NCBI RefSeq assembly: GCF_030269645.1
Contig: NZ_BSTR01000041.1
Coordinates: 1-64,000, forward strand
Direction: 5' to 3'
Source: Actinokineospora sp. NBRC 105648
GTDB lineage: Bacteria > Actinomycetota > Actinomycetes > Mycobacteriales > Pseudonocardiaceae
Length of the DNA stretch: 64,000 nucleotides
The notes under the pieces were generated by a model. That model was not told the DNA's origin, did no database searches, and saw nothing but the letters and a program-made list of their open reading frames with translations. Below are positions 1 through 64,000 of this stretch, one piece after another. The position numbers and the translations under genes were made by a program. Each line of letters begins with the position of its first letter. Position 1 is the stretch's first letter.

Positions 1-1
1 A

Positions 2-104
2 ACCCACTGGGTGAACTGGCGACGCACCCACCAAGCACGCTCACGCTGGTTCCACAAACGCACCAGACTCGCCCGCGACATCGAGAACACCCAGGTCAGC
101 TAAC
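2..104 (+). CDS. 3' end of a transposase-like gene (partial)
   Basis: An open frame enters from the left edge and stops with TAA at 102-104, giving 33 C-terminal residues. They are rich in Trp, Arg and His, with WVNWRRTHQARSRWFH near the start. This W-x2-WRR-x-HQ-x-R pattern resembles C-termini of actinobacterial IS transposases. Only the tail is visible, so no family can be assigned. A decayed copy of the dispersed hairpin element follows within about 20 bases. It could equally be the end of an unrelated basic protein. Confidence 0.4.
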
Positions 105-120
105 AAATGGCGGCTGCCGT

Positions 121-258
121 ACTAGGCAACCGCGTGGGGAAAAAGCGTGGGGAGAAGGGCATCCCCACCACAGGTCAAGTTTAGCGGTCGCCTCCCCCCA
201 CACGAAGGCAGTCCACCCAATCGAGCACATCCGTAGCGGGGCTGCCGGTACCAGCGGG
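121..258 (-). repeat. Dispersed hairpin element, copy 1 (decayed)
   Basis: Minus-strand copy of the 140-bp element found five more times in the window. The right arm (196-226) is intact and matches the arm of copies 2 and 5. The conserved core (GGGGATGCCCTT and CTAAACTTG, read on the minus strand) is present. The other arm is truncated and scrambled around 110-150. The outer flank ATCCGTAGCGGGG with a TACCAG block (229-253) is also kept. Confidence 0.75.
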
Positions 259-592
259 AATGAGACTAAAGATTGAAAGATCAAGAGATTAGGGTCGGGA
301 CCGGGTGCGCGGGTCGGATGTGCGGGACTGGGGACTTGCGATTGGTAACTTGAAAATAGGGACTCGCGAGTGGGGATCGGGGATGGTGGGGAGGCGGTGG
401 GAGGTGATGCTGCCTTGGGGTCGTTGGGGGCCGGTTGGTGAAGAGCGGGTGGTTGGGCTGTGTTCGGTGCTACCTGCTGGTGCCATTGGTCTATTCGTGG
501 GTCTGATTTCCGCTGAACTTCCCCGATTGGCCTAGTTCCCTTGCAGGGAGCCAAGTCTGACGCGTCGCCCGCTCTGGTGTACAAACAGTGTC
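259..592. other. Intergenic region, nothing recognised
   Basis: G-rich sequence with short imperfect repeats of GGGGACT and GGGATCGGGGA type. Open frames here have no ribosome binding site and no family resemblance. It precedes the small membrane protein gene at 593, so a promoter may lie near 560-590, but no clear -35/-10 pair was found. Confidence 0.5.
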
Positions 593-1018
593 GTGGTCAA
601 GAGACGGCGTTACGTGGCCCTGCTCGTCGTCGCCTGCGTATACGCGATGGTGTGGTGTTACATCGTTTTCGGTGCCGAGCGTGACGGGAATCAGCGAAGT
701 GTCGATGCCTATGCGACCAATGTGACGTGTTCGCGCAACTGGTTGGTGCTCGGAGCTGCCTGGAGTTGTCAGGCCGATGTGGTGATCGGGGGGCGCAGTC
801 ACCCGTACAGCAGCTTTGCCTCGGCGTTGACCCCGGCTGATGTCGGGACGCCGGTGCCGATGAACCGCCTAGAGTCCGATGGCAGGCCCACCGACTCCTT
901 CACGCCCGCTCGCGCGCGTCCGGAGTTGGGGCCGCTGGTGCCGGTGCTCTGGCTCGTGCTCGGTGGGGCGGCGTTGTTCGGTGCCGTCAAGCTGTGGCCG
1001 CGCAAGACGTCGGTCTGA
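593..1018 (+). CDS. Small two-helix membrane protein, unknown function
   Basis: A 141-residue protein starting at GTG 593. Three basic residues (KRRR) precede a hydrophobic helix at about residues 8-28; a second helix lies at about 113-133, followed by a short basic tail (WPRKTSV). The roughly 80-residue loop between them is probably extracytoplasmic and holds two cysteines (VTCSRNW and WSCQADV) that could form a disulfide. This layout matches small actinobacterial membrane proteins of unknown role. It stands alone, convergent with the frameshifted gene at 1075-1391. The start codon is inferred; no strong Shine-Dalgarno is visible. Confidence 0.65.
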   Translation: MVKRRRYVALLVVACVYAMVWCYIVFGAERDGNQRSVDAYATNVTCSRNWLVLGAAWSCQADVVIGGRSHPYSSFASALTPADVGTPVPMNRLESDGRPTDSFTPARARPELGPLVPVLWLVLGGAALFGAVKLWPRKTSV

Positions 1019-1074
1019 GCGCGCGTCGTTCTCGGCTCGGCCTGTGTGTCGCCGACGGTGCCCGGTTGGTCCCG

Positions 1075-1391
1075 TCAGTCTGAGTCCGGCGTGGGTTCGG
1101 CCCAGCGGAACCAGGCCTGGTCGCCCTCGACGTGCAACAGGTAGTCCACCGGGCCCGTCGGGCCCACCAGGGTCAGGGTGTCGGTGATCTGGGCGTACAC
1201 CCGCTCCCACTCCGCCGGGTCCCCGTCGGCCTCCAGCAGGGCCCACTCCCGGGTGAACAGGTCCCGGACCTCGGCGAACCCCGCTCGCGCGCGAACCGGC
1301 CGGACAGCCAGGGGAAGTCGGACTCGGTCACCGTGATCTCGCCCAGCACCTCCGCTCCCCGGCGCAGCTGCCAGGCCGATCCGACAGTCAC
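1075..1391 (-). pseudogene. Frameshifted small gene of unknown function next to an RsbW-like ATPase
   Basis: GTG at 1391 overlaps the stop of the upstream ATPase gene (GTGA). The first 38 codons (MTVGSAWQLRRGAEVLGEIT...) read well, then at about 1278-1282 the good frame moves. The continuation FAEVRDLFTREWALLEADG... runs in another frame to a TGA at 1075-1077. Restoring one G in the G-run (CCCC on the plus strand) joins both halves into about 105 residues. It is either a real 1-base deletion or a homopolymer sequencing error. The protein family was not recognised. Coupling to the ATPase suggests the two work together. Confidence 0.6.
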
Positions 1392-1735
1392 GCCTGGTCG
1401 ACCGGGATGTGCGCCCAGACCGTCTTGCCGGTCTCGCGCATCCGGACGCCCCAGTGGCTCAGCCGGTCGACGATCATCAGGCCGTAGCCCGGGCTCGGTC
1501 GCTCGGCCGGGCCGCCGTCGTCGACCTCCAGGAGCACCGTGGTGTCCTGGCTCACTCGCAGCGAGCGCGGCGGCTGGGCGTGCTCCAGTGCGTTGCTCGC
1601 CAGCTCCGTGCCCACCAGCGCCACCACGGCGACCGCGTCCTCGCTCAGCGTCACCAGCTGCTCGCGCAGCCAGGCGCGCAGCGTGGGCAGGACGGTGGCG
1701 GGGTCGCCCTCGAGGCTGTACGACGCGCCTGGCAT
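1388..1735 (-). CDS. RsbW-like ATP-binding regulatory protein (HATPase_c_2)
   Basis: A 115-residue protein with the compact GHKL fold of anti-sigma-factor or serine-kinase proteins. The N-box is seen in VALVGTELASNALEHA, a D-x-G-x-like motif in LEVDDGGPAERPSP, and the G2-like segment SPGYGLMIVDRLSHWGV. The C-terminal GKTVWAHIPV is typical of Streptomyces-type single-domain ATPases. ATG 1735 has a good ribosome binding site (AAGGGAG, 5 bases upstream). Such proteins usually modulate sigma factors or other regulators through phosphorylation; the partner is not identifiable here. Its stop overlaps the start of the frameshifted gene downstream. Confidence 0.85.
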   Translation of the reverse strand: MPGASYSLEGDPATVLPTLRAWLREQLVTLSEDAVAVVALVGTELASNALEHAQPPRSLRVSQDTTVLLEVDDGGPAERPSPGYGLMIVDRLSHWGVRMRETGKTVWAHIPVDQA

Positions 1736-1990
1736 GAAGCTCCCTTGATCATCGGGGTGGACACCGACTGCTTACCCGTTCGGACAAAATCTGACGCGAC
1801 GACCGAACGGGGTTCGGTCTTCGGGGTGGTGTCCCGAATTCGAACCGGTCCGCTGGCACGCCTAGCCGTGCGCGGCGGCACGGCTATCATCTGCGCACTG
1901 GATGGTTGAGACCACAGCCTTCCGCCCGCGATGCGGCCCGGGAGACACGGTCACCCGCGCGCCGCGCCGACCAACCAGGAAGTCTGAGCA

Positions 1991-3509
<1,519 letters not shown>

Positions 3510-3520
<11 letters not shown>

Positions 3521-4226
3521 CCTGGTGGGCCAGCTCCTGGCCCTCACCCAGGCCCTGCTCGGCGCGGGCTCGGTGGCCGACGTCCTGGAGCGGGTCGTGC
3601 ACACGACCAGGGACGTGGTCGTCGGCGCCGACCTGGTCAGCGTCACCTTGCGCGCCCCGGACGGCGCGTTCCACACCCCCGCGTTCACCGACGGGATCGC
3701 CGACCAGCTCGACCAACTCCAGTACGAACACGGCGAGGGCGCCTGCGTCGAGTGCGCCCGCCCGTCCGGGCCCGCCGCGGCGCACAGCCCCGAGCTCGCC
3801 GCCGACCGCCGCTGGCCCCGGTTCGGCCCCGCCGCGGCCGAGCTCGGGTTCCACTCCCTGGCCGCCGCTTCCTTACTGCCCGACGCCCGAGTCCCCCGCC
3901 TCTCCGGCGCCCTCAACGCCTACTCACGCGCCCCCGGCGCCTTCGACCAGGCCGACCGGGACGCGCTGCTGCTGCTGGCCACGCACGCCTCGCTCGCCCT
4001 GGCCACCGCCGAGGGACTCACCCGCGAGCAGCTGCGGATCGAGCAGCTGCGCGACGCCCTGGACAGCCGAGACGTCATCGGCCAGGCCAAGGGCATCCTG
4101 ATGGCCCGCCGCGGCATCGGCGCGGACGAGGCGTTCGACACCCTGCGCCGCACCTCGCAGAACATCAACGTCAAGCTGCGCGACCTGGCGGCCACCCTGG
4201 TAGCCCGGCACCACACGCTGGACTGA
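3510..4226 (+). CDS. GAF-ANTAR transcription antitermination regulator
   Basis: A 238-residue protein. A GAF domain fills about residues 15-160 (YEHGEGACVECARP and a FGPAAAELGFHSLAAA segment are typical). A helix leads to a C-terminal ANTAR domain (about 170-232: ALDSRDVIGQAKGILMARRGIGADEAF...LRRTSQNINVKLRDLA). ANTAR domains bind paired RNA hairpins and prevent termination. The gene overlaps the histidine kinase gene by 11 bases and both are on one transcript, so it is the likely output of that kinase. There is no receiver domain, so how signal would pass is unclear; a GAF ligand may act independently. Confidence 0.92.
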
Positions 4227-4244
4227 CCCGGGACCCGGGCCTCA

Positions 4245-4280
4245 CCGGCAGCTGGGCCACTCGAGTGGCCCAGCTGCCGG
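4245..4280 (+). terminator. 36-bp perfect palindrome, terminator of the kinase-ANTAR operon
   Basis: The two 18-base halves are exact reverse complements (CCGGCAGCTGGGCCACTC in the left half). It begins 18 bases after the ANTAR stop codon. There is no T-run, as is common for actinomycete terminators. Alternatively it could be an ANTAR-responsive hairpin, but it lies downstream rather than in a leader. Confidence 0.7.
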
Positions 4281-4755
4281 CTTGATTGAGCCCCCGTGCT
4301 GCTGCTTAACACGCGAGGCTCAAGACCAGGCGATTCCGCTACGCACGAGGACGAGCGGGATATACCCACCAAACGATCATCTACACCCGACCGACACGGT
4401 CATTTCCACGACATCCCAGATTCCCCACCCGACCGCCCCCGGACAACCCGCGGACACCCACTCCGCGCACCCCTCCAGCCGCCCCCGAGCCCCCTCCACC
4501 CGAGCCAGCCGTGCTCGCCCCAGCCGCGGGTGCAGACCGGACCCGTCCAAGGTGGCCACAGCCGCCACCCCGCACCACCCGCTCACCCACAACGATCCAC
4601 CTGATGCCCCGTAACGATCCACTTGATGCACTGTCCGATAGCGCCACCACCCGACCCCGCACCTCCATTGAGGATGGTCGTGGTCCACCGATGCCTCCGG
4701 CCAAGCGAATAGCCCCGCCCCACTCACCCACTTACCCGGACCCCCACCCCCACTC

Positions 4756-4893
4756 CGGACCCCGCTCCCACCCCCGTATCAAACCCGTTTCGGACCCCGC
4801 TTCAGACCCCGTTCCGGACCCCGCATCAAACCCCGTTCCGGACCCGCTTCAGACCCTGCTACCGACCCCGTTCCCGACCCTGCTCCGGACCCA
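4756..4893. repeat. Degenerate 24-bp tandem repeats in a C-rich intergenic region
   Basis: About five imperfect units beginning CGGACCCCGCTTCAGACCCC, giving a ladder of GACCC motifs. The stretch 4281-5001 is C-rich on the plus strand and holds no convincing gene: the open frames have no ribosome binding site and reflect composition only. The repeats end about 110 bases before hairpin element copy 2. Confidence 0.6.
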
Positions 4894-5001
4894 CCGGACC
4901 CCCCCTATAGACCCCTCCCACCGCATACACCCGTCTCCCCATCCCCGCTGGAACGTTCCAGAATCCCGCCCCCGCTGGAAAGCAAGGCCCACAACCTCCC
5001 T

Positions 5002-5141
5002 GCTCGATTGGGTGGACTGCCTTCGTGTGGGGGGAGAGCACCGCTAAACTTGCCGTGTGGTGGGGATGCCCTTCACCCGCCCTTTTTTCACCACCGCGGT
5101 GCTCTAGGGGCCCCACACGAAGGCAGTCCACCCAATCGAGC
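5002..5141 (+). repeat. Dispersed hairpin element, copy 2 (perfect arms)
   Basis: A 140-bp element whose terminal 31-base arms (5002-5032 and 5111-5141) are perfectly complementary; the left arm begins GCTCGATTGGGTGGACTGCC. An inner stem pairs AGAGCACCGC with GCGGTGCTCT. Between them lie CTAAACTTGCC and GGGGATGCCCTTCACC, shared by all six copies. This is the reference copy of arm type 1 (GATTGGG...CTGCC). Confidence 0.9.
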
Positions 5142-5499
5142 ACCACCGTCTCAGCCCGGGTAAACCCAGGGGCCATCCACCCAATCGCCCCAGGCGCCAT
5201 CGGCCCAAGGGCCCTTCACCCAATCGACCGAGGCGCAATCCACGTAATCGACCAAGGGCCGATCCGGCGACACGAGACCGCAACCCACCAGACCGCCGAA
5301 CCCAAGCCCCCCAAGCACACCGCCCCAACCGCGCGAGCTCCCCCACCACCTGCACCACCGGGAACTGCGCGCACACCGCGTACCAGATCACCAGGCTCCA
5401 CTTCGGCCCGCGCACCTCCCGCCCCAGCGCGCTGCGCCGACCCGCGAGGAACGCGCCCGCCGTGCTCAGCAGGCCGACCGTGGTGCCGAAGATGTCCAT
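5104..5499 (-). CDS. Possible small membrane protein gene with repeat-derived 3' end
   Basis: ATG 5499 opens with a plausible coding stretch (MDIFGTTVGLLSTAGAFLAG, then WSLVIWYAVCAQFPVVQVV), two hydrophobic segments separated by basic residues. From about residue 60 it dissolves into Gly/Leu/Arg-rich repeats, and its last codons are read out of the arm of hairpin element copy 2. This looks like a gene whose 3' part was replaced or overrun by repeats, or a chance frame. Repeats of CACCCAATCG type at 5130-5250 resemble the element arm. Confidence 0.3.
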   Translation of the reverse strand: MDIFGTTVGLLSTAGAFLAGRRSALGREVRGPKWSLVIWYAVCAQFPVVQVVGELARLGRCAWGAWVRRSGGLRSRVAGSALGRLRGLRLGRLGEGPLGRWRLGRLGGWPLGLPGLRRWCSIGWTAFVWGP

Positions 5500-5560
5500 G
5501 TGCCCACAGTCGCCCGCTCAGCCGGATCCGTCTGTGCCACCTGGCAGGTCCCCGCCCTGA

Positions 5561-6700
5561 TCACTCGATTGGATCACGGTGATCACCGTCACGCGTCGTC
5601 GTGCCGTCGACCGCGCCGGTCGGGCCCGCGGTGATGGCGACAACCGTGTCTCCACAACGGATCAGGTCACCCGGACGGACCAACACCTCCCCGGTCAGTC
5701 GTCGCCCGTTGTGGAACGTGCCGTTGCGCGACCCCAGGTCCGCCACCACCGCGCGCCCGCCGACGACCGTGATCGCCGCGTGCTCGCGCGACACCGCGCC
5801 GTCGTGGTGCAGTGCCACCTCCGCCGCCGCGTCGCGCCCGATCAACACCCGACCGGCAGCGGGCAACTCCCGCACGCGCGCCCGCCCGGTCCCGTCGACC
5901 CAGGTCAGCATGGGTCTGCCGGACGACGGCGGCCCCGGGGCGACCACCCGCAGCACCGTCGCCGTCCCCGCGTGCGCCAGCACCGCGCGCTCCAGGTCGC
6001 GCAGCGCGGAGCCCGGATCCACCCCGGCCTCGTCCGCGAGCACCCGACGCGCCTGTCGGTAGCGGTCGAGCGCGTCCGACTGCCGCCCCGCCAGGTACAG
6101 CGCCGCCATCAGATGTCCCCACAGCCTTTCCCGCAGCGGGTTGTCCGCGACCAGCCCCTCCAACTCGTGCACCAGCTGTGTCGCCGAACCCGCGCGCAGG
6201 TCGGCCGCCACCCGTGCTTCCACTGCCTCCCAACGCAACTCCGCGTAGAGCGCCCGCGCCGGGTCGAGCGCCGCGTGGTCGGGCAAGTCCGCGCAGAACT
6301 GCCCGCGCCACAACGAAAGCGCTTGCCGGTAACCGAAAGCGGCTCCGGTTGCGTCACCCGCCCGATCGGCGGCGCGGGCCAGGGCCACCGCGTCCTCGGC
6401 TGCGCGGACATCGACCACCGCACCGGTCAACAGATAGCCGGCAGGCGTGTGCCGCAGCAGGGCCCCGTGTTTTCCCAATGCCTGCCGCACCGTGTGAACG
6501 TGAACCTGGACCGTGGTCCGGGTAGCGGGCCGCCCGGTGTCGGAGTAGACCGCCTCGGCCAACCGGTCGCCCGGTACGGGCGTGTCCCCGGACGCCGCGA
6601 GCACGGCCAGCACCGCACGCGGCCGCACGCCCGCGGGCCCGGCCGCGGTGCCGTCGACCACCAACTCGACCGCCCCGAGCAGCCGAACCTCTACCGCCAT
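5561..6700 (-). CDS. SARP-BTAD-FHA transcriptional regulator (EmbR-like)
   Basis: A 379-residue regulator in three parts. An OmpR-type winged-helix SARP domain (about residues 1-95: VEVRLLGAVELVVDG, TTVQVHVHTVRQALG) is followed by a bacterial transcriptional activation domain (about 100-245, with LWGHLMAALYLAGRQSDALDRYRQARRVL). An FHA domain closes the protein (about 275-360: VLIGRDAAAEVAL, VSREHAAITV, LGSRNGTFHNGRRL). FHA binds phosphothreonine, and in Mycobacterium EmbR this allows control by the Ser/Thr kinase PknH. A Ser/Thr kinase lies 2.5 kb away, fitting such a pair. Start chosen at the second ATG; an ATG three codons upstream (6709) is possible. Confidence 0.92.
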   Translation of the reverse strand: MAVEVRLLGAVELVVDGTAAGPAGVRPRAVLAVLAASGDTPVPGDRLAEAVYSDTGRPATRTTVQVHVHTVRQALGKHGALLRHTPAGYLLTGAVVDVRAAEDAVALARAADRAGDATGAAFGYRQALSLWRGQFCADLPDHAALDPARALYAELRWEAVEARVAADLRAGSATQLVHELEGLVADNPLRERLWGHLMAALYLAGRQSDALDRYRQARRVLADEAGVDPGSALRDLERAVLAHAGTATVLRVVAPGPPSSGRPMLTWVDGTGRARVRELPAAGRVLIGRDAAAEVALHHDGAVSREHAAITVVGGRAVVADLGSRNGTFHNGRRLTGEVLVRPGDLIRCGDTVVAITAGPTGAVDGTTTRDGDHRDPIE

Positions 6701-6760
6701 GTGGGGCATGGTCGCAGGGCCTGAAGCGCGCCTGAAGCGCGGTGCGGTCTACTGACCGCC

Positions 6761-7747
6761 ATGACCACCCTGACCGCGCTCGAAGAGGTCGTCGACCGCC
6801 ACGGCCGCGCCACCCTCGCCGACCCGATCGCCCTCACCGGCGCGCTGCGCAGCCTGGCCACCCCACCCCCGGACGCCGACATCGCCGACCTGGCCGGTGT
6901 CTCCGCCTCAGGTGCCGTCGAACGGCTGCGCGCGGCTGTGGAGGCGGGCGCGCGCCCGCAGGAGGCTCGCGCGGAAGCGTTGCGCGGCACCACCGGAGAC
7001 CGTGCGGAGTGGGCTGTCGACCAACTCGGCGCCGCGCTGGGCTACCTCCCCCGGGGTGCGGAACCTGTTGCCAAGCAGTCGAACTCCAACCGCACCCTCT
7101 TGATCGCCGCGCTCGTCGTGGTGTTGCTCGGCGCCGTCGGCACCGTGGTTGTGTTCTCCGCCAACCGCGACACGGCGTCGGGTCCCGTCGAGCCGACCGC
7201 CGCCGCACCGACTACCACGGTCGCGCCGACAACGACGACCACACCGCCGACCAGCAGCACCACGAACACCTCGAGCGCCACGACCCCGCGCGCGGCGTTC
7301 ACCGACCCGGCGCTGCTCAAGGTGGCCGAACCGTACCTGGACCGCGCGGGCGTCAAGTGCGAGGTGGCCGACCCACAGGTGGGCGTGCAGGAGAGCGTCC
7401 TGTGCGACCTGGGTAGCGGGATCGCGGCCAGTTTCCGCAAACTCCTTGACCCGCAACAGCTCGACGCCCTGCGCGGTGTGCTGATCAACGACAACCCGAG
7501 TGCTCTGCCGGGGTCGGTGCGCAGCCTGCGCTGGGAGTACGTGCCCGGCAAGCCCGGGATCCGGACCGGCATCCCGGTGGGCACGCCGCGCAAGGGCGAC
7601 GGTGCGCGGGTGCGCTTCCTCGACCCGGAGCACCAACTCTCCCGGCTGTACTTCGACGAGGACGCCACCGGGGTGGCGGTGCTGATGCAGGCGACCACCG
7701 ACGACCAGCAGGTGCTGCGCGCCTTCTGGGCCGACCCGGACGCGTGA
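6761..7747 (+). CDS. One-pass membrane protein with two-cysteine ectodomain
   Basis: A 328-residue protein. The cytoplasmic N-terminal domain (about residues 1-100, ALEEVVDRHGRATLADPIAL) is shared with the next gene. A single helix at about 108-130 leads into a Thr/Pro-rich linker (about 140-175, PTTTVAPTTTTTPP), a cell-wall-spanning spacer. The ectodomain (about 185-328) contains KCEVADPQVGVQESVLC, two cysteines 14 residues apart. The same spacing occurs twice in the next protein and nearly in the kinase encoded opposite. Function is unknown; an accessory sensor for that kinase is inferred. It diverges from the SARP-FHA gene. Confidence 0.8.
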   Translation: MTTLTALEEVVDRHGRATLADPIALTGALRSLATPPPDADIADLAGVSASGAVERLRAAVEAGARPQEARAEALRGTTGDRAEWAVDQLGAALGYLPRGAEPVAKQSNSNRTLLIAALVVVLLGAVGTVVVFSANRDTASGPVEPTAAAPTTTVAPTTTTTPPTSSTTNTSSATTPRAAFTDPALLKVAEPYLDRAGVKCEVADPQVGVQESVLCDLGSGIAASFRKLLDPQQLDALRGVLINDNPSALPGSVRSLRWEYVPGKPGIRTGIPVGTPRKGDGARVRFLDPEHQLSRLYFDEDATGVAVLMQATTDDQQVLRAFWADPDA

Positions 7748-7754
7748 GGCCACT

Positions 7755-9170
7755 GTGGACGATCGACTGACCGAGGTGGTCCGGCGCTTCGGCAGGCACG
7801 CCCTGACCGACCCGGTCGCCCTCCGCGCGGCGCTGCGGGAGACCGGGAACCGTTTCACCGCAAGAGAAGTGGACGCACTCGCGGCGGTGGCGGGTTCGCC
7901 GGAGCTCGCCGCGCTGTCCACCGAATCGGATATCGCCTCTGTGGTCGCCCACTGGACCTCGGTGCCGGCTATCGAGGTCCAGTGGGCCCTTCGGGCGTTC
8001 CTGGCACCCGCCAAACCCTTGACCCGTCTCCTGACCGACCACGAGCAGACGCAGACCGACGAGTCCACCCGGGCGGTAGCAATCGAACAGGCAACCGAAC
8101 ACGTCCAAGACGCGCCGACGAGCAGGGTCGAACCGGCCGCGCAGTTGGCCGACACCGCACCCCCACTGGGGAACTACGCAGCCGCCCACCGGGTCACCTG
8201 GGAAGACGTCCCTACCCCCACGCGCACGCGGGTGGTGTGGCTCCCGATCGTCATCGTCGCGGTGCTGGCCCTCGTGGGCGGGGGAGTGTTCCTGCTCAAC
8301 CGCGATACCGAACAGCCCCCCGCCCCGCCCCCGGACCGCTACGCCACCGATCAGGTCGCCGCGCGCTACCGCGCGCTGGGCGCCCGCCTGCTCGACGACG
8401 CCCTCCGCTGCGCCCAACTCCCGGCCCGCCCGAGCGAGGTGGAACGGGTCTCCTGCGACATTGGCACCTCCACCCTGACCCTGACCACCTACGACGCGCC
8501 GTCCCGCTTGGCCGAGACCCGCCGGTCCGAGGTCCCCGAGACCGGTGCCGTCCGCTCCGCCCGGGCCGAACAGCAGGGCGCGGGCTTCGCCATGGCCGAG
8601 ATCGAGTCGGGCGCGGCCACGATCCGTTGGGACATCGACAGCCCGCGCCCGGTCAGCGCCAACCTCACCACCGACCGGGGCGGCTTGACCCCGATCCTCA
8701 CCACCTACGACGCCCTCCAGTTCGGCGGCTTGGCACGCCCCGACCTACCCGGCCCCGCGTTCACCTCAGGGGTGCTGTGGGCGTTCGCCGAGAACCAGGT
8801 GATCAACGCCGAAAAGCCGCAGTGCCAACAGGTCCCGGTCGCCGCGGGCACCACCGAGATGGTCAAGTGCCCACTGACCGACGGCGGCATGCTCACCTTC
8901 GCCCTGGCGGCGACCAGGGCAGACCTGATCAAGCAACGCACCGAGAACGCCGCCGGCGGCGGCAAGGTCCCCGGCACAGTCCAAGTCCGCGCCTGGAACC
9001 ACAGCACCGGCGGTGACATCACCGGCCAGTTCATCACCTTCACCACCGCCGACGACAAGTCCCCGACCATCTACTTCGACGACGACCAAACCCTCGCCTA
9101 CGGCTACCTCTTCGGCGCCCCAGGCTCATCCCCGGAGGCCCTCGACGACCGCTGGCAACACGGCCGCTAG
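7755..9170 (+). CDS. One-pass membrane protein with two copies of the two-cysteine ectodomain
   Basis: GTG start at 7755, 7 bases after the preceding stop. A 471-residue paralogue of the preceding protein: the N-terminal LTEVVRRFGRHALTDPVALR aligns with its neighbour. A helix spans about residues 156-176 (VVWLPIVIVAVLALVGGGVF). The outside part has two repeats, each with cysteines 14 residues apart (RCAQLPARPSEVERVSC and QCQQVPVAAGTTEMVKC) followed by a D/G-rich beta segment. It is probably translated with the upstream gene and ends 5 bases before the convergent kinase gene. No enzyme motif is visible; a ligand-binding or kinase-partner role is inferred. Confidence 0.8.
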   Translation: MDDRLTEVVRRFGRHALTDPVALRAALRETGNRFTAREVDALAAVAGSPELAALSTESDIASVVAHWTSVPAIEVQWALRAFLAPAKPLTRLLTDHEQTQTDESTRAVAIEQATEHVQDAPTSRVEPAAQLADTAPPLGNYAAAHRVTWEDVPTPTRTRVVWLPIVIVAVLALVGGGVFLLNRDTEQPPAPPPDRYATDQVAARYRALGARLLDDALRCAQLPARPSEVERVSCDIGTSTLTLTTYDAPSRLAETRRSEVPETGAVRSARAEQQGAGFAMAEIESGAATIRWDIDSPRPVSANLTTDRGGLTPILTTYDALQFGGLARPDLPGPAFTSGVLWAFAENQVINAEKPQCQQVPVAAGTTEMVKCPLTDGGMLTFALAATRADLIKQRTENAAGGGKVPGTVQVRAWNHSTGGDITGQFITFTTADDKSPTIYFDDDQTLAYGYLFGAPGSSPEALDDRWQHGR

Positions 9171-9174
9171 CGGC

Positions 9175-10584
9175 TCAGCCGAAGCGCATGGCGGTGAAGA
9201 AGTCGGCTACCGGGTCGCTGTCGCGGGGGTAGGAGACGGTGGGGCGCCCGTCCAGGATCGAGACCGTCGACTGGGTCTCGTCGGTCCACGCGTAGCGGGT
9301 GTTGTCGCCGAGGACGACGCACACCAGGGTGCCGTGGTGGCCGTCGCGTTTCCAGGTCTCGCGGGTGGGCAGGTCGGTCGGGCAGCGCCCCGGGCTCAGG
9401 CCCGCCGGGTCGGCGCCGCCCGCGGTGCGCAGGTAGTCGGCGGCGGCGGTCGGGTCGTCCAGCGCCGCGATCCGCAGGTCGCCGACGTCGGGTCCCGGGG
9501 CGCACACGACCTGGGCGCGCACCTCCTGGTTGGTCGACGACACCGGCGTGCAGGTGAGCCCGGCAGGCGTACTGCGCGCGACCCGGTCAGTGGGTGACGC
9601 GCCTTCCGGACGCAGGATCAGCGCGGCGCCGATGCCCAGCGCCGCCACGGCGGCCACCGCGATCGCGATCTTCGTCCACCGACCCTGAACCGCGCGGCGA
9701 GCACCAGCGCGGAACCGGCCACGCCCGGTCTGAACTGCGGGAACCGCCTGGGAAGGGGCGTCGCGTTGGATCTCCCTGATCCGCGCGCGGACGTCCCGCA
9801 CCGTCGGCCGCGTCGCCGGGTCCTTGGCCAGCATGCCCGCCAGCAGTGAGTTGAGCGCGTCGGTCCGCGCGTCGTCCGCGACCAGGCGCGGGCTCTGAGC
9901 GTGCAGGTGCGCGGTGATCACCGCGGCCTGGGTGCCGGTGAACGGGACCTTGCCGGTCAACGCCGCCCAGAGCAGGCAGCCCAACGCGTACACGTCGGCG
10001 GCCGGGGTGGCGGGCTCACCCCGCAGGCGTTCCGGGGCGAGGTAACCGACGGTGCCGATCAGCCCGGACGTCTCGGACCCGGCGACCTCGGCCGAGCGGG
10101 CGATGCCGAAGTCGCACAGGTACGCGTGGTCGGCGTCGTGGTGCTCGGCGAGCGGGCGCAGCAGGACGTTGCTGGTCTTGACATCGCGGTGCACCACCCC
10201 GACCGCGTGCGCGTCCCCGAGCGCGGCGGCGACCTGGTCGACGATCGTGAGCGCCCGCGCGGGCGGCAGTGGCCCGGCCTTGAGGACGGTCGCCAGGTCC
10301 GGCCCGTTGACCAGCTGCATCGCCAGGTACAGCGACCCGTCGACGGCCCCGTGGTCGAAGACGGCGACCACGTGCGGCGAGTCCAGCCGGGCCAACGCCG
10401 CCGCCTCGCGGCCGAAGCGCTCCCGGTAGCCGGGGTCGGCGGCGAACTCGGGCGGCAGCACCTTCAGCGCCACCGCCCGACTCATCCGCCACTGCCAGGC
10501 GCGGAAGACCACCCCCATCCCGCCCCGCCCGAGCACCCCGTCGATCCGGTACCCGCCGAACTCCGCGCCGACCTCCGGCCCCAT
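9175..10584 (-). CDS. Transmembrane Ser/Thr protein kinase (Pkn family)
   Basis: A 469-residue kinase. The kinase domain (about residues 10-275) has the Gly loop GRGGMGVVF, VALKVL lysine, VVHRDVKTSNVLL catalytic loop, CDFGIAR and GTVGYLAPE. A juxtamembrane basic region and one helix (about 308-328) lead to an ectodomain of about 135 residues. It carries TCTPVSSTNQEVRAQVVC and a second cysteine pair (RCPTD, LVCVV), related in pattern to the two membrane proteins encoded opposite. Start at ATG 10584 with GAGGAG upstream; the GTG two codons earlier lacks spacing. The SARP-FHA regulator nearby is a plausible substrate, as in PknH-EmbR, but this is inference. Confidence 0.93.
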   Translation of the reverse strand: MGPEVGAEFGGYRIDGVLGRGGMGVVFRAWQWRMSRAVALKVLPPEFAADPGYRERFGREAAALARLDSPHVVAVFDHGAVDGSLYLAMQLVNGPDLATVLKAGPLPPARALTIVDQVAAALGDAHAVGVVHRDVKTSNVLLRPLAEHHDADHAYLCDFGIARSAEVAGSETSGLIGTVGYLAPERLRGEPATPAADVYALGCLLWAALTGKVPFTGTQAAVITAHLHAQSPRLVADDARTDALNSLLAGMLAKDPATRPTVRDVRARIREIQRDAPSQAVPAVQTGRGRFRAGARRAVQGRWTKIAIAVAAVAALGIGAALILRPEGASPTDRVARSTPAGLTCTPVSSTNQEVRAQVVCAPGPDVGDLRIAALDDPTAAADYLRTAGGADPAGLSPGRCPTDLPTRETWKRDGHHGTLVCVVLGDNTRYAWTDETQSTVSILDGRPTVSYPRDSDPVADFFTAMRFG

Positions 10585-10739
10585 CCACACTCCTCACCCC
10601 GACGACCCGCCAACGCCCCAGAGCCCGGGAGCGCGATTCCACGCCACCACGGACCCAGCCCATCGGCCCGGCTGGTCCTCCGCACCGATCGGTCCCCCGT
10701 TCCGACTCGCCCTCCGAGTCTCTCGTTCCCGGTGCCGGA

Positions 10740-11126
10740 TCAGCCCAGGAGGTGGCGGGAGGGGGCGTAGTCGATCTTCCAGTCGGCGTAGACGCCGGAG
10801 GTGCCGTCGGTTCGGCAGCGCAGGCCCAGGCTGATCCACCGGACCTCACCATCGGCGTGCAGGGCGAAGCCGACTGCCACGGCGAACGTGTTGCCCCCGC
10901 AAGGGCATTCGCACTCCACGAGTTCGCCCGCGTGCTCCGCGCTGTCGGCGATCGGCGCGAAAGCCCCGCACGCGACGCACAATCGTTCGGCGCAGCCCTC
11001 GGTGTCGTCGACGGCGACCCGGAACTCGGTGCCGCCGCAGTCCGCGCACACCGCCGGGACGACCACCGACACCGGGTAGCCGCCCGCGGCGAAGTCCCGG
11101 ACGTGGTCGGCCAGCGGTTCGCTCAT
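10740..11126 (-). CDS. Zinc-ribbon protein of unknown function
   Basis: A 128-residue soluble protein with three cysteine motifs: VCADCGG (about residue 27), LCVACGA (about 50) and ECECPCGG (about 73). These would form one or two zinc ribbons. The C-terminal half is beta-rich (EVRWISLGLRCRTDGTSGVYADW) and ends YAPSRHLLG. Proteins like this occur across actinomycetes without assigned function. It diverges from the secreted esterase-like gene at 11250. ATG 11126 is the only reasonable start. Confidence 0.7.
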   Translation of the reverse strand: MSEPLADHVRDFAAGGYPVSVVVPAVCADCGGTEFRVAVDDTEGCAERLCVACGAFAPIADSAEHAGELVECECPCGGNTFAVAVGFALHADGEVRWISLGLRCRTDGTSGVYADWKIDYAPSRHLLG

Positions 11127-11249
11127 CGGCGAATCCTCCCACGGAGCGAAAACGGCGTCCCGCGATCCACTCCGCGTTCACCCGCGACCCCTAGCGTGCG
11201 GACGATCGCGCGCCCGGTGTGGGCCCGCGCCGCAGAGATCGGATCACGC

Positions 11250-12443
11250 ATGAGGAGACCGCTGGCCATCGGGCTCGCCGCGTTCGCGGTGTGCTCGCTC
11301 GCCGTGCCCAGTTCCGCCGCGCCCGAATCGGACCGGGGTGGCCCGGGCCGCGCTGCGCTGACCCAGTTCGCGGCCCTACCCGCCGAGACCTACGTCTCCG
11401 CGAGCGACCCGTCCGGCTCCCTCCTCGGCACCGCGCCGGTCAACGGCATCACGCCGCCGTTCGCCGACCAGCCGGTGCAGGGCTTCAGCGGCATCGTCGG
11501 CAACCCCGACGGCACCTTCGAGGTGTTGTCCGACAACGGCTACGGCACCAAGGCCAACAGCGCCGACTTCGTGCTGCGCCTGCACCGGATCGGCCCGGAC
11601 TTCCGCTCCGGCGCGGTGGACGTGCTGGGCGGGGTCAACCTGACCGACCCGAACCGCAAGGTCCCGTTCCCGCTCACCCGCCCGGACCGGGTGCTCACCG
11701 GCGCCGACTTCGACGTCGAGTCGATCGTGCGGGCCGCCGACGGCAGCTACTGGATCGGCGACGAGTTCGGTCCGTACCTGCTGCACTTCGACCGCGCGGG
11801 TCGGCTCCTGGCACCGCCGGTGCCGCTGCCCGGCGTGTTCGCGCCGGAGAACCCGGCCGGGACGCCGAACCTGTTGAGCAGCAAGGGTTTCGAGGGCCTC
11901 GCCCTCTCGCCCGACCGGCGCACGCTCAACGCGCTGCTCGAAGGCGTCGTCGCGGGCGACTCGGCGGGGTCGTTGCGGCTCAACGAGTTCGACCTCGTCC
12001 GAGGGGCGTACACGGACCGGCGGTGGACCTACCAGCTCGACGACCCGGCCTACGCGATCGGCGACGTGACCACTGTGGACCGCGACCGGCTGCTGGTCAT
12101 CGAGCGGGACGGCGGTCAGGGGGCGACCGCCAAGGTGAAGAAGATCTACCTGGCGGACAAGCGGGACCGCGACCACGATGGGAAGCTGGACAAGACGCTG
12201 GTGGCGGACCTGCTGAATCTCGCCAACCCGCGGCACGTGGGTGGCTTCGCGGATCCGTTCACCTTTCCGTTCCAGACCATTGAGGATGTGGCGATCCTCG
12301 ATGACCGGACGCTGGCTGTGCTGAACGACAACAACTTCCCGTTCTCTTCTGGGCGGACGCCTGGGAAGCCGGACAACAACGAGTTCATCACTGTTCGGTT
12401 GGGGGAGCGGTTGCACGCGGATCCTCGGGTGCTGCGTCCGTGA
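11250..12443 (+). CDS. Secreted esterase-like (phytase-superfamily) protein
   Basis: A 397-residue exported protein. A Sec signal peptide (MRRPLAIGLAAFAVCSLAVP, cleavage probably after SSAA) precedes a beta-propeller-like domain of the 'esterase-like activity of phytase' family. Typical landmarks are GFSGIVGNPDGTFEVLSDNGYG, DVESIVRAADGSYWIGDEFGP, SSKGFEGLALSPDRRTLNALLEG and a calcium-binding-like run DKRDRDHDGKLDKT. The family includes secreted calcium-binding phosphoesterase-like enzymes; the substrate cannot be read from sequence. It is monocistronic, followed by a hairpin element copy. Confidence 0.85.
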   Translation: MRRPLAIGLAAFAVCSLAVPSSAAPESDRGGPGRAALTQFAALPAETYVSASDPSGSLLGTAPVNGITPPFADQPVQGFSGIVGNPDGTFEVLSDNGYGTKANSADFVLRLHRIGPDFRSGAVDVLGGVNLTDPNRKVPFPLTRPDRVLTGADFDVESIVRAADGSYWIGDEFGPYLLHFDRAGRLLAPPVPLPGVFAPENPAGTPNLLSSKGFEGLALSPDRRTLNALLEGVVAGDSAGSLRLNEFDLVRGAYTDRRWTYQLDDPAYAIGDVTTVDRDRLLVIERDGGQGATAKVKKIYLADKRDRDHDGKLDKTLVADLLNLANPRHVGGFADPFTFPFQTIEDVAILDDRTLAVLNDNNFPFSSGRTPGKPDNNEFITVRLGERLHADPRVLRP

Positions 12444-12530
12444 TGTTCTCGATCTAGTGGGCTCGCTCCTGCGTTGCCTGGGTTGCTCGTTTTCGCGTTG
12501 CCGTCTTCGTTGCCCGGGTTAGAAGCGTGG

Positions 12531-12670
12531 GCTCGATCTAGTGAACTCGCTTCGTGTGGGGCCCCTAGAGCACCGCGGTGGGGAAAGAGCGTGGGGTGAA
12601 GGGCATCCCCACTACCAGGCAAGTTTAGCGGTGCTCTCCCCCCACACGAAGCGAGTCCACTAGATCGAGC
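12531..12670 (-). repeat. Dispersed hairpin element, copy 3
   Basis: A 140-bp minus-strand copy of arm type 2 (GCTCGATCTAGTGGACTCGC when read on the minus strand). Arms lie at 12531-12561 and 12640-12670 with one mismatch, which is a G.U pair in element orientation. The outer flank ATCCGTAGCGGGGCCGCCGG continues to about 12700. It sits between the esterase gene and the SEFIR gene and forms one edge of the SEFIR-CHAT module. The rest of 12444-12802 is non-coding, including a short (GTA)n run near 12760. Confidence 0.9.
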
Positions 12671-12802
12671 ATCCGTAGCGGGGCCGCCGGTACCAGCGGG
12701 GTCGGCCTCACCGCTGCGGAACCAGCGGGGTCGGCCCTTCCGCTGAGGTCTGGTGGTGGTAGTAGTAGTAGTGGGGCGGCCTCTCCGCTGCTATTGTTGT
12801 GG

Positions 12803-13945
12803 TTACTGGGTTCTGGTTGACCGTAGGACGCGCAGTAGGCTTTTTGCGCCTGCTGTTGTCAGGGGGTCTACCTGGTAGTAGTCGGCGATGCCCGGTAGGA
12901 AGCTCAGTGGGATCTCGTCGGGGGATCGGCCTGGCAGGACCACCGGTAGGACCTTGGGGGTCCACTGGTCTGGCTGGCGGTGCAGTAGGTCGGCCAGTCT
13001 GCGGTATTCGAAGAGGACGCCGAGGTTCTTGCCGGGTGGGAGAGTTCCGTTGCCTGCGGCCAAGTAGGACGGCGAGGCGACCGTGAGCACGTAGTCGGCT
13101 CGCATGATCTGGGTGTTGATCCAGGAGTCCCAGTTCCGGCGGACGTCGAGGTTCTGGCGGTCGTAGTGCACCGTGATGCCCTCTGTTCGGAGGAGGTCGC
13201 AGAGGGTTGCTACCGCTGCCTTGTGCTCTGGTGACTCGTGTGCGTAGGACACGAAGACCCGTGTATCGGAACCGTTCGTTGGCACTGCCTTGGAACCGTT
13301 GTCCTGCAACGTCTCCGGCGCTGTGGGCTCGGCTATTGCAGGCTTCGGTACTGTGGGCAAGGGGAGGACGAAAGCGTCCTTTCGGCCGGTCGGGCGCATT
13401 TTCAGTGCCGGATCTATTGACACGTGGTAGCTCCCCGATGCCACCACCGGTACCTCGACCATGTCCGGCGGTGTGAGCAGCACGAAACACGCGGTGTGTG
13501 CGCCGGTGGGGACGCCGCCGGTGTGGGTCCACTGGATGGAGTCGGTGCCGATGCCGGTGCAGTCGATCCGGGGCTCGAGTGCCGGTAGTGGGATCGCGCC
13601 TGTGCCTGGGATGAAGTCGAGGTGCGCGTTCAGGTCGTAGGTGGTCGCGGGTATCGGTCTCGTTATCGCGCGGGGGATGGCGTCTAGCACTGTGACGCCC
13701 GGAATCGGGAACTCGAACTTGATCTCGGCCCAGGCCGGTGCGGGTACTTCTGGCTCGATGGCGAAGTTGTAGTGCGCTCGTACCAGATAAGCGGCGTGTC
13801 CGGCCAGGTCCGTGGGGACCGGGTCGAGCTGGCGGACCCGCCAGCCGCCGAGTTCGATCAGGCCGAGGGGGATTCCGCTCGGTGCCGCCTCGAAGGACTT
13901 GGCCGCCTCGGTGAGGTGCAGAGGGATGGTGCCGAGCCTGTCCAC
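12803..13945 (-). CDS. SEFIR (TIR-like) domain protein
   Basis: A 380-residue protein. GTG 13945 has a strong ribosome binding site (GGAGG, 5 bases upstream). The first about 200 residues (VDRLGTIPLHLTEAAKSFE, LIELGGWRV, AEIKFEFP) form an unrecognised domain, mainly beta-rich. A linker leads to a C-terminal SEFIR domain at about 229-380: RVFVSYAHESPEHKAAV, YDRQNLDVRRNWDSWINTQI, ADYVLTVASPSYL. SEFIR is a TIR relative used in signalling and in bacterial conflict systems as sensor or effector. It diverges from a CHAT-TPR operon, suggesting one module. Whether it has NAD-cleaving activity cannot be told from sequence. Confidence 0.85.
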   Translation of the reverse strand: MDRLGTIPLHLTEAAKSFEAAPSGIPLGLIELGGWRVRQLDPVPTDLAGHAAYLVRAHYNFAIEPEVPAPAWAEIKFEFPIPGVTVLDAIPRAITRPIPATTYDLNAHLDFIPGTGAIPLPALEPRIDCTGIGTDSIQWTHTGGVPTGAHTACFVLLTPPDMVEVPVVASGSYHVSIDPALKMRPTGRKDAFVLPLPTVPKPAIAEPTAPETLQDNGSKAVPTNGSDTRVFVSYAHESPEHKAAVATLCDLLRTEGITVHYDRQNLDVRRNWDSWINTQIMRADYVLTVASPSYLAAGNGTLPPGKNLGVLFEYRRLADLLHRQPDQWTPKVLPVVLPGRSPDEIPLSFLPGIADYYQVDPLTTAGAKSLLRVLRSTRTQ

Positions 13946-13980
13946 GCGCGCCTCCGAATGGTGCCGGTCGCCGGCCGTAC

Positions 13981-13986
13981 AGTATA
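13981..13986 (-). promoter_or_regulatory. Candidate -10 hexamer for the SEFIR gene
   Basis: TATACT on the minus strand, 35 bases upstream of GTG 13945, in the short gap between the divergent SEFIR and CHAT genes. No clear -35 partner is visible. The gap has room for overlapping divergent promoters, so both units may be co-regulated. Confidence 0.35.
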
Positions 13987-14029
13987 TGGTGACGGCGGTA
14001 CCGGAGACGGAACAGGCGGTGTCGGGGAC

Positions 14030-15241
14030 GTGGTCGCTGCGGAGCGGGACAGCCACGCGCGGGAGGTCGACCGGCGGATGGCGCTGGCCAGGGAGTGGGA
14101 CGACCTGGTCGAGCAGGTCCGCCGGATCGAGGGTTTCCAGGACTTCCTCCGCCCGCCGCCACTGGAGTCGTTGTTGGGTGCGGCGGTCAACGGGCCGGTG
14201 GTCGTGGTCAACGTGAGTCGCTGGCGCTGTGACGCGCTGGTTGTCACCACCGCCGGGGTCGAGGTGGTCGAGCTGCCCCGCCTCACGGCGGCTGAGGTCG
14301 CGGAGCGCACGGCGGCCTTTTTGACCGTCCTGGGGGACCACGCCGTCGCGGATCTCTCATTCGCGGCTGCGCTGCGTGCCCGCGCCGACTGGTTGGCGGA
14401 GCGCGAACGCATTCTGCGAGCGACCGTGGAGTGGCTCTGGGACACTGTCGCCGAACCGGTTTTGGGCGCCTTGCCCAGGGATCACGCCCGGGTGTGGTGG
14501 TGCCCGACCGGTCTGCTCACGCTGTTGCCGCTGCACGGTGCCGGTTACCACTTCGACGGTAGTGGTCGTACTGTCCTGGACCGGGTCGTGTCTTCGTACA
14601 CACCTACCTTGCGGGCACTCGCCGGTCTGACTGAGCCGTCCGAAAAGGATGATAGCCCGCTGCTTTTCGTCAGTGTGCCAGACGTTCTCGACCAGGTTGA
14701 TCTGGCGAGCGATGTCGCGCGCGAGTACGACTTCCTGCGTGAGACCTTCCCGCACGGTCTCACCAGCATCGGTGGCTCCGCCGCTACCGTCGCGGCTGTG
14801 CGGGCTGCCATGGCCGATCATCGTCGGGTCCACCTGAGCTGCCACGGTCACCAGGACCTCAATGACCCATCCGCCGCCGGATTTCTCTTGTCTGACGGGA
14901 CTCTCACCATCGCGCTGCTCAGTGCGGCCCGCCACGGCGGTGACTTCGCCTTCTTGTCGGCGTGTCGGACCGCGACGGGTGGCGTCGACCTCCCCGACGA
15001 GGTGATCACCCTCGCCGCGGCGCTCAGCTATACCGGGTATCGGCACGTCGTGGGCACCCTGTGGTCGGTTGACCCCGCGATCGCGGCGGAGGTCACCACC
15101 GCCGTCTACCCGGAGCTGGTGGTGGATGGGGAGTTCACTCCCGATCGTTCGGCCACGGCCCTGCACAGTGCGGTTCGCGCGTTGCGTGACAGCGGGCGCT
15201 CGATGGACGACTGGCTCCCGTTCACCCACACCGGCCCATGA
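14030..15241 (+). CDS. Stand-alone CHAT-domain protease
   Basis: About 403 residues from GTG 14030 (ATG 14078 is an alternative start, MALAREWDDLVEQVRR). The chain holds the segment that normally follows the TPR array in TPR-CHAT proteins (REWDDLVEQVRRIEGFQDFL, VVVVNVSRWRCDALVV). The caspase-like CHAT core follows, with the catalytic-type motifs HLSCHGH (His272) and FLSACRTA (Cys312). The tail GYRHVVGTLWSVDPA is also typical. CHAT peptidases cleave partner proteins when their sensor is triggered, as in Craspase and gasdermin systems. No sensor is fused; the TPR arrays are encoded by the next two genes, the first overlapping by ATGA. Confidence 0.88.
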   Translation: MVAAERDSHAREVDRRMALAREWDDLVEQVRRIEGFQDFLRPPPLESLLGAAVNGPVVVVNVSRWRCDALVVTTAGVEVVELPRLTAAEVAERTAAFLTVLGDHAVADLSFAAALRARADWLAERERILRATVEWLWDTVAEPVLGALPRDHARVWWCPTGLLTLLPLHGAGYHFDGSGRTVLDRVVSSYTPTLRALAGLTEPSEKDDSPLLFVSVPDVLDQVDLASDVAREYDFLRETFPHGLTSIGGSAATVAAVRAAMADHRRVHLSCHGHQDLNDPSAAGFLLSDGTLTIALLSAARHGGDFAFLSACRTATGGVDLPDEVITLAAALSYTGYRHVVGTLWSVDPAIAAEVTTAVYPELVVDGEFTPDRSATALHSAVRALRDSGRSMDDWLPFTHTGP

Positions 15242-18054
15242 GCGCGGACCGCGCGCGGTGGCTGCGCCTGGTGGAGTCGCGGGTCGAGCGGTTCGCCGAG
15301 GACCCGGCGGTCGTGCTCGGCCCCGAAGCGTTGCGGGAAGCGGAGAATCTGTTCGCGGCTGCCGAACCTGATGTCGAGGCTGTCGTCGCAGTCGCCTGGT
15401 TGCACTGGCTGCGTGTAGATTTGCTACCGGCGGACGAGGCCGAGGTCGAACTGGAGCGGGCGATCTCCCTGTTCACCGAGGTTTGGGACCTTGCCCCGGA
15501 CAGTGTGCCTGTCGAACTGCGGGACGTGCTCGGTGAGGATGCGGGGGTGGCCGAGTTCCTGCTCTACCTGGCCGATGGTGATGCCGATGTCCTCGATGTC
15601 GCCGTGGACAGGCTCCGGGAGTCCGCTGACGCCGATCCGACGATCGCTGCCAGGAGTGGGAACCTCGCGGCTGCCCTGTGCGAGCGCTTTGTGCTTGCGG
15701 GGCGGGAAGTAGACCTCGATGAGGCAATCGCGGTGGCTGCCCGTGCGGTGGCTGCCGCCGAGCCGGGATCGCGCTCGCGGGGCGGTGTGCTGGCCACCTC
15801 AGCCGCTGTGCTGCGCGCCCGCTATGAGAGCCGGGGCGAGGTCGCCGATCTCGACACCGCCGTCGCGCAGTACCGTGCGGCGGTCGGCGACCCGGACGAC
15901 CCGGCGGCGACGAACGCCATCGTGCTGACGAACTTGGTCACGGCCTTGGTCACCCGATTCGAGGCGCACGGCGAGTTGGCCGACCTCGACGAGGCGATCA
16001 GCACCGCGCGCGCCGTGACCGATCCGATTGGCGACACGTGGTCGGCGCTCGGACTCGCCCTGCGCACCCGGTACGACAGAACGGGTTCGGTAGCGGATCT
16101 GGACGAGGCGCTCGTGGCCGCGCGGAAGGCGGTGCGGGAGACCGAATCCGAGGGCGACCACGCGGGCGCGTTGTCTTGCCTGTCGGGCGTCCACGGTGCC
16201 CGTTACCGACTCCACCAAGACCTCGCCGAGCTCGACGCCGCCATCGAGACCGCGCGGGCCGCCGTGGCCGTGGGAAAGGGGGCGCATCGGGAGGTGTACC
16301 GGTCGAACCTGGGCGACCTGCTGCACGACCGCTTCACCGCGACCGCGGACGAGGAAGACCTGGCCGCCGCGATAAACATTCTGCGCCAAGCACTCCAGGG
16401 CACACCAGACCTGAGCCCGCACCGACCCAGCTGCGTCGCGAACCTCGGGCAGGCCATGCTTTCCCGCTACGAGCGCCAAGGCACCGCCGCCGATGTCGAT
16501 GAGGCGGTAGTCCTCGCCAGGCAGGGCGTTGAGCTGGCTCGGCTGGACAACATGGACGGGCCGCGGATCAGGGCCCTGCTCGCCCAGGCTGTTCAGGCTC
16601 GGTTCGAGGACCGCGGTGCGGTCGCAGACCTGGACGAGGCTGTCGAGTTGGCCCGTTCGGCACTCGGGTCCGTTGCGCGTGAGCACCCCGAATACCCGAC
16701 ATACCTGGGAATCCTGGCCACCGCGCAGTGGGCCCGCTTCCCGTGGACCGCTGATCCGGCCGACCTCGAGGAGGCGGTCGAGGTGGCTCGCGCGGCCGTG
16801 GAACTGGCCCGTACGAACGAGGACCGGGCCGCTCACGAGTCGAACCTCTCGGTGGTGCTCGGTTCCCGCCACGAACTCACGGGTCGACCCGCCGATCTGG
16901 AAGAGGCGGTGGCCGCGGCTCGTCGTGCGGTCGGTGTCACCGCGCCGGGTAGCCCCGCACTGGCCCGCAGACTTGCCAACCTCAGCGCGGTTCTACGTTC
17001 CCGCTTTGAAGACCTCGGTTCGATCGAGGACATCGATGAGGCCGTAGTGTGCGCGCGGGCCGCAGTTGCGGTAGCGCCCGTGAAGAGCCCGGAACGCGCG
17101 GCGTGGTGGTCGACCCTGACCGGCGTCCTGCAGAGCCGCTACGGACAATCAGCCCAGCTCGCCGACCTGGACGAGGCTGTCGACGCCGCGCGGGAGGCCG
17201 CGCGCACGACGCCGCCGACTGCCCCCGCCTTCGCCGGCAGACTCAGCAACCTCGGCAACGCACTACTCCGTCGGTCCGGCGAACCAGCAGACTTGTTGCC
17301 ATTCTTGGCTTCGCCCGGTGTGGAGTCCACTGTGTCCGATGATCTCATCGAGGCTGTTCAGGCCATGCGCGACGCGGTCGCGGCCGTGCTGCCCGGCGCG
17401 CACGATCACGCCGCGCTGTGTGCGAACCTGGCGATGACCCTGCTCAGCCTGTACTACGCCACCGGCGAGAGCGCGGTCCTCGAGGAGTCGGTCGAGTGGG
17501 CCCGGCGGGCGGTCGAGCGGACCACGGCCGACCAACCCGATCTGGCCCTGCACCAGGCCGACCTCGGTGTCGCGTTGGCCGCGCTCGCTGCGGTGACCGG
17601 TGCCGAGGACGTGCTCACCGAGTCTCTGGCGCTCTTGAGGCAAGCCGCGGGCGTGCGCACCGCGCCCCCGTTGATCAGGATGGTCGCGGCGCGCAGGCGA
17701 GGTGAGGTGGCGGGCGGGGCGGGCAGGGTGCCGGAGGCGGTGGCGGGCTTCACCGAGGCGGTTCGCCTGCTGGGCGTGACGTCCTGGCACGGCTTGGACC
17801 GCCGGTCCCGGGAACGGCACTTGGCCGCTGCCCTAGGCCTGGCCACGGATGCGGGCGCCTGGGCTATACACAGTGGACAGTCAAGTCTATCCGTCGAATT
17901 GCTGGAGTCGGGGCGGTCGGTGCTATGGAGCCAACTCCTTGATGCCGCGCCGGACCTGACGGCGGTGACCACGGCCGATCCAGCGCTCGGCGCGCGGCTA
18001 CTTGAGGTTGGCCGCCTGCTGAACAGGGAGTTGGGCCATCGTGACCGACCTTGA
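15238..18054 (+). CDS. Large TPR-like repeat protein (sensor arm of split TPR-CHAT system)
   Basis: A 938-residue soluble protein made almost wholly of about 15 helical repeats of roughly 40-46 residues, with consensus ADLDEAV..AR.AV followed by a L..LSNLG.AL..RFE helix. The first about 130 residues are a distinct leader. The last about 120 residues (LDRRSRERHLAAALGLATDA, VELLESGRSVLWSQLLD) match the linker that precedes CHAT in single-chain TPR-CHAT proteins. The chain then stops, so the protease is supplied in trans by the upstream gene. It overlaps the CHAT gene by 4 bases and the next gene by 14 bases. Confidence 0.85.
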   Translation: MSADRARWLRLVESRVERFAEDPAVVLGPEALREAENLFAAAEPDVEAVVAVAWLHWLRVDLLPADEAEVELERAISLFTEVWDLAPDSVPVELRDVLGEDAGVAEFLLYLADGDADVLDVAVDRLRESADADPTIAARSGNLAAALCERFVLAGREVDLDEAIAVAARAVAAAEPGSRSRGGVLATSAAVLRARYESRGEVADLDTAVAQYRAAVGDPDDPAATNAIVLTNLVTALVTRFEAHGELADLDEAISTARAVTDPIGDTWSALGLALRTRYDRTGSVADLDEALVAARKAVRETESEGDHAGALSCLSGVHGARYRLHQDLAELDAAIETARAAVAVGKGAHREVYRSNLGDLLHDRFTATADEEDLAAAINILRQALQGTPDLSPHRPSCVANLGQAMLSRYERQGTAADVDEAVVLARQGVELARLDNMDGPRIRALLAQAVQARFEDRGAVADLDEAVELARSALGSVAREHPEYPTYLGILATAQWARFPWTADPADLEEAVEVARAAVELARTNEDRAAHESNLSVVLGSRHELTGRPADLEEAVAAARRAVGVTAPGSPALARRLANLSAVLRSRFEDLGSIEDIDEAVVCARAAVAVAPVKSPERAAWWSTLTGVLQSRYGQSAQLADLDEAVDAAREAARTTPPTAPAFAGRLSNLGNALLRRSGEPADLLPFLASPGVESTVSDDLIEAVQAMRDAVAAVLPGAHDHAALCANLAMTLLSLYYATGESAVLEESVEWARRAVERTTADQPDLALHQADLGVALAALAAVTGAEDVLTESLALLRQAAGVRTAPPLIRMVAARRRGEVAGGAGRVPEAVAGFTEAVRLLGVTSWHGLDRRSRERHLAAALGLATDAGAWAIHSGQSSLSVELLESGRSVLWSQLLDAAPDLTAVTTADPALGARLLEVGRLLNRELGHRDRP

Positions 18055-19900
18055 CGCGCTGCGGCAACGGGTTGCGGACTACTTCGCGGGTGACGCCGAC
18101 GCCGTGCTGGGCGACGCCGCGGTCGCCGAAGCGGGTGCGTTGTTGGCGACGGTGCTGGACCAGGACACAGAGGAAGAGGTCTACGTCGACGTGTTCCAGG
18201 CCGTCGCGCTGCTGCACTGGTGCCGCTTCCAGGCCACGGAGCAGGCGGACGACTTGGCCGTGGCCGTGCGGCTGTTCTCCTTCCTCGCGGAGAAGGACGT
18301 CGACTTGACCCCGCTTGAGATCCGCGGCCACCTGGACATCGGCTCTGGCCCCGGTGTGCTCCCGGCGAGTGGCACCCAGTGGGCGGTGCTCGCGTTGCAG
18401 GGCGGCGACCCGGCGGCGATCGACGAGGCCGTCGAGATCCTCCGGGCCGCGTTGGCTGACCCGGCTGACCCGTATCGCGACAGGTACCTGGTGAACCTCA
18501 GCGCGGCCCTGCTGTCCCGCGCGCGGCGCTCGTCCGCACTGGCCGACCTGGAGGCGGCGATCGCGGCCCTGACCGATGTGATTGCTCTCGGTGGCCCAGA
18601 GCTGCTGTCGCGCATGGTCGACCTCGCTCTGCTGTTGCGCGACAGATCTATCCACACAGGACAGAAGAGTCATGCGGACCAGGCGGTCGATGCCTGCCGG
18701 GCGGCGGTGGCGGCGGCTGGCGGGCCCGATGCACTGTCCACCCTGAGCGGAACCCTGGTATCCCGTTTCGAACTGACCGGAGATCCGGAGGACCTGCACG
18801 AGGCGATCGCCGCAGGTAGGGCGGCGATCGCCGCCGATTCGGGCGATCGTCGCGTGCGTTTGCTGGCCAACCTGGGCGGCGCCCTCCGACTCCGCTTCGA
18901 CCGCTCCGGCGGCCTGCGCGACCTGGACGAGGCGATCGAAGCGTGCCGGTCGGCGGTGGCGCTGGCGGATTCCGACGACCCGTACCTGGCTGTCTACCTG
19001 TCCAATGTGGCCACTGCGTTGGCGGTTCGCGCGCCACACGCGGATCACCCGACCGACCTCGACGATGCCGTGGTCGCCGCCCGGGCCGCGGTGGAGGTGA
19101 CACCGGTCGGCCATCCAGAACGAGCCAAGTACCTATCCACTTTGGGCAACACGGCGTCCTTGCGGTTCGAGCGAACAGGCGACCCGGCGGATATCAAGAC
19201 GGCTGTCGACGCCGGGCGGGCCGCACTGGAGCTGCTGTCCGCGGACCACCCGGCGCGGCCCGCAGTGCTGTCCAACCTGCAGAACGCGTTGGCGGTCCGG
19301 TACGAGCTGGCGGGCGACCCCGCGGACCTCGACGCCGCCATCGCGGCGGTGTCGGACGCGGTCGACTTGGTCCCGCCGGGCCACCCGGGCCGAGCCGCCT
19401 ACCAGTCGAACCTGGGGTTGGGACTGTGGACGCGCGGGGCCGAGGACGACAGGGCCCGAGCCATCGCCGCCTGGCGATCAGCCGCCGAGGCCCAGGCCGC
19501 CCCGGTGGCAGTCCGCCTGAAGGCGGCGGGCCGCTGGGCAGAGGCGGCCACCAGCGAGGGATCGGTGTCCGCTGTGGACGGGTACGCCACCGCCATCTCC
19601 CTGCTCCCCCTGCTGACCTGGCGCGGAGTGACCCGTCGCGACCAGGAGCGAGTGCTCGCCGGCATCACTACGTTGACCGGCGATGCCACAGCCGTGGCGA
19701 CCGAGAAAGGCGACCTGGGCCGAGCGGTGGAACTGATGGAACAGAGTCGGGCGGTTCTCTGGTCGCAGTTCCTCGACCTGCACACTGACACCACCCACCT
19801 GGAAGAAACGGCCCCCACCCTGGCCCGCCGCCTAGTGGAGATCCGGGAGCAACTCAACACGCCTTGGCCGGAGCCGAGCCCTGGACGGCCGATCGACTGA
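18041..19900 (+). CDS. Second TPR-like repeat protein of the split TPR-CHAT operon
   Basis: GTG 18041 lies inside the end of the previous gene. This 619-residue paralogue has the same order: N-terminal leader (DALRQRVADYFAGDADAVLG), about eight TPR-like units (GDPADLDAAIAAVSDAVDL and similar), and the pre-CHAT linker near the C-terminus (VELMEQSRAVLWSQFLDLHT, then RRLVEIREQLN). It too ends where a CHAT domain would begin. Two sensors of different length sharing one protease would let the system recognise more than one trigger; this is inference. It is the last gene of the operon. Confidence 0.85.
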   Translation: MTDLDALRQRVADYFAGDADAVLGDAAVAEAGALLATVLDQDTEEEVYVDVFQAVALLHWCRFQATEQADDLAVAVRLFSFLAEKDVDLTPLEIRGHLDIGSGPGVLPASGTQWAVLALQGGDPAAIDEAVEILRAALADPADPYRDRYLVNLSAALLSRARRSSALADLEAAIAALTDVIALGGPELLSRMVDLALLLRDRSIHTGQKSHADQAVDACRAAVAAAGGPDALSTLSGTLVSRFELTGDPEDLHEAIAAGRAAIAADSGDRRVRLLANLGGALRLRFDRSGGLRDLDEAIEACRSAVALADSDDPYLAVYLSNVATALAVRAPHADHPTDLDDAVVAARAAVEVTPVGHPERAKYLSTLGNTASLRFERTGDPADIKTAVDAGRAALELLSADHPARPAVLSNLQNALAVRYELAGDPADLDAAIAAVSDAVDLVPPGHPGRAAYQSNLGLGLWTRGAEDDRARAIAAWRSAAEAQAAPVAVRLKAAGRWAEAATSEGSVSAVDGYATAISLLPLLTWRGVTRRDQERVLAGITTLTGDATAVATEKGDLGRAVELMEQSRAVLWSQFLDLHTDTTHLEETAPTLARRLVEIREQLNTPWPEPSPGRPID

Positions 19901-20011
19901 GGTGGGAGCGAAGTGAAGGTGAACACTGTTGTCGCCGCCAACGCCCCAGCCCACCAAGCCCCTCTCCGCACCTGCGGGGCTGTTCCGGACACTGCGGTCC
20001 CGATAGGCCCA

Positions 20012-20092
20012 CCCCGCCGGCACACAAGTGGATCCCGACCCCGCTGGCACACAACAGGATCCCGACCCCGCTGGCACACAACAGGGTCCCGA
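20012..20092. repeat. 27-bp tandem repeat, three units
   Basis: Three units of 27 bases (20012-20038, 20039-20065, 20066-20092) plus a partial fourth, containing CCCCGCTGGCACACAACAGG. Units 2 and 3 differ by one base. The repeats lead directly into the outer flank of hairpin element copy 4, whose flank also contains CGCTGGTACC, so they may have expanded from it. No gene is seen in 19901-20514. Confidence 0.8.
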
Positions 20093-20123
20093 CCACGCTG
20101 GTACCGCCGGCCCCGCTACGGAT

Positions 20124-20263
20124 GCTCGATCTAGTGGACTCGCTTCGTGTGGGGGGAGAGCACCGCTAAACTTGCCGTGTGGTGGGGATGCCCTTCACCC
20201 CACGCTTTTTCCCCACCGCGGTGCTCTAGGGGCCCCGCACGAAGTGAGTTCACTAGATCGAGC
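20124..20263 (+). repeat. Dispersed hairpin element, copy 4
   Basis: A 140-bp plus-strand copy with type 2 arms at 20124-20154 and 20233-20263. Three arm mismatches are all G.U pairs in this orientation. The outer flank (about 20098-20123) matches the flank of copy 3 in inverse orientation, so copies 3 and 4 bracket the SEFIR-CHAT-TPR module with their flanks facing inward. Confidence 0.9.
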
Positions 20264-20482
20264 CCCCGTCCTCACTCGGGCAACGAAGACGGCAACGCCA
20301 AGGCGAGCCCACGCTCAAAAACTCGAGCGACGACTCAAGCGGCCCAGGCCCTACTCCCCACGCCAGCCGGGGCTGCTCCCGCAAAGCGGTCCAACTCTTT
20401 CCGCCCGTCTCCAGTCCACCCATTCGCGCCGCCCAGTCTGCCCTCATTGCCACCCTCGCCCCCAGCAGCTACCCTTCAACCA

Positions 20483-20496
20483 AGCAAATGCTTGCT
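20483..20496. promoter_or_regulatory. KstR2-type operator (one mismatch)
   Basis: AGCAAATGCTTGCT fits AnCAAGnnCTTGnT at all fixed positions except one (A for G in the left half-site). It lies 19 bases upstream of the LLM oxidoreductase start at 20515, overlapping the likely promoter region. It marks the left end of the regulon. Confidence 0.7.
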
Positions 20497-20514
20497 TTGC
20501 TGTCGGAGGTGTCC

Positions 20515-21387
20515 ATGCACTACGCGGTCCTGGCTCCCGTTGGCGCGGGTACCACCGCCGACCCCCGGTGGATCATGGGCTTCACCCGGCACGCCGAGGA
20601 GTGCGGGTTCGAGTCGGTCGTGGTGGTCGAGCACACCGTCGTGGTGGCCGGGTACGAAAGCGTCTACCCCTACGCCGGTTCCGGTCGGATGGAGCTGCCC
20701 GACGACTGTCCCATCCCCGACCCCCTCGACCTGCTCGCCTTCCTTGCGGGCGGCACCGAGCGGATCGGGTTGGCCACCGGCGTGCTCGTCCTGCCCAACC
20801 ACCACCCTGTGGGGCTCGCCAAGCGGATCGCGACCGTTGACGCGCTCTCCGGTGGTCGCCTCCGCCTGTGCTTGGGTATGGGCTGGATGCGCGAGGAGAT
20901 CGAGGCGTGCGGCACCGACTTCGCCACTCGCGGGAGGCGGGCCGACGAGCAGATCGACGTCCTGCGTGCTCTCTGGGCCGACGGGCCGACCTCGCATGAC
21001 GGGGAGTTCTTCCGGTTCGCCAACGCCATGAGCTACCCCAAACCTGTTCGCCCGCAGGGGGTTCCGCTGCACATCGGCGGCCACTCCAAGGCCGCCGCCC
21101 GCCGCGCCGGGCGGCGGGGTGATGGGTTGCAACCACTGGGCGTCGCGGGCGAGGAACTGCGCGAACTGGTCCAGCTCATGCGCGTCGAGGCCGAGCGGGC
21201 CGGACGCGACCCCGACGCCCTCGAGCTGACCCTCGGTCACCTCGCGGGTCGGATCACACCGGAGAAGTCCGCGCGACTGGCCGAGCTGGGCGCGGACCGC
21301 GTCCTGCTCACCACCACGCCCACCTCCGACCTTACCGAGGCCCGGGACGAGCTGTCCGCCTGCGCCGACCGCCTCGGCCTGCGATGA
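20515..21387 (+). CDS. LLM-class (F420/FMN-dependent) oxidoreductase
   Basis: A 290-residue luciferase-like TIM-barrel enzyme. ATG 20515 has GGAGGTG 5 bases upstream. Family marks are AEECGFESVVVVEHTVVV, ERIGLATGVLVLPNHHPVG, ATVDALSGGRLRLCLGMGWM and VPLHIGGHSKAAARRAGRRG. Members transfer hydride from F420H2 or act as flavin monooxygenases. The sequence resembles the F420-type group common in mycobacterial lipid and steroid catabolism, but the cofactor is not provable here. It is the first gene of a two-gene unit with the SDR at 21438 and is preceded by a KstR2-type box. A second LLM enzyme is encoded at 22766-23629. Confidence 0.88.
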   Translation: MHYAVLAPVGAGTTADPRWIMGFTRHAEECGFESVVVVEHTVVVAGYESVYPYAGSGRMELPDDCPIPDPLDLLAFLAGGTERIGLATGVLVLPNHHPVGLAKRIATVDALSGGRLRLCLGMGWMREEIEACGTDFATRGRRADEQIDVLRALWADGPTSHDGEFFRFANAMSYPKPVRPQGVPLHIGGHSKAAARRAGRRGDGLQPLGVAGEELRELVQLMRVEAERAGRDPDALELTLGHLAGRITPEKSARLAELGADRVLLTTTPTSDLTEARDELSACADRLGLR

Positions 21388-21437
21388 GCGCCGGGTTGGC
21401 CGACCTGGTGGCCCGGTACGCCCGTAAGGAGAAACGC

Positions 21438-22262
21438 ATGAGCGGACGGCTCCACGACCGGGTCGCGGTGGTGACCGGGGGAGCGCTCGGCATCGGCGGT
21501 GGGATCAGCAGGCGCCTCGCGGCCGCGGGTGCGATCGTGGTGCTCAACGACATCGACGCCGACGCCGCCGAGATGGCGCGGGCCGAGATCGATGCGGCAG
21601 GAGGCCGGTGTGTGCTGGTGATCGGCGACATCCGCGACCGGGCGGTCGTCGATCGGGTCCGCGACACCGCACTGTCCCAAAAGGATGGCTTGGTCGACGC
21701 GCTGGTGAACAACGTCGGTGATTTCCGCCCTGCCGCAAGAACTTTCCTGCACAGCACCGAAGAGCAGTGGCAGCAGCTCTATGAGCTCAACCTCCTGCAC
21801 GTGCTGCGCATGTGTCACACCCTGCTCCCCGCCATGATCGCCAACGGCTCCGGTGCGGTGATCAACAACGCCACCGTCGAGGCCTTCCGCGGCATCCCCT
21901 ATGCCGCGCCGTACGCCGCCTTCAACGCCGGTGTCGTGGCGTTCACCAAGAGCCTGGCGGTCGACGTGGCCCAGCACGGCATCCGGGTCAACGCGATCGC
22001 GCCCGACCTCGCCGACACCCCGCAGACCCCGGCGGCGCTCATGCTGCGCGGCCGCGATCCAGATCTGATCCAGAGCTGGGTCCCGTTAGGACGATTTGGT
22101 ACTCCCGACGACTACGCGGCCGTAGTCGAGTTCCTTGCCTCCGACGACGCCCGCTTCGTCACCGGTCACACCATCCCGGTCGACGGCGGCACCCTCGCCG
22201 CCTCCGGCTGGTACGGGCGCGCCGACGGCAAGGGTTGGACGAACCTACCCACCCACCCTTGA
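21438..22262 (+). CDS. Short-chain dehydrogenase/reductase
   Basis: A 274-residue classical SDR: nucleotide motif TGGALGIGGGI, NNVG, catalytic Tyr in YAAPYAAFNAGV (Y-x3-N in place of the usual Y-x3-K), and C-terminal FVTGHTIPVDGG. The replaced Lys is unusual and may lower or alter activity. Start chosen at ATG 21438 because of AAGGAG upstream. An ATG at 21384 overlapping the LLM stop would add 18 residues. Its 3' end overlaps the convergent SnoaL-like gene by 18 bases. It probably oxidises or reduces a hydroxyl of the unknown substrate of the regulon. Confidence 0.87.
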   Translation: MSGRLHDRVAVVTGGALGIGGGISRRLAAAGAIVVLNDIDADAAEMARAEIDAAGGRCVLVIGDIRDRAVVDRVRDTALSQKDGLVDALVNNVGDFRPAARTFLHSTEEQWQQLYELNLLHVLRMCHTLLPAMIANGSGAVINNATVEAFRGIPYAAPYAAFNAGVVAFTKSLAVDVAQHGIRVNAIAPDLADTPQTPAALMLRGRDPDLIQSWVPLGRFGTPDDYAAVVEFLASDDARFVTGHTIPVDGGTLAASGWYGRADGKGWTNLPTHP

Positions 22263-22769
22263 ACCATGGCCGTAGCCCCGGGAGTCGCTCGCGGTCACGG
22301 CCGCGCCCAAGATCGCGCGGCCCTCCGGGGTGCCGTCGAGCTGGCGGTTGACCCGGCGGGTCACTCGCCAACCCTGCGGGGTGCGGGCGAACTCCCAGCG
22401 GTTCACGCCGGTGCGCCAGCTGCGGTAGCTGTCGGTTTCGTTGTCGCGCAGTACCAATTGCGAGTACGTCGTGACCACCGCTGTGTCCCCGGCGAGCTCG
22501 ATGTGCGGAATGCCGATCAGGTGAGCCGCGCCTGAGTTGATCAAACCCTGGTGCAGCTCGCCGGTGACCATCCCCGCGATGGCCGCCTTTCCCGCCAACA
22601 CGACGGGGAACGTGTCGTAAACACCGTCTTCGGTCCACAGGGCGGCGGTTGCCTCCGCCGAACCGCTGTCCACGGCCGGGCCGTAGGCGGCCACGATCTG
22701 CAGGAGTGCCAACCGGTCCTCGACCTCGGCGAGTCTGCGCTCCAGGGCGGCGATCCGGTCGTCGGTCAT
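22245..22769 (-). CDS. SnoaL/NTF2-like protein
   Basis: A 174-residue protein. An N-terminal coiled-coil-like helix (DDRIAALERRLAEVEDRLAL) leads into a SnoaL_4-type cone fold (VAAYGPAVDSGSAEATAALW, TEDGVYDTF, INSGAAHLIGIPHIEL, RRVNRQLDG). Members act as dehydratases, isomerases or cyclases; the bile acid 7-alpha-dehydratases BaiE and Hsh2 belong to this fold. ATG 22769 overlaps the LLM gene stop. It is the last gene of a minus-strand unit starting with the thioesterase at 24230. This is one of three such proteins in the regulon. Confidence 0.82.
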   Translation of the reverse strand: MTDDRIAALERRLAEVEDRLALLQIVAAYGPAVDSGSAEATAALWTEDGVYDTFPVVLAGKAAIAGMVTGELHQGLINSGAAHLIGIPHIELAGDTAVVTTYSQLVLRDNETDSYRSWRTGVNRWEFARTPQGWRVTRRVNRQLDGTPEGRAILGAAVTASDSRGYGHGSRVGG

Positions 22770-23629
22770 GGCTCCTCCATCGCTTCCGGGTAGAGCTCGC
22801 TGAGTGCGTGCAGCTGGTCGAGCACCTGCGTTCGGCTCGTGCCGCTGACACTGACGTTGGCCATGGACGCGCCCGCCTCGGCGGCAGCCGCGATGTGCGA
22901 CCGGGTGCGGTCCGGATCGCCCAGCGGGTCCAGGCGTGGTGTCTGGAGAATGACGTCAAAGTCTTGGGGTAGATCGAAAGTGGCCAGCATCTGAGTGATT
23001 TCCGCACCTGACAAGCCGAACGGCATCCACCCGTTGCCGAGCTCGACGGCTCGGCGCAGGGATCTCCGGGTTCGGCCGCCGATCCACAGTGGAACGTCGG
23101 TCCGCGGCGCGTGTGGCTCGACCAGGAGGTCTCGGAAGGAGTAGTACGGGCCGTCGTATGATGGTTCTGGCCTGCCCCATGACGCGCGCAGAGCGCGCAG
23201 CGCGTCGTCCGCGCGTGGGCCGCGATCGGTGAACTCCGCGCCCAGCAGGTCGAACTCCTGCTCCAACGTTCCGACGCCGAGGCCGAGCAGCACGCGTCCG
23301 CCGCTGAGTCGGTCGAGTGTTCCGTAGCGCTTCACCAACTCCAGTGGGTGGTGGTAGCCGAGCACCAGGACGTTTGTGGCCAGCCGGATCCGTCGGGTGC
23401 GCGCGGCGAGGAAACTCAACGTCGCCAACGGATCCCAGTACGTGCCACCCCGCACCGCCGCGATGTCCACGGGTACGACGGTGTGCTCACTGCACGTGAT
23501 GTGGTGGAACCCCAGGGTGTCCGCCGCCTCCGCGATCCGCACCAGGTCGTCGCCGCTGCCGTCGGCCTCCCACGGGTCGCTGGCGCCGGGCAGCTGCACC
23601 ACGATCGACGGAATCAAGCCAAAGCGCAC
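22766..23629 (-). CDS. LLM-class (F420/FMN-dependent) oxidoreductase
   Basis: A 287-residue luciferase-like enzyme starting at GTG 23629 (AGAGAGG 8 bases upstream). Motifs are AEAADTLGFHHITCSEHTV, RIRLATNVLVLGYHHPLE, RYGTLDRLSGGRVLLGLGVG and VPLWIGGRTRRSLRRAVE. It is a clear paralogue of the protein from 20515 in overall plan. It lies between the thioesterase and SnoaL-like genes and is translationally coupled to the latter. Substrate and cofactor (F420 most likely) are inferred from family and context. Confidence 0.87.
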   Translation of the reverse strand: MRFGLIPSIVVQLPGASDPWEADGSGDDLVRIAEAADTLGFHHITCSEHTVVPVDIAAVRGGTYWDPLATLSFLAARTRRIRLATNVLVLGYHHPLELVKRYGTLDRLSGGRVLLGLGVGTLEQEFDLLGAEFTDRGPRADDALRALRASWGRPEPSYDGPYYSFRDLLVEPHAPRTDVPLWIGGRTRRSLRRAVELGNGWMPFGLSGAEITQMLATFDLPQDFDVILQTPRLDPLGDPDRTRSHIAAAAEAGASMANVSVSGTSRTQVLDQLHALSELYPEAMEEP

Positions 23630-23651
23630 TACATGTCCTCTCTAGACAGTG

Positions 23652-24230
23652 CTATCGGGACGATCGCGGTGTGATGAACAGCCCCTCCGCCGTCACGCCC
23701 GGTCCGTCGTCGGTCCCGATGGCGCCGGTCGAGTGGATCTTGCGGCCGTCCACCGCCACCTGCCTGCCGGTCACGGCCAACTCGGTGAACAGCGGCAGCG
23801 GCCGGTGGAAGGTCAGGGTGAGCCGGGCGGTCATCCCGCTGTTGCCCGCCCAGATGTTCGCCAGCCCCAGCACGTGGTCCATGACCAGCGCGGACATCCC
23901 GCCGTGCAGGTGGCCGGGCGGCCCCTGGTAAGGCAGGCCGAGCGCCATCGAGCCGGTGACGGACCCATCTTCGGCGCGGTCGATCGCCACTGGCGGCGCC
24001 AGCGGGTTCTCCCAGCCGGTGACCATGTTATGCGGGCGGGAGTCGAGCGGCTGCCACATCGCGGCCATCCGGTCCGCCAGCGGCGGGGCGAGCTTGTCCA
24101 GCTCGTCGGCCACCGCGTGCAGGGTTTCGGCCAGGTCGGCCGACCGATCGCCCACCGCGCCACCGGCGCGAACGACGGCGTCCACCACCCGTCGGGCGGC
24201 GGTGGCCAGTGCCGCTGTCGGCTCGTCCAT
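23652..24230 (-). CDS. Hotdog-fold acyl-CoA thioesterase (PaaI/THEM4-like)
   Basis: A 192-residue protein. The helical N-terminal part (about residues 1-65) is followed by a 4HBT hotdog domain with the active-site signature GHLHGGMSALVMDHVLG. Downstream come TARLTLTFHRPLPL and VDGRKIHSTGAI, typical of PaaI-type thioesterases that release stalled acyl-CoAs. ATG 24230 has GGGAGG 5 bases upstream. It heads the minus-strand unit thioesterase, LLM, SnoaL and begins 18 bases from a perfect KstR2-type box. Confidence 0.88.
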   Translation of the reverse strand: MDEPTAALATAARRVVDAVVRAGGAVGDRSADLAETLHAVADELDKLAPPLADRMAAMWQPLDSRPHNMVTGWENPLAPPVAIDRAEDGSVTGSMALGLPYQGPPGHLHGGMSALVMDHVLGLANIWAGNSGMTARLTLTFHRPLPLFTELAVTGRQVAVDGRKIHSTGAIGTDDGPGVTAEGLFITPRSSR

Positions 24231-24247
24231 GTGGTCCTCCCGGTGTG

Positions 24248-24261
24248 ACCAAGCGCTTGTT
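24248..24261. promoter_or_regulatory. KstR2-type operator (perfect)
   Basis: ACCAAGCGCTTGTT matches AnCAAGnnCTTGnT fully. It serves the minus-strand thioesterase unit (start 24230) in the divergent gap. Confidence 0.85.
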
Positions 24262-24288
24262 CGACACTAGGAAACGCTGCTAGGTTTG

Positions 24289-24302
24289 GTCAAGCGCTTG
24301 TT
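24289..24302. promoter_or_regulatory. KstR2-type operator (one mismatch)
   Basis: GTCAAGCGCTTGTT: the CAAGCGCTTG core is intact but the first base is G rather than A. It lies 34 bases before the plus-strand gene at 24336 and 41 bases from the perfect box, suggesting one box per divergent promoter. Confidence 0.8.
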
Positions 24303-24335
24303 AGGTTTGGTTGTCAGGTTGCCGAGAGGACGGTC

Positions 24336-25103
24336 ATGACCACGCCCACCACGGCCACCCGGGTCTTCTTCTCGTTCCCCAGCGTCACCGACCCGGCCCG
24401 GCACCCCGACTACAACGACTGGCACCAGCTCGACCACCGCCCGCAGAACCTCGCGCTGCCCGGTGTCCTGCACGGCGACCGCTGGGTCCGCTCCCCGGAG
24501 TGCGCGGCCCTGGGCTCGGCGCCCGACCCGGTGCTGGCCCGCGCGCACTACGTCGCGATGTACTGGTTCGCCGAGCCCGCCGACGCGAGCATCCGCGAGT
24601 GGCAGGCGCTGGCCGACACCACGATCCAGCAGGGCCGCAGGCAGGACCTGCGCTGGACGACCCGCCCGCTGATGGGCTTCTTCCGCCCCATCCAGGGCTT
24701 CGCCCACCCGCGTGTCCGGATCACCCCGGACGCCCTTCCCTTTCGTCCCAACCGAGGCGTGTACATCACGGTGACCGAAGTGGACAGCCCGGACGGCCCG
24801 GACGCCGCTGAGCTGTTCGACTGGTACGCCCGCACCCGCATCCCGCAGGTGCTGGCCGTCGACGGCGTGGCGGGCGGCTGGATCTTCCGCAGCGAAGACG
24901 TCACCACGGAGGCCGACGACGGCACACGAACCCCAGTCACCTCGACGCTGCGCATCACGCTCTACTACCTCGACGGCGACCCGGCCGAGGTCACACGCCG
25001 CATCGACGCGCTAGAACCGTTGCCGCACAACGATATCGAGCGCCCACTGCTCTCCGGCCCGGCACGCACCATCGAACCATGGCAGTGGACCTGGTTCGAG
25101 TAG
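24336..25103 (+). CDS. Two-domain dimeric alpha-beta-barrel protein (EthD-like), unknown function
   Basis: A 255-residue protein that looks like an internal duplication of a ferredoxin-like alpha-beta unit: DWHQLDHRPQNLALPGV in the first half and DWYARTRIPQVLAVDGVAGG in the second. The W-H/Y-x-R-x-P-x3-x-PGV pattern recalls EthD/DUF4286-type dimeric barrels. Such folds bind heme or small aromatic or steroid-like molecules, or act as cyclases or decarboxylases. No catalytic residue can be assigned. It is preceded by GAGAGGACGGTC and a KstR2-type box and forms its own unit. Confidence 0.7.
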   Translation: MTTPTTATRVFFSFPSVTDPARHPDYNDWHQLDHRPQNLALPGVLHGDRWVRSPECAALGSAPDPVLARAHYVAMYWFAEPADASIREWQALADTTIQQGRRQDLRWTTRPLMGFFRPIQGFAHPRVRITPDALPFRPNRGVYITVTEVDSPDGPDAAELFDWYARTRIPQVLAVDGVAGGWIFRSEDVTTEADDGTRTPVTSTLRITLYYLDGDPAEVTRRIDALEPLPHNDIERPLLSGPARTIEPWQWTWFE

Positions 25104-25106
25104 CGG

Positions 25107-25442
25107 TCAGCCGCCACCGACCCACACGAGCCGGGCCCGGATGTGGGTACCCAGGTTGAACGCCCGCACCGCGCCTTCCGGCGCCGACAGGCTCATCCGC
25201 ATGCTCCGATCCACCGAGGCCACCTCCGCGTGGCTCTCGAACGCCAACCCTCACGCCACGATCCGCGCGTCGACGCGCTCCCCGTACTCCTGCACCACCG
25301 CGAACACCCGCGGCACCTCCGTCGCGACCAGGTCGGCCACCATCGCCGCGAACTCCGCCTCCCCGCCCATCGGCGGCCTCGATGACGGGTCCCGCACCAG
25401 CACGTCCAACGGGTGGGCTGGACGGGTGGACGCAGTGGTCAT
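25107..25442 (-). pseudogene. Small gene interrupted by an in-frame TGA, beside XRE-DUF397
   Basis: ATG 25442 (GGGAG upstream) opens a good frame containing HPLDVLVRDPSSRPPMGG and VFAVVQEYGERVDARIVA. It is cut by TGA at 25251-25253. The same frame continues cleanly (GLAFESHAEVASVDRSMRMS, LGTHIRARLVWVGGG) to a second TGA at 25107-25109. A Trp codon (TGG) in place of the first TGA would give an intact protein of about 111 residues. Small proteins of this look are commonly encoded beside XRE regulators in actinomycetes. It is either a nonsense mutant or a sequencing error. Confidence 0.65.
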
Positions 25443-25588
25443 GTCGGTCTCCCTGCTCGAGTGATCTAGGCTGATTTCAGCCAGCCCCTGGATGATAGTG
25501 AGGATGGCAGGCATTATGCTCGCCGGGAAGTGGCCCAATTGGGTGATCGTGCGGTTGGACAGCGGCAGCGGACGATGGAGGGCAAACG

Positions 25589-26428
25589 GTGCGACCAACG
25601 GTGCGGAGTCGACGGCTGGGTAGCCGCCTGGGCGCCTATCGGGTGGAGAGCGGCCTGTCCGGCACGGAGCTGGCGGGCCGGATCGGCATCCACCAGGCGT
25701 CCTGGTCGAAGATCGAGTCCGGCAAGTCCCGGCTGTCCCCGGCGGTCCTGGCCGACACGGTGCAGGTGCTCGGCATCCCCGCCGAAGCCGCCGCACAGCT
25801 GGACGAACTGCGGCGCAAGGCCGACGCGCCGGGGTGGTGGCAGGACTACGGCGACATCCTGTCCGAGGCCGTGCAGATGCTCATCGAGTTGGAGGCCGAC
25901 GCCTCCTGGATCCGCACGTACGAGGGGCAGGTTATTCCTGGCCTCCTGCAAACCCGTGACTACGCCGAACGTGTCATCACCGGGGTATCGCCGCACATCC
26001 GCGTAGCTGACATCGACCGCTACCTGGAGCTGCGGATGCGCCGCCAGAAGCGTGTGCTGGAAGGGCTCCGCCTGACCGCGATCATCGGGGAGGCTGCGAT
26101 CCGCCAACAGATCGGCGGCCCTGGTGTCTTGCGCGAGCAGTTGAGCCACGTCGCTCGGCTTGTCGGCGAGCATGACGTCACCGTGCAGGTCGTCCCCTTC
26201 ACCGCCGATGCGCACGCCGCTCTCGGCGAGTCTTTCGTGATCATCCAGTGGCCCGACGAAACCGACCCCGAGGCCGTCTATGTTGATGGGGTGACCTCGT
26301 GGACGGTGCATGAGCGTGGCGGTGTGATCCGCAGCTACCTGCACGCTCTCGCATCCGTGCAGAGTCAGGCAATGGCCCCCCGAGAATCACTGGACCTCAT
26401 CCACGACGTGATCAAGGACCTGAGATGA
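25589..26428 (+). CDS. XRE-family regulator with DUF5753 domain
   Basis: A 279-residue DNA-binding protein starting at GTG 25589 with GGAGGG 7 bases upstream. The N-terminal helix-turn-helix (about residues 8-65: LGAYRVESGLSGTELAGRIG, SWSKIESGKSRLSPAVL) is followed by the DUF5753 domain (about 95-270: IRTYEGQVIPGLLQTRDYAE, RRQKRVLEGLRLTAIIGEAA). This is the standard actinomycete XRE partner of DUF397 proteins, two of which follow directly. Known roles include developmental or antibiotic regulation. No KstR2-type box precedes it, so it is separate from the surrounding regulon. Confidence 0.93.
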   Translation: MRPTVRSRRLGSRLGAYRVESGLSGTELAGRIGIHQASWSKIESGKSRLSPAVLADTVQVLGIPAEAAAQLDELRRKADAPGWWQDYGDILSEAVQMLIELEADASWIRTYEGQVIPGLLQTRDYAERVITGVSPHIRVADIDRYLELRMRRQKRVLEGLRLTAIIGEAAIRQQIGGPGVLREQLSHVARLVGEHDVTVQVVPFTADAHAALGESFVIIQWPDETDPEAVYVDGVTSWTVHERGGVIRSYLHALASVQSQAMAPRESLDLIHDVIKDLR

Positions 26429-26634
26429 CCAACGATTCCCATCCCGACCCCAAATGGCGCAAGAGCAGCTACAGCACTGGCACCGGCAACTGTGTCGAGG
26501 TCGCCCCACTCGACAACGGTGCCATGGTCCGGGACAGCAAGTACCCCGCCGCCGGGCCTATCACGGTGCCGCCCACCGCATGGACGGCGTTCGTGACCGG
26601 TGCCGCCAACGGCGAGTTCGACCACGCAGGCTGA
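26425..26634 (+). CDS. DUF397 protein (first of two)
   Basis: A 69-residue protein whose ATG overlaps the XRE stop. DUF397 marks: WRKSSYSTGTGNCVEVA, VRDSKYP, and TAWTAFVTGA near the end. DUF397 proteins work with their adjacent XRE regulators, probably as binding partners. Sixty consecutive bases (26482-26541) are identical to the second copy. Confidence 0.92.
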   Translation: MTNDSHPDPKWRKSSYSTGTGNCVEVAPLDNGAMVRDSKYPAAGPITVPPTAWTAFVTGAANGEFDHAG

Positions 26635-26686
26635 CCGGCCTTCGGGAGCCGAACCCACACCATTCGACCTGACAAAGGACTTGTCG

Positions 26687-26884
26687 ATGACTACCGCAAC
26701 GTGGCGAAAGAGCAGCTTCAGCACCGCAACCGGCAACTGTGTCGAGGTCGCCCCACTCGACAACGGTGCCATGGTCCGGGACAGCAAGAGCCCGGCCGTC
26801 GGACCGATCGCCTTCCCGGGCGCGGCTTGGACGGCCTTCCTGGCCAGTGCCGCCGACAGCCAGTTTCGGCCCATCACCGGCTAA
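26687..26884 (+). CDS. DUF397 protein (second of two)
   Basis: A 65-residue paralogue: WRKSSFSTATGNCVEVAPLD, VRDSKSP, AAWTAFLASA. The start at ATG 26687 has AAAGGA upstream. The 60 bases 26729-26788 are identical to 26482-26541 of the first copy, while the flanks differ, which points to recent duplication or gene conversion. Its stop overlaps by 4 bases the convergent SnoaL-like gene. Confidence 0.92.
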   Translation: MTTATWRKSSFSTATGNCVEVAPLDNGAMVRDSKSPAVGPIAFPGAAWTAFLASAADSQFRPITG

Positions 26885-27381
26885 CGGGTGAGCAGGGCCC
26901 GTGCCCGGTACAGGGGATCTTCCCGGTCCCGGCTGCCGGACGGGCCCTCGCCCTCCTTCGCCATCAGCCGTCCCGCGTCCGAGCGGGTCCACTCGCGGAT
27001 GGCCCAGCGTTCGTCGATCGCCCATCGACCATCCACACGCGACATCAGGTCCACGTAGCGGAAGCCGCTGGTAAAGTTGCGCCGTGGGTCGTCGGGTGGG
27101 GGACCCCAGTGCGCCGCCGTCCCGTAGGTCTCGCACAGGGCCCGGTTCCCGCGCAGTTCGATCAGCTGGTTCCCGACGGTGTGCATCGTCCCCGCGAACC
27201 GTTGCAGGGCAGTGGAAACCCACTCCACGTACTCCTCGATCGGGCCGGAGAACCCGGTGTGGTGGTCGATCCCGCCCGGGTGGTAGGCCGAGCGGACCAG
27301 GTCCATGTCCAGGCGGTCCACGCCTCGGCAGTAGCGCAGGACTGCCTCGGTGATCGCGGCCTTGTCCGTCGCCTCGGTCAC
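26881..27381 (-). CDS. SnoaL/NTF2-like protein
   Basis: A 166-residue protein with a SnoaL_4-type fold: AVLRYCRGVDRLDMDLVRSA, YHPGGIDHHTGFSGPIEEYV, FAGTMHTVGNQLIELRG, YVDLMSRVDGRWAIDERW. The D-R-x-D-x-D-L-x-R-S-A-Y-H signature and the HH pair recall dehydratases and isomerases of hydroxylated polycyclic acids. GTG 27381 overlaps the upstream SDR stop. It is the third gene of a minus-strand unit (SDR, SDR, SnoaL) starting at the box at 28900. Confidence 0.83.
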   Translation of the reverse strand: MTEATDKAAITEAVLRYCRGVDRLDMDLVRSAYHPGGIDHHTGFSGPIEEYVEWVSTALQRFAGTMHTVGNQLIELRGNRALCETYGTAAHWGPPPDDPRRNFTSGFRYVDLMSRVDGRWAIDERWAIREWTRSDAGRLMAKEGEGPSGSRDREDPLYRARALLTR

Positions 27382-28112
27382 TGGGTGACCGTCCAGCCGC
27401 CGTCCACCGGTAGGAACACGCCGTTGATGTAGGAAGCCAGCGGGGACAACAGGAACAGCACCGCCCACGCGATGTCGTCCGGGGTTGCCATGCGGTGCAA
27501 CGGGATCCGCTCCAGTGCTCGCTGGCCCACGGGGCTCGCCGCGAATCCGGTGAGTCGCGGGGTGTCGGTCATCCCCGGTGCCACCGCGTTCGCGCGGACC
27601 TCGTCGCTGCGGTAGGCCGCCAGGTGCCTGGTGTAGCCGGTGATCGCGGCCTTGCCCGCGCAGTACCAGTCCGACGCCGTCCCGATCACGTTGCCCGCCA
27701 CCGACGCGATGTTCACCAGTGTCGCCCCGGCGGGTGCGGGTGCGAGCCAAGCGTCCACCATGCGGCGCATGCTGCCCACGGACAGCAGCATCGCCTCGTC
27801 GAAGTCCAGGTCCACGGCCGACGACGGGCCCGCGTTGTTGACCAGGTGTCGGATCGTGCCCAGCTCCCGGCTCGCCGCGAGCCCCCGCTCGATCTGCTCG
27901 GGCACGCTCACATCGGCCGTCACCGCCAGTGCGGTACCGCCCAGCCGCTCGACCTCGGCGACCGTGTCGGCCACACCCGCGGCATTGATGTCCCACGCCG
28001 CCACGGTCAAGCCGACCTCGGCGGCGTGCAGGGCGGTGGCCCGGCCGATGCCGCTGCCCGCGCCGGTGACCAGCACGACGTCGCCGGGGGTGAAGGTGAA
28101 AGAGGGTGTCAT
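27378..28112 (-). CDS. Short-chain dehydrogenase/reductase
   Basis: A 244-residue SDR with TGAGSGIGRATAL nucleotide motif, NNAGPSSAVDLDF, catalytic-type Tyr and Lys in WYCAGKAAITGYTRHLA, and C-terminal YINGVFLPVDGGW. ATG 28112 has GAGGAAACG upstream; an in-frame ATG at 28145 would overlap the previous gene. It is coupled to the downstream SnoaL-like gene. A 3-oxoacyl or hydroxysteroid-type dehydrogenase role is inferred from the regulon. Confidence 0.88.
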   Translation of the reverse strand: MTPSFTFTPGDVVLVTGAGSGIGRATALHAAEVGLTVAAWDINAAGVADTVAEVERLGGTALAVTADVSVPEQIERGLAASRELGTIRHLVNNAGPSSAVDLDFDEAMLLSVGSMRRMVDAWLAPAPAGATLVNIASVAGNVIGTASDWYCAGKAAITGYTRHLAAYRSDEVRANAVAPGMTDTPRLTGFAASPVGQRALERIPLHRMATPDDIAWAVLFLLSPLASYINGVFLPVDGGWTVTQ

Positions 28113-28134
28113 CGTTTCCTCGCGAATCGTGTGC

Positions 28135-28881
28135 TCAGACGCCATATCCGCCGTCCACGTCGAGTTTCTGCCCGCTGACGAAGCCCGCCCGGTCCGAGGC
28201 CAGGAACGCCACCGCCTCGGCGACGTCCACCGCGGAACCGAAGCGCCGCAACGGGATCGAGGCCTCGGCCGTCGCCAACGCGCGGGCGTCCAGGTCGCCG
28301 GAGCTGATCAGGCGCTCTGCCATGCCGTCGGTCAGCATGCCCGGGCCGACGCTGTTGAAGCGCACCCCGAACCGCCCCTCCTCGGCCGCGAACGCCCGCA
28401 CCAGCGACTCCACGGCGGCCTTGGTGCCCGACGACAGCCCATCGCGAATCGGGTAGCGGGTGGTCGCCGCGGTGGTCACGGCGACCACGTTGCCCCGGCT
28501 CCGGCGCAACGCGGGCAGCACCGCGCTCACCACGGTGAAGAACGCCGCCGCCTCTTGCTGGAGTTGGTCCGCGTACCGCGCGGGCGTGACCTTCGACAGG
28601 TGCACCATCGGGATGTGCGGCCCGGCCGCGTGCACGACCGTGTGCACCTCCGGCAACCTGCCGACGACCTCCGCGACCCGGTCGGTGTCGGTCAGGTCCA
28701 CCTGGTGCGCGACGACCGCGACCCCCTCGGCGACCAGGGCGCGCGCGGCATCGGCGTTGGCGCGGTAGGTCAGCACGACGGTGCAGCCCCGCTCGCTCAG
28801 CAACCGGCAGACCGCCGCGCCGATGCCGCCGGTGCCCCCGGTCACGACCGCGACACCGGGGCGGGAACCGAAGTCGGACAA
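28135..28881 (-). CDS. Short-chain dehydrogenase/reductase
   Basis: A 248-residue SDR, probably starting at TTG 28881 (GGGAGG 5 bases upstream; no ATG fits better). Motifs are TGGTGGIGAAVCRLL, HAAGPHIPM in place of the usual NNAG, SSGTKAAVESLVRAFAAE and FVSGQKLDVDGGYGV. In the segment aligning with the catalytic YxxxK, Ser-Ser-Gly-Thr-Lys is found, so the usual Tyr appears to be missing; this should be checked by alignment. First gene of the minus-strand unit, 19 bases from a perfect KstR2-type box. Confidence 0.83.
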   Translation of the reverse strand: MSDFGSRPGVAVVTGGTGGIGAAVCRLLSERGCTVVLTYRANADAARALVAEGVAVVAHQVDLTDTDRVAEVVGRLPEVHTVVHAAGPHIPMVHLSKVTPARYADQLQQEAAAFFTVVSAVLPALRRSRGNVVAVTTAATTRYPIRDGLSSGTKAAVESLVRAFAAEEGRFGVRFNSVGPGMLTDGMAERLISSGDLDARALATAEASIPLRRFGSAVDVAEAVAFLASDRAGFVSGQKLDVDGGYGV

Positions 28882-28899
28882 CCGGGCCTCCCATCGTCA

Positions 28900-28913
28900 A
28901 GCAAGCGCTTGGT
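28900..28913. promoter_or_regulatory. KstR2-type operator (perfect)
   Basis: AGCAAGCGCTTGGT matches AnCAAGnnCTTGnT fully. It lies just upstream of the minus-strand SDR-SDR-SnoaL unit and just downstream of the MFS gene stop at 28942. Confidence 0.85.
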
Positions 28914-28941
28914 TGGAGAATAGGCGCAGGTCAGACCGCCG

Positions 28942-30123
28942 TCAACCCGACCGTGCGGCGATCGAGAGTCCGGCGACGACCGCCACCGCGCCCGTGACCG
29001 CGAACGCGACCGGCGCCCCCGCCACCCGCAGCAGCACCCCGAGGCCCAGCCCGCCGAACGGCAGCAGCCCGCCCCAGCAGAGGAAGTACAGGCTCAGCAC
29101 CCGGCCCCGGTGCGCGTCGGCCACCAGCCGCTGGAGCATGCCGTTGATCGAGGTCATGATCGAGAACGTCAGCCCGCCCGCCACCGCCATCAGCACCGCC
29201 ATCCCCGCGAACGACCGCACCACGCCCAGCACCCCGACGGCCGCGCCCAGGACCGCCAACTGGAGTGCCGCCGACACCAGCGTCGCCTGCCGGGCGCGGC
29301 TCGCCACCGCCACCACTCCCGCCAGCGAACCCACTCCGCCTGCCACGACGAGGACCAGGAATCCGCTCTCGCCAGCGACCTGCGCGCCCAGTACCGGCAG
29401 CTGTGACTGGAAAGCCGACCCGAACACCGAGGTCACCGCCACCGTCAGCAGCGCGGCCAACGCGGGCGGCCGGTCCCGGGCATGCGCGACGCCCGCGAGC
29501 ACCCGGCGCCGCAGTCCCTCGCCCGGCACCACGATCGGGCGGGGTCGCACCACGAGCCGCCAGGCGAGCGCGGTCGCGGCCACGCAGGTCAGCGCGTACA
29601 CGCTGAACGCGGCGGTCGACCCCGCGAACAGCAGCACCGGCCCGGCCAGCGCGGGTCCGGCAATCCGGGCGAGGTTGAGGCCCATCGACTGGAGCGGCAC
29701 CGCGCTGGCGAGATCGACGGCGGGCACCGAGTTGGCGGTGAGCGCCTGGTTGGTGGGGGAGACGACGGTGATGACGCAGCCCGCGAGGAACGCCAGCCCG
29801 AGCACAGCGAGGGTGGGCGTCGCGTCCAACCGCGACAGCACGACGCAGGTCGTGGCCAGGGCGATCGAGCAGACCTGCGCCGTCAACAGCAGTGCCCGCC
29901 GGTCTCGGCTGTCGGCGAGCGCGCCCGCGGGCAGGGAGAACAGCAGGTAGGGCGCGAAGGCGGCGAAGTAGAGCACGCCCAGCGCCAGTGGGTCGTTGCC
30001 GGTGCGGCGCGCGACCTCCCACTGGAACGCGATCGTGGCGAACCAGTAGCCGAGCTGCACCAGCAGGACCGAGCCCCACAGGAAGCGGAACTGGGGATGG
30101 CGCATCGCGCGGAACATGGCCAT
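28942..30123 (-). CDS. MFS transporter (EntS/MFS_3-like exporter)
   Basis: A 393-residue membrane protein with about 12 predicted helices. The N-terminal RHPQFRFLWGSVLLVQLGYW and the loop GALADSRDRRALLL are characteristic of the MFS_3 'transmembrane secretion effector' group that includes enterobactin exporters. ATG 30123 has GGGAGCC upstream. It is alone on its unit, 38 bases from the box at 30161, and divergent from the SDR-ACAD operon. It may export a toxic intermediate or import the substrate; direction cannot be told from sequence. Confidence 0.87.
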   Translation of the reverse strand: MAMFRAMRHPQFRFLWGSVLLVQLGYWFATIAFQWEVARRTGNDPLALGVLYFAAFAPYLLFSLPAGALADSRDRRALLLTAQVCSIALATTCVVLSRLDATPTLAVLGLAFLAGCVITVVSPTNQALTANSVPAVDLASAVPLQSMGLNLARIAGPALAGPVLLFAGSTAAFSVYALTCVAATALAWRLVVRPRPIVVPGEGLRRRVLAGVAHARDRPPALAALLTVAVTSVFGSAFQSQLPVLGAQVAGESGFLVLVVAGGVGSLAGVVAVASRARQATLVSAALQLAVLGAAVGVLGVVRSFAGMAVLMAVAGGLTFSIMTSINGMLQRLVADAHRGRVLSLYFLCWGGLLPFGGLGLGVLLRVAGAPVAFAVTGAVAVVAGLSIAARSG

Positions 30124-30160
30124 CCGGCTCCCTCACTCGATCGGGTGTGGACAGCTATCT

Positions 30161-30174
30161 ACCAAGCGCTTGCT
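30161..30174. promoter_or_regulatory. KstR2-type operator (perfect)
   Basis: ACCAAGCGCTTGCT matches AnCAAGnnCTTGnT fully. Single box in the divergent gap between the MFS gene (30123) and the SDR-acyl-CoA dehydrogenase operon (30268). Confidence 0.85.
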
Positions 30175-30267
30175 TGCGTGGTCAACCCGTCCTGTGCTTG
30201 GCTGGCCGGACAGCGATCGCGAGTGGACTGAGTAGGACTGGGTGGACCGGTGGAGCGAGGTGGGCCG

Positions 30268-31143
30268 ATGGACAGGGTGTGCGAGGGGCGGTCGGTGATC
30301 GTGACCGGTGCGGGGCAGGGGCTCGGGCGCGCACACGCGCTGGAGTTCGCCCGCCAGGGTGCCCGGCTGGTGCTCAACGACGTCGGGTCCGCCGTGCAGG
30401 ACGTCGCCGACGAGGTCCGCGGTCTGGGCGGCGACGCCGTCACCAGCACCGGCGACGTGTCCGACTGGGACTACGCCGCCGAGCTGGTGCGGATCGCCGT
30501 GGACGCCTACGGCAGCCTGGACACGCTGGTCAGCAACGCCGGGATCAACCGCGACCGGATGCTCGTGACGATGACCGAGCAGGAGTGGGACCTGGTCCTC
30601 AAGGTCGACCTCAAGGGCCACTTCGCCCCGCTGCGGCACGCCGCCGCGTACTGGCGCGACCGGTCGAAGGCGGGCGAGCCGGTGGCCGCGCGGGTGGTCA
30701 ACACCTCCTCCGGCGCGGGCCTGATGGGCAGCGTCGGCCAGGGCAACTACGCCGCGGCCAAGGCGGGCATCGCGGTGCTCACCCAGATCGCCGCGGTGGA
30801 ACTGGCCCGCTACGGCGTGGTGGTCAACGCCATCGCCCCGTCGGCGCGCACCCCGATGACCGAGGCGGTGTTCGCCGAGGCGATGGCCAAGCCGGACACC
30901 GGGTTCGACGCGATGGACCCGGCCAACGTCTCCCCGCTGGTCGCCTGGCTGGGCAGCGACGAGGCCGCGGGCGTCACCGGCCAGGTCTTCGAGATCGCCG
31001 GCGGCGAGGTGTCGCTGGCCGACGGCTGGCGGCACGGCAAGCCCGCCACCCGCGAAACCCGTTGGCAGGCGGGCGAACTGGGCCTGGTGATCACCGCGCT
31101 GCTTGACCGCGCCGAGCCGCCGACCCCGGTCTACGGGGCCTGA
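30268..31143 (+). CDS. SDR of the (3R)-hydroxyacyl-CoA dehydrogenase type
   Basis: A 291-residue SDR with motifs TGAGQGLGRAHALEFARQGA, NDVGS, SNAGINRDRMLVTMTEQEWD, the catalytic Tyr-Lys in GQGNYAAAKAGIAVLTQI, and APSARTPMTEAVF. The layout (NAGI-x-RD-x-ML-x-x-M) is that of HSD17B4/IpdF-like enzymes acting on beta-hydroxyacyl-CoAs in steroid and fatty-acid catabolism. The start has GAGGTG upstream. It is the first gene of an operon with two acyl-CoA dehydrogenases and a SnoaL-like protein, so it probably does the hydroxyacyl oxidation step there. Confidence 0.88.
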   Translation: MDRVCEGRSVIVTGAGQGLGRAHALEFARQGARLVLNDVGSAVQDVADEVRGLGGDAVTSTGDVSDWDYAAELVRIAVDAYGSLDTLVSNAGINRDRMLVTMTEQEWDLVLKVDLKGHFAPLRHAAAYWRDRSKAGEPVAARVVNTSSGAGLMGSVGQGNYAAAKAGIAVLTQIAAVELARYGVVVNAIAPSARTPMTEAVFAEAMAKPDTGFDAMDPANVSPLVAWLGSDEAAGVTGQVFEIAGGEVSLADGWRHGKPATRETRWQAGELGLVITALLDRAEPPTPVYGA

Positions 31144-31146
31144 GCC

Positions 31147-32292
31147 GTGACCGACGAGGAGTTCCGCGCGGAGGTCCGCGGTTGGCTCGAGGCGAACCTG
31201 GGCGGCGACTTCGCCGACGTCGTCGGCGCGGGCGGGCCGGGGCACGAGCACGAGGCGCATGAGCGGCGGATGGCCTGGGAGCGCCGGCTCGGCGAGGCGG
31301 GCTGGATCGGTCTGGGCTGGCCGGTCGAGCACGGCGGTCGCGGTCTGTCGCTGGTCCAGCAGGTGATCTTCCACGAGGAGTGCGCCCGCGCGGGCGCGCC
31401 CGGCAGGCTGGGCCACATGAGCGAGCAGCTGGTCGGTCCGACGCTGCTCGCCTTCGGCACACCCGAGCAGCGGGCCAGGCTCCTGCCCGGCATCCTCAGC
31501 GGTGAAGTCCTGTGGTGCCAAGGATATTCCGAACCGGGCGCGGGCTCGGACCTGGCGGGCGTGCGCACCAGGGCGGTCCGCCGCGGCGACCAGTACGAGA
31601 TCACCGGCCAGAAGGTGTGGACCTCGCTGGCCCACCTGGCCGACTGGTGCTTCGTCCTCGCCCGCACCGATCCGGCCGAGTCCCGGCACCGCGGCCTGTC
31701 CTACCTGCTGGTGCCGATGGACCAGCCGGGGATCGAGATCAGGCCGATCACCCAGATCACCGGCACGTCGGAGTTCAACGAGGTCTTCTTCGACGGCGCG
31801 GTCACCGCGGTGGACAACCGGATCGGCGCCGAGGGCGAGGGCTGGAAGGTCGCCATGGCCACGCTGGCCTTCGAACGCGGGGTGGCGACCCTGGGGCAGC
31901 AGGTTGGCTTCGAGCGCGAGCTCTCGGCGGTCGTCGAGCTCGCGCGGAGCACCGGCGCCCTCGACGACCCAGAGCTCCGGACCCGCGTCACCGAAGCTTG
32001 GATCGGGCTGAAAGTGTTGCGCTACAGCGCGATCCACACCATGGCGGCCGCTGGTGTGCCGGGGGTGGAGGGCTCGATCTCCAAGTTGCAGTGGGCGGTC
32101 TGGCACCGCGACCTCGGCGAACTGGCCGTCGACGTCGCGGGATCCGGCGCCCTGGTGACCGACGGGCCACCCTACGAGCTGACCGATGCGCAACGGCTGT
32201 TCCTCTACACCCGTTCCGACACGATCTACGGCGGTACCAACGAGGTCCAGCGCAACATCATCGCCGAGCGCCTCCTCGGCCTGCCCCGGTGA
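31147..32292 (+). CDS. Acyl-CoA dehydrogenase, first subunit of a pair
   Basis: A 381-residue FadE-type enzyme. GTG 31147 is 3 bases after the SDR stop. Typical stretches: GWIGLGWPVEHGGRGLSLVQ, GEVLWCQGYSEPGAGSDLAG (substrate/FAD loop), KVWTSLAHLADWCFVLARTD and the C-terminal TIYGGTNEVQRNIIAERLLG. It resembles actinobacterial FadE proteins of steroid clusters that form alpha2-beta2 heterotetramers with a shorter partner. The partner is encoded directly downstream. The alpha,beta-desaturation of an acyl-CoA is expected; the acyl group is unknown. Confidence 0.9.
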   Translation: MTDEEFRAEVRGWLEANLGGDFADVVGAGGPGHEHEAHERRMAWERRLGEAGWIGLGWPVEHGGRGLSLVQQVIFHEECARAGAPGRLGHMSEQLVGPTLLAFGTPEQRARLLPGILSGEVLWCQGYSEPGAGSDLAGVRTRAVRRGDQYEITGQKVWTSLAHLADWCFVLARTDPAESRHRGLSYLLVPMDQPGIEIRPITQITGTSEFNEVFFDGAVTAVDNRIGAEGEGWKVAMATLAFERGVATLGQQVGFERELSAVVELARSTGALDDPELRTRVTEAWIGLKVLRYSAIHTMAAAGVPGVEGSISKLQWAVWHRDLGELAVDVAGSGALVTDGPPYELTDAQRLFLYTRSDTIYGGTNEVQRNIIAERLLGLPR

Positions 32293-32300
32293 GGCCCGCG

Positions 32301-33308
32301 ATGGACGACCCGATGCGCGCCACCGAACAGCGCGAGATGCGCGCCACGGTAGCGAAGTTCCTCGACGACAACGCCGACATCCGCACGGCGATGGCGCTGG
32401 ATCCGGGGTACGACAAGGACTTGTGGCGCCGCACGGTCGACGAGCTTGGCCTGGCGGCACTGCTGGTCCCTGAACGCTGCGGCGGCTTGGGCATGGACTT
32501 CGGTGACGCCGCGGTGGTGATAGAGGAGTTCGGGCGCAGGCTGGTGCCTTCGCCCTCGCTGACCACCCTGGTCGCCTGCGCGGTCCTCGACCAGTGCGGC
32601 GCCGACGACCTCCTGGCCAGGATCGGCGAGGACGGGCTGTCGGTCTCCATCGCCCTGGCTGACCGCGAACCGACCACGGTCGACCAGGGCAGGATCACCG
32701 GCTCCAAGCAGCACGTCATCCACGGCGCGGACGTGGACGTCCTGCTGGTGGTGGCGGGTGATGATCTGTACACAGTAGACACAACGTCGGTCGTTCGACG
32801 GCGTCGAGTGGCGCTCGACCACACCCGGGCGCTCGCCGAGATCGACCTGACCGACGTGCCTGCCACGCTGATCGGCCCGGCGGCCGTGGTGACCGACCTG
32901 CTGCACGTCGCCCTGGCGGCGGAATCGGCCGCGGCGGCGGAGACCTGCCTGGCCGACACGGTCGAGTACCTGAAGGTCCGGCACCAGTTCGGCAAGCCGA
33001 TCGGCTCCTTCCAAGCTCTAAAACACCGTTGCGCCGACCTCGCTGTGCTCGTGGCGGGCGCCCGAGCCACGGCCTGGTACGCGGTGCGGGCCGTGGGCAC
33101 CGATGAACTTGCTTCAGTCGCGCCCTTGGCCAAAGTGGTGTGCACGGATGCCCTGATGGCGGTGGCAGCGGAGTCGGTGCAGCTGCACGGCGGCATCGGC
33201 TTCACCTTCGAGCACGACGCACACCTCTACCTCAAGCGCGCCAAGGCGAACCAACACCTCTTCGGTACAAACTCCTTGCTGCGCGGGAAGATTGGCGAAA
33301 GCCTGTGA
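32301..33308 (+). CDS. Acyl-CoA dehydrogenase, second subunit of a pair
   Basis: A 335-residue shorter FadE-type protein: EQREMRATVAKFLDDNADIR, LGLAALLVPERCGGLGMDFG, YLKVRHQFGKPIGSFQALKH and LHGGIGFTFEHDAHLYLKRA. Short members of this kind pair with a full-length FadE to form a heterotetramer with one active site per dimer, as described for FadE26-27 and FadE28-29. It starts 9 bases after the first subunit and overlaps the SnoaL-like gene by GTGA. Its middle domain is reduced compared with the first subunit. Confidence 0.89.
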   Translation: MDDPMRATEQREMRATVAKFLDDNADIRTAMALDPGYDKDLWRRTVDELGLAALLVPERCGGLGMDFGDAAVVIEEFGRRLVPSPSLTTLVACAVLDQCGADDLLARIGEDGLSVSIALADREPTTVDQGRITGSKQHVIHGADVDVLLVVAGDDLYTVDTTSVVRRRRVALDHTRALAEIDLTDVPATLIGPAAVVTDLLHVALAAESAAAAETCLADTVEYLKVRHQFGKPIGSFQALKHRCADLAVLVAGARATAWYAVRAVGTDELASVAPLAKVVCTDALMAVAAESVQLHGGIGFTFEHDAHLYLKRAKANQHLFGTNSLLRGKIGESL

Positions 33309-33718
33309 CCGCCGCTGACATGATCCTGATCACCGATCTGATCGCCCGGGTCGCCCAGCTCGCCGACGAGGGCGACATCGACGACTACCTGGACCTGTTC
33401 ACCGCGGACGCGGTGTGGGAGATGACCGGGGACCTCGCGGTACCAGCCCAAACCCGCACCGGCCGCCTGGAGATCGCCGAGGGCGTGCGGCAGCGGCGGG
33501 CCGGGGGAGTGCAGGGTCCCGGCAGCGCCACCCGGCACATCGTCTCGGGTACCTCGGTTGTTCCCGACGGAGATCACGCGACCGCCATGTCCTACTGGCG
33601 CTTCTACACCTCCACGACCAGCACCCCACACCTGGTAGGCATGGGCACCTACCAAGATCAGCTCCGCCGCACCGACACCACCTGGCGAATGTCCCACCGG
33701 AGAATCACCATCGGTTGA
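33305..33718 (+). CDS. SnoaL/NTF2-like protein
   Basis: A 137-residue SnoaL_4-type protein starting at GTG 33305. Family features: ITDLIARVAQLADEGDIDDY, LFTADAVWEM, ATRHIVSGTSVVPDGDHATA, WRMSHRRITIG. The position directly after the acyl-CoA dehydrogenase pair suggests a hydratase or isomerase of the unsaturated acyl-CoA or ring, though members of this fold may also be non-enzymatic. Last gene of the 30268-33718 operon; the next gene is convergent. Confidence 0.84.
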   Translation: MTAADMILITDLIARVAQLADEGDIDDYLDLFTADAVWEMTGDLAVPAQTRTGRLEIAEGVRQRRAGGVQGPGSATRHIVSGTSVVPDGDHATAMSYWRFYTSTTSTPHLVGMGTYQDQLRRTDTTWRMSHRRITIG

Positions 33719-33763
33719 CCGGCCAACCCGCCACCGATCGACGTGCCCGACCCCCGCTCACGG

Positions 33764-34168
33764 TCATTCCGCGACCAAGGTGCGCAAGGCAGCGGGCACG
33801 GCCACCGGCACCCCACTGGCATCCGTCGTCACCAACGTCATGGACCCGCGCCCCACCAGCTCCCCATCACGCGTCATCCGCAGTTCCCACCGCAATGACG
33901 TCGTCCCCAGGTGCCCGATTCCCAGGCCCACGTGGATCGGGTCGAACAGCCGCACCGGTGCCAGGTACTCGCACTCGGCTGCCCGCGTGATCGTGCGCCA
34001 CCCGAACCGCTCCTCCAGCGTGTCCTGCCGAAACCCCCGCAGGAACAGCCATTCGGTCTGCACCCGCTCCATCCACGGGAACCACGCACCGAAGTAGAGG
34101 ATGCCCGCCGGATCGGTGTCGGCGTAGCTGATGCGCAGGTCCAGGCCGTGCAGTTCGCGGAACGTCAT
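33764..34168 (-). CDS. Hotdog-fold 4HBT-type acyl-CoA thioesterase
   Basis: A 134-residue protein of the 4-hydroxybenzoyl-CoA thioesterase/YbgC group. The catalytic-type signature ISYADTDPAGILYFGAWFPW carries Asp at about residue 17. LAPVRLFDPIHVGLGIGHLG follows. ATG 34168 overlaps the SDR stop. It is the last gene of the minus-strand thiolase-SDR-thioesterase unit. With the PaaI-type enzyme at 23652 it makes two thioesterases in the regulon, which suggests a need to recycle CoA from dead-end acyl-CoAs. Confidence 0.88.
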   Translation of the reverse strand: MTFRELHGLDLRISYADTDPAGILYFGAWFPWMERVQTEWLFLRGFRQDTLEERFGWRTITRAAECEYLAPVRLFDPIHVGLGIGHLGTTSLRWELRMTRDGELVGRGSMTLVTTDASGVPVAVPAALRTLVAE

Positions 34169-35034
34169 GGGCGCGGGTCGGTGCTCTGCTGGGTGGCGCC
34201 GTGCTGGGTGGTGGTGTCCAGGGCAGTGGTCTCCAGAGCGGGGCTCGGCTGCGCGGCGGTGTGCCGCGCGGGGATCTCGCCACCGCCGTCGACGAGCAGG
34301 TCGGCGCCGGTCACGTAGGCGGCGTCGGGGGAGGCCAGCAGGGCGCACGCGGCGGCGATGTCCTCGGGGGTGGCCATCCGGCCGAGGGGGATCGCCTCGG
34401 CCACCCGCCGCTGCCCGGCCTCGTCGCCGTAGCTCAGGTGGGACAGCTCGGTGTGCACCAGTCCGACCGTCACCTGGTTGACCCGCACCTCGGGGGCCAG
34501 GTCCATGGCCAGGGCTCTGGTCAGCATCGTCAGCCCCGCCTTGGCCGCCGAGTACGCGGCCGAGTCGGGGGCGGGGGAGCGGCCCGCGACGCTGCCGATG
34601 TTGATGATCTGGCCGCCCTCGGGCTGGTGGCGCATGACCGCGTACGCGGGCTGCGCCGTGTAGTAGGGGGCCAGCAGGTTGAGCGTCACCACCGCCGAGA
34701 TGAACCGGGGCGAGACCGTCGCGGTGTCCGCGGGTGGTGCGCCGCCCGCGTTGTTGATCAGGACGTCGAGCCTGCCGAACCGGTCCACCGCCGCCCGCAC
34801 CAGTGCCGCCGCCTGATCGGGCTGCCGCACGTCGGCCTGGACGAACACCGCTGTCCGCGAGCCCACTGTCCGCGAGCCCACTGTCCGCGAGTCCACTGTG
34901 GGCAGCTCGTCCGGCTCGGTGCGCCCGCACACCACGACGTCCGCGCCCTCGGCGAGGAAGCGCCGGGCGATCGCCGCGCCGATGCCCTTGGTGCCACCGG
35001 TGACGATGACGACCCGGCCCGCCAGCGCGCTCAT
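34165..35034 (-). CDS. Short-chain dehydrogenase/reductase with internal peptide repeat
   Basis: A 289-residue SDR: TGGTKGIGAAIARRFL, NNAGGAPPADTATV, catalytic Tyr-Lys in PDSAAYSAAKAGLTMLTRA, and YVTGADLLVDGGGEIPA. Between strands there is a repeat of VDSRTVGSRTVGSRT encoded by about three 18-base units near 34860-34900, absent from ordinary SDRs. A Thr/Gln-rich tail (about 28 residues, ALETTALDTTTQHG) follows the normal SDR end. It is coupled by ATGA to both the thiolase upstream and the thioesterase downstream. It probably makes or reduces a beta-keto group. Confidence 0.86.
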   Translation of the reverse strand: MSALAGRVVIVTGGTKGIGAAIARRFLAEGADVVVCGRTEPDELPTVDSRTVGSRTVGSRTAVFVQADVRQPDQAAALVRAAVDRFGRLDVLINNAGGAPPADTATVSPRFISAVVTLNLLAPYYTAQPAYAVMRHQPEGGQIINIGSVAGRSPAPDSAAYSAAKAGLTMLTRALAMDLAPEVRVNQVTVGLVHTELSHLSYGDEAGQRRVAEAIPLGRMATPEDIAAACALLASPDAAYVTGADLLVDGGGEIPARHTAAQPSPALETTALDTTTQHGATQQSTDPRP

Positions 35035-36185
35035 CCGAGGCGCTCGATGATCGTCACGTTGGCCTGGCCGCCGCCCTCGCACATGGTCTGCAACCCGTAG
35101 CGGCCGCCGGTGCGCTCCAGCTCGTGCAGCAGGCTGGTCATCAGCCGGGCGCCGGTCGCGCCCAGCGGGTGACCGAGCGCAATGCCGCCGCCGTTCACGT
35201 TCACCCGGTCGGGATCGGCGCCGGACTCCCTGAGCCAGGCCTGCGCCACCGAGGCGAACGCCTCGTTGATCTCCACCAGGTCGATGTCGTCGATGCTCAG
35301 CCCGGTGCGCGCCAGGGCGCGTGCGGTGGCCGGGATCGGCGCGGTGAGCATCCAGACCGGGTCCGCGCCGCGCACCGACAGGTAGTGGATCCGGGCGCGC
35401 GGGGTGACGCCGTGCTCGCGCACCGCGCGCTCCGACATCACCAGCAGCGCCGCCGCGCCATCGCTGATCTGGCTGGCCACGGCGGCGGTGACCTGTCCGC
35501 CCTCGGCCAGCGGGGCCAGCGCGGCCATCTTCGCCAGCGAGGTGTCGCGGCGCGGGCAGGTGTCCACAGTGGCCTCGCCCAGCGGCAGGACCTCCCGGTC
35601 GAACCGGCCGCCGTCGATCGCCGCGACCGCGCGCTGGTGGCTGCGCAGCGCGAACTCCTCCATGTCGGCCCGGCTGATGCCCCACTTCCGGGCGATCATC
35701 TCGGCCGACTGGAACTGCGAGACCTCGGTGTCGCCGTAGCGCCGCCGCCAGCCGACCGAGCCGCTGAACGGGTCCGGGAAGCCGTACTGCTGCCCGGCCC
35801 ACATGGCCGCGGAGATCGGGATCGCGCTCATGTTCTGCACGCCGCCTGCGACCACGATGTCCGCGGTGCCGCTGAGCACCGCTTGGGCGGCGAAGTGCAC
35901 GGCCTGCTGGGACGACCCGCACTGCCGGTCCACCGTCACCCCGGGCACCTCGTCCGGCAGACCGGCGGCCAGCCACGCCGTGCGCGCGACGCAGCCCGCC
36001 TGCGAGCCGATCGTGTCCACGCAGCCCAGCACGACGTCGTCCACCGCCGCCGGGTCCACTCCGGACCGGGTCATCAGGCCCGCCAGCACGTGCGCGCCCA
36101 GGTCGGCGGAGTGCACCGCCGCCAGCGCGCCACCCTTGCGGGTGACCGGTGTGCGGACCGCCTCGACGATGTAGGCCTCGGCCAT
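35031..36185 (-). CDS. FadA6-like thiolase
   Basis: A 384-residue thiolase: nucleophile Cys in GVTVDRQCGSSQQAVHF (about residue 91), ISDGAAALLVMSERAV, VEINEAFASV, GGGIALGHPLGATGARL and catalytic Cys in LQTMCEGGGQANVTIIERL. The wording EAVRT...GGVQNMSAIPIS and the C-terminal CEGGGQANVTIIERL closely recall mycobacterial FadA6, a KstR2-regulon thiolase of cholesterol C/D-ring breakdown; this comparison is from memory. First gene of its minus-strand unit, 47 bases from the box at 36232. Confidence 0.9.
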   Translation of the reverse strand: MAEAYIVEAVRTPVTRKGGALAAVHSADLGAHVLAGLMTRSGVDPAAVDDVVLGCVDTIGSQAGCVARTAWLAAGLPDEVPGVTVDRQCGSSQQAVHFAAQAVLSGTADIVVAGGVQNMSAIPISAAMWAGQQYGFPDPFSGSVGWRRRYGDTEVSQFQSAEMIARKWGISRADMEEFALRSHQRAVAAIDGGRFDREVLPLGEATVDTCPRRDTSLAKMAALAPLAEGGQVTAAVASQISDGAAALLVMSERAVREHGVTPRARIHYLSVRGADPVWMLTAPIPATARALARTGLSIDDIDLVEINEAFASVAQAWLRESGADPDRVNVNGGGIALGHPLGATGARLMTSLLHELERTGGRYGLQTMCEGGGQANVTIIERLG

Positions 36186-36231
36186 GCGGTCATCCTCCAG
36201 GACGTGCGGACAATGGCGACCCGACTAGACT

Positions 36232-36245
36232 AGCAAGCGCTTGGT
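36232..36245. promoter_or_regulatory. KstR2-type operator (perfect)
   Basis: AGCAAGCGCTTGGT matches AnCAAGnnCTTGnT fully. Single box in the 110-bp divergent gap between the FadA6-like and FadD3-like genes. Confidence 0.87.
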
Positions 36246-36295
36246 TGGCTCGCTAGGATCGGTCCGGCGGACAGTCAGCACAGCGGGAGGCGCAC

Positions 36296-37900
36296 GTGTC
36301 GGACAGCGGAGGCTTCAGCACGATCCCGGCGTGCCTGCGGGCGGCGGCGGTCGACTCGGCCGGCGTGGAGGCCGTGGTGGACGGCGACCTCCGGCTGACC
36401 TTCGCCGACCTCGACGCCGCCGTCACCCGGTTCGCCCGGGCCGCGATCGCCCGCGGGTTGCTGCCGGGCGACCGGGCTGCGGTGTGGGCGCCCAACTCCG
36501 GCCGCTGGGTGGTCGCCGCGCTGGGCATCCTGGCCGCGGGCGGGGTGCTGGTTCCGGTCAACACCCGGTTCAAGGGCGCCGAGGCCCGCTACGCGCTGGC
36601 CAAGGTCCGAGCGAGCGTGCTGCTGCTCGACGACGGCTTTCTCGGCAACGACTACCTGGCCATGGTCCGCGACAGCAGCCCCGAGCCGCCGACCGACCGG
36701 CTGCCGGTGCCCGGCCTGCCCGACCTGCACACCGTGGTGACCCTCGACGACGTCGACGACCCGGCCGCGATCGGGTACGAGCACTTCCTCGCCGGCGCCG
36801 AGACGGTCCCCGAGTCCACTGTGGATGAGCGGATCGCAGCCCTGCGGCCCGACGACGTCGCCGACATCCTGTTCACCTCCGGCACCACCGGCTACCCCAA
36901 GGGCGCCATGGTGACCCACCTGGCCGACCTGCGCGTGGACGAGGCCTGGTCGGACGGCGTCGGGCTGCGCGCGGGCGACCGGTACCTGCTGATCAACCCG
37001 TTCTTCCACAGCTTCGGCTACCGCGCGGGCCTGCTGGCCTGCCTGGTCAAGCGGGCGACCATCGTCCCGATGCGGGTCTTCGACGTCGTGGGCGCGCTGG
37101 AGCTGGTCGAGCGCGAACGGATCACGGTCTTCCCTGGCGCGCCAACGGTTTTCACCTCGATCCTGGCCCATCCGAAGCTGGCTGACCACGACCTGGGCTC
37201 GGTGCGGCTCGCGGTCACCGGCGCCACCGTCGTGCCCGTGCCACTGCTGGTGAGCATGCGCGAGCGGCTGGGCTTCCGGGACGTGGTGACCGCCTACGGG
37301 CTCACCGAGACCTGCGGCACCGCCACCGTGTGCCCGCCGGACACCGACGCCGAACGGCTGTCCACCAGTTGCGGCAAGGCGATCCCGGGCACCGAGGTGG
37401 CCATTGTGGATGGTCTGGGAAACTCGTTGCCGCCAGGCGAACACGGTGAGGTCGTCGTGCGCGGCTACAACGTGATGCTCGGCTACTTCGAGGACCCGGT
37501 CGCCACCGCCGCCGCCATCGACCCGGACGGCTGGCTGCACACCGGCGACGTCGGTTGGCTCGACACCGAGGGCTACCTGCGGATCACCGACCGCCTCAAG
37601 GACATGTACGTCGTCGGCGGCTTCAACGTCTACCCCGCCGAGGTCGAGCGCATGCTCAGCGACCACCCGGCCGTCGCCGAGGTCGCCGTGGTCGGCATGC
37701 CCGATGACCGCCTCGGCGAAGTCGGCCACGCTTACGTCGTAGCCGAGCCGGGCGCGGTGCCCACCGAGGCCGAACTCATCGAGCACTGCCGGGCGACCAT
37801 GGCGAACTACAAGGTCCCGCGCCGGGTCACCTTCGTGACCGAACTGCCCCGCACACCCAGCGGCAAGATCCAGAAGTTCCGGCTCGGCGCCCCAGCCTGA
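36296..37900 (+). CDS. FadD3-like acyl-CoA synthetase
   Basis: A 534-residue AMP-forming ligase from GTG 36296 (GGGAGG 5 bases upstream). ANL motifs: LFTSGTTGYPKGAMVTH (A3), TAYGLTETCG (A5), GWLHTGDVGWLDTEGYL (A7), RLKDMYVVGGFNVYPAE (A8) and the catalytic lysine near PRTPSGKIQKFRL. The segment INPFFHSFGYRAGLLACL resembles FadD3, the HIP-CoA ligase controlled by KstR2. It would activate the carboxylate that enters this pathway and possibly make the CoA ester sensed by the TetR regulator. It forms a unit with the thiolase downstream. Confidence 0.91.
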   Translation: MSDSGGFSTIPACLRAAAVDSAGVEAVVDGDLRLTFADLDAAVTRFARAAIARGLLPGDRAAVWAPNSGRWVVAALGILAAGGVLVPVNTRFKGAEARYALAKVRASVLLLDDGFLGNDYLAMVRDSSPEPPTDRLPVPGLPDLHTVVTLDDVDDPAAIGYEHFLAGAETVPESTVDERIAALRPDDVADILFTSGTTGYPKGAMVTHLADLRVDEAWSDGVGLRAGDRYLLINPFFHSFGYRAGLLACLVKRATIVPMRVFDVVGALELVERERITVFPGAPTVFTSILAHPKLADHDLGSVRLAVTGATVVPVPLLVSMRERLGFRDVVTAYGLTETCGTATVCPPDTDAERLSTSCGKAIPGTEVAIVDGLGNSLPPGEHGEVVVRGYNVMLGYFEDPVATAAAIDPDGWLHTGDVGWLDTEGYLRITDRLKDMYVVGGFNVYPAEVERMLSDHPAVAEVAVVGMPDDRLGEVGHAYVVAEPGAVPTEAELIEHCRATMANYKVPRRVTFVTELPRTPSGKIQKFRLGAPA

Positions 37901-37922
37901 GTCCCCCGCGAAGGAGTACCCC

Positions 37923-39131
37923 ATGCCCGAAGCCGTGATCGCCGCCGCCACCCGCTCACCGATCGGCCGCGCCTTCAAGGGTTCCCTCACCGACATGCGC
38001 GCCGACGACCTCGCCATCGCCATGGTCCGCGCCGCACTGGCCCGGGTGCCGGAGTTGGATCCGCACACCTTGGACGACCTGGCCCTGGGCACCGCCCAGC
38101 CCGCAGGCGAACAGGGCTACGGCCTGGCCCGCGTGGTCGCCGTGGGCCTCGGACTCGACGACGTGCCGGGCACGACCGTGCAGCGCTACTGCGCGTCCAG
38201 CCTCCAAGCCACCCGCATGGCCCTGCACGCCATCCGCGCGGGCGAGGGCCACGCCTTCATCGCCGCAGGAGCGGAGGCGGTGTCCCGCTTCAACCGGGGC
38301 AAGGCCGACGGCATGCCAGACACCAAGAACCCCATGTTCGCCGACGCTTCCGCGCGAACGGCACTCAACAGTCCCGAGTGGACCGACCCGCGCGCCGACG
38401 GCAACGTTCCCGACGTCTACCTCGCCATGGGCCAGACAGCCGAGAACGTGGCCACACTGCGCGGCATCAGCAGGCGAGCACAGGACGAATTCGCGGCCCT
38501 GAGCCAACAACGCGCCCAAGCCGCGATCGCGTCCGGCTTCTTCACCACGGACATCACCCCCGTCACCCTGCCCGACGGAACCGTGGTCAGCACCGACGAC
38601 GGACCACGCCCCGGCATCACGGTGGAGTCCTTGTCCGGACTCAAGCCGGTGTTCCGTGCTGACGGAACAGTCACAGCGGGAAACTGCTGCGGCCTCAACG
38701 ACGGCGCAGCCGCACTGGTGGTGCTCTCGGACGTGCGCGCCGCAGAACTGGGCGTGACACCACTGGCCAGGATCGTGGCCAGCGGCGTATCGGCGCTGTC
38801 CCCCGAGATCATGGGCCTGGGCCCGGTAGAGGCAACCCGACGAGCCCTGGCCAACGCCGGAATGTCGGTCTCGGACCTGGACTTGGTCGAGATCAACGAG
38901 GCCTTTGCCGCGCAGGTGCTACCGAGTGTGGACGACCTGAAGCTGGATCTGGACCTGGTGAACGTGCACGGCGGCGCCATCGCGCTGGGCCACCCCTACG
39001 GCCAAACCGGCGCCAGGATGACAACCACGCTGATCAACGGCCTACGAGCCAAAGATGGCCAATTCGGCCTGGTGACCATGTGCACCGCAGGCGGCCAAGG
39101 AATGGCCCTAATCCTAGAACGACTGTCCTGA
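37923..39131 (+). CDS. Thiolase (acetyl-CoA acyltransferase)
   Basis: A 402-residue thiolase; AAGGAG precedes ATG 37923. Cys in TVQRYCASSLQATRMAL (about residue 92), NCCGLNDGAAALVVLSDVRA, DLVEINEAFAAQV, GGAIALGHPYGQTGARM and LVTMCTAGGQGMALILERL. It differs from the FadA6-like enzyme in the final CTAGGQG motif, which is typical of general acetyl-CoA acyltransferases. It would release acetyl- or propionyl-CoA after chain or ring cleavage. It lies 22 bases after the ligase gene and ends the unit. Confidence 0.9.
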   Translation: MPEAVIAAATRSPIGRAFKGSLTDMRADDLAIAMVRAALARVPELDPHTLDDLALGTAQPAGEQGYGLARVVAVGLGLDDVPGTTVQRYCASSLQATRMALHAIRAGEGHAFIAAGAEAVSRFNRGKADGMPDTKNPMFADASARTALNSPEWTDPRADGNVPDVYLAMGQTAENVATLRGISRRAQDEFAALSQQRAQAAIASGFFTTDITPVTLPDGTVVSTDDGPRPGITVESLSGLKPVFRADGTVTAGNCCGLNDGAAALVVLSDVRAAELGVTPLARIVASGVSALSPEIMGLGPVEATRRALANAGMSVSDLDLVEINEAFAAQVLPSVDDLKLDLDLVNVHGGAIALGHPYGQTGARMTTTLINGLRAKDGQFGLVTMCTAGGQGMALILERLS

Positions 39132-39268
39132 CCAACAACCCCCACTACCTCCTGCCCCCCTGCCACCTCCTGTCGCCTATTGTTATACATCTGTTCTCTT
39201 GTCTTTATCTCTTGTCCTCAAATCTCTAAATGCCGAGCCCGCTGGTACGCAACGCCCGCTACGGACAT

Positions 39269-39408
39269 GCTCGATTGGGTGGACTGCCTTCGTGTGGGGG
39301 GAGAGCACCGCTAAACTTGCCGTGTGGTGGGGATGCCCTTCACCCGCCCTTTTTTCACCACCGCGGTGCTCTAGGGGCCCCGCGCGAAGGCAGTCCAGCC
39401 AATCGAGC
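39269..39408 (+). repeat. Dispersed hairpin element, copy 5
   Basis: A 140-bp plus-strand copy with type 1 arms at 39269-39299 and 39378-39408. Of three arm mismatches, two are G.U and one is G.G. The outer flank (39241-39268) keeps GCTGGTACG and CGCTACGG. It lies in the long gene-free gap 39132-39877, whose left part (39132-39240) is pyrimidine-rich and contains no recognisable gene. Confidence 0.9.
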
Positions 39409-39510
39409 CCCGCTCTTACTCGGGCAGCTCGTGGGGTGTGCCGCACACCGACCTATGGTCGACCGTCTTCGGCGGCTCGTCGCTGGGGCTGCCCGAGGAA
39501 AAGATAGGGG

Positions 39511-39648
39511 GCTCGATCTAGTGAACTCGCTTCGTGCGGGGCCCCTAGAGCACCGCGGTGGAGAGAAAAGGGCAGGTAAGGGCATCCCCACCCACGGCAA
39601 GTTTAGCGGCACTCTCCCCCCACACGAAGCAAGTCCACTAGATCGAGC
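39511..39648 (-). repeat. Dispersed hairpin element, copy 6
   Basis: A 138-bp minus-strand copy with type 2 arms (39511-39541 and 39618-39648). Three arm mismatches, all G.U in element orientation. It lies 102 bases from copy 5 in the opposite orientation. The outer flank ATCCGTAACGGGACTTGCGT extends to about 39676. Confidence 0.9.
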
Positions 39649-39694
39649 ATCCGTAACGGGACTTGCGTACCAGCCGGGTCGGCCTATCCGCTGC

Positions 39695-39860
39695 GGATGG
39701 GTGGGGGCAGCGGAGGGCAGGGCAGGGGGGCAAAGGCAGGGGAGGGGCAGGGCAGGTGAGGTGAGGTGAGGGGGAGGCAAGGCAGGTGAAGGGCAGGGCG
39801 GTGCGGTGCAGGGGCGAGGCGCAGGGGGCAGGAAGGAGGGGAAGGAGGGGAACGAAATGG
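39695..39860. repeat. G-rich polypurine simple-sequence tract
   Basis: About 160 bases of GGGCAGG, GGTGAGGTGAGG and GGAAGGAGGGG motifs on the plus strand with many G-runs of three or more. It has potential for G-quadruplex formation. It sits at the convergent end of the TIM-barrel gene unit (stop 39878), possibly acting as a terminator-like barrier. Confidence 0.7.
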
Positions 39861-39877
39861 AGTATGGGGACTGCTGG

Positions 39878-40669
39878 CTAGGCCAGTTGGGCTGTGGTCC
39901 ATGCGAGTGCTCGGCGTAGTGCGTTCTCCGGGCCTTCTGCTTCGATCGCCGGTCCGATCAGTTCGATGTCCACAACACCCCCATACCCGATCCCCAGCAC
40001 GTCAGCCAACAACCGGGTCAGCGGTAGGTCTCCATCACCTGGCACCCAACGGTTCGGGAATGCCATGGTGCCCAGGCGGAAGTCGCTGACCTGGACCAGT
40101 TTGATCCGCTCGACCGCCGCTCCCAGTGTGGTCATCAGGTCCCGTTCCTGCCAGCAGCAGTACAGGTCGACGCACAGTCCCACGTCCAAGACCCGTGCCA
40201 GCTCTGCGGCGTCGCGGACCGTGTGGATGAAGCTGAGGTCGGATCGGACCGGTGACGTGTTCTCGAGTGCCAACGCGATCCCGAGTTCGCCGGCGCGTTC
40301 CACGACCGGTCGCATCCGGCCGACGAAGAGGGTCGCTGCCTGTTCCCAGGTCAGGCTGCCCGACGGGCCGACGGTCAGGTACAGCGTTCTTGCTCCCAGC
40401 TTCGCTGCCTGGTCCAGTGCCGTGAGCATCGACCGGACCTCGCGGACCCAGCCCACTTCGTCGTTCGGGTCGGACTGGCAAGCGTGTACCAGGTATTCGA
40501 CCTCTACTTCGGACAGTGTGATCTCGCCCAGTGCCGCTGGCCAGCCGTGGGTCGCCAGTTTTGTCGCGGGTAGTCCGACCAGGTCTGCGCCGAGTCGTTG
40601 GTACATCGACAGTTCTTCGGACAACGGCCAGGTCAGGGCTGCCATGCCGCTCACGCAGACTCGGTTCAC
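39878..40669 (-). CDS. Xylose-isomerase-like TIM-barrel protein
   Basis: A 263-residue AP-endonuclease-2/sugar-phosphate-isomerase-type barrel. Candidate metal ligands lie in IALALENTSPV (Glu), LCVDLYCCW (Asp), KLVQVSDFRL (Asp) and VVDIELIGP (Glu), the usual strand-end positions. Family members isomerise or epimerise sugars, inositols and 2-keto acids. GTG 40669 overlaps the SDR stop. Last gene of the unit SBP, SDR, TIM barrel. A sugar-type enzyme is odd among acyl-CoA enzymes; it may act on a polyol or ring ketol of the substrate. Confidence 0.82.
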   Translation of the reverse strand: MNRVCVSGMAALTWPLSEELSMYQRLGADLVGLPATKLATHGWPAALGEITLSEVEVEYLVHACQSDPNDEVGWVREVRSMLTALDQAAKLGARTLYLTVGPSGSLTWEQAATLFVGRMRPVVERAGELGIALALENTSPVRSDLSFIHTVRDAAELARVLDVGLCVDLYCCWQERDLMTTLGAAVERIKLVQVSDFRLGTMAFPNRWVPGDGDLPLTRLLADVLGIGYGGVVDIELIGPAIEAEGPENALRRALAWTTAQLA

Positions 40670-41532
40670 GGCAGTGGTGCCGTGCGGACTCGCTGGATGC
40701 CGACTGGTTGCAGGTGCTCCGCCAGTTCCCCCGCGAACGCCTCGGCCAGCGCCTCAATCGTCCACCCTGGACGGGTCAGGACCGGGTCGAGGACCGCCGG
40801 GTGGGTGCACAGCATCAGGTCGGACCCGTTGAGCCGGACCACCTGTCCGGTCACTGCCGAGCTCAGGTCCGATAGCAGGTACACCACCAATGGCGCGTTC
40901 ACCTCCGGTGCCAGGCCGACGTTCTGCGTGCCTGCCGAACCTCGGAACGCCTGGTAGGTATCGGCCATCCGGGTGTGGGCGTTGGGGGAGACCGCGTTCA
41001 CCCGGACCCCGTGGTCGCGTGCGTCGAGGGACCAGGAGTAGGTCAATGTCGCCACTGCCGCCTTGGTCGCGCCGTAGACCGCTGTCGCGGTCTTGCCCAT
41101 CTGTTCGCCCGAGGTCACGTTCACGACGGTTCCGCTGCCTCGGGCCACCATGTGCCGAAGCGCGTGTGTGCCGCAAGCGAGGGTGCCGAGGAGGTTGACC
41201 TCGATGAGTCGGCGTGCCTCGGTTGGGTCCTGTTCCCACGGTAGTGCCAACGTGAAGACGCCGGCGTTGTTGACCAGACCGTCGATTGCGCCGAACTCGC
41301 TGACACAGAGGGAGATCAGGCCCTCGGCCGCGTCCCAGTCGGTGATGTCGGCCGGGTGGGCGACGGCTCGCCCGCCCGCCCGGCCGATGTCGGAGGCGAC
41401 CTTGGCGGCCGCGTCCTGGTCGATGTCGTTGACGACCACCGAAGCGCCCGCGGCGGCCGCCGCCACCGCGTAGGCCGCGCCGAGACCTCGGCCCGCTCCG
41501 GTGACGACGACCGCCTTGTCGTGCAGGGTCAT
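40666..41532 (-). CDS. Short-chain dehydrogenase/reductase
   Basis: A 288-residue SDR: TGAGRGLGAAYAVAAAAAGA, NDIDQ, NNAGVFTLAL, catalytic Tyr-Lys in ATAVYGATKAAVATLTYSWS, and a C-terminal extension (TIEALAEAFAGELAEHLQPV) beyond the usual end. The NDID and TSGEQMGKT stretches resemble the (3R)-hydroxyacyl-CoA dehydrogenase type. It is coupled by ATGA to the substrate-binding lipoprotein gene upstream and to the TIM-barrel gene downstream. A dehydrogenase step on a ring or side-chain hydroxyl is inferred. Confidence 0.87.
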   Translation of the reverse strand: MTLHDKAVVVTGAGRGLGAAYAVAAAAAGASVVVNDIDQDAAAKVASDIGRAGGRAVAHPADITDWDAAEGLISLCVSEFGAIDGLVNNAGVFTLALPWEQDPTEARRLIEVNLLGTLACGTHALRHMVARGSGTVVNVTSGEQMGKTATAVYGATKAAVATLTYSWSLDARDHGVRVNAVSPNAHTRMADTYQAFRGSAGTQNVGLAPEVNAPLVVYLLSDLSSAVTGQVVRLNGSDLMLCTHPAVLDPVLTRPGWTIEALAEAFAGELAEHLQPVGIQRVRTAPLP

Positions 41533-42746
41533 CCTGAGAACTGGCCGTCGGTGAGGGTCGAGGCCGGGACGATCGCCACCGTCGCCGGGTCGACGCCGGG
41601 GCCGTGGGACTGGGCCGTGTAGGTGTAGCCGGCCAGTGCCCAGCCGCCGGTCTGGCTGGAGGTCAGCTTCTCCAGCCACTGCGACTGCGCCTTGGCGTCG
41701 GTGATGGTCTTGGTCTCCTCCGCCGCCTTGGCGGCCAGCATGATGCCGTCGTAGGCGAAGTAGGCGTTGAGCGGCAGGGTGATGTCGCCCTCCTTCTTCA
41801 GCGCCGCGATCATCTTGCCCAGCGAGTCCGGGTTGGGGGCCTTGCCGCCCTTGACCGCGCCCGCGAGCACCTGCAGCGACACGTTCTGCACCGAGGGGGT
41901 GCCGACCAGGCCGTCCGGGGCCGCCTTGTTCAGCAGCGAGGTGACCGCCGAGGTGGAGTCGGCGACCAGCGGGGTGTCCGTCCAGCCGATCTTGCGCCTG
42001 CTCTCCAGCACGTAGCCGACGGCGGCGCCCGCGCCCTGCATGAACACCAGCTCCGGGTTGCCCGCGCGCAGCCGCTCCAGCTGGGCGGTCATGTCCAGGT
42101 CCTCGGCGGTGTAGGTCTCCTCGCCGGTCAGGGTGAGCCCGGCGTCGGCGAGCGCCTTCTTGGTGGCCGCGACGGTGGCCTGGGCGAAGGCGTCCTTGCC
42201 CGCGATCATCGCGACCTTGCTGATGCCCTTGCCCTTGGCGTAGTCGGCGAACGCCTTGGCCCAGGTGGCCGGGATCGGCGGGGTCTTGAACAGGTAGGGG
42301 AACTTCGCCGGGTTGTCCAGCGCGTCCGATGACGCCTGCTGCACGGAGAACACGCCCGCCTCGGTGATGATCGGGGCCATCGGCAGCGCCTCGGCGCTGG
42401 TGTTGCCGGGCAGGATCAGGTTGGGCTTGGGGCCGCTGTTGAGCCGGGCCTGCAGCTTGGTGACCGCGGTGGTCGGGTCACCACCGTCGTCGATGATCTC
42501 CAGCTCCACCTTGTGCCCCATGATGCCGCCCTGCTCGTTGAGCACGGCCACCGCGGCCTTGGACGCCTGGGCCGCCGCCTTCGCGTTCAGCGCCGCCGGA
42601 CCGGCCTGGTTCTGCCCGAGCAGCTGCACGATGCGGTAGGGGGAACTCGAGTCGGTGGGCTGCGCCGCCTGCTCGCCGGTGTCCGCGGCGCAGGCGGTCG
42701 CGGAGAGCGCCGTCGCCACCAGAAGTACGCCAAGTCGCTTCCGCAC
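41529..42746 (-). CDS. Orphan branched-chain-amino-acid-type substrate-binding lipoprotein
   Basis: A 405-residue exported lipoprotein: GTG 42746 with AGGAGG 8 bases upstream, signal LGVLLVATALSATAC with the lipobox Cys at about residue 19. A Peripla_BP_6 (LivJ-like) fold follows: KAAVAVLNEQGGIMGHKVEL, DDGGDPTTAVTKLQARL, NAYFAYDGIMLAAKAAEE. No ABC permease or ATPase gene is nearby. In Rhodopseudomonas and actinomycetes such proteins bind aromatic or cyclic carboxylates as well as amino acids. It starts 38 bases from a perfect KstR2-type box, so it is induced with the catabolic genes and may capture the substrate. Confidence 0.9.
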   Translation of the reverse strand: MRKRLGVLLVATALSATACAADTGEQAAQPTDSSSPYRIVQLLGQNQAGPAALNAKAAAQASKAAVAVLNEQGGIMGHKVELEIIDDGGDPTTAVTKLQARLNSGPKPNLILPGNTSAEALPMAPIITEAGVFSVQQASSDALDNPAKFPYLFKTPPIPATWAKAFADYAKGKGISKVAMIAGKDAFAQATVAATKKALADAGLTLTGEETYTAEDLDMTAQLERLRAGNPELVFMQGAGAAVGYVLESRRKIGWTDTPLVADSTSAVTSLLNKAAPDGLVGTPSVQNVSLQVLAGAVKGGKAPNPDSLGKMIAALKKEGDITLPLNAYFAYDGIMLAAKAAEETKTITDAKAQSQWLEKLTSSQTGGWALAGYTYTAQSHGPGVDPATVAIVPASTLTDGQFSG

Positions 42747-42783
42747 GGGCCGACCTCCTCGCTTGTGCCTGCCACGAGGTCGT

Positions 42784-42797
42784 AGCAAGCGCTTGGT
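42784..42797. promoter_or_regulatory. KstR2-type operator (perfect)
   Basis: AGCAAGCGCTTGGT matches AnCAAGnnCTTGnT fully. It controls the minus-strand SBP-SDR-TIM-barrel unit (start 42746). Confidence 0.86.
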
Positions 42798-42873
42798 CGG
42801 GTACCCTAGGAAGGTGTTCCACGCCACGTCAAGGGCTGGCGCGGCCCTGTTGGGATAGTTACCAATGTGGTAT

Positions 42874-42887
42874 AACAAGCGCTTGAT
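42874..42887. promoter_or_regulatory. KstR2-type operator (perfect) at the regulator's own promoter
   Basis: AACAAGCGCTTGAT matches AnCAAGnnCTTGnT fully. A TATAAC hexamer at 42871-42876 overlaps the box, so bound repressor would block a -10 region. It lies 48 bases upstream of the TetR start, implying autoregulation. Confidence 0.86.
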
Positions 42888-42935
42888 TGGTAGCGAGGGG
42901 TGGCCCGGCGAACGCGGGTCGCGAAGGGGGCGACA

Positions 42936-43553
42936 ATGGCGGGGCCAACGGATCGGCGCACGGTCATCCTGCACCACGCGGCGGACCTGTTCGCCAGCAA
43001 GGGGATCGTGGCGACCACGGTCCGCGAGATAGCCGACGCGGTGGGGATCCTGTCCGGGAGCCTGTACCACCACTTCAAGTCCAAGGACGAGATGGTGAGC
43101 GCCATCGTCACCAGCTACCTCGACGACCTGGCCGTCCGCTACGACCAGGTCATGGCCGCCGGCCACGACCCGCGCACCGAGCTGACCGAGCTGGTCCGCG
43201 GTTCGCTGGCGGTCATCGAGGCGCACCCGCACGCCACCGAGATCTACCAGAACAGCGGCGCCTACCTGGCTTCCCTGGCGGGCTACGACCACATCCGGGT
43301 CGCCGCCCACTCGATCCAGAAGACCTGGATCACGGTCCTCGAGGCGGGCGGCGAGACCGGTGCCTTCCGCGACGACATCCCCCCGCGCGTGCTCTACCGC
43401 ATGCTGCGCGACGCCCTGTGGCTCTCCGTCCGCTGGCTCAAGCCCACCAGCGACTACCCCATGTCGCGCTTCGCCGACGACTTCGTCTCCACCTTCCTCG
43501 ACGGCATCGTCCCCAGGACCCCGGAGCACCATTACGGGACCGTTCAGGAATGA
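42936..43553 (+). CDS. KstR2-like TetR regulator
   Basis: A 205-residue TetR repressor. ATG 42936 has GAAGGGG 6 bases upstream; an in-frame GTG at 42900 has no spaced ribosome binding site. The DNA-binding domain contains TTVREIADAVGILSGSLYHH followed by FKSKDEMV. The ligand domain has AHPHATEIYQNSGAYLASL and YRMLRDALWLSVRWLKP. Both match KstR2, which represses cholesterol C/D-ring genes and releases DNA on binding HIP-CoA (comparison from memory). Eight matching boxes across 22 kb make it the master regulator of the adjacent genes. Its own ligand is probably a CoA ester made by the FadD3-like ligase. Confidence 0.92.
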   Translation: MAGPTDRRTVILHHAADLFASKGIVATTVREIADAVGILSGSLYHHFKSKDEMVSAIVTSYLDDLAVRYDQVMAAGHDPRTELTELVRGSLAVIEAHPHATEIYQNSGAYLASLAGYDHIRVAAHSIQKTWITVLEAGGETGAFRDDIPPRVLYRMLRDALWLSVRWLKPTSDYPMSRFADDFVSTFLDGIVPRTPEHHYGTVQE

Positions 43554-43669
43554 TTCACCGAATGCAGAACAACGGCGTAGCGTATTGCCCTCCGAATTGA
43601 CAAGGTCGTCTTGACCCGCCTTCCCGGGCTCTGCTTGTCTTGAATGACAACGACCTGGGGAGGAATTCG

Positions 43670-44716
43670 ATGACCGCTGAAGAAAGCGACCACGGCGCCG
43701 AGGCGCCGCACGAGCGGATGCTGCGGCTGCACCTCATGGGTGGCCCGTGGATCAGCCAGTCGATCCACGTCGCGGCCGCCCTGGGCATCGCCGACCACCT
43801 GGCCGACGCGCCGGTGGGGATCGCCGAGCTGGCCCGGGCCACCGGCGCGCACGAGGGCGCGCTCTACCGGTTCTGCCGGGCGCTGGCCGGGCTCGGTGTC
43901 CTCGCCGCCCACCCGGACCGGGCGTTCGGCCTCACCGACCTGGGCCGGACCCTGCGCACCGACGAGCCGCGGACGCTGCGCTGGGGCGTCATGCTGCACG
44001 GCGGGGAGACCTTCCGCGCGTGGGGCGATGTCCTGCACACCGTCCGCACCGGGGAACCGGCTTTCGACCACGTTTTCGGTGAGCCCTTCTTCGAATACCT
44101 GGCCACCCACCCGGAATACAATGAGATCTTCAACCGGACAATGGGCGTGACCGACCGGCCGCCCGAGGTGCTCGCCGAGTTCGACTTCTCCGACGCGCGG
44201 GTCGTCGCGGACATCGGCGGCGGGATCGGCACGCTGATCGCGCAGGTGCTCGTCGAGCACCCGCACCTGAGCGGCGTCCTGCAAGACCTGCCCGCGGGTG
44301 TCGAGGAGGCCCCCGCGCACCTCGCCGGGGCCGGGGTCGCCGACCGGTGCGAGGTGATCGGCGCGAGCTTCTTCGACTCCGTGCCCCAGGGGGCGGACGT
44401 CTACGTGGTCTCCCGGGTGCTGCACAACTGGGACGACGACCGCGCGGTGGAGCTGCTCACCGCCGTCCGCAAGGCGATGGCCCCCGGTGGCCGGGTGCTC
44501 GTGGTCGACCACCTGCTGCCCGACGAGAGCGGCTTCCACCCGGCGATGCTGGCCGACCTGCACATGCTCGTCGTGCTCGGCGGGCAGGACCGCACCGAGC
44601 GGGAGCTGCACGGGCTGCTGGAGCGGTCCGGCCTGCGCGCGGTCCGCAGCTGGGACGGTCCGGTCGGCACCAGCCCCAGGGTGGACAGCATGATCGAGGC
44701 CGTCACCGCGGGCTGA
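43670..44716 (+). CDS. SAM-dependent O-methyltransferase (polyketide tailoring)
   Basis: A 348-residue methyltransferase of the AcnMT/TcmO-DnrK type. The N-terminal helical dimerisation domain (LGIADHLADAPVGIAELARA) precedes the SAM fold with VVADIGGGIGTLIAQVLVEH, LQDLPAGVEEAPAHLAGAGV and the VSRVLHNWDDDRAVELLTAV segment. ATG 43670 has GGGGAGGA upstream. A paralogue is encoded at 53118-54161. No KstR2-type box precedes it, so it marks the left edge of the polyketide cluster. A TTGACA hexamer at 43597-43602 and an imperfect inverted repeat (AGGTCGT/ACGACCT) may be its promoter and operator. Confidence 0.9.
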   Translation: MTAEESDHGAEAPHERMLRLHLMGGPWISQSIHVAAALGIADHLADAPVGIAELARATGAHEGALYRFCRALAGLGVLAAHPDRAFGLTDLGRTLRTDEPRTLRWGVMLHGGETFRAWGDVLHTVRTGEPAFDHVFGEPFFEYLATHPEYNEIFNRTMGVTDRPPEVLAEFDFSDARVVADIGGGIGTLIAQVLVEHPHLSGVLQDLPAGVEEAPAHLAGAGVADRCEVIGASFFDSVPQGADVYVVSRVLHNWDDDRAVELLTAVRKAMAPGGRVLVVDHLLPDESGFHPAMLADLHMLVVLGGQDRTERELHGLLERSGLRAVRSWDGPVGTSPRVDSMIEAVTAG

Positions 44717-44720
44717 GCGC

Positions 44721-44753
44721 GGCGGTGTGGGTCGCCCGGCGACCCACACCGCC
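44721..44753. terminator. Bidirectional terminator hairpin
   Basis: A perfect 16-base inverted repeat (GGCGGTGTGGGTCGCC and its complement) separated by one base, between the convergent methyltransferase and TetR genes. Confidence 0.85.
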
Positions 44754-44757
44754 GACC

Positions 44758-45456
44758 TCAGGTCGCGGGCAGCGCGCCGAACAGCACGAGGTCCACCGTC
44801 CGCTCGGCCACCCCGCCCGCCCCGTCCACACCGCCGACGCACTCGGTGAAGTCGGTCGTCACCGCCACGCACGACAGCACGGACCCGAACAGCACCCCCA
44901 ACGTCGTCTCCACGTCCAGGTCGGGGTCCAGCTGCCGGTCGCGCACACCGCGGAACAGGATCCCGCGGATGGCCTCCCGTCGAGGCTCCACTACCGCCCG
45001 CAGGTAGCGCTCGTAGAGCTCCGGGGCCCGCCGCCCGCCGCTGACCAGGTGCGGGAGCAGCCTGCCGGAGGTCGTCTCCACCAGCCAGCGGCACAGCTCG
45101 GTCAGCGCGGCGATCAGGTCCTGGCGCACCGACCCGCACTCGACCGCCTCGATCGGCTCGTAGAGCGACTCCAGGGCGTAGGAGATCAGCGCCCGTTTGT
45201 TCGACCAGCGCCGGTACAGCGTCGCCTTGCCCACCCCGGCGCGCGCCGCGACCGCCTCCATCGACAGCGAGTCGATGGACTCGCCCTCCACCAGCATCTC
45301 CAGCGTGGCCAGGATGATCGCCTGACCGGCCCGCTCGCTGCGCGGCCGACCGGGCGGTCGGCGGCCGGGGCGGGCGTCGGGCGGGTCCGCCTCGGGTTCC
45401 CGCGGCGCGGGGGCGCTCGGGTACGGCTCGGCCATCGCGGGCAGCACCCCGCTCAC
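44758..45456 (-). CDS. TetR-family regulator of the polyketide cluster
   Basis: A 232-residue regulator. A Pro-rich N-terminal tail (PREPEADPPDARPGRRPPGR) is followed by the TetR helix-turn-helix: ILATLEMLVEGESIDSLSME, AARAGVGKATLYRRWSNKRA. The ligand domain matches the TetR_C_16-like group (SGRLLPHLVSGGRRAPELYE, ILFRGVRDRQLDPDLD). GTG 45456 overlaps the biotin carboxylase stop, so it is the last gene of the acetyl-CoA carboxylase operon. ATG 45435 is an alternative start. It may repress the operon in response to pathway products. Confidence 0.88.
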   Translation of the reverse strand: MSGVLPAMAEPYPSAPAPREPEADPPDARPGRRPPGRPRSERAGQAIILATLEMLVEGESIDSLSMEAVAARAGVGKATLYRRWSNKRALISYALESLYEPIEAVECGSVRQDLIAALTELCRWLVETTSGRLLPHLVSGGRRAPELYERYLRAVVEPRREAIRGILFRGVRDRQLDPDLDVETTLGVLFGSVLSCVAVTTDFTECVGGVDGAGGVAERTVDLVLFGALPAT

Positions 45457-46826
45457 CGCGCCCCCACACCCGTGCGCAGGCGGTCCCGCAGCTCGTCGAG
45501 CAGGTGCGTGGAGTGCGTCCCGGCCAGGAAGTCCGGGTCCGACAGGACGGCCGTGAGCAGGTCGACGTTGTGCCGGATCCCCGGTCCGGCGACCCGCACC
45601 TCGCCCAGCGCCCGCACCATCCGCCCGATCGCGCGGGCCCGGGTCGGCCCCCAGGTGACCACCTTGGCCAGCAGCGGGTCGTAGAACGGCGGCACCTGGT
45701 CACCCGGGGCGAAGTGCGTGTCGACGCGGACGAACGGTCCACTCGGCAGGTGGAACTCGGTCAGCGCGCCGGGGGTGGCCCGGAAGTCCTGCTCGGGGTC
45801 CTCGGCGTTGATCCGGCACTCCACCGACGCGCCGCGCGGCCGCACCCGCTCCTGGGTGATCGGCAGCGGTTCCCCGGCGGCGACCCGCAGTTGGCACTCC
45901 ACCACGTCCACCCCGGTGGTCATCTCGGTCACCGGGTGCTCCACCTGCAGCCGCGCGTTGACCTCCATGAAGTAGAACCGCTGCTCGGCGTCCACCAGGA
46001 ACTCCACCGTCGCCGCGCCGACCAGCCCGGCCGCACGCACGCCGCGCACCGCGGCCTCGGCCATCGCCGCCCGGGTGTGCTCGCACAAGCCGGGCGCGGG
46101 CGTCTCCTCGACTAGCTTCTGGTGCCTGCGCTGCACCGAGCAGTCGCGATCGCCCAGGTGCACCGCCGCGCCGAACCGGTCGCCGAGGACCTGAACCTCG
46201 ACGTGCCGCGCGCGGGGCAGGTACCGCTCGACGAAGACCCGGTCGTCCCCGTAGAGCAGCTCCGCGGTGGCCCGGGTCTCGCGGAACGCGACCGAGATCT
46301 CCGCCGGGTCGTGCGCGATGGCCATGCCCCGGCCGCCACCGCCCGCGATCGCCTTGACGATCACCGGGTAGCCGGTGTCCGCCGCTGTCCTGGCGCAGTC
46401 GGCCTCGTCCGCGCACGGCTGCGAACCGCCTGGCAGCACCGGCAGCCCGGCCGCGGCCATCAACTCCCGGGCCGCGGCCTTGTCGCCCAGGCGCGCCAGT
46501 ACCGGCCAGTCCGGGCCGATGAAGGTGATCCCCTCGTGCGCGCACGCCTCGGCGAAGTCCGGGTCCTCGGACAGGAACCCGTAACCGGGGTGCACGGCGT
46601 CGGCGCCGGTGCGCCGCGCGGCCTCCAGCAGCGCGGGGGCGCTGAGGTAGCTCCGCCCGGCGGCCGGAGGTCCGATGTGGACGGACTCGTCGGCGAACCG
46701 GGTCACCGCGGTGCCACGGTCGGCAGTGGAGTACACAGCCACCGAGGCGACCCCGAGTTCCCGGCAGGTCCGCGCCACGCGCAGCGCGACCTCACCGCGG
46801 TTGGCGATCAGCACTTTGCGGAACAC
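45453..46826 (-). CDS. accC: Biotin carboxylase subunit of acetyl-CoA carboxylase
   Basis: A 457-residue ATP-grasp enzyme: FRKVLIANRGEVALRVARTC, HPGYGFLSEDPDFAEACAHE, AIAGGGGRGMAIAHDPAEI (Gly-rich loop), VEVQVLGDRFGAAVHLGDRD and FYFMEVNARLQVEHPVTEMT. It carboxylates biotin on the carrier protein using ATP and bicarbonate. GTG 46826 begins the FRKVLIANRGE core and lies just inside the end of the carrier gene. Its length is that of E. coli AccC, not of the longer AccA3-type fusions usual in actinomycetes. It belongs to a dedicated carboxylase set for malonyl-CoA supply to the PKS. Confidence 0.95.
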   Translation of the reverse strand: MFRKVLIANRGEVALRVARTCRELGVASVAVYSTADRGTAVTRFADESVHIGPPAAGRSYLSAPALLEAARRTGADAVHPGYGFLSEDPDFAEACAHEGITFIGPDWPVLARLGDKAAARELMAAAGLPVLPGGSQPCADEADCARTAADTGYPVIVKAIAGGGGRGMAIAHDPAEISVAFRETRATAELLYGDDRVFVERYLPRARHVEVQVLGDRFGAAVHLGDRDCSVQRRHQKLVEETPAPGLCEHTRAAMAEAAVRGVRAAGLVGAATVEFLVDAEQRFYFMEVNARLQVEHPVTEMTTGVDVVECQLRVAAGEPLPITQERVRPRGASVECRINAEDPEQDFRATPGALTEFHLPSGPFVRVDTHFAPGDQVPPFYDPLLAKVVTWGPTRARAIGRMVRALGEVRVAGPGIRHNVDLLTAVLSDPDFLAGTHSTHLLDELRDRLRTGVGAR

Positions 46827-46828
46827 GG

Positions 46829-47275
46829 TCAGCTCACCCCCGCCCGCTCCAGCAGGAGCAGCGGCTGGCCGAACTCGACCGGCTCGCCGTCGCGGACCGG
46901 GACCGCGGCCACGGTGCCAGCCTGGTCGGCGAGCACCTTGTTCATCATCTTCATCGCCTCGACGATCCCGACCACCGCGCCCTCGGCGACCACGTCGCCG
47001 ACCCGCACGAACGGCGCCGCCCCCGGTTCCGGTCCCTGGTAGAAGGTCCCGACCATCGGCGCCAGCACCGCGGCGGTCGCGGCGGGCTCCGCCGCCTCGG
47101 GCACCTGGTCCACCACCGGCACCCCGGCGGGCGCCGGGTCCCACTCCAGTTCCACGGCCACCTCGCCCGAGCGCACGCGCACCCGGCGCAGCCCTCCCGG
47201 CCGAGCGGCCACCAGGCGCTCCGCCTCCCGCCCCAGTGCGGCCACCAGTGCCTCGCCGTCCTGCGTCTGCCTCAC
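46829..47275 (-). CDS. accB: Biotin carboxyl carrier protein
   Basis: A 148-residue carrier. A variable N-terminal part (about residues 1-65) is followed by the biotinyl domain with TAAVLAPMVGTFYQGPEPGA and the biotinylation motif VEAMKMMNKV, whose Lys carries biotin. The thumb-like PEPGAAPFV insertion is typical of AccB. GTG 47275 overlaps the carboxyltransferase stop. It lies between the carboxyltransferase and biotin carboxylase genes. Confidence 0.95.
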   Translation of the reverse strand: MRQTQDGEALVAALGREAERLVAARPGGLRRVRVRSGEVAVELEWDPAPAGVPVVDQVPEAAEPAATAAVLAPMVGTFYQGPEPGAAPFVRVGDVVAEGAVVGIVEAMKMMNKVLADQAGTVAAVPVRDGEPVEFGQPLLLLERAGVS

Positions 47276-48981
47276 GATGCCACCCCCACGGTCTCGGTCC
47301 GCTCAACTGCACCCGGTGCGGCGCCCAGTCGCCGCAACCGGTCCCGGCGCCGCGCGACGAGCTCGGCCCGGGGGAGTTCGGCGAGCCCGGACAGGGCGCG
47401 CTCCAGCGCCGCGGCCAGCAGCGCCGCCGCCTCGGCGTGGTCTGCCTGCGTCCCGCCGTCCGGCTCGGGCACCACCCGGTCCACCACGCCGAGCGCCACC
47501 AGGTCGGGGGCGGTCAGCCGCAGCGCGTTGGCCGCCTGCTCGGCCTGCCCCGGACCCCACAGGATCGCCGCGCAGCCCTCCGGCGAGATGACCGAGTACA
47601 CCGCGTGCTCGCTCATCAGCACCTGGTCGGCGACCGCCAGCGCCAGCGCGCCGCCGCTGCCGCCCTCGCCGACCACCGCCGCCACCACGGGCACCCGCAG
47701 GGTGGTCAGGGCCAGGATCGACTCGGCGATCACCAGTGCCTGCCCGCCCCGCTCGGCCACCGGACCGGGGTGCGCGCCCGGGGTGTCGACCAGGGTGACC
47801 ACCGGCAGCCCGAGCCGCTCGGCCAGCGCGAAGAGCCGCAGCGCCTTGCGGTACCCGTCCGGACCGGCCATGCCGAACGAGGTCGCGGTCAGCTCGGCGC
47901 TCGTGTGCCCCTTCTGCGTGCCGACCACCACGACCGAGCGCCCACCCAGCCGGGCGAGGCCACCCACCACGGTGGCCGAGTCGCCGCCCACCCGGTCGCC
48001 GTGCAGTTCGACGAACGACTCGCACATCCGGGCCAGGTACTCCCGCGCGGTCGGCCGGTCGCGGTCGCGCGCGATCCGCACCGTGGACCAGCCGTCCCGG
48101 GGGGTGTCGGCGCGGACCGGCCGGTCGGCGAGGACCCGCGGCGGCCGGGCGGGTGCGGTGACGCGCCGGTCGACCGCCACCAGGTCGAGCAGTTCGGCGA
48201 GCACGTCGCGCAGCCGCGACCGCGGCACCACCTGGTCGAGCATCCCGGTGGCGTGCAGGTACTCCGCGGTCTGCAGCCCCGGCGGCAGCGTCGCGCCGAT
48301 GGTCTGCCGGATCACCCGCGGTCCGGCGAACCCCAGCCGGGCGCCCGGTTCGGCCAGGAGCACGTCGGACTGGGTGGCGAAGGACGCCGCGACCCCGCCG
48401 TAGGTCGGGTCGGTGATCACCGACACGGTGCCCAGCCCGGCCGCGCGCATCGCCGCCATCGCCTGGCTGACCTTGGCCATCTGCATCAGGGACAGCACCC
48501 CCTCCTGCATCCGGGCCCCGCCGGAGGCGGTGACCAGCACCAGCGGCAGGCGCTCGACCAGCGCGTGCTCGAGCAGGCCGGTCAGCCGCTCACCCACCCC
48601 GACCCCCAGGCTGCCGCCCAGGAACCGGAAGTCGAGCACCGCCAGCGCGGTGGCCACGCCCCCGATCCGGCCGGTGCCGACCACCACCGCCTCCTGCTCG
48701 CCGGTGCGCTCGCGCGCCGCCGCCAGCCGCTCGGGGTAGGGGACGCGGTCCACGAAGCCGAGCGGGTCCAGCAGGCCGTCGCCGAACGCCACCGGCGCGA
48801 AGCTGCCCCGGTCGAGCAGGGTCGCGATCCGGGCCCGCGGGTCCAGCGCCGCGTGGTGCCCGCAGGACGGGCACACACCCTGCTTGCGATTCCACTTTCG
48901 CCAGAACGAGATATCGTCACAGGAATCACACCGGAGCCAACCGGACCCGGTACCGTTTTCGCTACCGATCGCATGCGTCAT
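47272..48981 (-). CDS. Fused AccD-AccA acetyl-CoA carboxyltransferase
   Basis: A 569-residue protein joining both carboxyltransferase subunits. The N-terminal AccD half has a zinc ribbon (LRCDSCDDISFWRKWNRKQG, VCPSCGHH), LVTASGGARMQEGVLSLMQM and DPTYGGVAASFATQ. The C-terminal AccA half (from about residue 285) has FVELHGDRVGGDSATVVGGL, TSFGMAGPDGYRKALRLFAL, TLVDTPGAHPG and GEGGSGGALALAVADQVLMS. It transfers the carboxyl group from biotin to acetyl-CoA. ATG 48981 has a strong GGAGGT upstream. It heads the operon accDA-accB-accC-tetR beside the polyketide genes, similar to dedicated carboxylases in other aromatic PKS clusters. Confidence 0.95.
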   Translation of the reverse strand: MTHAIGSENGTGSGWLRCDSCDDISFWRKWNRKQGVCPSCGHHAALDPRARIATLLDRGSFAPVAFGDGLLDPLGFVDRVPYPERLAAARERTGEQEAVVVGTGRIGGVATALAVLDFRFLGGSLGVGVGERLTGLLEHALVERLPLVLVTASGGARMQEGVLSLMQMAKVSQAMAAMRAAGLGTVSVITDPTYGGVAASFATQSDVLLAEPGARLGFAGPRVIRQTIGATLPPGLQTAEYLHATGMLDQVVPRSRLRDVLAELLDLVAVDRRVTAPARPPRVLADRPVRADTPRDGWSTVRIARDRDRPTAREYLARMCESFVELHGDRVGGDSATVVGGLARLGGRSVVVVGTQKGHTSAELTATSFGMAGPDGYRKALRLFALAERLGLPVVTLVDTPGAHPGPVAERGGQALVIAESILALTTLRVPVVAAVVGEGGSGGALALAVADQVLMSEHAVYSVISPEGCAAILWGPGQAEQAANALRLTAPDLVALGVVDRVVPEPDGGTQADHAEAAALLAAALERALSGLAELPRAELVARRRDRLRRLGAAPGAVERTETVGVAS

Positions 48982-49078
48982 TCCACCGACCTCCGTCCAA
49001 GTGATAGGAAGAAATTCAGGCCGGCCGAAAGAAAGTGAACGCGACTCGACCGCGTTGTCGAACGCATGCCCCCCATGT

Positions 49079-49099
49079 GTCACCACGCGACGTGGTGAC
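49079..49099. promoter_or_regulatory. Perfect 9-base inverted repeat upstream of accDA
   Basis: GTCACCACG, three bases, CGTGGTGAC. It lies about 100 bases upstream of the carboxyltransferase start in the 250-bp gap before the MarR gene. It is a candidate operator for a regulator of the acetyl-CoA carboxylase operon; which regulator is unknown. Confidence 0.45.
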
Positions 49100-49100
49100 G

Positions 49101-49229
49101 ATGCCGACTCCGCCTATGGAACCCGATCCGCAGGCCGATGACAAGGGTGCGTTCCGGCAGGATTTCCAGAACTTGATGGATGCGAAACAGTTCCGGTCTC
49201 GGAAAGAAAGCGGGAGTGGTTCCCGTTAG
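49101..49229 (+). CDS. Possible 42-residue small protein
   Basis: ATG 49101 to TAG 49227-49229 encodes MPTPPMEPDPQADDKGAFRQ and then DFQNLMDAKQFRSRKE, a hydrophilic charged peptide. It has no strong ribosome binding site and its base use is less GC-biased than its neighbours. It ends 4 bases before the convergent MarR stop. It might be a small peptide of the cluster or chance; no family was recognised. Confidence 0.3.
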   Translation: MPTPPMEPDPQADDKGAFRQDFQNLMDAKQFRSRKESGSGSR

Positions 49230-49233
49230 CCAA

Positions 49234-49695
49234 CTAATTAGCCGGGTAATCGACCATTCCGGACATGGTCGCCGGTTCGGTCCGGCCGTGCGCCTTGCGC
49301 AGCAGGTGGCGCAGCGCGGCGCGCTCCCGGTCGTCGAGGCGGGCGGTGAGCCGGGACTCGACCACCGCCCAGAGCCGCTCGATGTCGGCGCGCAGCGCCC
49401 GGCCCGCCTCGGTGAGGAAGACCCGGCTGACCCGCCCCCGGCCGTCGGCGCGCTCCCGGCGGACCAAGCCGCCGCGTTCCATGCGCTGCAGCATCTTGGT
49501 GACCGTGGGCGGCACGGCTTGCACCCGCTCGGCGAGCTCGGCCTGGCTGAGGCCGTCGTGGCGCCACAGCGCGAGCAGCACCTGCTCCTGGCCGATGTAG
49601 AGGTCGACCTTGGCCAACTCCTTGGCCAGCTCGTTGCGCGAGGACTTGGCCAGCTGCACCAGTTCGTGCAGGACGGTGTCGTCCACCCTGGTCAC
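49234..49695 (-). CDS. MarR-family regulator
   Basis: A 153-residue winged-helix regulator: VDLYIGQEQVLLALWRHDGL, SQAELAERVQAVPPTVTKML and the wing RERADGRGRVSRVFLTEAGR. MarR repressors sense phenolic or quinone ligands and often control efflux pumps and quinone reductases. The neighbours fit: an MFS pump, a WrbA-like quinone reductase and an SDR, with a palindromic site between the latter two. GTG 49695 is the chosen start (GTG 49686 also possible). Transcribed separately from the pump operon, with a 470-bp gap upstream. Confidence 0.9.
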   Translation of the reverse strand: MTRVDDTVLHELVQLAKSSRNELAKELAKVDLYIGQEQVLLALWRHDGLSQAELAERVQAVPPTVTKMLQRMERGGLVRRERADGRGRVSRVFLTEAGRALRADIERLWAVVESRLTARLDDRERAALRHLLRKAHGRTEPATMSGMVDYPAN

Positions 49696-50093
49696 CGCGC
49701 CCCCGGGGAGCCGGTGGTCGGTGCGGTCGTCAGCTCAGCCATCAGGCCTCCCAGAAAGCCGTTTCGACGTCAGGTCATTGATATCGTCGGTACGGGTCCC
49801 GTCGATTTATCGCCGGTTGGTGGTGAGCCGCACTCGATCCGCGGACCGGTCTCGCCGATTTCCCCAGGCTGAGCCGGTGCGCCGAACGGACGAATCCGCT
49901 TGGCGGTGATCGGCCACGCGGCGGAACAATTCCCCAATGCTCGCAGAACAGCCACGTTCTTCCCCCATCTCGCCGCGTGCCGCCCCCAAGCGCCTGTGTC
50001 GCGGTGTCCGGCCCGCGAGCCGGATCACAGCAGACTAGCACGGAACGAGTTCGCGGCGGCCGATCGCAAATGGGCGGCCGCGCCGGACATTAA
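49696..50093. other. Intergenic region upstream of marR
   Basis: No gene is supported here. The part near 49770-49825 is comparatively AT-rich (ATTGATATCG, GATTTATCGCC) and likely carries the marR promoter. No copy of the 52234-52253 palindrome was found in it. Confidence 0.5.
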
Positions 50094-50139
50094 GTGGACG
50101 ACCAGGGCGACCGCGACGCGGAAAGCCCTGGTCGTCCAC
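50094..50139 (-). terminator. Terminator of the WrbA-MFS operon
   Basis: Perfect 15-base inverted repeat (GTGGACGACCAGGGC at 50094-50108 and its complement at 50125-50139) with a 16-base loop, starting 22 bases beyond the MFS stop codon at 50162. No T-run. Confidence 0.8.
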
Positions 50140-50161
50140 CCGGGGTGCGGGCCCGACCGGC

Positions 50162-51571
50162 TCAGGGGGAGTGCCGGGTGGCGTGGGGAGCGCCGTTGCG
50201 GGCCCGCCGCCCCCGGACCAGGGTGACGCAGGCGGTGGAGACCGCCGCGGCGACGGCTGCGGTGGCGAACGCGGTGGCCATCCCGGTCGCGGAGTTCCCG
50301 CGCAGCCCCCAGGTCATCGAGCCCAGCGCGGGCCCCAGGGCGAACCCGACGTTGAGCAGCAGGGCGGACAGCGCGCCCGCGGTGGCCGTGCGCGCGGGCG
50401 GCACCCCGGTCATGATCGCCGCCTGCGCCGGGGCGGCCAGCAAACCCGACCCGGCGCCGACCAGCAGCAGCCGCCAGGCGACCCCGGTCGGCCCCCAGTC
50501 GGTCGCGGCCGGGACCAGCAGCGCGGCGCCCACCAGCATCAGGCAGGTGCCCGCCAGCGCCGTGCGGCGCTGCCCCCAGCGGTCGCCCAGCACCCCGCCC
50601 AGCGGTGCGCACAGCACCATCCCGGCGGGCATGGCCAGCATGACCAAACCCACCTGCGCGGTGGGCACGCGCAGCGTCCCCGCCAACAGGTACGGGGTGA
50701 GGAAGCCCAGTGCCCCGCTGACCACGCCGCCCGCCAGCAGGGCCAGCAGCCAGCCGCGCACCGGGGAGTCGGCCAGCACCGCGCGGACCGGTCGGGCCGC
50801 GGGCCGCCTGACCCACAGCGCGACCGCGCCGACGGCCACGACCGGCAGGGCGAAGGCCCACGGCGGCCGCGCGCCCGGCCTGCCCAGCTCCTGCAGCCCG
50901 AGGATCAGCGCGGACCCCGCGGCGCCGAGCAGCAGGGCGTCGGCGAGCCACGAGCGGCGCGGCGCGGGCAGGCCGCCGTCGCCCGCCGGGATCGAGCGCA
51001 GACCCAGCCAGGCCGCGGCCAGGCACACCGGCACGTTGATCAGGAACACCGAGCGCCAGCCGAACTCGGCGATCAGCACACCGCCCAGCGCCGGGCCGAC
51101 CGCGCCGCCGAGCGGGCCGACCGCGGCCACCAGCCCCATCGCCCGCCCGGCGTCGGCCGGGCGCACCGACCGGCCGATCACCGACATCACCAGCGCCGCC
51201 ACCAGGGCCCCGAACACCCCTTGCACGCCGCGGGCGACGATCATCACGGGCAGTCCGGTACTGGCCGCCACCAGCACGCTCGCGGCTCCGAAACCCAGCA
51301 CCGCCAACAGGAACGCGGGCCGGGTCCCCGCCCCGTCGGCCCACCGGCCGACCGGCAGCACCAGGGCGACCAGCGGCAGCACGTAGGCCAGCACCACCCA
51401 CTGGACCGCCCCCGGGCCCGCGCCGAACCGCTGCCCGAGCGTCGGCAGCGCCACGCCGACGACGTTCATGTCCACGGTGCTGACGAACACCGCCAGCCCG
51501 GCTGCCACGACCGCGCCCCAGCGGCTCGTGCGCGAGTCGGTGACCGAGGCCGCGGGCTCGGCCGCGGTCAT
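50162..51571 (-). CDS. MFS drug-efflux transporter (DHA2/14-helix type)
   Basis: A 469-residue membrane pump with about 14 helices. Landmarks are FVSTVDMNVVGVALPTLGQR in helix 1 (the D-x-T/N-V-V-x-x-A-L-P motif of DHA2 exporters), PVGRWADGAGTRPAFLLAVL, VARGVQGVFGALVAALVMSV and AAVGPLGGAVGPALGGVLIA (antiporter motif C). ATG 51571 overlaps the WrbA-like stop. Likely exports the aromatic product and gives self-resistance; controlled through the palindrome at 52234 if the MarR assignment is right. Confidence 0.92.
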   Translation of the reverse strand: MTAAEPAASVTDSRTSRWGAVVAAGLAVFVSTVDMNVVGVALPTLGQRFGAGPGAVQWVVLAYVLPLVALVLPVGRWADGAGTRPAFLLAVLGFGAASVLVAASTGLPVMIVARGVQGVFGALVAALVMSVIGRSVRPADAGRAMGLVAAVGPLGGAVGPALGGVLIAEFGWRSVFLINVPVCLAAAWLGLRSIPAGDGGLPAPRRSWLADALLLGAAGSALILGLQELGRPGARPPWAFALPVVAVGAVALWVRRPAARPVRAVLADSPVRGWLLALLAGGVVSGALGFLTPYLLAGTLRVPTAQVGLVMLAMPAGMVLCAPLGGVLGDRWGQRRTALAGTCLMLVGAALLVPAATDWGPTGVAWRLLLVGAGSGLLAAPAQAAIMTGVPPARTATAGALSALLLNVGFALGPALGSMTWGLRGNSATGMATAFATAAVAAAVSTACVTLVRGRRARNGAPHATRHSP

Positions 51572-52185
51572 CCCGCGTGCTCCCCCGAGCGGGTGAGCCG
51601 GGTGGCGACCGCGGCGACCCGGGCACCGTAGGCGCGCGCGGCCGATAGCTCCACTTCGGACGGTCCAGGGGTGTCGTGGCCCGCCAGGGCTGATACACCG
51701 TAGGGGTTTCCAGCGGACTGGAGGACGTCGCCGACGTAGCCCGCCGGAACGTAGATCGCACCCCAGTGGTGGAAGACGTGTGACAGGGCCAAGAGCGTGG
51801 ACTCGTGCCCGCCGTGCGCGCTGCCCGCGCTGGTGAAACCGCCCGCCACCTTGTCGGCCAGCTCCGCGGCGAACCACAGTGGACCGGTGGTCTCCAGGAA
51901 CGCGGTGAGCGGCGACGCGAGGTTGCCGTAGCGGGTCGGCGTGCCGAGCAGCACCGCGTCCGCCCAGCGCAGGTCGTCGTGCGTCGGCGGCTCCAGGTGC
52001 GCGCTGGTGTCCAGATTCCCTTGCCAGTCAGCGCGTTGCGCGACCACGGCGGCGGGCGCGGTCTCGGCGAGGCGGCGCAGCCGCACGTCCGAGCCCGCCT
52101 TCGCGGCGCCCTCGGCGACCGCCTCGGCCAGTCGGCGGACCGTGCCGGTGGCGCTGTAGTAGGCCACGAGTGTCTTGACCGTCAT
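51568..52185 (-). CDS. wrbA: WrbA-like NAD(P)H:quinone oxidoreductase
   Basis: A 205-residue flavodoxin-fold enzyme: FMN-binding YYSATGTVRRLAEAVAEGA, ADAVLLGTPTRYGNLASPLT, DKVAGGFTSAGSAHGGHEST and the WrbA-type GVSALAGHDTPGPSEVEL. WrbA enzymes reduce quinones by two electrons and avoid semiquinone radicals. ATG 52185 has GGGGAGA upstream. First gene of the operon with the MFS pump; it diverges from the SDR gene. In an aromatic polyketide cluster it may protect against or tailor the quinone product. Confidence 0.92.
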   Translation of the reverse strand: MTVKTLVAYYSATGTVRRLAEAVAEGAAKAGSDVRLRRLAETAPAAVVAQRADWQGNLDTSAHLEPPTHDDLRWADAVLLGTPTRYGNLASPLTAFLETTGPLWFAAELADKVAGGFTSAGSAHGGHESTLLALSHVFHHWGAIYVPAGYVGDVLQSAGNPYGVSALAGHDTPGPSEVELSAARAYGARVAAVATRLTRSGEHAG

Positions 52186-52233
52186 CCGATTCTCCCCAGT
52201 CCGGCTGGTCGACTCCGGCCCCGAGGCTAGCAT

Positions 52234-52253
52234 ATAGTTAGTCGGGTAACTAT
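52234..52253. promoter_or_regulatory. Perfect 20-bp palindrome, probable MarR operator
   Basis: ATAGTTA-GTCGGG-TAACTAT: 7-base arms are exact complements around a 6-base centre, set in a local AT-rich pocket between divergent wrbA-like (52185) and SDR (52272) genes. A TATAGT hexamer at 52233-52238 on the plus strand overlaps it. Size and symmetry fit MarR family sites. A partial copy of the core (TTAGCCGGGTAA) occurs at the 3' end of the marR gene. Confidence 0.75.
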
Positions 52254-52271
52254 CTTCGTGAAGGAGCTCGC

Positions 52272-53045
52272 ATGGACTTCGGACTGAGCGATCGCGCCGT
52301 GCTCGTCACCGGCGGATCGTCCAACATCGGCGCGGCGACCGCCGTGGCGTTCGGCCGGGAGGGCGCCCGGGTCGCGTTGACCTACAAGAACAACCGGGAC
52401 GCCGCCGACAAGGTCGCCGCGCGGGTCGAGCAGGCGGGCGGGCAGGCGTTCGTCACACCGTTCGACCTCGAGGACCCGGCCGCGCCCGAGGCCCTGGTGC
52501 GGACCGTGGTCGAGCACTGGGGCGGGCTCGACGTGCTGGTGAACAACGCCGTCCGCTGGGCCGACCACAGCCCGACCGAGGGTCCGGCGCGCTTCGAGAC
52601 CAGCGACCGGCCCGCGTGGGAGGCGCTGGTCGAGGCGAACCTGACCGGCTACCTGCGGGTGCTCTACGCGGCGCTACCCGCGTTGCGCACCAGTGGATCC
52701 GGGCGCGTCGTCAACCTGTCCACCTCCCTGGTGGAGCGCGGGATGGTCGGCTCGGTCGCCTACACCGCGGCCAAGTCCGGCATCCACGGCGCCAGCCGCA
52801 GCCTGGCCTGGGAGGTCGGCGGCGACGGCATCCTGGTCAACGTCGTGCTGCCCGGCTGGGTGATCGACGGCAAGGACCTGCCCTTCGAGATCCCGCAGGC
52901 GCTGATGGACGAGCAGACCGGCAGGCTGCCCACCGGCAGGCTGCCGCTGTCCACGCACGTCGCCGACACCGTGGTCTTCCTGGCCTCGCAGGCGAACCAG
53001 AGCATCACCGGCGAGATCGTCCACGTCACCGGCGGGGTGTCCTGA
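52272..53045 (+). CDS. Short-chain dehydrogenase/reductase (FabG-like) of the polyketide cluster
   Basis: A 257-residue SDR: VLVTGGSSNIGAATAVAFGR, NNAVRWADHSPTEG, catalytic Tyr-Lys in GSVAYTAAKSGIHGASRSLA, and a C-terminal SITGEIVHVTGGVS. GAAGGAG precedes ATG 52272. It does not resemble the ActIII C9-ketoreductase (no LERGTGRIVNIASTGGKQG-type segment), so it is more likely a tailoring or detoxifying reductase. It is regulated from the palindrome shared with the wrbA-like operon and is convergent with the methyltransferase gene. Confidence 0.88.
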   Translation: MDFGLSDRAVLVTGGSSNIGAATAVAFGREGARVALTYKNNRDAADKVAARVEQAGGQAFVTPFDLEDPAAPEALVRTVVEHWGGLDVLVNNAVRWADHSPTEGPARFETSDRPAWEALVEANLTGYLRVLYAALPALRTSGSGRVVNLSTSLVERGMVGSVAYTAAKSGIHGASRSLAWEVGGDGILVNVVLPGWVIDGKDLPFEIPQALMDEQTGRLPTGRLPLSTHVADTVVFLASQANQSITGEIVHVTGGVS

Positions 53046-53063
53046 CCCACCGGCGCGGCGCGG

Positions 53064-53098
53064 CGGCCCTGGAGTCCACAGTGGACTCCAGGGCCGCT
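53064..53098. terminator. Bidirectional terminator hairpin
   Basis: Perfect 17-base inverted repeat (GCGGCCCTGGAGTCCAC and its complement) with one central base, between the convergent SDR and methyltransferase genes. Confidence 0.85.
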
Positions 53099-53117
53099 GT
53101 CGCGCCCGGCACCGGGG

Positions 53118-54161
53118 TCAGTCGCGGGTCGCCTCGATGACGCTCTCCGCCCGCGGGTCGCCGCCCTCGGCGTGGCGGACCGCGACCACCCGCAGGCCCG
53201 CGCGCTCGACGAGCCCGCACAGCTCCGCCTGTGTGCGGTAGCGGCCACCCAGGACCATCAGCATCCCCAGGTCGGCGAACCGGCCCGGGTTGAACCCCGG
53301 CCGGTCCGGCAGCAGCGCGTCGAAGACGAACAGGCGCGCGCCCGGCCGCATGGCCCGGTGCGCGTTGCCGAGGACGGTGAGCACCTGCTCGTCGTCGAAG
53401 TCGTGCAGCACCCGGGAGATGCTGTAGACGTCGCCGCCCGGTGGGAACGCCTCGAACGCGTCGCCGCCGACCACCTCGACCCGGTCGGCCAAGCCGAGCC
53501 GGGCCACGTTCGCCGTGGCCGCGGCGACGGCGGCGGGCAGGTCGAACAGCACGCCGCGCAAGCCGTTCCGGTCGCCCAGCACCGCGGCCAGCAGCGCGCC
53601 GGTGCCGCCGCCGACGTCGACCACCACACCCACGTCGCCGAAGTCGCAGCCCGCCACCACCTGGGGCACCGCGGTCTCGCGACCCATCGCCTGGTCGAAG
53701 GTGGAGCGCGCGCCCGGGTTCTCGGCCAGGTAATCGAAGTACGTCGTGCCGTACACCTTGTCGAACGCGGGTTTCCCGGTCCGCGCGGTGTGCAGCGCCT
53801 CGGCGCACGCGGCGTAGGCCTCTTCCCCGTGCAGGATGGCGATGTACTTGTGGGTGTCCACTGTGTCCGATCGCAGGTACTCGGCCGGGCCGTTGAGCGC
53901 GAACACCCCGGGCGCGGGCTCGTCGAACACCCCGACCGCGCCCAGCCCGCGCAGGAACCGGGTCAGCGCGGTCGGGTCCGCCCCCACCGCGTCCGCGAGG
54001 TCCGCGGCCGCGCGCGGGCCGTCGGCCAGCGCGTCGGCCACGTCCAGCTTGGCCGCCACGTACAGCGCCTGCTGCAGCCACGCGCCGAACATCACCCGCA
54101 TGACCACGCCGCGGTCGGCCAGACCCGCGGGCGGGTTCCCCGTCTTGGTGGGCGTGCTCAT
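53118..54161 (-). CDS. SAM-dependent O-methyltransferase (polyketide tailoring)
   Basis: A 347-residue AcnMT-type methyltransferase. The N-terminal dimer domain (LQQALYVAAKLDVADALADG) precedes the SAM fold: VVVDVGGGTGALLAAVLGDR, VLFDLPAAVAAATANVARLG, SRVLHDFDDEQVLTVLGNAH and ARLFVFDALLPDRPGFNPGR. It resembles TcmO/TcmN-C and DnrK-type enzymes. ATG 54161 overlaps the TcmI-like stop. It is the last visible gene of the long minus-strand PKS operon and would methylate a phenolic hydroxyl of the polyketide. A second paralogue lies at 43670. Confidence 0.92.
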   Translation of the reverse strand: MSTPTKTGNPPAGLADRGVVMRVMFGAWLQQALYVAAKLDVADALADGPRAAADLADAVGADPTALTRFLRGLGAVGVFDEPAPGVFALNGPAEYLRSDTVDTHKYIAILHGEEAYAACAEALHTARTGKPAFDKVYGTTYFDYLAENPGARSTFDQAMGRETAVPQVVAGCDFGDVGVVVDVGGGTGALLAAVLGDRNGLRGVLFDLPAAVAAATANVARLGLADRVEVVGGDAFEAFPPGGDVYSISRVLHDFDDEQVLTVLGNAHRAMRPGARLFVFDALLPDRPGFNPGRFADLGMLMVLGGRYRTQAELCGLVERAGLRVVAVRHAEGGDPRAESVIEATRD

Positions 54162-54496
54162 GACCCGGTCACCTCCTGGTTCTCCCAGTGGTAGAAGGGC
54201 GTGGCCATCGCGTCGGCGGGGGAGCGCCAGGTCCGCGGGTCGTACGGGGCGATGTGCGGGCGCAGGTCCTCGCTCACCCGCCGGAACAGCGGGTCCTGCC
54301 TGCTGTGCTCGACGGTCGACCGGACGTCGTCGTCAGCGGTGATCAGGTGCAGGTACAGGCCGTGGAAGCCGAACAGCGTCCGGGACCGGACCCCGATCCG
54401 CCCGGGCAGCTCGGTCTCGTCGGAGGCGGCGAAGATGTCCGCGACGGCCCGTTCGGCCCCGTCGGCGATCCTGGCCACGATCAGCGTGTGCTTCAT
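54158..54496 (-). CDS. TcmI-family polyketide cyclase
   Basis: A 112-residue protein with the dimeric alpha-beta barrel of TcmI: HTLIVARIADGAERAVADIF, LFGFHGLYLHLITADDDVRS, DPLFRRVSEDLRPHIAPYDP. TcmI closes the last ring of tetracenomycin F2, and homologues occur in most pentangular and spore-pigment clusters. ATG 54496 has GGAAGGAG 4 bases upstream. It is coupled to the methyltransferase downstream. Expected role: late ring closure. Confidence 0.93.
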   Translation of the reverse strand: MKHTLIVARIADGAERAVADIFAASDETELPGRIGVRSRTLFGFHGLYLHLITADDDVRSTVEHSRQDPLFRRVSEDLRPHIAPYDPRTWRSPADAMATPFYHWENQEVTGS

Positions 54497-54540
54497 GGGT
54501 CTCCTTCCGGTCCACATCGTCTGAAGTGGACGGTCGTCGG

Positions 54541-55736
54541 TCAGACGAGGAACGTGGGTGCGGGCAGCCCGAGCTCGATGCGCCCCAGGCGGCGCACGCT
54601 GTCCTGGCTGAAGGCCACGTGCGCCGCCGCGGCGTGGATGTCGCGGAAGCAGCGCTGCAACGGGTGCGAGGAGTAGAGCGCGCTCGCGCCGCAGGCGTGG
54701 AACGCGGTCTGCACCACCTCCCGCGCCGTCGTCATGGCGTGCACGACCGCCGCGGCCAGCCGGGCGCGGACCGGCGGGTCGGCCGCGTCGCGGCCCACCG
54801 CCTCGACCACGTCCCCGATCGCCGCCACCAGCAGCGCCCTGGCCGCGCGCAGCGAGGTCTCGGCCAGCACCAGGTCGTGCTGGACGCCCTCGTCCTCGGC
54901 CAGCGGGACGTCGGTGCCGGGTTTGGTCTTGCGCCGCGCGGTGGCGGCGAACTCGTCGAGCGCCCGCCTGCCGACCCCGAGCGGGAAGCCCGCCATCATC
55001 ATCATGAGGAAGCTGAACATCGACGCGCCGTAGAGCGGACCACCCACCTTGGCCCGCTCGAACAGCGGGTCGATGACGAGCTCGGCGGGCACCCGCACCT
55101 CCCGCGCGGCCACGTCGTGGCTACCGGTGCCGCGCAACCCGGCCGCGCGCCAGGTGTCGAGCACCGCGAGCTCCCCGGACGGCACGAACGCCATCCGCAC
55201 TACCGGCGCCCCGCCCGGCCCGCTGACCGGTTCACCACTGGGATCGGCCACCGCGAAGGCCAGCAGGACCCAGTCGCTGTGCAGGCACCCGCTGACGTAG
55301 GGCCACCGCCCGTCGAGCACGAAACCGTTGTCGGTCGGCACGCCCCGCCCGGCCGGTGCCATCGAGCTGGCGATGACCGGGTTCGGCGTGCCCGCCAGCA
55401 GGCGCCCGGCCACCGCCGGGTCCAGCCAGGCCAGGAAACCGGAGCCCTGCCCGATCAGCAGGCTCCAGCCCGCCGAGGCGTCCGCCCGGGACACCTCGGC
55501 CACCGTGTCGAGCACGGCCAGCGGCGCGCACTCCGGGCCGCCCAGCGACCGCGGCAGCGCGAGGCTGAACAGCCCGGCCGCGCGGAAGCGCTCCACCAGG
55601 TCGGTGGGCAGCGTCCTGGCCGCCTCGATGTCGGCCACCCGGTCGGCCAGGTCGGCCGCGATCGGCTTGGCGGCCTCCAGCGCCCAGTCGGGCGCGGTGT
55701 GCACGGGCACGGTGGTTCCTCCCCTGTCCAGGCCGC

Positions 55737-55740
<4 letters not shown>
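54541..55740 (-). CDS. Acyl-CoA-dehydrogenase-fold flavin monooxygenase (first of tandem pair)
   Basis: A 399-residue protein of the HsaA/ActVA-ORF5-like group D flavin oxygenases. Landmarks are FRAAGLFSLALPRSLGGPEC, ASAGWSLLIGQGSGFLAWLD, AAGLRGTGSHDVAAREVRVP (the R-G-T-G-S-H-D motif typical of two-component monooxygenases) and LQRCFRDIHAAAAHVAFSQD. These enzymes use reduced FMN from a separate reductase; none is adjacent, although the WrbA-like or SDR enzyme might help. ATG 55740 overlaps the stop of the upstream paralogue. It probably hydroxylates the aromatic product. Confidence 0.88.
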
Positions 55741-57659
<1,919 letters not shown>

Positions 57660-57696
57660 CGTCGCTCCCTCTCGATGTGTTCTCATGCCGTGTCCG

Positions 57697-58929
57697 TCAG
57701 CCCGCGGCCGCGAGCACCAGCGCCGAGGTGAACCCGCCGTAGCCGCGGGCGAGCACCAGCACGTGCCGCAGGTCGGCCGCCCGCGCCCCGCCGGTGACCA
57801 GGTCGATGTCGTGGTCGACGTCGGCCGCCGCCAGACCGGGGGTCGGTGGCACCAGCCCGTCGCGCAGCGCCAGCACCGCGGCGGTGGCCTCGAGCGCGGC
57901 GGCGCCGGAGTAGGCGCGGCCGAGACCCGCCTTCACCGCCGTCACCGGGACCCGGGCCGCCCGCGGGCCGAGCGCCGCGCGCAGTCCGGCCACCTCGGCG
58001 GCGTCCGCGGCGGGCACGCCCATCCCATCGGCGAAGACCGCGTCCACCTGGGTCGCCGAGATGTCGGCGTCGGCCAGGGCGAACCGGATCGCCGCGGCCA
58101 CCGCGTCGGCGCCGCGGGTCCACCCGACGCCGTCGCCGGGTGGACCCGCGAAGGTCGCCGCGTGTCCGGCGATCCGGGCCAGCGGCCGCGCCCCGCGTGC
58201 CGCCGCGTGCCCCGCCTCCTCCACCACCAGCACCGCGCCGCCCTCACCCGGCAGGTAGCCCCGCGCGTGCCGGGAGAACGGTCGGTAGTCCGATGTGGAC
58301 AGAAGGTCCGACTTCAGCTGGCAGGTCAGCGCGTACGGGCTCACCGGCGCCTCGGTGCCGCCGGTGACCTGGACCCGCCCGCCCGCCCGGATCACCCCCC
58401 GGCTGTGCCCCAGCGCGTCCAGCCCACCAGCGGCCTCGCTGCTGACCACCGCGCACGGCCCGCGCAGCCCCCGGTTGATCGAGATCTGACCGGTGGAAGC
58501 CGCGTAGAACCAGGCGATCGACTGGTACGGCCCGACGAACCGCGGCCCCCTGGCCCACAGCGCCTCGATCTCGCGCTGGCCGAAGGCGTTGCCGCCCGAG
58601 GAGGCCGAGGTGGTCACCCCGATCTCGAAGCCGCTGCCCGCGGCCGGGTCGAGCGCGGCCTCGGTGAGAGCTTGCTGGGTGGCCGCGAGGGCGAAATGCG
58701 TCCACAGGTCGGTCTGCACCAGCACCCGAGCCTCCACAGAGGACCGAGGATCGAAGCCGACCACCTCCCCGGCCCTGCGCACCGGGTAGCGCGCCGGGTC
58801 GAACCGGGTGATCCGCCCGACCCCGTCGACGCCTGCCAACGCCGATCGCCAGAACGCCGCGGTGTCCAGGCCGGTGGGGGCCACCACCCCCAGGCCGGTG
58901 ATCACCGCCGTCCGGTCGGTCCCGCTCAC
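57697..58929 (-). CDS. Type II PKS chain length factor (KS-beta)
   Basis: A 410-residue ketosynthase-like partner of KS-alpha: [40 protein letters not shown] and [20 protein letters not shown]. In place of the nucleophilic Cys, the segment reads [12 protein letters not shown], with Ala166 at the site where most chain length factors have Gln (EQAGGLDA). KS catalytic His positions are also not conserved. It sets chain length in the KS-CLF dimer. GTG 58929 overlaps the KS-alpha stop. Confidence 0.95.
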
Positions 58930-60194
58930 CGGGCCCGCCGCCCGGCCCGGTCCAGCACGACCGCGGACTGGAAGCCGCCGAAGCCGCTGCCGACGCTGAG
59001 CACCAGGTCGGTGTCCCACTCCCGGGCGGTGTTGGGCACGTAGTCCAGGTCGCACTCCGGGTCGGGGTACTCGTAGTTGGCGGTGGGCGGCACCACACCG
59101 CGGGCGCCCGCCAGCACGCAGGCCGCCAGCTCGAGGCTGCCGATCGCGCCGAGCGAGTGCCCGATCATCGACTTGATCGAGCTCATCGGCACCCGCCTGG
59201 CGTGCTCACCCAGGCTCCGCTTGACCGCGGCGGTCTCGTGCCGGTCGTTCTGCTTGGTGCTCGACCCGTGCGCGTTGACGTAGCGCACCTCGTCCGGCCG
59301 GGCCCCGGCCCGCTCCAGCGCGACGGTGATCGCCCGGGCCATCTCGACGCCGCCCGCGGTCAGCCCGGTCATGTGGTAGGCGTTGCCGAAGGTGGCGAAC
59401 CCGCCCACCTCGCAGTAGACCGAGGCGCCGCGGCGGCGCGCGTGCCCGAGCTCCTCCAGCACCAGCACCGCCGCGCCCTCGCCGAGGACGAAGCCGTCCC
59501 GGGTGGCGTCGAACGGGCGCGAGGCGCGCCCGGGGTCGTCGTTGCGGGTGCTGGTGGCCTTGATCGCGTCGAAGCAGGCCACCGTGATCGGTGAGATGGG
59601 CGCGTCGGCGGCACCCGCGAGCACGACGTCGGCCCGGCCCTCCTCGATCATCCGGGCGCCGTAGCCGACCGCGTCGAGCCCGGAGGTGCAACCGGTGGAG
59701 ATGGTCTGCACCGGCCCACCCGCGCCGTGCGCGGTCGCCACCTCCGCCGCCAGCGTGCTCGGCACCAGCGCCCGGTAGAGGTCCTGGTGCCCGAGCGCGG
59801 GGTCCACCAGCCAGTCGGCGCCGCCGCCGGAGACGGCCACGTACTCCTCCTCGAGCCGGATCGTGGAGCCGACCGCGGTGCCCACGCACACCCCGGTCCG
59901 CCAGGGGTCGACCGCGCCGAGCTCGACGCCCGCGTCGGCCACCGCCTCCCGGGCGGCCACCAGCCCCAGCTGCACGTGCCGGTCGACCCGGTCGGCGGTC
60001 GCGGCGTCCAGGCCCGCCGCGAGCGGGTCGAAGTCGACCTCGGCCGCGATGCGGGAGCGGAACCCCGCCGGGTCGAACAGCGTGATGGCGCGGGTCGCGG
60101 TCCGGCCCGAGGTCAGCAGGTCCCAGAACGCCCGCACCCCGATCGCGCCCGGGGCCACCACACCGATCCCGGTCACCGCCACCCGGACGGTCAC
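58926..60194 (-). CDS. Type II PKS ketosynthase alpha
   Basis: A 422-residue condensing enzyme. Catalytic Cys169 lies in [20 protein letters not shown]; His309 in [20 protein letters not shown]; His346 in [16 protein letters not shown]. The N-terminal [18 protein letters not shown] is typical. It builds the poly-beta-ketone from malonyl-ACP together with the chain length factor and ACP downstream. GTG 60194 overlaps the cupin stop. The protein length and residues match KS-alpha of aromatic polyketide and spore-pigment clusters. No KSIII or starter AT is seen, so an acetate starter is expected. Confidence 0.97.
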
Positions 60195-60622
60195 GACGCC
60201 GCCTCGGTGTCGACGTGGCCGAGCTCCGGCCGCGGCGCCAGCGGACCGAGCTGGAACACGCACCGCACCGGCGTGTCGCCGACGTTGCGCAGCCGGTGCC
60301 GGGTGCCCGGGGGCACCAGCAGCGCGTCCCCCGGGCGCAGTGGCCACGGCTCGCCGTCGAGGTCCACCACGAGATCACCCGCCACCAGGTAGAGGAACTC
60401 CTCGGAGTACGGGTGGTAGTGCTCGGCGATGCGCTCACCCGGCTCCAGCCGGGCCACCCCCATGAACCCCGACACCGACGCCGCGTTGCGCGGGCTGAGC
60501 AGGGTGCGGATCTCGCCGCCCCGCCTGCGGTCGGCGGGAATGTCGGCCTCGTTGACCAGGTGCGCGTGGCGGTCGGACCGCCTGCTGTGCGCCGCCTCGG
60601 GCGCCTTGTCGTTGTCGATCAT
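60191..60622 (-). CDS. TcmJ/WhiE-ORFII-like cupin
   Basis: A 143-residue cupin: [20 protein letters not shown] and [20 protein letters not shown] form motif 1 (H-x-H and Glu), and [20 protein letters not shown] forms motif 2 (His). Cupins of this sort lie directly before KS-alpha in tetracenomycin, spore-pigment and pentangular clusters and help in cyclisation or oxygenation. ATG 60622 has GGAGACAACG upstream. Confidence 0.93.
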
Positions 60623-60637
60623 CGTTGTCTCCTTGGC

Positions 60638-61582
60638 TCACAGACCGAACAGCTCCGCGGCGGTGCCGCCGAGGATGGCCGCGCGCTCGTCGTCGTCGAC
60701 CGCGAGCGCACCGATCGCGGACAGCACGGGTACCTCCATGCCCACCAGCGGCGGCGAGTCCGTCCCCAGCAGCAGCCGGTCGGCGCCGAAGGTCGCCAGG
60801 TTGGCCGCCAGCGCGACCGGGCTGGGTGAGGACGTGTCGACCCAGATCCGCCGCAGGTACGCGCTCGGCGGCGCGCTCAGCGGCAGTGGCCGGGTGGGTG
60901 GGCCGCCGGGCGCCGCCCAGTGCGGCGGCCGGTGCACCAGGTCCAGCTTCTCGGCGAGCAGGGCCAGCGCCCCGCCCGCCGCGGTGGCGACCAGCCGCAG
61001 CCCGGGGTGGCGCTCCAGCACCCCGCCGAGCACCAGGCAGGCCACCCCGATCGTGACGTCGCAGAACCGGCCCAGCTGCTCGATGTGGCGGAAGTCGGCC
61101 AGCCCCGTGCCCGCCGCGGGCTGGGCGGGCGCGTGCAGCAGCACCGGCGCGTCCAGTTCGGCCGCCATGGCGAAGAACTCCTCGGCCGCCGGGTCGTCGA
61201 GGTAGCGGCCCGCGACGCTGGTGTTCACCACGAAGCCGACGAACCCACCGTCCACATAGGTCTGCGCGGCCGCGCCCAGGTGCTCGGTGCCGCCGAAGGG
61301 GTTGGCGTAGACCAGCGCCCGCAGGTGCTCGGGGAAGGCCGTCACCCGCGACGCCAGCCAGTCGTGGAAGGCGCGCAGCGCGTCGGTGCCCTGGGCGTAG
61401 TTGTCCACCCCGGGCACCGGCACCATCGCCCCCGCGCCGACCGGGCTGCCGACCAGCGTCAGGTCGATGCCCGCGGCCAGCTTCCGCTCGACCATGCCCT
61501 CGACGTCGCCCAGCGAAGGCGGCATCGGGAACCGCCGCAGCGACTCCGGCGGGCTGATGTGCCCGTGCACGTCGACGATCAC
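60638..61582 (-). CDS. Amidohydrolase/ACMSD-like decarboxylase
   Basis: A 314-residue TIM-barrel metal enzyme: MIVDVHGHISPPESLRRFPM (H-x-H at residues 6 and 8), APVLLHAPAQPAAG (His) and LLLGTDSPPLVGMEV (Asp). This is the amidohydrolase-2 family, whose members include nonoxidative aromatic decarboxylases such as ACMSD and gamma-resorcylate decarboxylase. In a type II PKS cluster a decarboxylase of a ring carboxylate is the likeliest role, but it is inferred. GTG 61582 overlaps the upstream gene stop. This gene is not in the core set of tetracenomycin or WhiE. Confidence 0.85.
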   Translation of the reverse strand: MIVDVHGHISPPESLRRFPMPPSLGDVEGMVERKLAAGIDLTLVGSPVGAGAMVPVPGVDNYAQGTDALRAFHDWLASRVTAFPEHLRALVYANPFGGTEHLGAAAQTYVDGGFVGFVVNTSVAGRYLDDPAAEEFFAMAAELDAPVLLHAPAQPAAGTGLADFRHIEQLGRFCDVTIGVACLVLGGVLERHPGLRLVATAAGGALALLAEKLDLVHRPPHWAAPGGPPTRPLPLSAPPSAYLRRIWVDTSSPSPVALAANLATFGADRLLLGTDSPPLVGMEVPVLSAIGALAVDDDERAAILGGTAAELFGL

Positions 61583-62505
61583 CGGCCCGCCTCCACCGGG
61601 TCGCCGAAGACCTCGGCTATCGCCGCGCAGTCCTGGTCGGCCAGGTCGGTGCCCGCGGCGCTCGCGTGCGTGTCCGCGGCGGCCCTGGTCACCGGCAGCA
61701 CCAGCCCGGCGGCGTCCATCTGGGCCGCGGCCAGGGCGAGGTCCTTGGCCATCAGCCGCAACCGGAAGTCCGGCCGGTCGTAGGACCGGCGCGCCATCCG
61801 GGCCGCCTTGTACCGCATGACCGGCGCGGCGAACCCGCTCTCGGCCACCGCGTCGAGCGTCGTGGTCCGGTCCAGGCCCGCGCCCTCGGCCAGCGCGGCC
61901 ACCTCGGCCAGCGCCTGCATCTCGATGCCCATCAACAGGTTCAGCGCGATCTTGAGCGCCATCCCGGTGCCCGCCGGGCCCAGGTGCAGCACCTGCCTGC
62001 CGAGGGCGTCGAGCACCGGCCGGGCCCGGTCCAGCAGGGCCGCGTCGCCGCCGACGTACCAGCGCAGCTGCCCGGACCGGGCGTGCTCACCGTTGCCGAG
62101 CACGCCCGCGTCGAGCAGCGGGACGCGTTCGCCCAGCGCCCGGACCACCTCGGGGGAGACCGTGGTGGCGTTGACCACCAACGGCGGATCCGCCGCAGAC
62201 ACCCCCTCCGGGCCGGTGACCACCTCGGCCAACGCGTCGTCGTCGGCCACCGACACGAGCACCAGGTGCGCCCCGAGGGCCGCCTCCGCCGGGGTCGCGA
62301 CCTCGGTGACCCGAGGACGACCCGCCAACCCGGCCGCGCGTCCCGCGGTCCGGTTGTGCAGCCGCAGCCGCGCGCCGGTGTCGGCCAGCCGGGCCGCCAT
62401 CCCGCCGCCCATGGTGCCCAGACCGACGACGCCCACCGTCCAGGCGGACAGGTCCGGGGCTGGGCCGGGCGCCGAACCGGGGCGCCCCGGCGGTCCGCCG
62501 GTCAT
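61579..62505 (-). CDS. NAD(P)-dependent beta-hydroxyacid dehydrogenase-like enzyme
   Basis: A 308-residue member of the 6-phosphogluconate/3-hydroxyisobutyrate dehydrogenase family. The Rossmann motif VGVVGLGTMGGGMAARLADT, LLDAGVLGNGEHARSGQLRW, the catalytic-type Lys in AGTGMALKIALNLLMGIEMQ and FRLRLMAKDLALAAAQMDAA are visible. Relatives include imine reductases. ATG 62505 overlaps the SchA/CurD-type gene stop. Its role in the pathway is unknown; reduction of a side-chain keto group or an imine is possible. Confidence 0.87.
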   Translation of the reverse strand: MTGGPPGRPGSAPGPAPDLSAWTVGVVGLGTMGGGMAARLADTGARLRLHNRTAGRAAGLAGRPRVTEVATPAEAALGAHLVLVSVADDDALAEVVTGPEGVSAADPPLVVNATTVSPEVVRALGERVPLLDAGVLGNGEHARSGQLRWYVGGDAALLDRARPVLDALGRQVLHLGPAGTGMALKIALNLLMGIEMQALAEVAALAEGAGLDRTTTLDAVAESGFAAPVMRYKAARMARRSYDRPDFRLRLMAKDLALAAAQMDAAGLVLPVTRAAADTHASAAGTDLADQDCAAIAEVFGDPVEAGR

Positions 62506-63227
62506 CGCGGCACCCCCTCGGCGCGCCGGTCGGTGACCAGGCTCAACCGCTGCTCGGCGAAGAACCGGGCGAACCCGGCCTCGGTGCCGATCTGCCAGCC
62601 GGGCTGGAGCAGCTCGTCGACCGCCGCGCTGCCGGGCGCCCCGACCACGGTGCGGCCCAGGTGCGCGGCGGCCTCGTCGAGCCCGCAAGCGAACTCGGCC
62701 ACGCGCACCACGAAGTCCGTGTGCTGGAAGACCGTGGTGCTGGCCAACACCGTCTGCCGCGGCGAGCCGACCGACAGCGACCGCGCGGCCGAGAGCACCT
62801 CGGCCAGGTCGCCGCCGCGCCCCTCGCGAACTGGGTAGCGCAACGCGATCCGGGTCCGCCCGCCACCGTCGGTCAGCAGCTCGGGGTCGGTCACCCGGTG
62901 CACTACCCGGCGCATCATGGCGCGGGTGAAGAACGCCCGAGCAGCCTGCGGGTCGGTCAGGTCACGCGGTTCCACCAGCAGCGGGTTGAGCTCCTGCTCG
63001 GTGCGCCGGATGGCGGGCTGCTCGGACAGGTGCCGCATCACCACCGGGAGCGGCCCGGTGACGTCGAGCACCCGCAGCACCCGGTTGGCCCAGAGGAAGA
63101 CCGACGTACCCAGCAGCCGGGCGCCGCCGCCGATCTCGGTCTCCGGGCGCGGGTAGGAGCCCAGCACCCGCCGGACCCGATCCTCGGTCCCCGGTCGCAC
63201 CGGGAAGGTCAGTGCGTGGCGTTCCAT
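62502..63227 (-). CDS. SchA/CurD-like polyketide cluster protein
   Basis: A 241-residue protein made of two related alpha-beta halves: RHALTFPVRPGTEDRVRRVL, TSVFLWANRVLRVLDVTGPL in the first, RIALRYPVREGRGGDLAEVL and STTVFQHTDFVVRVAEFACG in the second. This is the SchA/CurD-like domain named from spore-pigment clusters of S. halstedii and S. curacoi. The biochemical role is not firmly known; fold and duplication suggest a cyclase-type barrel. ATG 63227 has AAGGAGAAAGCCG upstream. Confidence 0.85.
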   Translation of the reverse strand: MERHALTFPVRPGTEDRVRRVLGSYPRPETEIGGGARLLGTSVFLWANRVLRVLDVTGPLPVVMRHLSEQPAIRRTEQELNPLLVEPRDLTDPQAARAFFTRAMMRRVVHRVTDPELLTDGGGRTRIALRYPVREGRGGDLAEVLSAARSLSVGSPRQTVLASTTVFQHTDFVVRVAEFACGLDEAAAHLGRTVVGAPGSAAVDELLQPGWQIGTEAGFARFFAEQRLSLVTDRRAEGVPR

Positions 63228-63243
63228 CGGCTTTCTCCTTCCA

Positions 63244-64000
63244 TCAGCGTTCTCCTTGCTCGGTAGGCACGGCAGCGGCCGACAGCAGCGCCAGCTCGTC
63301 GAGCCGGGCGCGGGCGCGCTGCTGCCACACCCGGCGCGGGGTGAGGGTCAGGACGGTGTTGCGGATGCCCGCGGCGACGGGGGAGCCGACGTGGTGCATC
63401 CGACCGATGCCGCGGGCCTCGGCCACGTGCCCGGCGGCGGCCTCGGCCCGGGTGCGCTGGTAGGCGGCCAGGGCGCTCCGGCAGGCCGCCGGGTCGGTGA
63501 TGTCCACCCCGGTCAGCGCTTCGGCCAGGGCCAGCGCGTCGAGCAGCGCCTGCCCGGCGCCTTGGCCGGTGGTCGGCTGCATCGGGTGCGCCGCGTCGCC
63601 CAGCAGCGCGACCCGGCCGGTGTGCCAGTCGGTGAGCGGGTCGCGGTCGTGGATCGGCGTGCGCAGCAGCGATTCCGGTGGTGTGCTGGCGATGACCCGG
63701 GCGACCGGCTCGGCGGCCCCAGCGAGCGCCGACCGCAGCCCCGCCGCGCTCGGCCGGTCGTCGGCGCCGCCCGCGAGCGTTGCGACCCAATAGGTTCGAC
63801 CGTCGGGCAGTGGCCAGCAGCCCACCGTGCGCCCGGTGCCGAGTAGGTGGATGGCGGTGCCCTCGGCCACCGGTGCCACCGCGACCGGGGCCTTGCCGCG
63901 CCAGGCGTTGTAGCCGGCGTGCCGCGGCGGCCCGGTCGGTCCGGCCACGTGGGAGCGGACGACGGAGTGCAGACCGTCCGCGCCGACGAGCAGGTCTCCG
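63244..64000 (-). CDS. FAD-dependent aromatic hydroxylase (partial, runs off the right edge)
   Basis: The C-terminal about 251 residues of a PHBH-type monooxygenase. GDLLVGADGLHSVVRSHVAG at the edge contains the GD-type motif, and VALLGDAAHPMQPTTGQGAG is the classic FAD/NADPH signature. The upstream part lies beyond position 64000. Such enzymes hydroxylate the polyketide core (compare WhiE-ORFVIII). It ends 17 bases before the SchA/CurD-like gene and begins the visible part of the long minus-strand operon. Confidence 0.93.
   Translation of the reverse strand, partial: GDLLVGADGLHSVVRSHVAGPTGPPRHAGYNAWRGKAPVAVAPVAEGTAIHLLGTGRTVGCWPLPDGRTYWVATLAGGADDRPSAAGLRSALAGAAEPVARVIASTPPESLLRTPIHDRDPLTDWHTGRVALLGDAAHPMQPTTGQGAGQALLDALALAEALTGVDITDPAACRSALAAYQRTRAEAAAGHVAEARGIGRMHHVGSPVAAGIRNTVLTLTPRRVWQQRARARLDELALLSAAAVPTEQGER

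What the first reader, a model, noticed from the sequence alone, without database searches (positions are those of the whole stretch)
5002..39648. Family of 140-bp hairpin elements with covarying arms and G.U-biased mismatches
Six copies (121-226 decayed; 5002, 12531, 20124, 39269, 39511) share 31-base complementary arms and a conserved core. The arms come in two types that differ at five positions (GATTGGG...CTGCC versus GATCTAG...CTCGC), with both arms changed together. Of ten arm mismatches in copies 3-6, nine are G.U pairs when read in the element's own orientation (copies 4 and 5 plus, 3 and 6 minus), and one is G.G. DNA-level selection would not favour one strand. This points to an RNA hairpin under selection, or a mobile element moving through a folded RNA or single strand.
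Basis: seen in the sequence. Interest (0 to 1): 0.85.

Follow-up and report, generated by a model that had tools for sequence, protein, structure and literature searches.

The report
Hairpin repeats kin to DUF222-HNH elements
The 140-base hairpins are a real, very abundant repeat family in Actinokineospora bacteria, kept as one-strand folded structures by paired mutations, and they resemble hairpins found at both ends of a little-studied nuclease-type gene in related bacteria, which suggests a new kind of mobile element.

Summary
In detail: five intact copies and one decayed copy, with ten arm mismatches, nine G.U and one G.G. The genome has 310 matches to the core. Of 39 predicted pairs, 24 show double-sided compensatory changes. 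Across 169 distinct Actinokineospora sequences G.U outnumbers A.C 290:8; 158 of 169 fold better on the element's own strand. Copies lie between genes, 83 of 139 between convergent ones. Many form head-to-head pairs; 32 of 32 examined join two arm types. No Y1/RAYT transposase was found. A covariance model hits 29 of 297 Pseudonocardiaceae genomes. In four, 49 of 49 hits lie 231-748 bp from a DUF222 gene and point away from it. Best reading: non-autonomous hairpin elements related to the ends of DUF222-HNH elements. Against it: 14 of 16 Actinokineospora genomes lack DUF222, elsewhere hairpins also occur without DUF222, and I found no insertion scar. A nested terminator-like motif in this genome's copies, not in A. 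diospyrosa's by the same rule, makes a terminator role the main rival.

The parts
5002..5141 (+). single hairpin element, arm type 1 (GATTGGG), perfect 31-bp arms, in a convergent intergenic region
12531..12670 (-). single hairpin element, arm type 2 (GATCTAG), one G.U in the arms; 12530-12671 is 100% identical to G000:C4:219393-219534
20124..20263 (+). single hairpin element, arm type 2, three G.U in the arms, between two co-directional called genes
39269..39408 (+). left hairpin (type 1) of a head-to-head pair between convergent genes; nested terminator-like stem at 39326-39344 followed by a T-run
39409..39510 (.). spacer of the pair, with a GGGCAGC...GCTGCCC inverted repeat (read by eye)
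39511..39648 (-). right hairpin (type 2) of the pair; nested terminator-like stem on the - strand at 39595-39572 followed by a T-run
39232..39268 (+). left flank module GCCGAGCCCGCTGGTACGCAA..., recognisable by eye in nearly all of the 32 pairs printed, and inverted with respect to the right flank
39650..39697 (-). right flank module; in the 32 pairs its reverse complement typically ends ...CCCCGCTGGTACGCAAGTCCCGTTACGGA
99..226 (-). decayed copy; the end of the element's 3' side does not match the family

Best explanation
The hairpins are non-autonomous mobile elements of a Pseudonocardiaceae family of repeats. SHOWN: each copy is a conserved two-stem fold (31-bp outer stem, 3' internal loop with AGGGG, inner stem, conserved CTAAACTTG-like stretch), maintained by compensatory change and by strand-specific G.U pairs; copy number is high and the arm sequences differ between species; in related genera hairpins found by the same model stand at the ends of units of about 1.3-2.4 kb with a DUF222 gene between them, pointing outward. 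INFERRED: the hairpins are the ends that a DUF222-HNH nuclease recognises as a folded single strand and nicks at or beside; solo or paired hairpins are short derivatives that spread in trans, as REPINs do with RAYTs. In Actinokineospora the gene has been lost, or the mover is another enzyme; copies persist where insertions are tolerated, mostly between convergent genes, where a nested terminator-like stem may now serve the host.
For: 310 core matches in the genome. 24 of 39 pairs with double-sided changes. G.U 290 vs A.C 8. 158 of 169 sequences fold better on their own strand. Model hits at E<=1e-5 in 15 of 16 Actinokineospora genomes and in 14 further genomes of 8 other genera. In G201, G022, G217 and G232, 49 of 49 hits lie 231-748 bp from a DUF222 gene, all 49 pointing outward (chance of proximity 1-3% per hit). 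Among these four genomes and G237 I count by eye 19 two-ended loci; I fetched 14 of them, and 14 of 14 encode a DUF222 protein or part of one between the hairpins by tblastn (in L304 only a 159-residue stretch). Pfam on 3 of these proteins: DUF222 in 3 of 3; HNH above cut-off in 1 of 3, below it in 2; His, Asn and His of the HNH motif invariant in 6 of 6 aligned proteins. Two different outer arms per unit occur in this genome's pairs (32 of 32) and in the six G201 DUF222 units inspected. At 12 of 15 mapped sites of other species no hairpin was found here. Identical copies on different contigs.
Against: DUF222 is absent from 14 of 16 Actinokineospora genomes, and the three genes present have no hairpin within the fetched flanks, so the mover there is unproven. 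In the four genomes only 35 of 117 DUF222 genes carry model hits. In an order-wide sample 0 of 28 DUF222 loci had hairpins on both sides (27 from other families, one from the same family). G102 has 65 hairpins and no DUF222; G069 and G200 have 8 and 7 hairpins and 2 DUF222 genes each, none adjacent; only 10 of 35 hits in G237 and 1 of the 9 listed (of 10) in G045 are beside a DUF222 gene (my reading). Pairs here point inward (-> <-), the opposite of the DUF222 units (<- gene ->). Arm types are the same at both ends in the G022, G232 and G237 units. Strand asymmetry is weak in DUF222-flanking hairpins (28 of 41, a few of them not of this family). No target-site duplication seen in the copies compared. 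In Actinokineospora the hairpin sits inside longer conserved flanks, so the mobile unit is not delimited. E-values of the model are rough.
Confidence: 0.5

Rival explanations
1. Host-used RNA structure: each hairpin is a transcription terminator or 3'-end stabiliser, and a head-to-head pair is a two-way terminator between convergent genes. Copies are kept and homogenised by selection and gene conversion rather than by transposition.
For: 139 of 139 classified elements lie between genes, 83 convergent and 8 divergent. In tiles of the genome 10 of 19 element-bearing gaps are convergent and 0 divergent, against 119 and 161 of 634 gaps; without the window and the C26 tile, which were taken because they hold elements, 7 of 14 are convergent and 0 divergent. 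Terminator-like stem plus T-run in the own strand of 77 of 103 sequences of this genome, 0 of 103 complements, 12% of shuffles. Co-directional singles are in the sense of the upstream gene in 22 of 32 (p 0.05). Three of 15 mapped sites are shared with another species, one of them a pair in both; G008 and G013 share one site.
Against: By the same rule A. diospyrosa passes in 0 of 50, below its shuffles (23%); 44 of 50 pass a looser rule that has no shuffle control; 3 of 16 others pass, shuffles 17%. Median distance from the gene on the 5' side is 260-661 bp for convergent and sense singles, far for a terminator. 12 of 15 mapped sites hold no hairpin here. It does not explain hairpins at both ends of DUF222 genes.
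Confidence: 0.27
2. Ordinary DNA fold-back MITE moved by an unidentified DDE-type transposase; the G.U bias is a by-product of strand-biased mutation and inheritance.
For: Long near-perfect terminal inverted repeats and many near-identical copies. Mismatch types seen only once are less skewed (15 G.U, 6 A.C, p 0.08).
Against: G.U arises in both ways (G with T and T with G) and recurs at stem positions 14, 25 and 27 in several species, which one mutation bias does not predict; inner-stem covariation with a fixed internal loop; no convincing recurrent gene beside the hairpins in the Actinokineospora loci examined; no duplication seen.
Confidence: 0.12
3. REP/REPIN elements served by a RAYT (Y1) transposase.
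For: Same layout on paper: palindromes, inverted pairs, singlets, a gene flanked by palindromes in relatives.
Against: No PF01797 match in the genome, control positive in 5 of 14 genomes; hairpins of about 140 bp instead of 20-40 bp; the flanked gene in relatives is DUF222.
Confidence: 0.03

Closest known systems
REP / REPIN with RAYT (TnpA-REP), e.g. PMC3116915, PMC3733652, PMC8266576 (seen as search listing and start of abstract only; the rest recalled)
   Same: Short palindromes in many extragenic copies; inverted pairs; some copies flank a gene for a DNA-processing enzyme
   Different: 140-bp two-stem hairpins instead of 20-40 bp; the linked gene in relatives is DUF222-HNH, not a Y1 transposase; strong one-strand G.U bias; the 32 pairs examined here are all of two arm types
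REP13E12 / 13E12 repeat family (DUF222-HNH genes in mycobacteria)
   Same: Multi-copy DUF222-HNH genes of unproven function: PMC13061034 (six passages read) says REP13E12 regions lack a defined biological function; PMC10589994 (one passage read) lists REP13E12/HNH endonuclease/DUF222 among clusters from a mobile-element screen, as explained by repetitive elements; one plasmid relative is annotated '13E12 repeat family protein'
   Different: No flanking hairpins are mentioned in the passages that I read; 0 of 28 DUF222 loci in an order-wide sample had hairpins on both sides. I did not examine the mycobacterial repeats by name
HEARO / IsrB-IscB (OMEGA) systems (recalled)
   Same: An HNH nuclease gene beside a structured RNA; the HNH part of one DUF222 protein is closest in the PDB to IscB (E 0.012)
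   Different: The NCBIfam IscB model scores 21 bits against a cut-off of 175 in 1 of 3 proteins; two inverted hairpins flank the gene; no guide was looked for. A lead only
MITEs / fold-back elements (recalled)
   Same: Non-autonomous, palindromic, high copy
   Different: No parent transposase and no target duplication found; pairing covaries as a two-stem structure with a fixed internal loop

Membership tests
REP/REPIN-RAYT | Y1 (HUH) transposase of the RAYT group in the genome | tested here: not met
   PF01797: 0 matches in the genome at E<=0.001, control positive in 5 of 14 genomes
REP/REPIN-RAYT | inverted palindrome pairs and singlets in extragenic positions | tested here: met
   32 distinct pairs examined; 139 of 139 classified elements between genes
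REP/REPIN-RAYT | short 20-40 bp palindrome with a GTAG/CGTC tag | tested here: not met
   elements are about 140 bp with TGCTCGAT...ATCGAGC(A) ends; size and tag taken from the listing of PMC3733652
DUF222-HNH hairpin-ended element (named here) | hairpins at both ends, pointing outward, with a DUF222 gene between | tested here: not met
   not in Actinokineospora: 3 DUF222 genes in 16 genomes, none with hairpins; met at 14 of 14 fetched two-ended loci of G201, G022, G217, G232, G237
DUF222-HNH hairpin-ended element (named here) | hairpin found by the model built from Actinokineospora | tested here: met
   49 hits in four genomes with R1, E about 2e-11 to 1e-7 per genome, rough calibration
Intrinsic terminator | GC-rich stem followed by a T-run on the transcribed strand | tested here: inconclusive
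   77 of 103 in this genome, 0 of 50 in A. diospyrosa and 3 of 16 in others by the same rule; transcription not tested
Known Rfam RNA family | score above a family's gathering threshold | tested here: not met
   0 matches in the window; at E<=10 two microRNA models far below threshold around the pair
MITE | target-site duplication and a parent transposase with the same ends | tested here: inconclusive
   no duplication seen at the assumed ends of DUF222 copies (by eye); no convincing recurrent neighbour gene in Actinokineospora loci

The most novel reading that the evidence does not exclude
DUF222-HNH proteins, common and unexplained in actinobacteria, include the nuclease of a new class of mobile element that recognises its two ends as folded single-strand hairpins of fixed polarity (possibly as RNA bound by the protein), in some lineages with a different arm type at each end. 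Actinokineospora carries hundreds of gene-less descendants, some domesticated as paired terminators between convergent genes.
Probability: 0.35. Interest if true: 0.88.

Novelty: new variant of a known kind. Interest (0 to 1): 0.7.

Why it matters
It gives an abundant, unexplained protein family (DUF222-HNH) a concrete candidate substrate, and an undescribed repeat family a plausible parent. If the link is right, hairpin palindromes moved by an HNH nuclease would be a second, independently evolved solution to what REPINs and RAYTs do. The Actinokineospora copies also offer a natural test set for RNA-level selection on repeats, with 100 or more model hits in each of ten of the 16 genomes.

Tried and rejected
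RAYT/Y1 transposase: none in the genome. Rfam: nothing. Phages and plasmids by distant blastn with the hairpin at 5001-5142: no match; viral contigs by one exact pattern: 0. Plasmids by protein with one DUF222-HNH protein: 7 records, all below 60% identity; not looked at for hairpins. Recurrent neighbour genes in Actinokineospora loci: none convincing (the largest cluster, ABC-transporter-like genes in 11 loci, and clusters from overlapping loci were set aside). DUF222 as the partner in this genome: one gene, no hairpins. Generality of DUF222 hairpins: 0 of 28 order-wide loci had both sides, 10 had one. Two-sided synteny: 2 and 3 usable cases, none with a hairpin here; the one-sided version gave 15 sites, 3 shared, against 6% for all gene ends, p 0.06. 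Target-site duplication: not seen at the assumed boundaries. Literature (open-licence PMC only): searches returned one paper each, off the topic by their listing and not opened; searches returned none; one search listed 13 REP13E12 papers, of which I read passages in two; one search listed three REP/RAYT papers, not opened.

Dropped or capped: one spurious loose-pattern hit inside a gene at window 33060-33201; 50 of 189 distinct elements could not be classified by neighbours (46 at a locus edge, 4 far from genes); 1 of 229 pooled sequences could not be trimmed; A1 holds 30 of the 34 representatives. Gene calls come from a small GC-position caller of my own, not from an annotation.
Full report
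OBSERVATION. The covariance model R1 finds five intact elements in the window (5002-5141 +, 12531-12670 -, 20124-20263 +, 39269-39408 +, 39511-39648 -) and one decayed copy (99-226 -). Two arm types (GATTGGG, GATCTAG) share one core.

COPY NUMBER. A 28-base core pattern with up to 3 mismatches occurs 310 times in the window's own genome (143 forward, 167 reverse; reversed control 0). Other subfamilies with the same layout but other stems occur too. The copy at 12531 is identical over 142 bases to one on another contig.

STRUCTURE. Thirty diverse sequences (30 of the 34 representatives) were aligned. RNAalifold predicts 39 pairs, 24 with at least one double-sided compensatory change. The fold: an outer stem of 31 pairs, a 3' internal loop containing AGGGG, an inner stem of about ten pairs, a conserved CTAAACTTG-like stretch and an apical stem. 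Six representatives fold with z-scores of -8.2 to -11.9.

STRAND POLARITY. In 169 distinct Actinokineospora sequences the outer stem holds 290 G.U, 8 A.C and 58 other mismatched cells; as distinct types, 41 G.U against 7 A.C (p 6e-7); among types seen at least three times, 18 G.U, 0 A.C and 2 other. Types seen once are less skewed (15 G.U, 6 A.C; p 0.08), so part of the excess is inherited. Wobble recurs at positions 14, 25 and 27 in several species. The element's own strand folds better than its complement in 96 of 103 (this genome), 48 of 50 (A. diospyrosa) and 14 of 16 (others), by 9-14 kcal/mol on average. RNA and folded single-stranded DNA are both compatible with this.

PLACEMENT. Of 189 distinct elements, 139 could be placed between two called genes; all 139 are intergenic, 83 convergent, 48 co-directional and 8 divergent. 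That sample came from similarity searches. In tiles of contigs C1-C3, one tile of C26 and the window (1.26 Mb), element-bearing gaps are 10 convergent, 9 co-directional and 0 divergent of 19, against 119 convergent and 161 divergent of 634 gaps (Fisher p 0.0008). The window and the C26 tile were taken because they hold elements; C1-C3 alone give 7 convergent and 7 co-directional of 14. Co-directional singles are sense to the upstream gene in 22 of 32 (p 0.05).

PAIRS. In this genome many elements are head-to-head pairs with spacers of mostly 88-99 bp. All 32 examined are of two different arm types (28 type 1 with type 2, 4 type 2 with another), with conserved, asymmetric flanks. A. auranticolor also has head-to-head pairs of two arm types. 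The A. diospyrosa copies that could be classified are singles (31 of 31), most in a conserved surrounding of their own.

RELATIVES. I did not run the model outside the family.

DUF222 LINK. In four genomes of two genera (G201, G217, G232; G022), 49 of 49 hits lie 231-748 bp from a DUF222 gene and all 49 point away from it; the chance of such proximity is 1-3% per hit. Thirty-five of the 117 DUF222 genes of these genomes carry hits. Including G237 I count 19 two-ended loci; 14 were fetched and all 14 encode a DUF222 protein, or in L304 a 159-residue stretch of one, between the hairpins by tblastn. Pfam was run on three of these proteins: DUF222 in 3 of 3; HNH above cut-off in 1 and below it in 2. 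The HNH histidines and asparagine are invariant in six aligned proteins, three of them hairpin-flanked. The six G201 units inspected carry two different outer arms, as this genome's pairs do; those of G022, G232 and G237 carry the same arm type at both ends.

AGAINST THE LINK. This genus almost lacks DUF222: 3 genes in 16 genomes, none with hairpins. G102 has 65 hairpins and no DUF222. By my reading, no hit of G069 or G200 lies beside a DUF222 gene, and only 10 of 35 in G237 and 1 of the 9 listed in G045 do. An order-wide sample shows 0 of 28 DUF222 loci with hairpins on both sides. Polarity is weak in DUF222-flanking hairpins (28 of 41). The orientation differs: outward around DUF222, inward in the pairs here.

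MOBILITY. Of 15 hairpin sites of other species whose flank could be mapped on one side to this genome's tiles, 3 have a hairpin here and in 12 none was found within 1.5 kb; 6% is expected for any gene end. So turnover looks high, with perhaps a few old shared sites, the clearest being a pair shared with A. auranticolor beside 7 kb of collinear sequence; G008 and G013 share another site. No convincing recurrent neighbour gene, no target duplication seen, no Y1 transposase.

TERMINATOR READING. A terminator-like apical stem plus T-run lies in the own strand of both hairpins of the window's pair, in 77 of 103 sequences of this genome and in none of their complements, 12% in shuffles. A. diospyrosa fails the same rule (0 of 50, shuffles 23%), and 3 of 16 others pass (shuffles 17%). 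Placement between convergent genes fits two-way termination, but it fits tolerated insertion as well.

JUDGEMENT. The hairpin is a genuine one-strand folded element, and the same model finds the hairpins at both ends of DUF222 units in related genera. I think a mobile origin with a DUF222-HNH nuclease most likely, at about even odds, with a host terminator role as a rival or a later addition. The literature searches listed in Tried and rejected did not find this repeat family or DUF222 with flanking hairpins; the library holds only open-licence PMC papers.

Noticed in passing
L058:1299-1445, L108:17511-17654, L129:18044-18184, L137:14979-15122: Further hairpin subfamilies in the same genome with the same layout but different stems (for example GAGAAAAGAGGCGC...GCGCCTCTTTTCT).
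   Followed up: partly
flanks of elements, e.g. L049 upstream of 1501 and L300 left flank: Degenerate tandem units around CCGCTGGTACC / GGTTCCAGCGG lie beside the hairpins in this genome and, on the other side of the hairpin, in G022.
   Followed up: no
L117:9903-10071 and L141:7268-7436: An unrelated 168-bp inverted-repeat element with CTAG ends, two similar copies in the tiles of this genome.
   Followed up: no
G000 contigs C7, C9, C15, C16, C18, C19, C25, C29, C30, C31, C39: A copy lies within about the first 280 bases of each of these contigs, so the repeats probably broke the assembly and copies may be undercounted.
   Followed up: no
window 15238-19900: Large open frames with internal repeats, several of them spaced by about 135 bases; perhaps a TPR-type protein (guess, not tested).
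   Followed up: no
L299:833-2029 protein, residues 334-373: The HNH part of this DUF222 protein is closest in the PDB to IscB (E 0.012).
   Followed up: partly
hairpins of G102, G045, G237 (L307, L308, L303): A T.C mismatch recurs at the same place of the outer stem (TTTTAC / GTCAAA) in three genera (read by eye).
   Followed up: no
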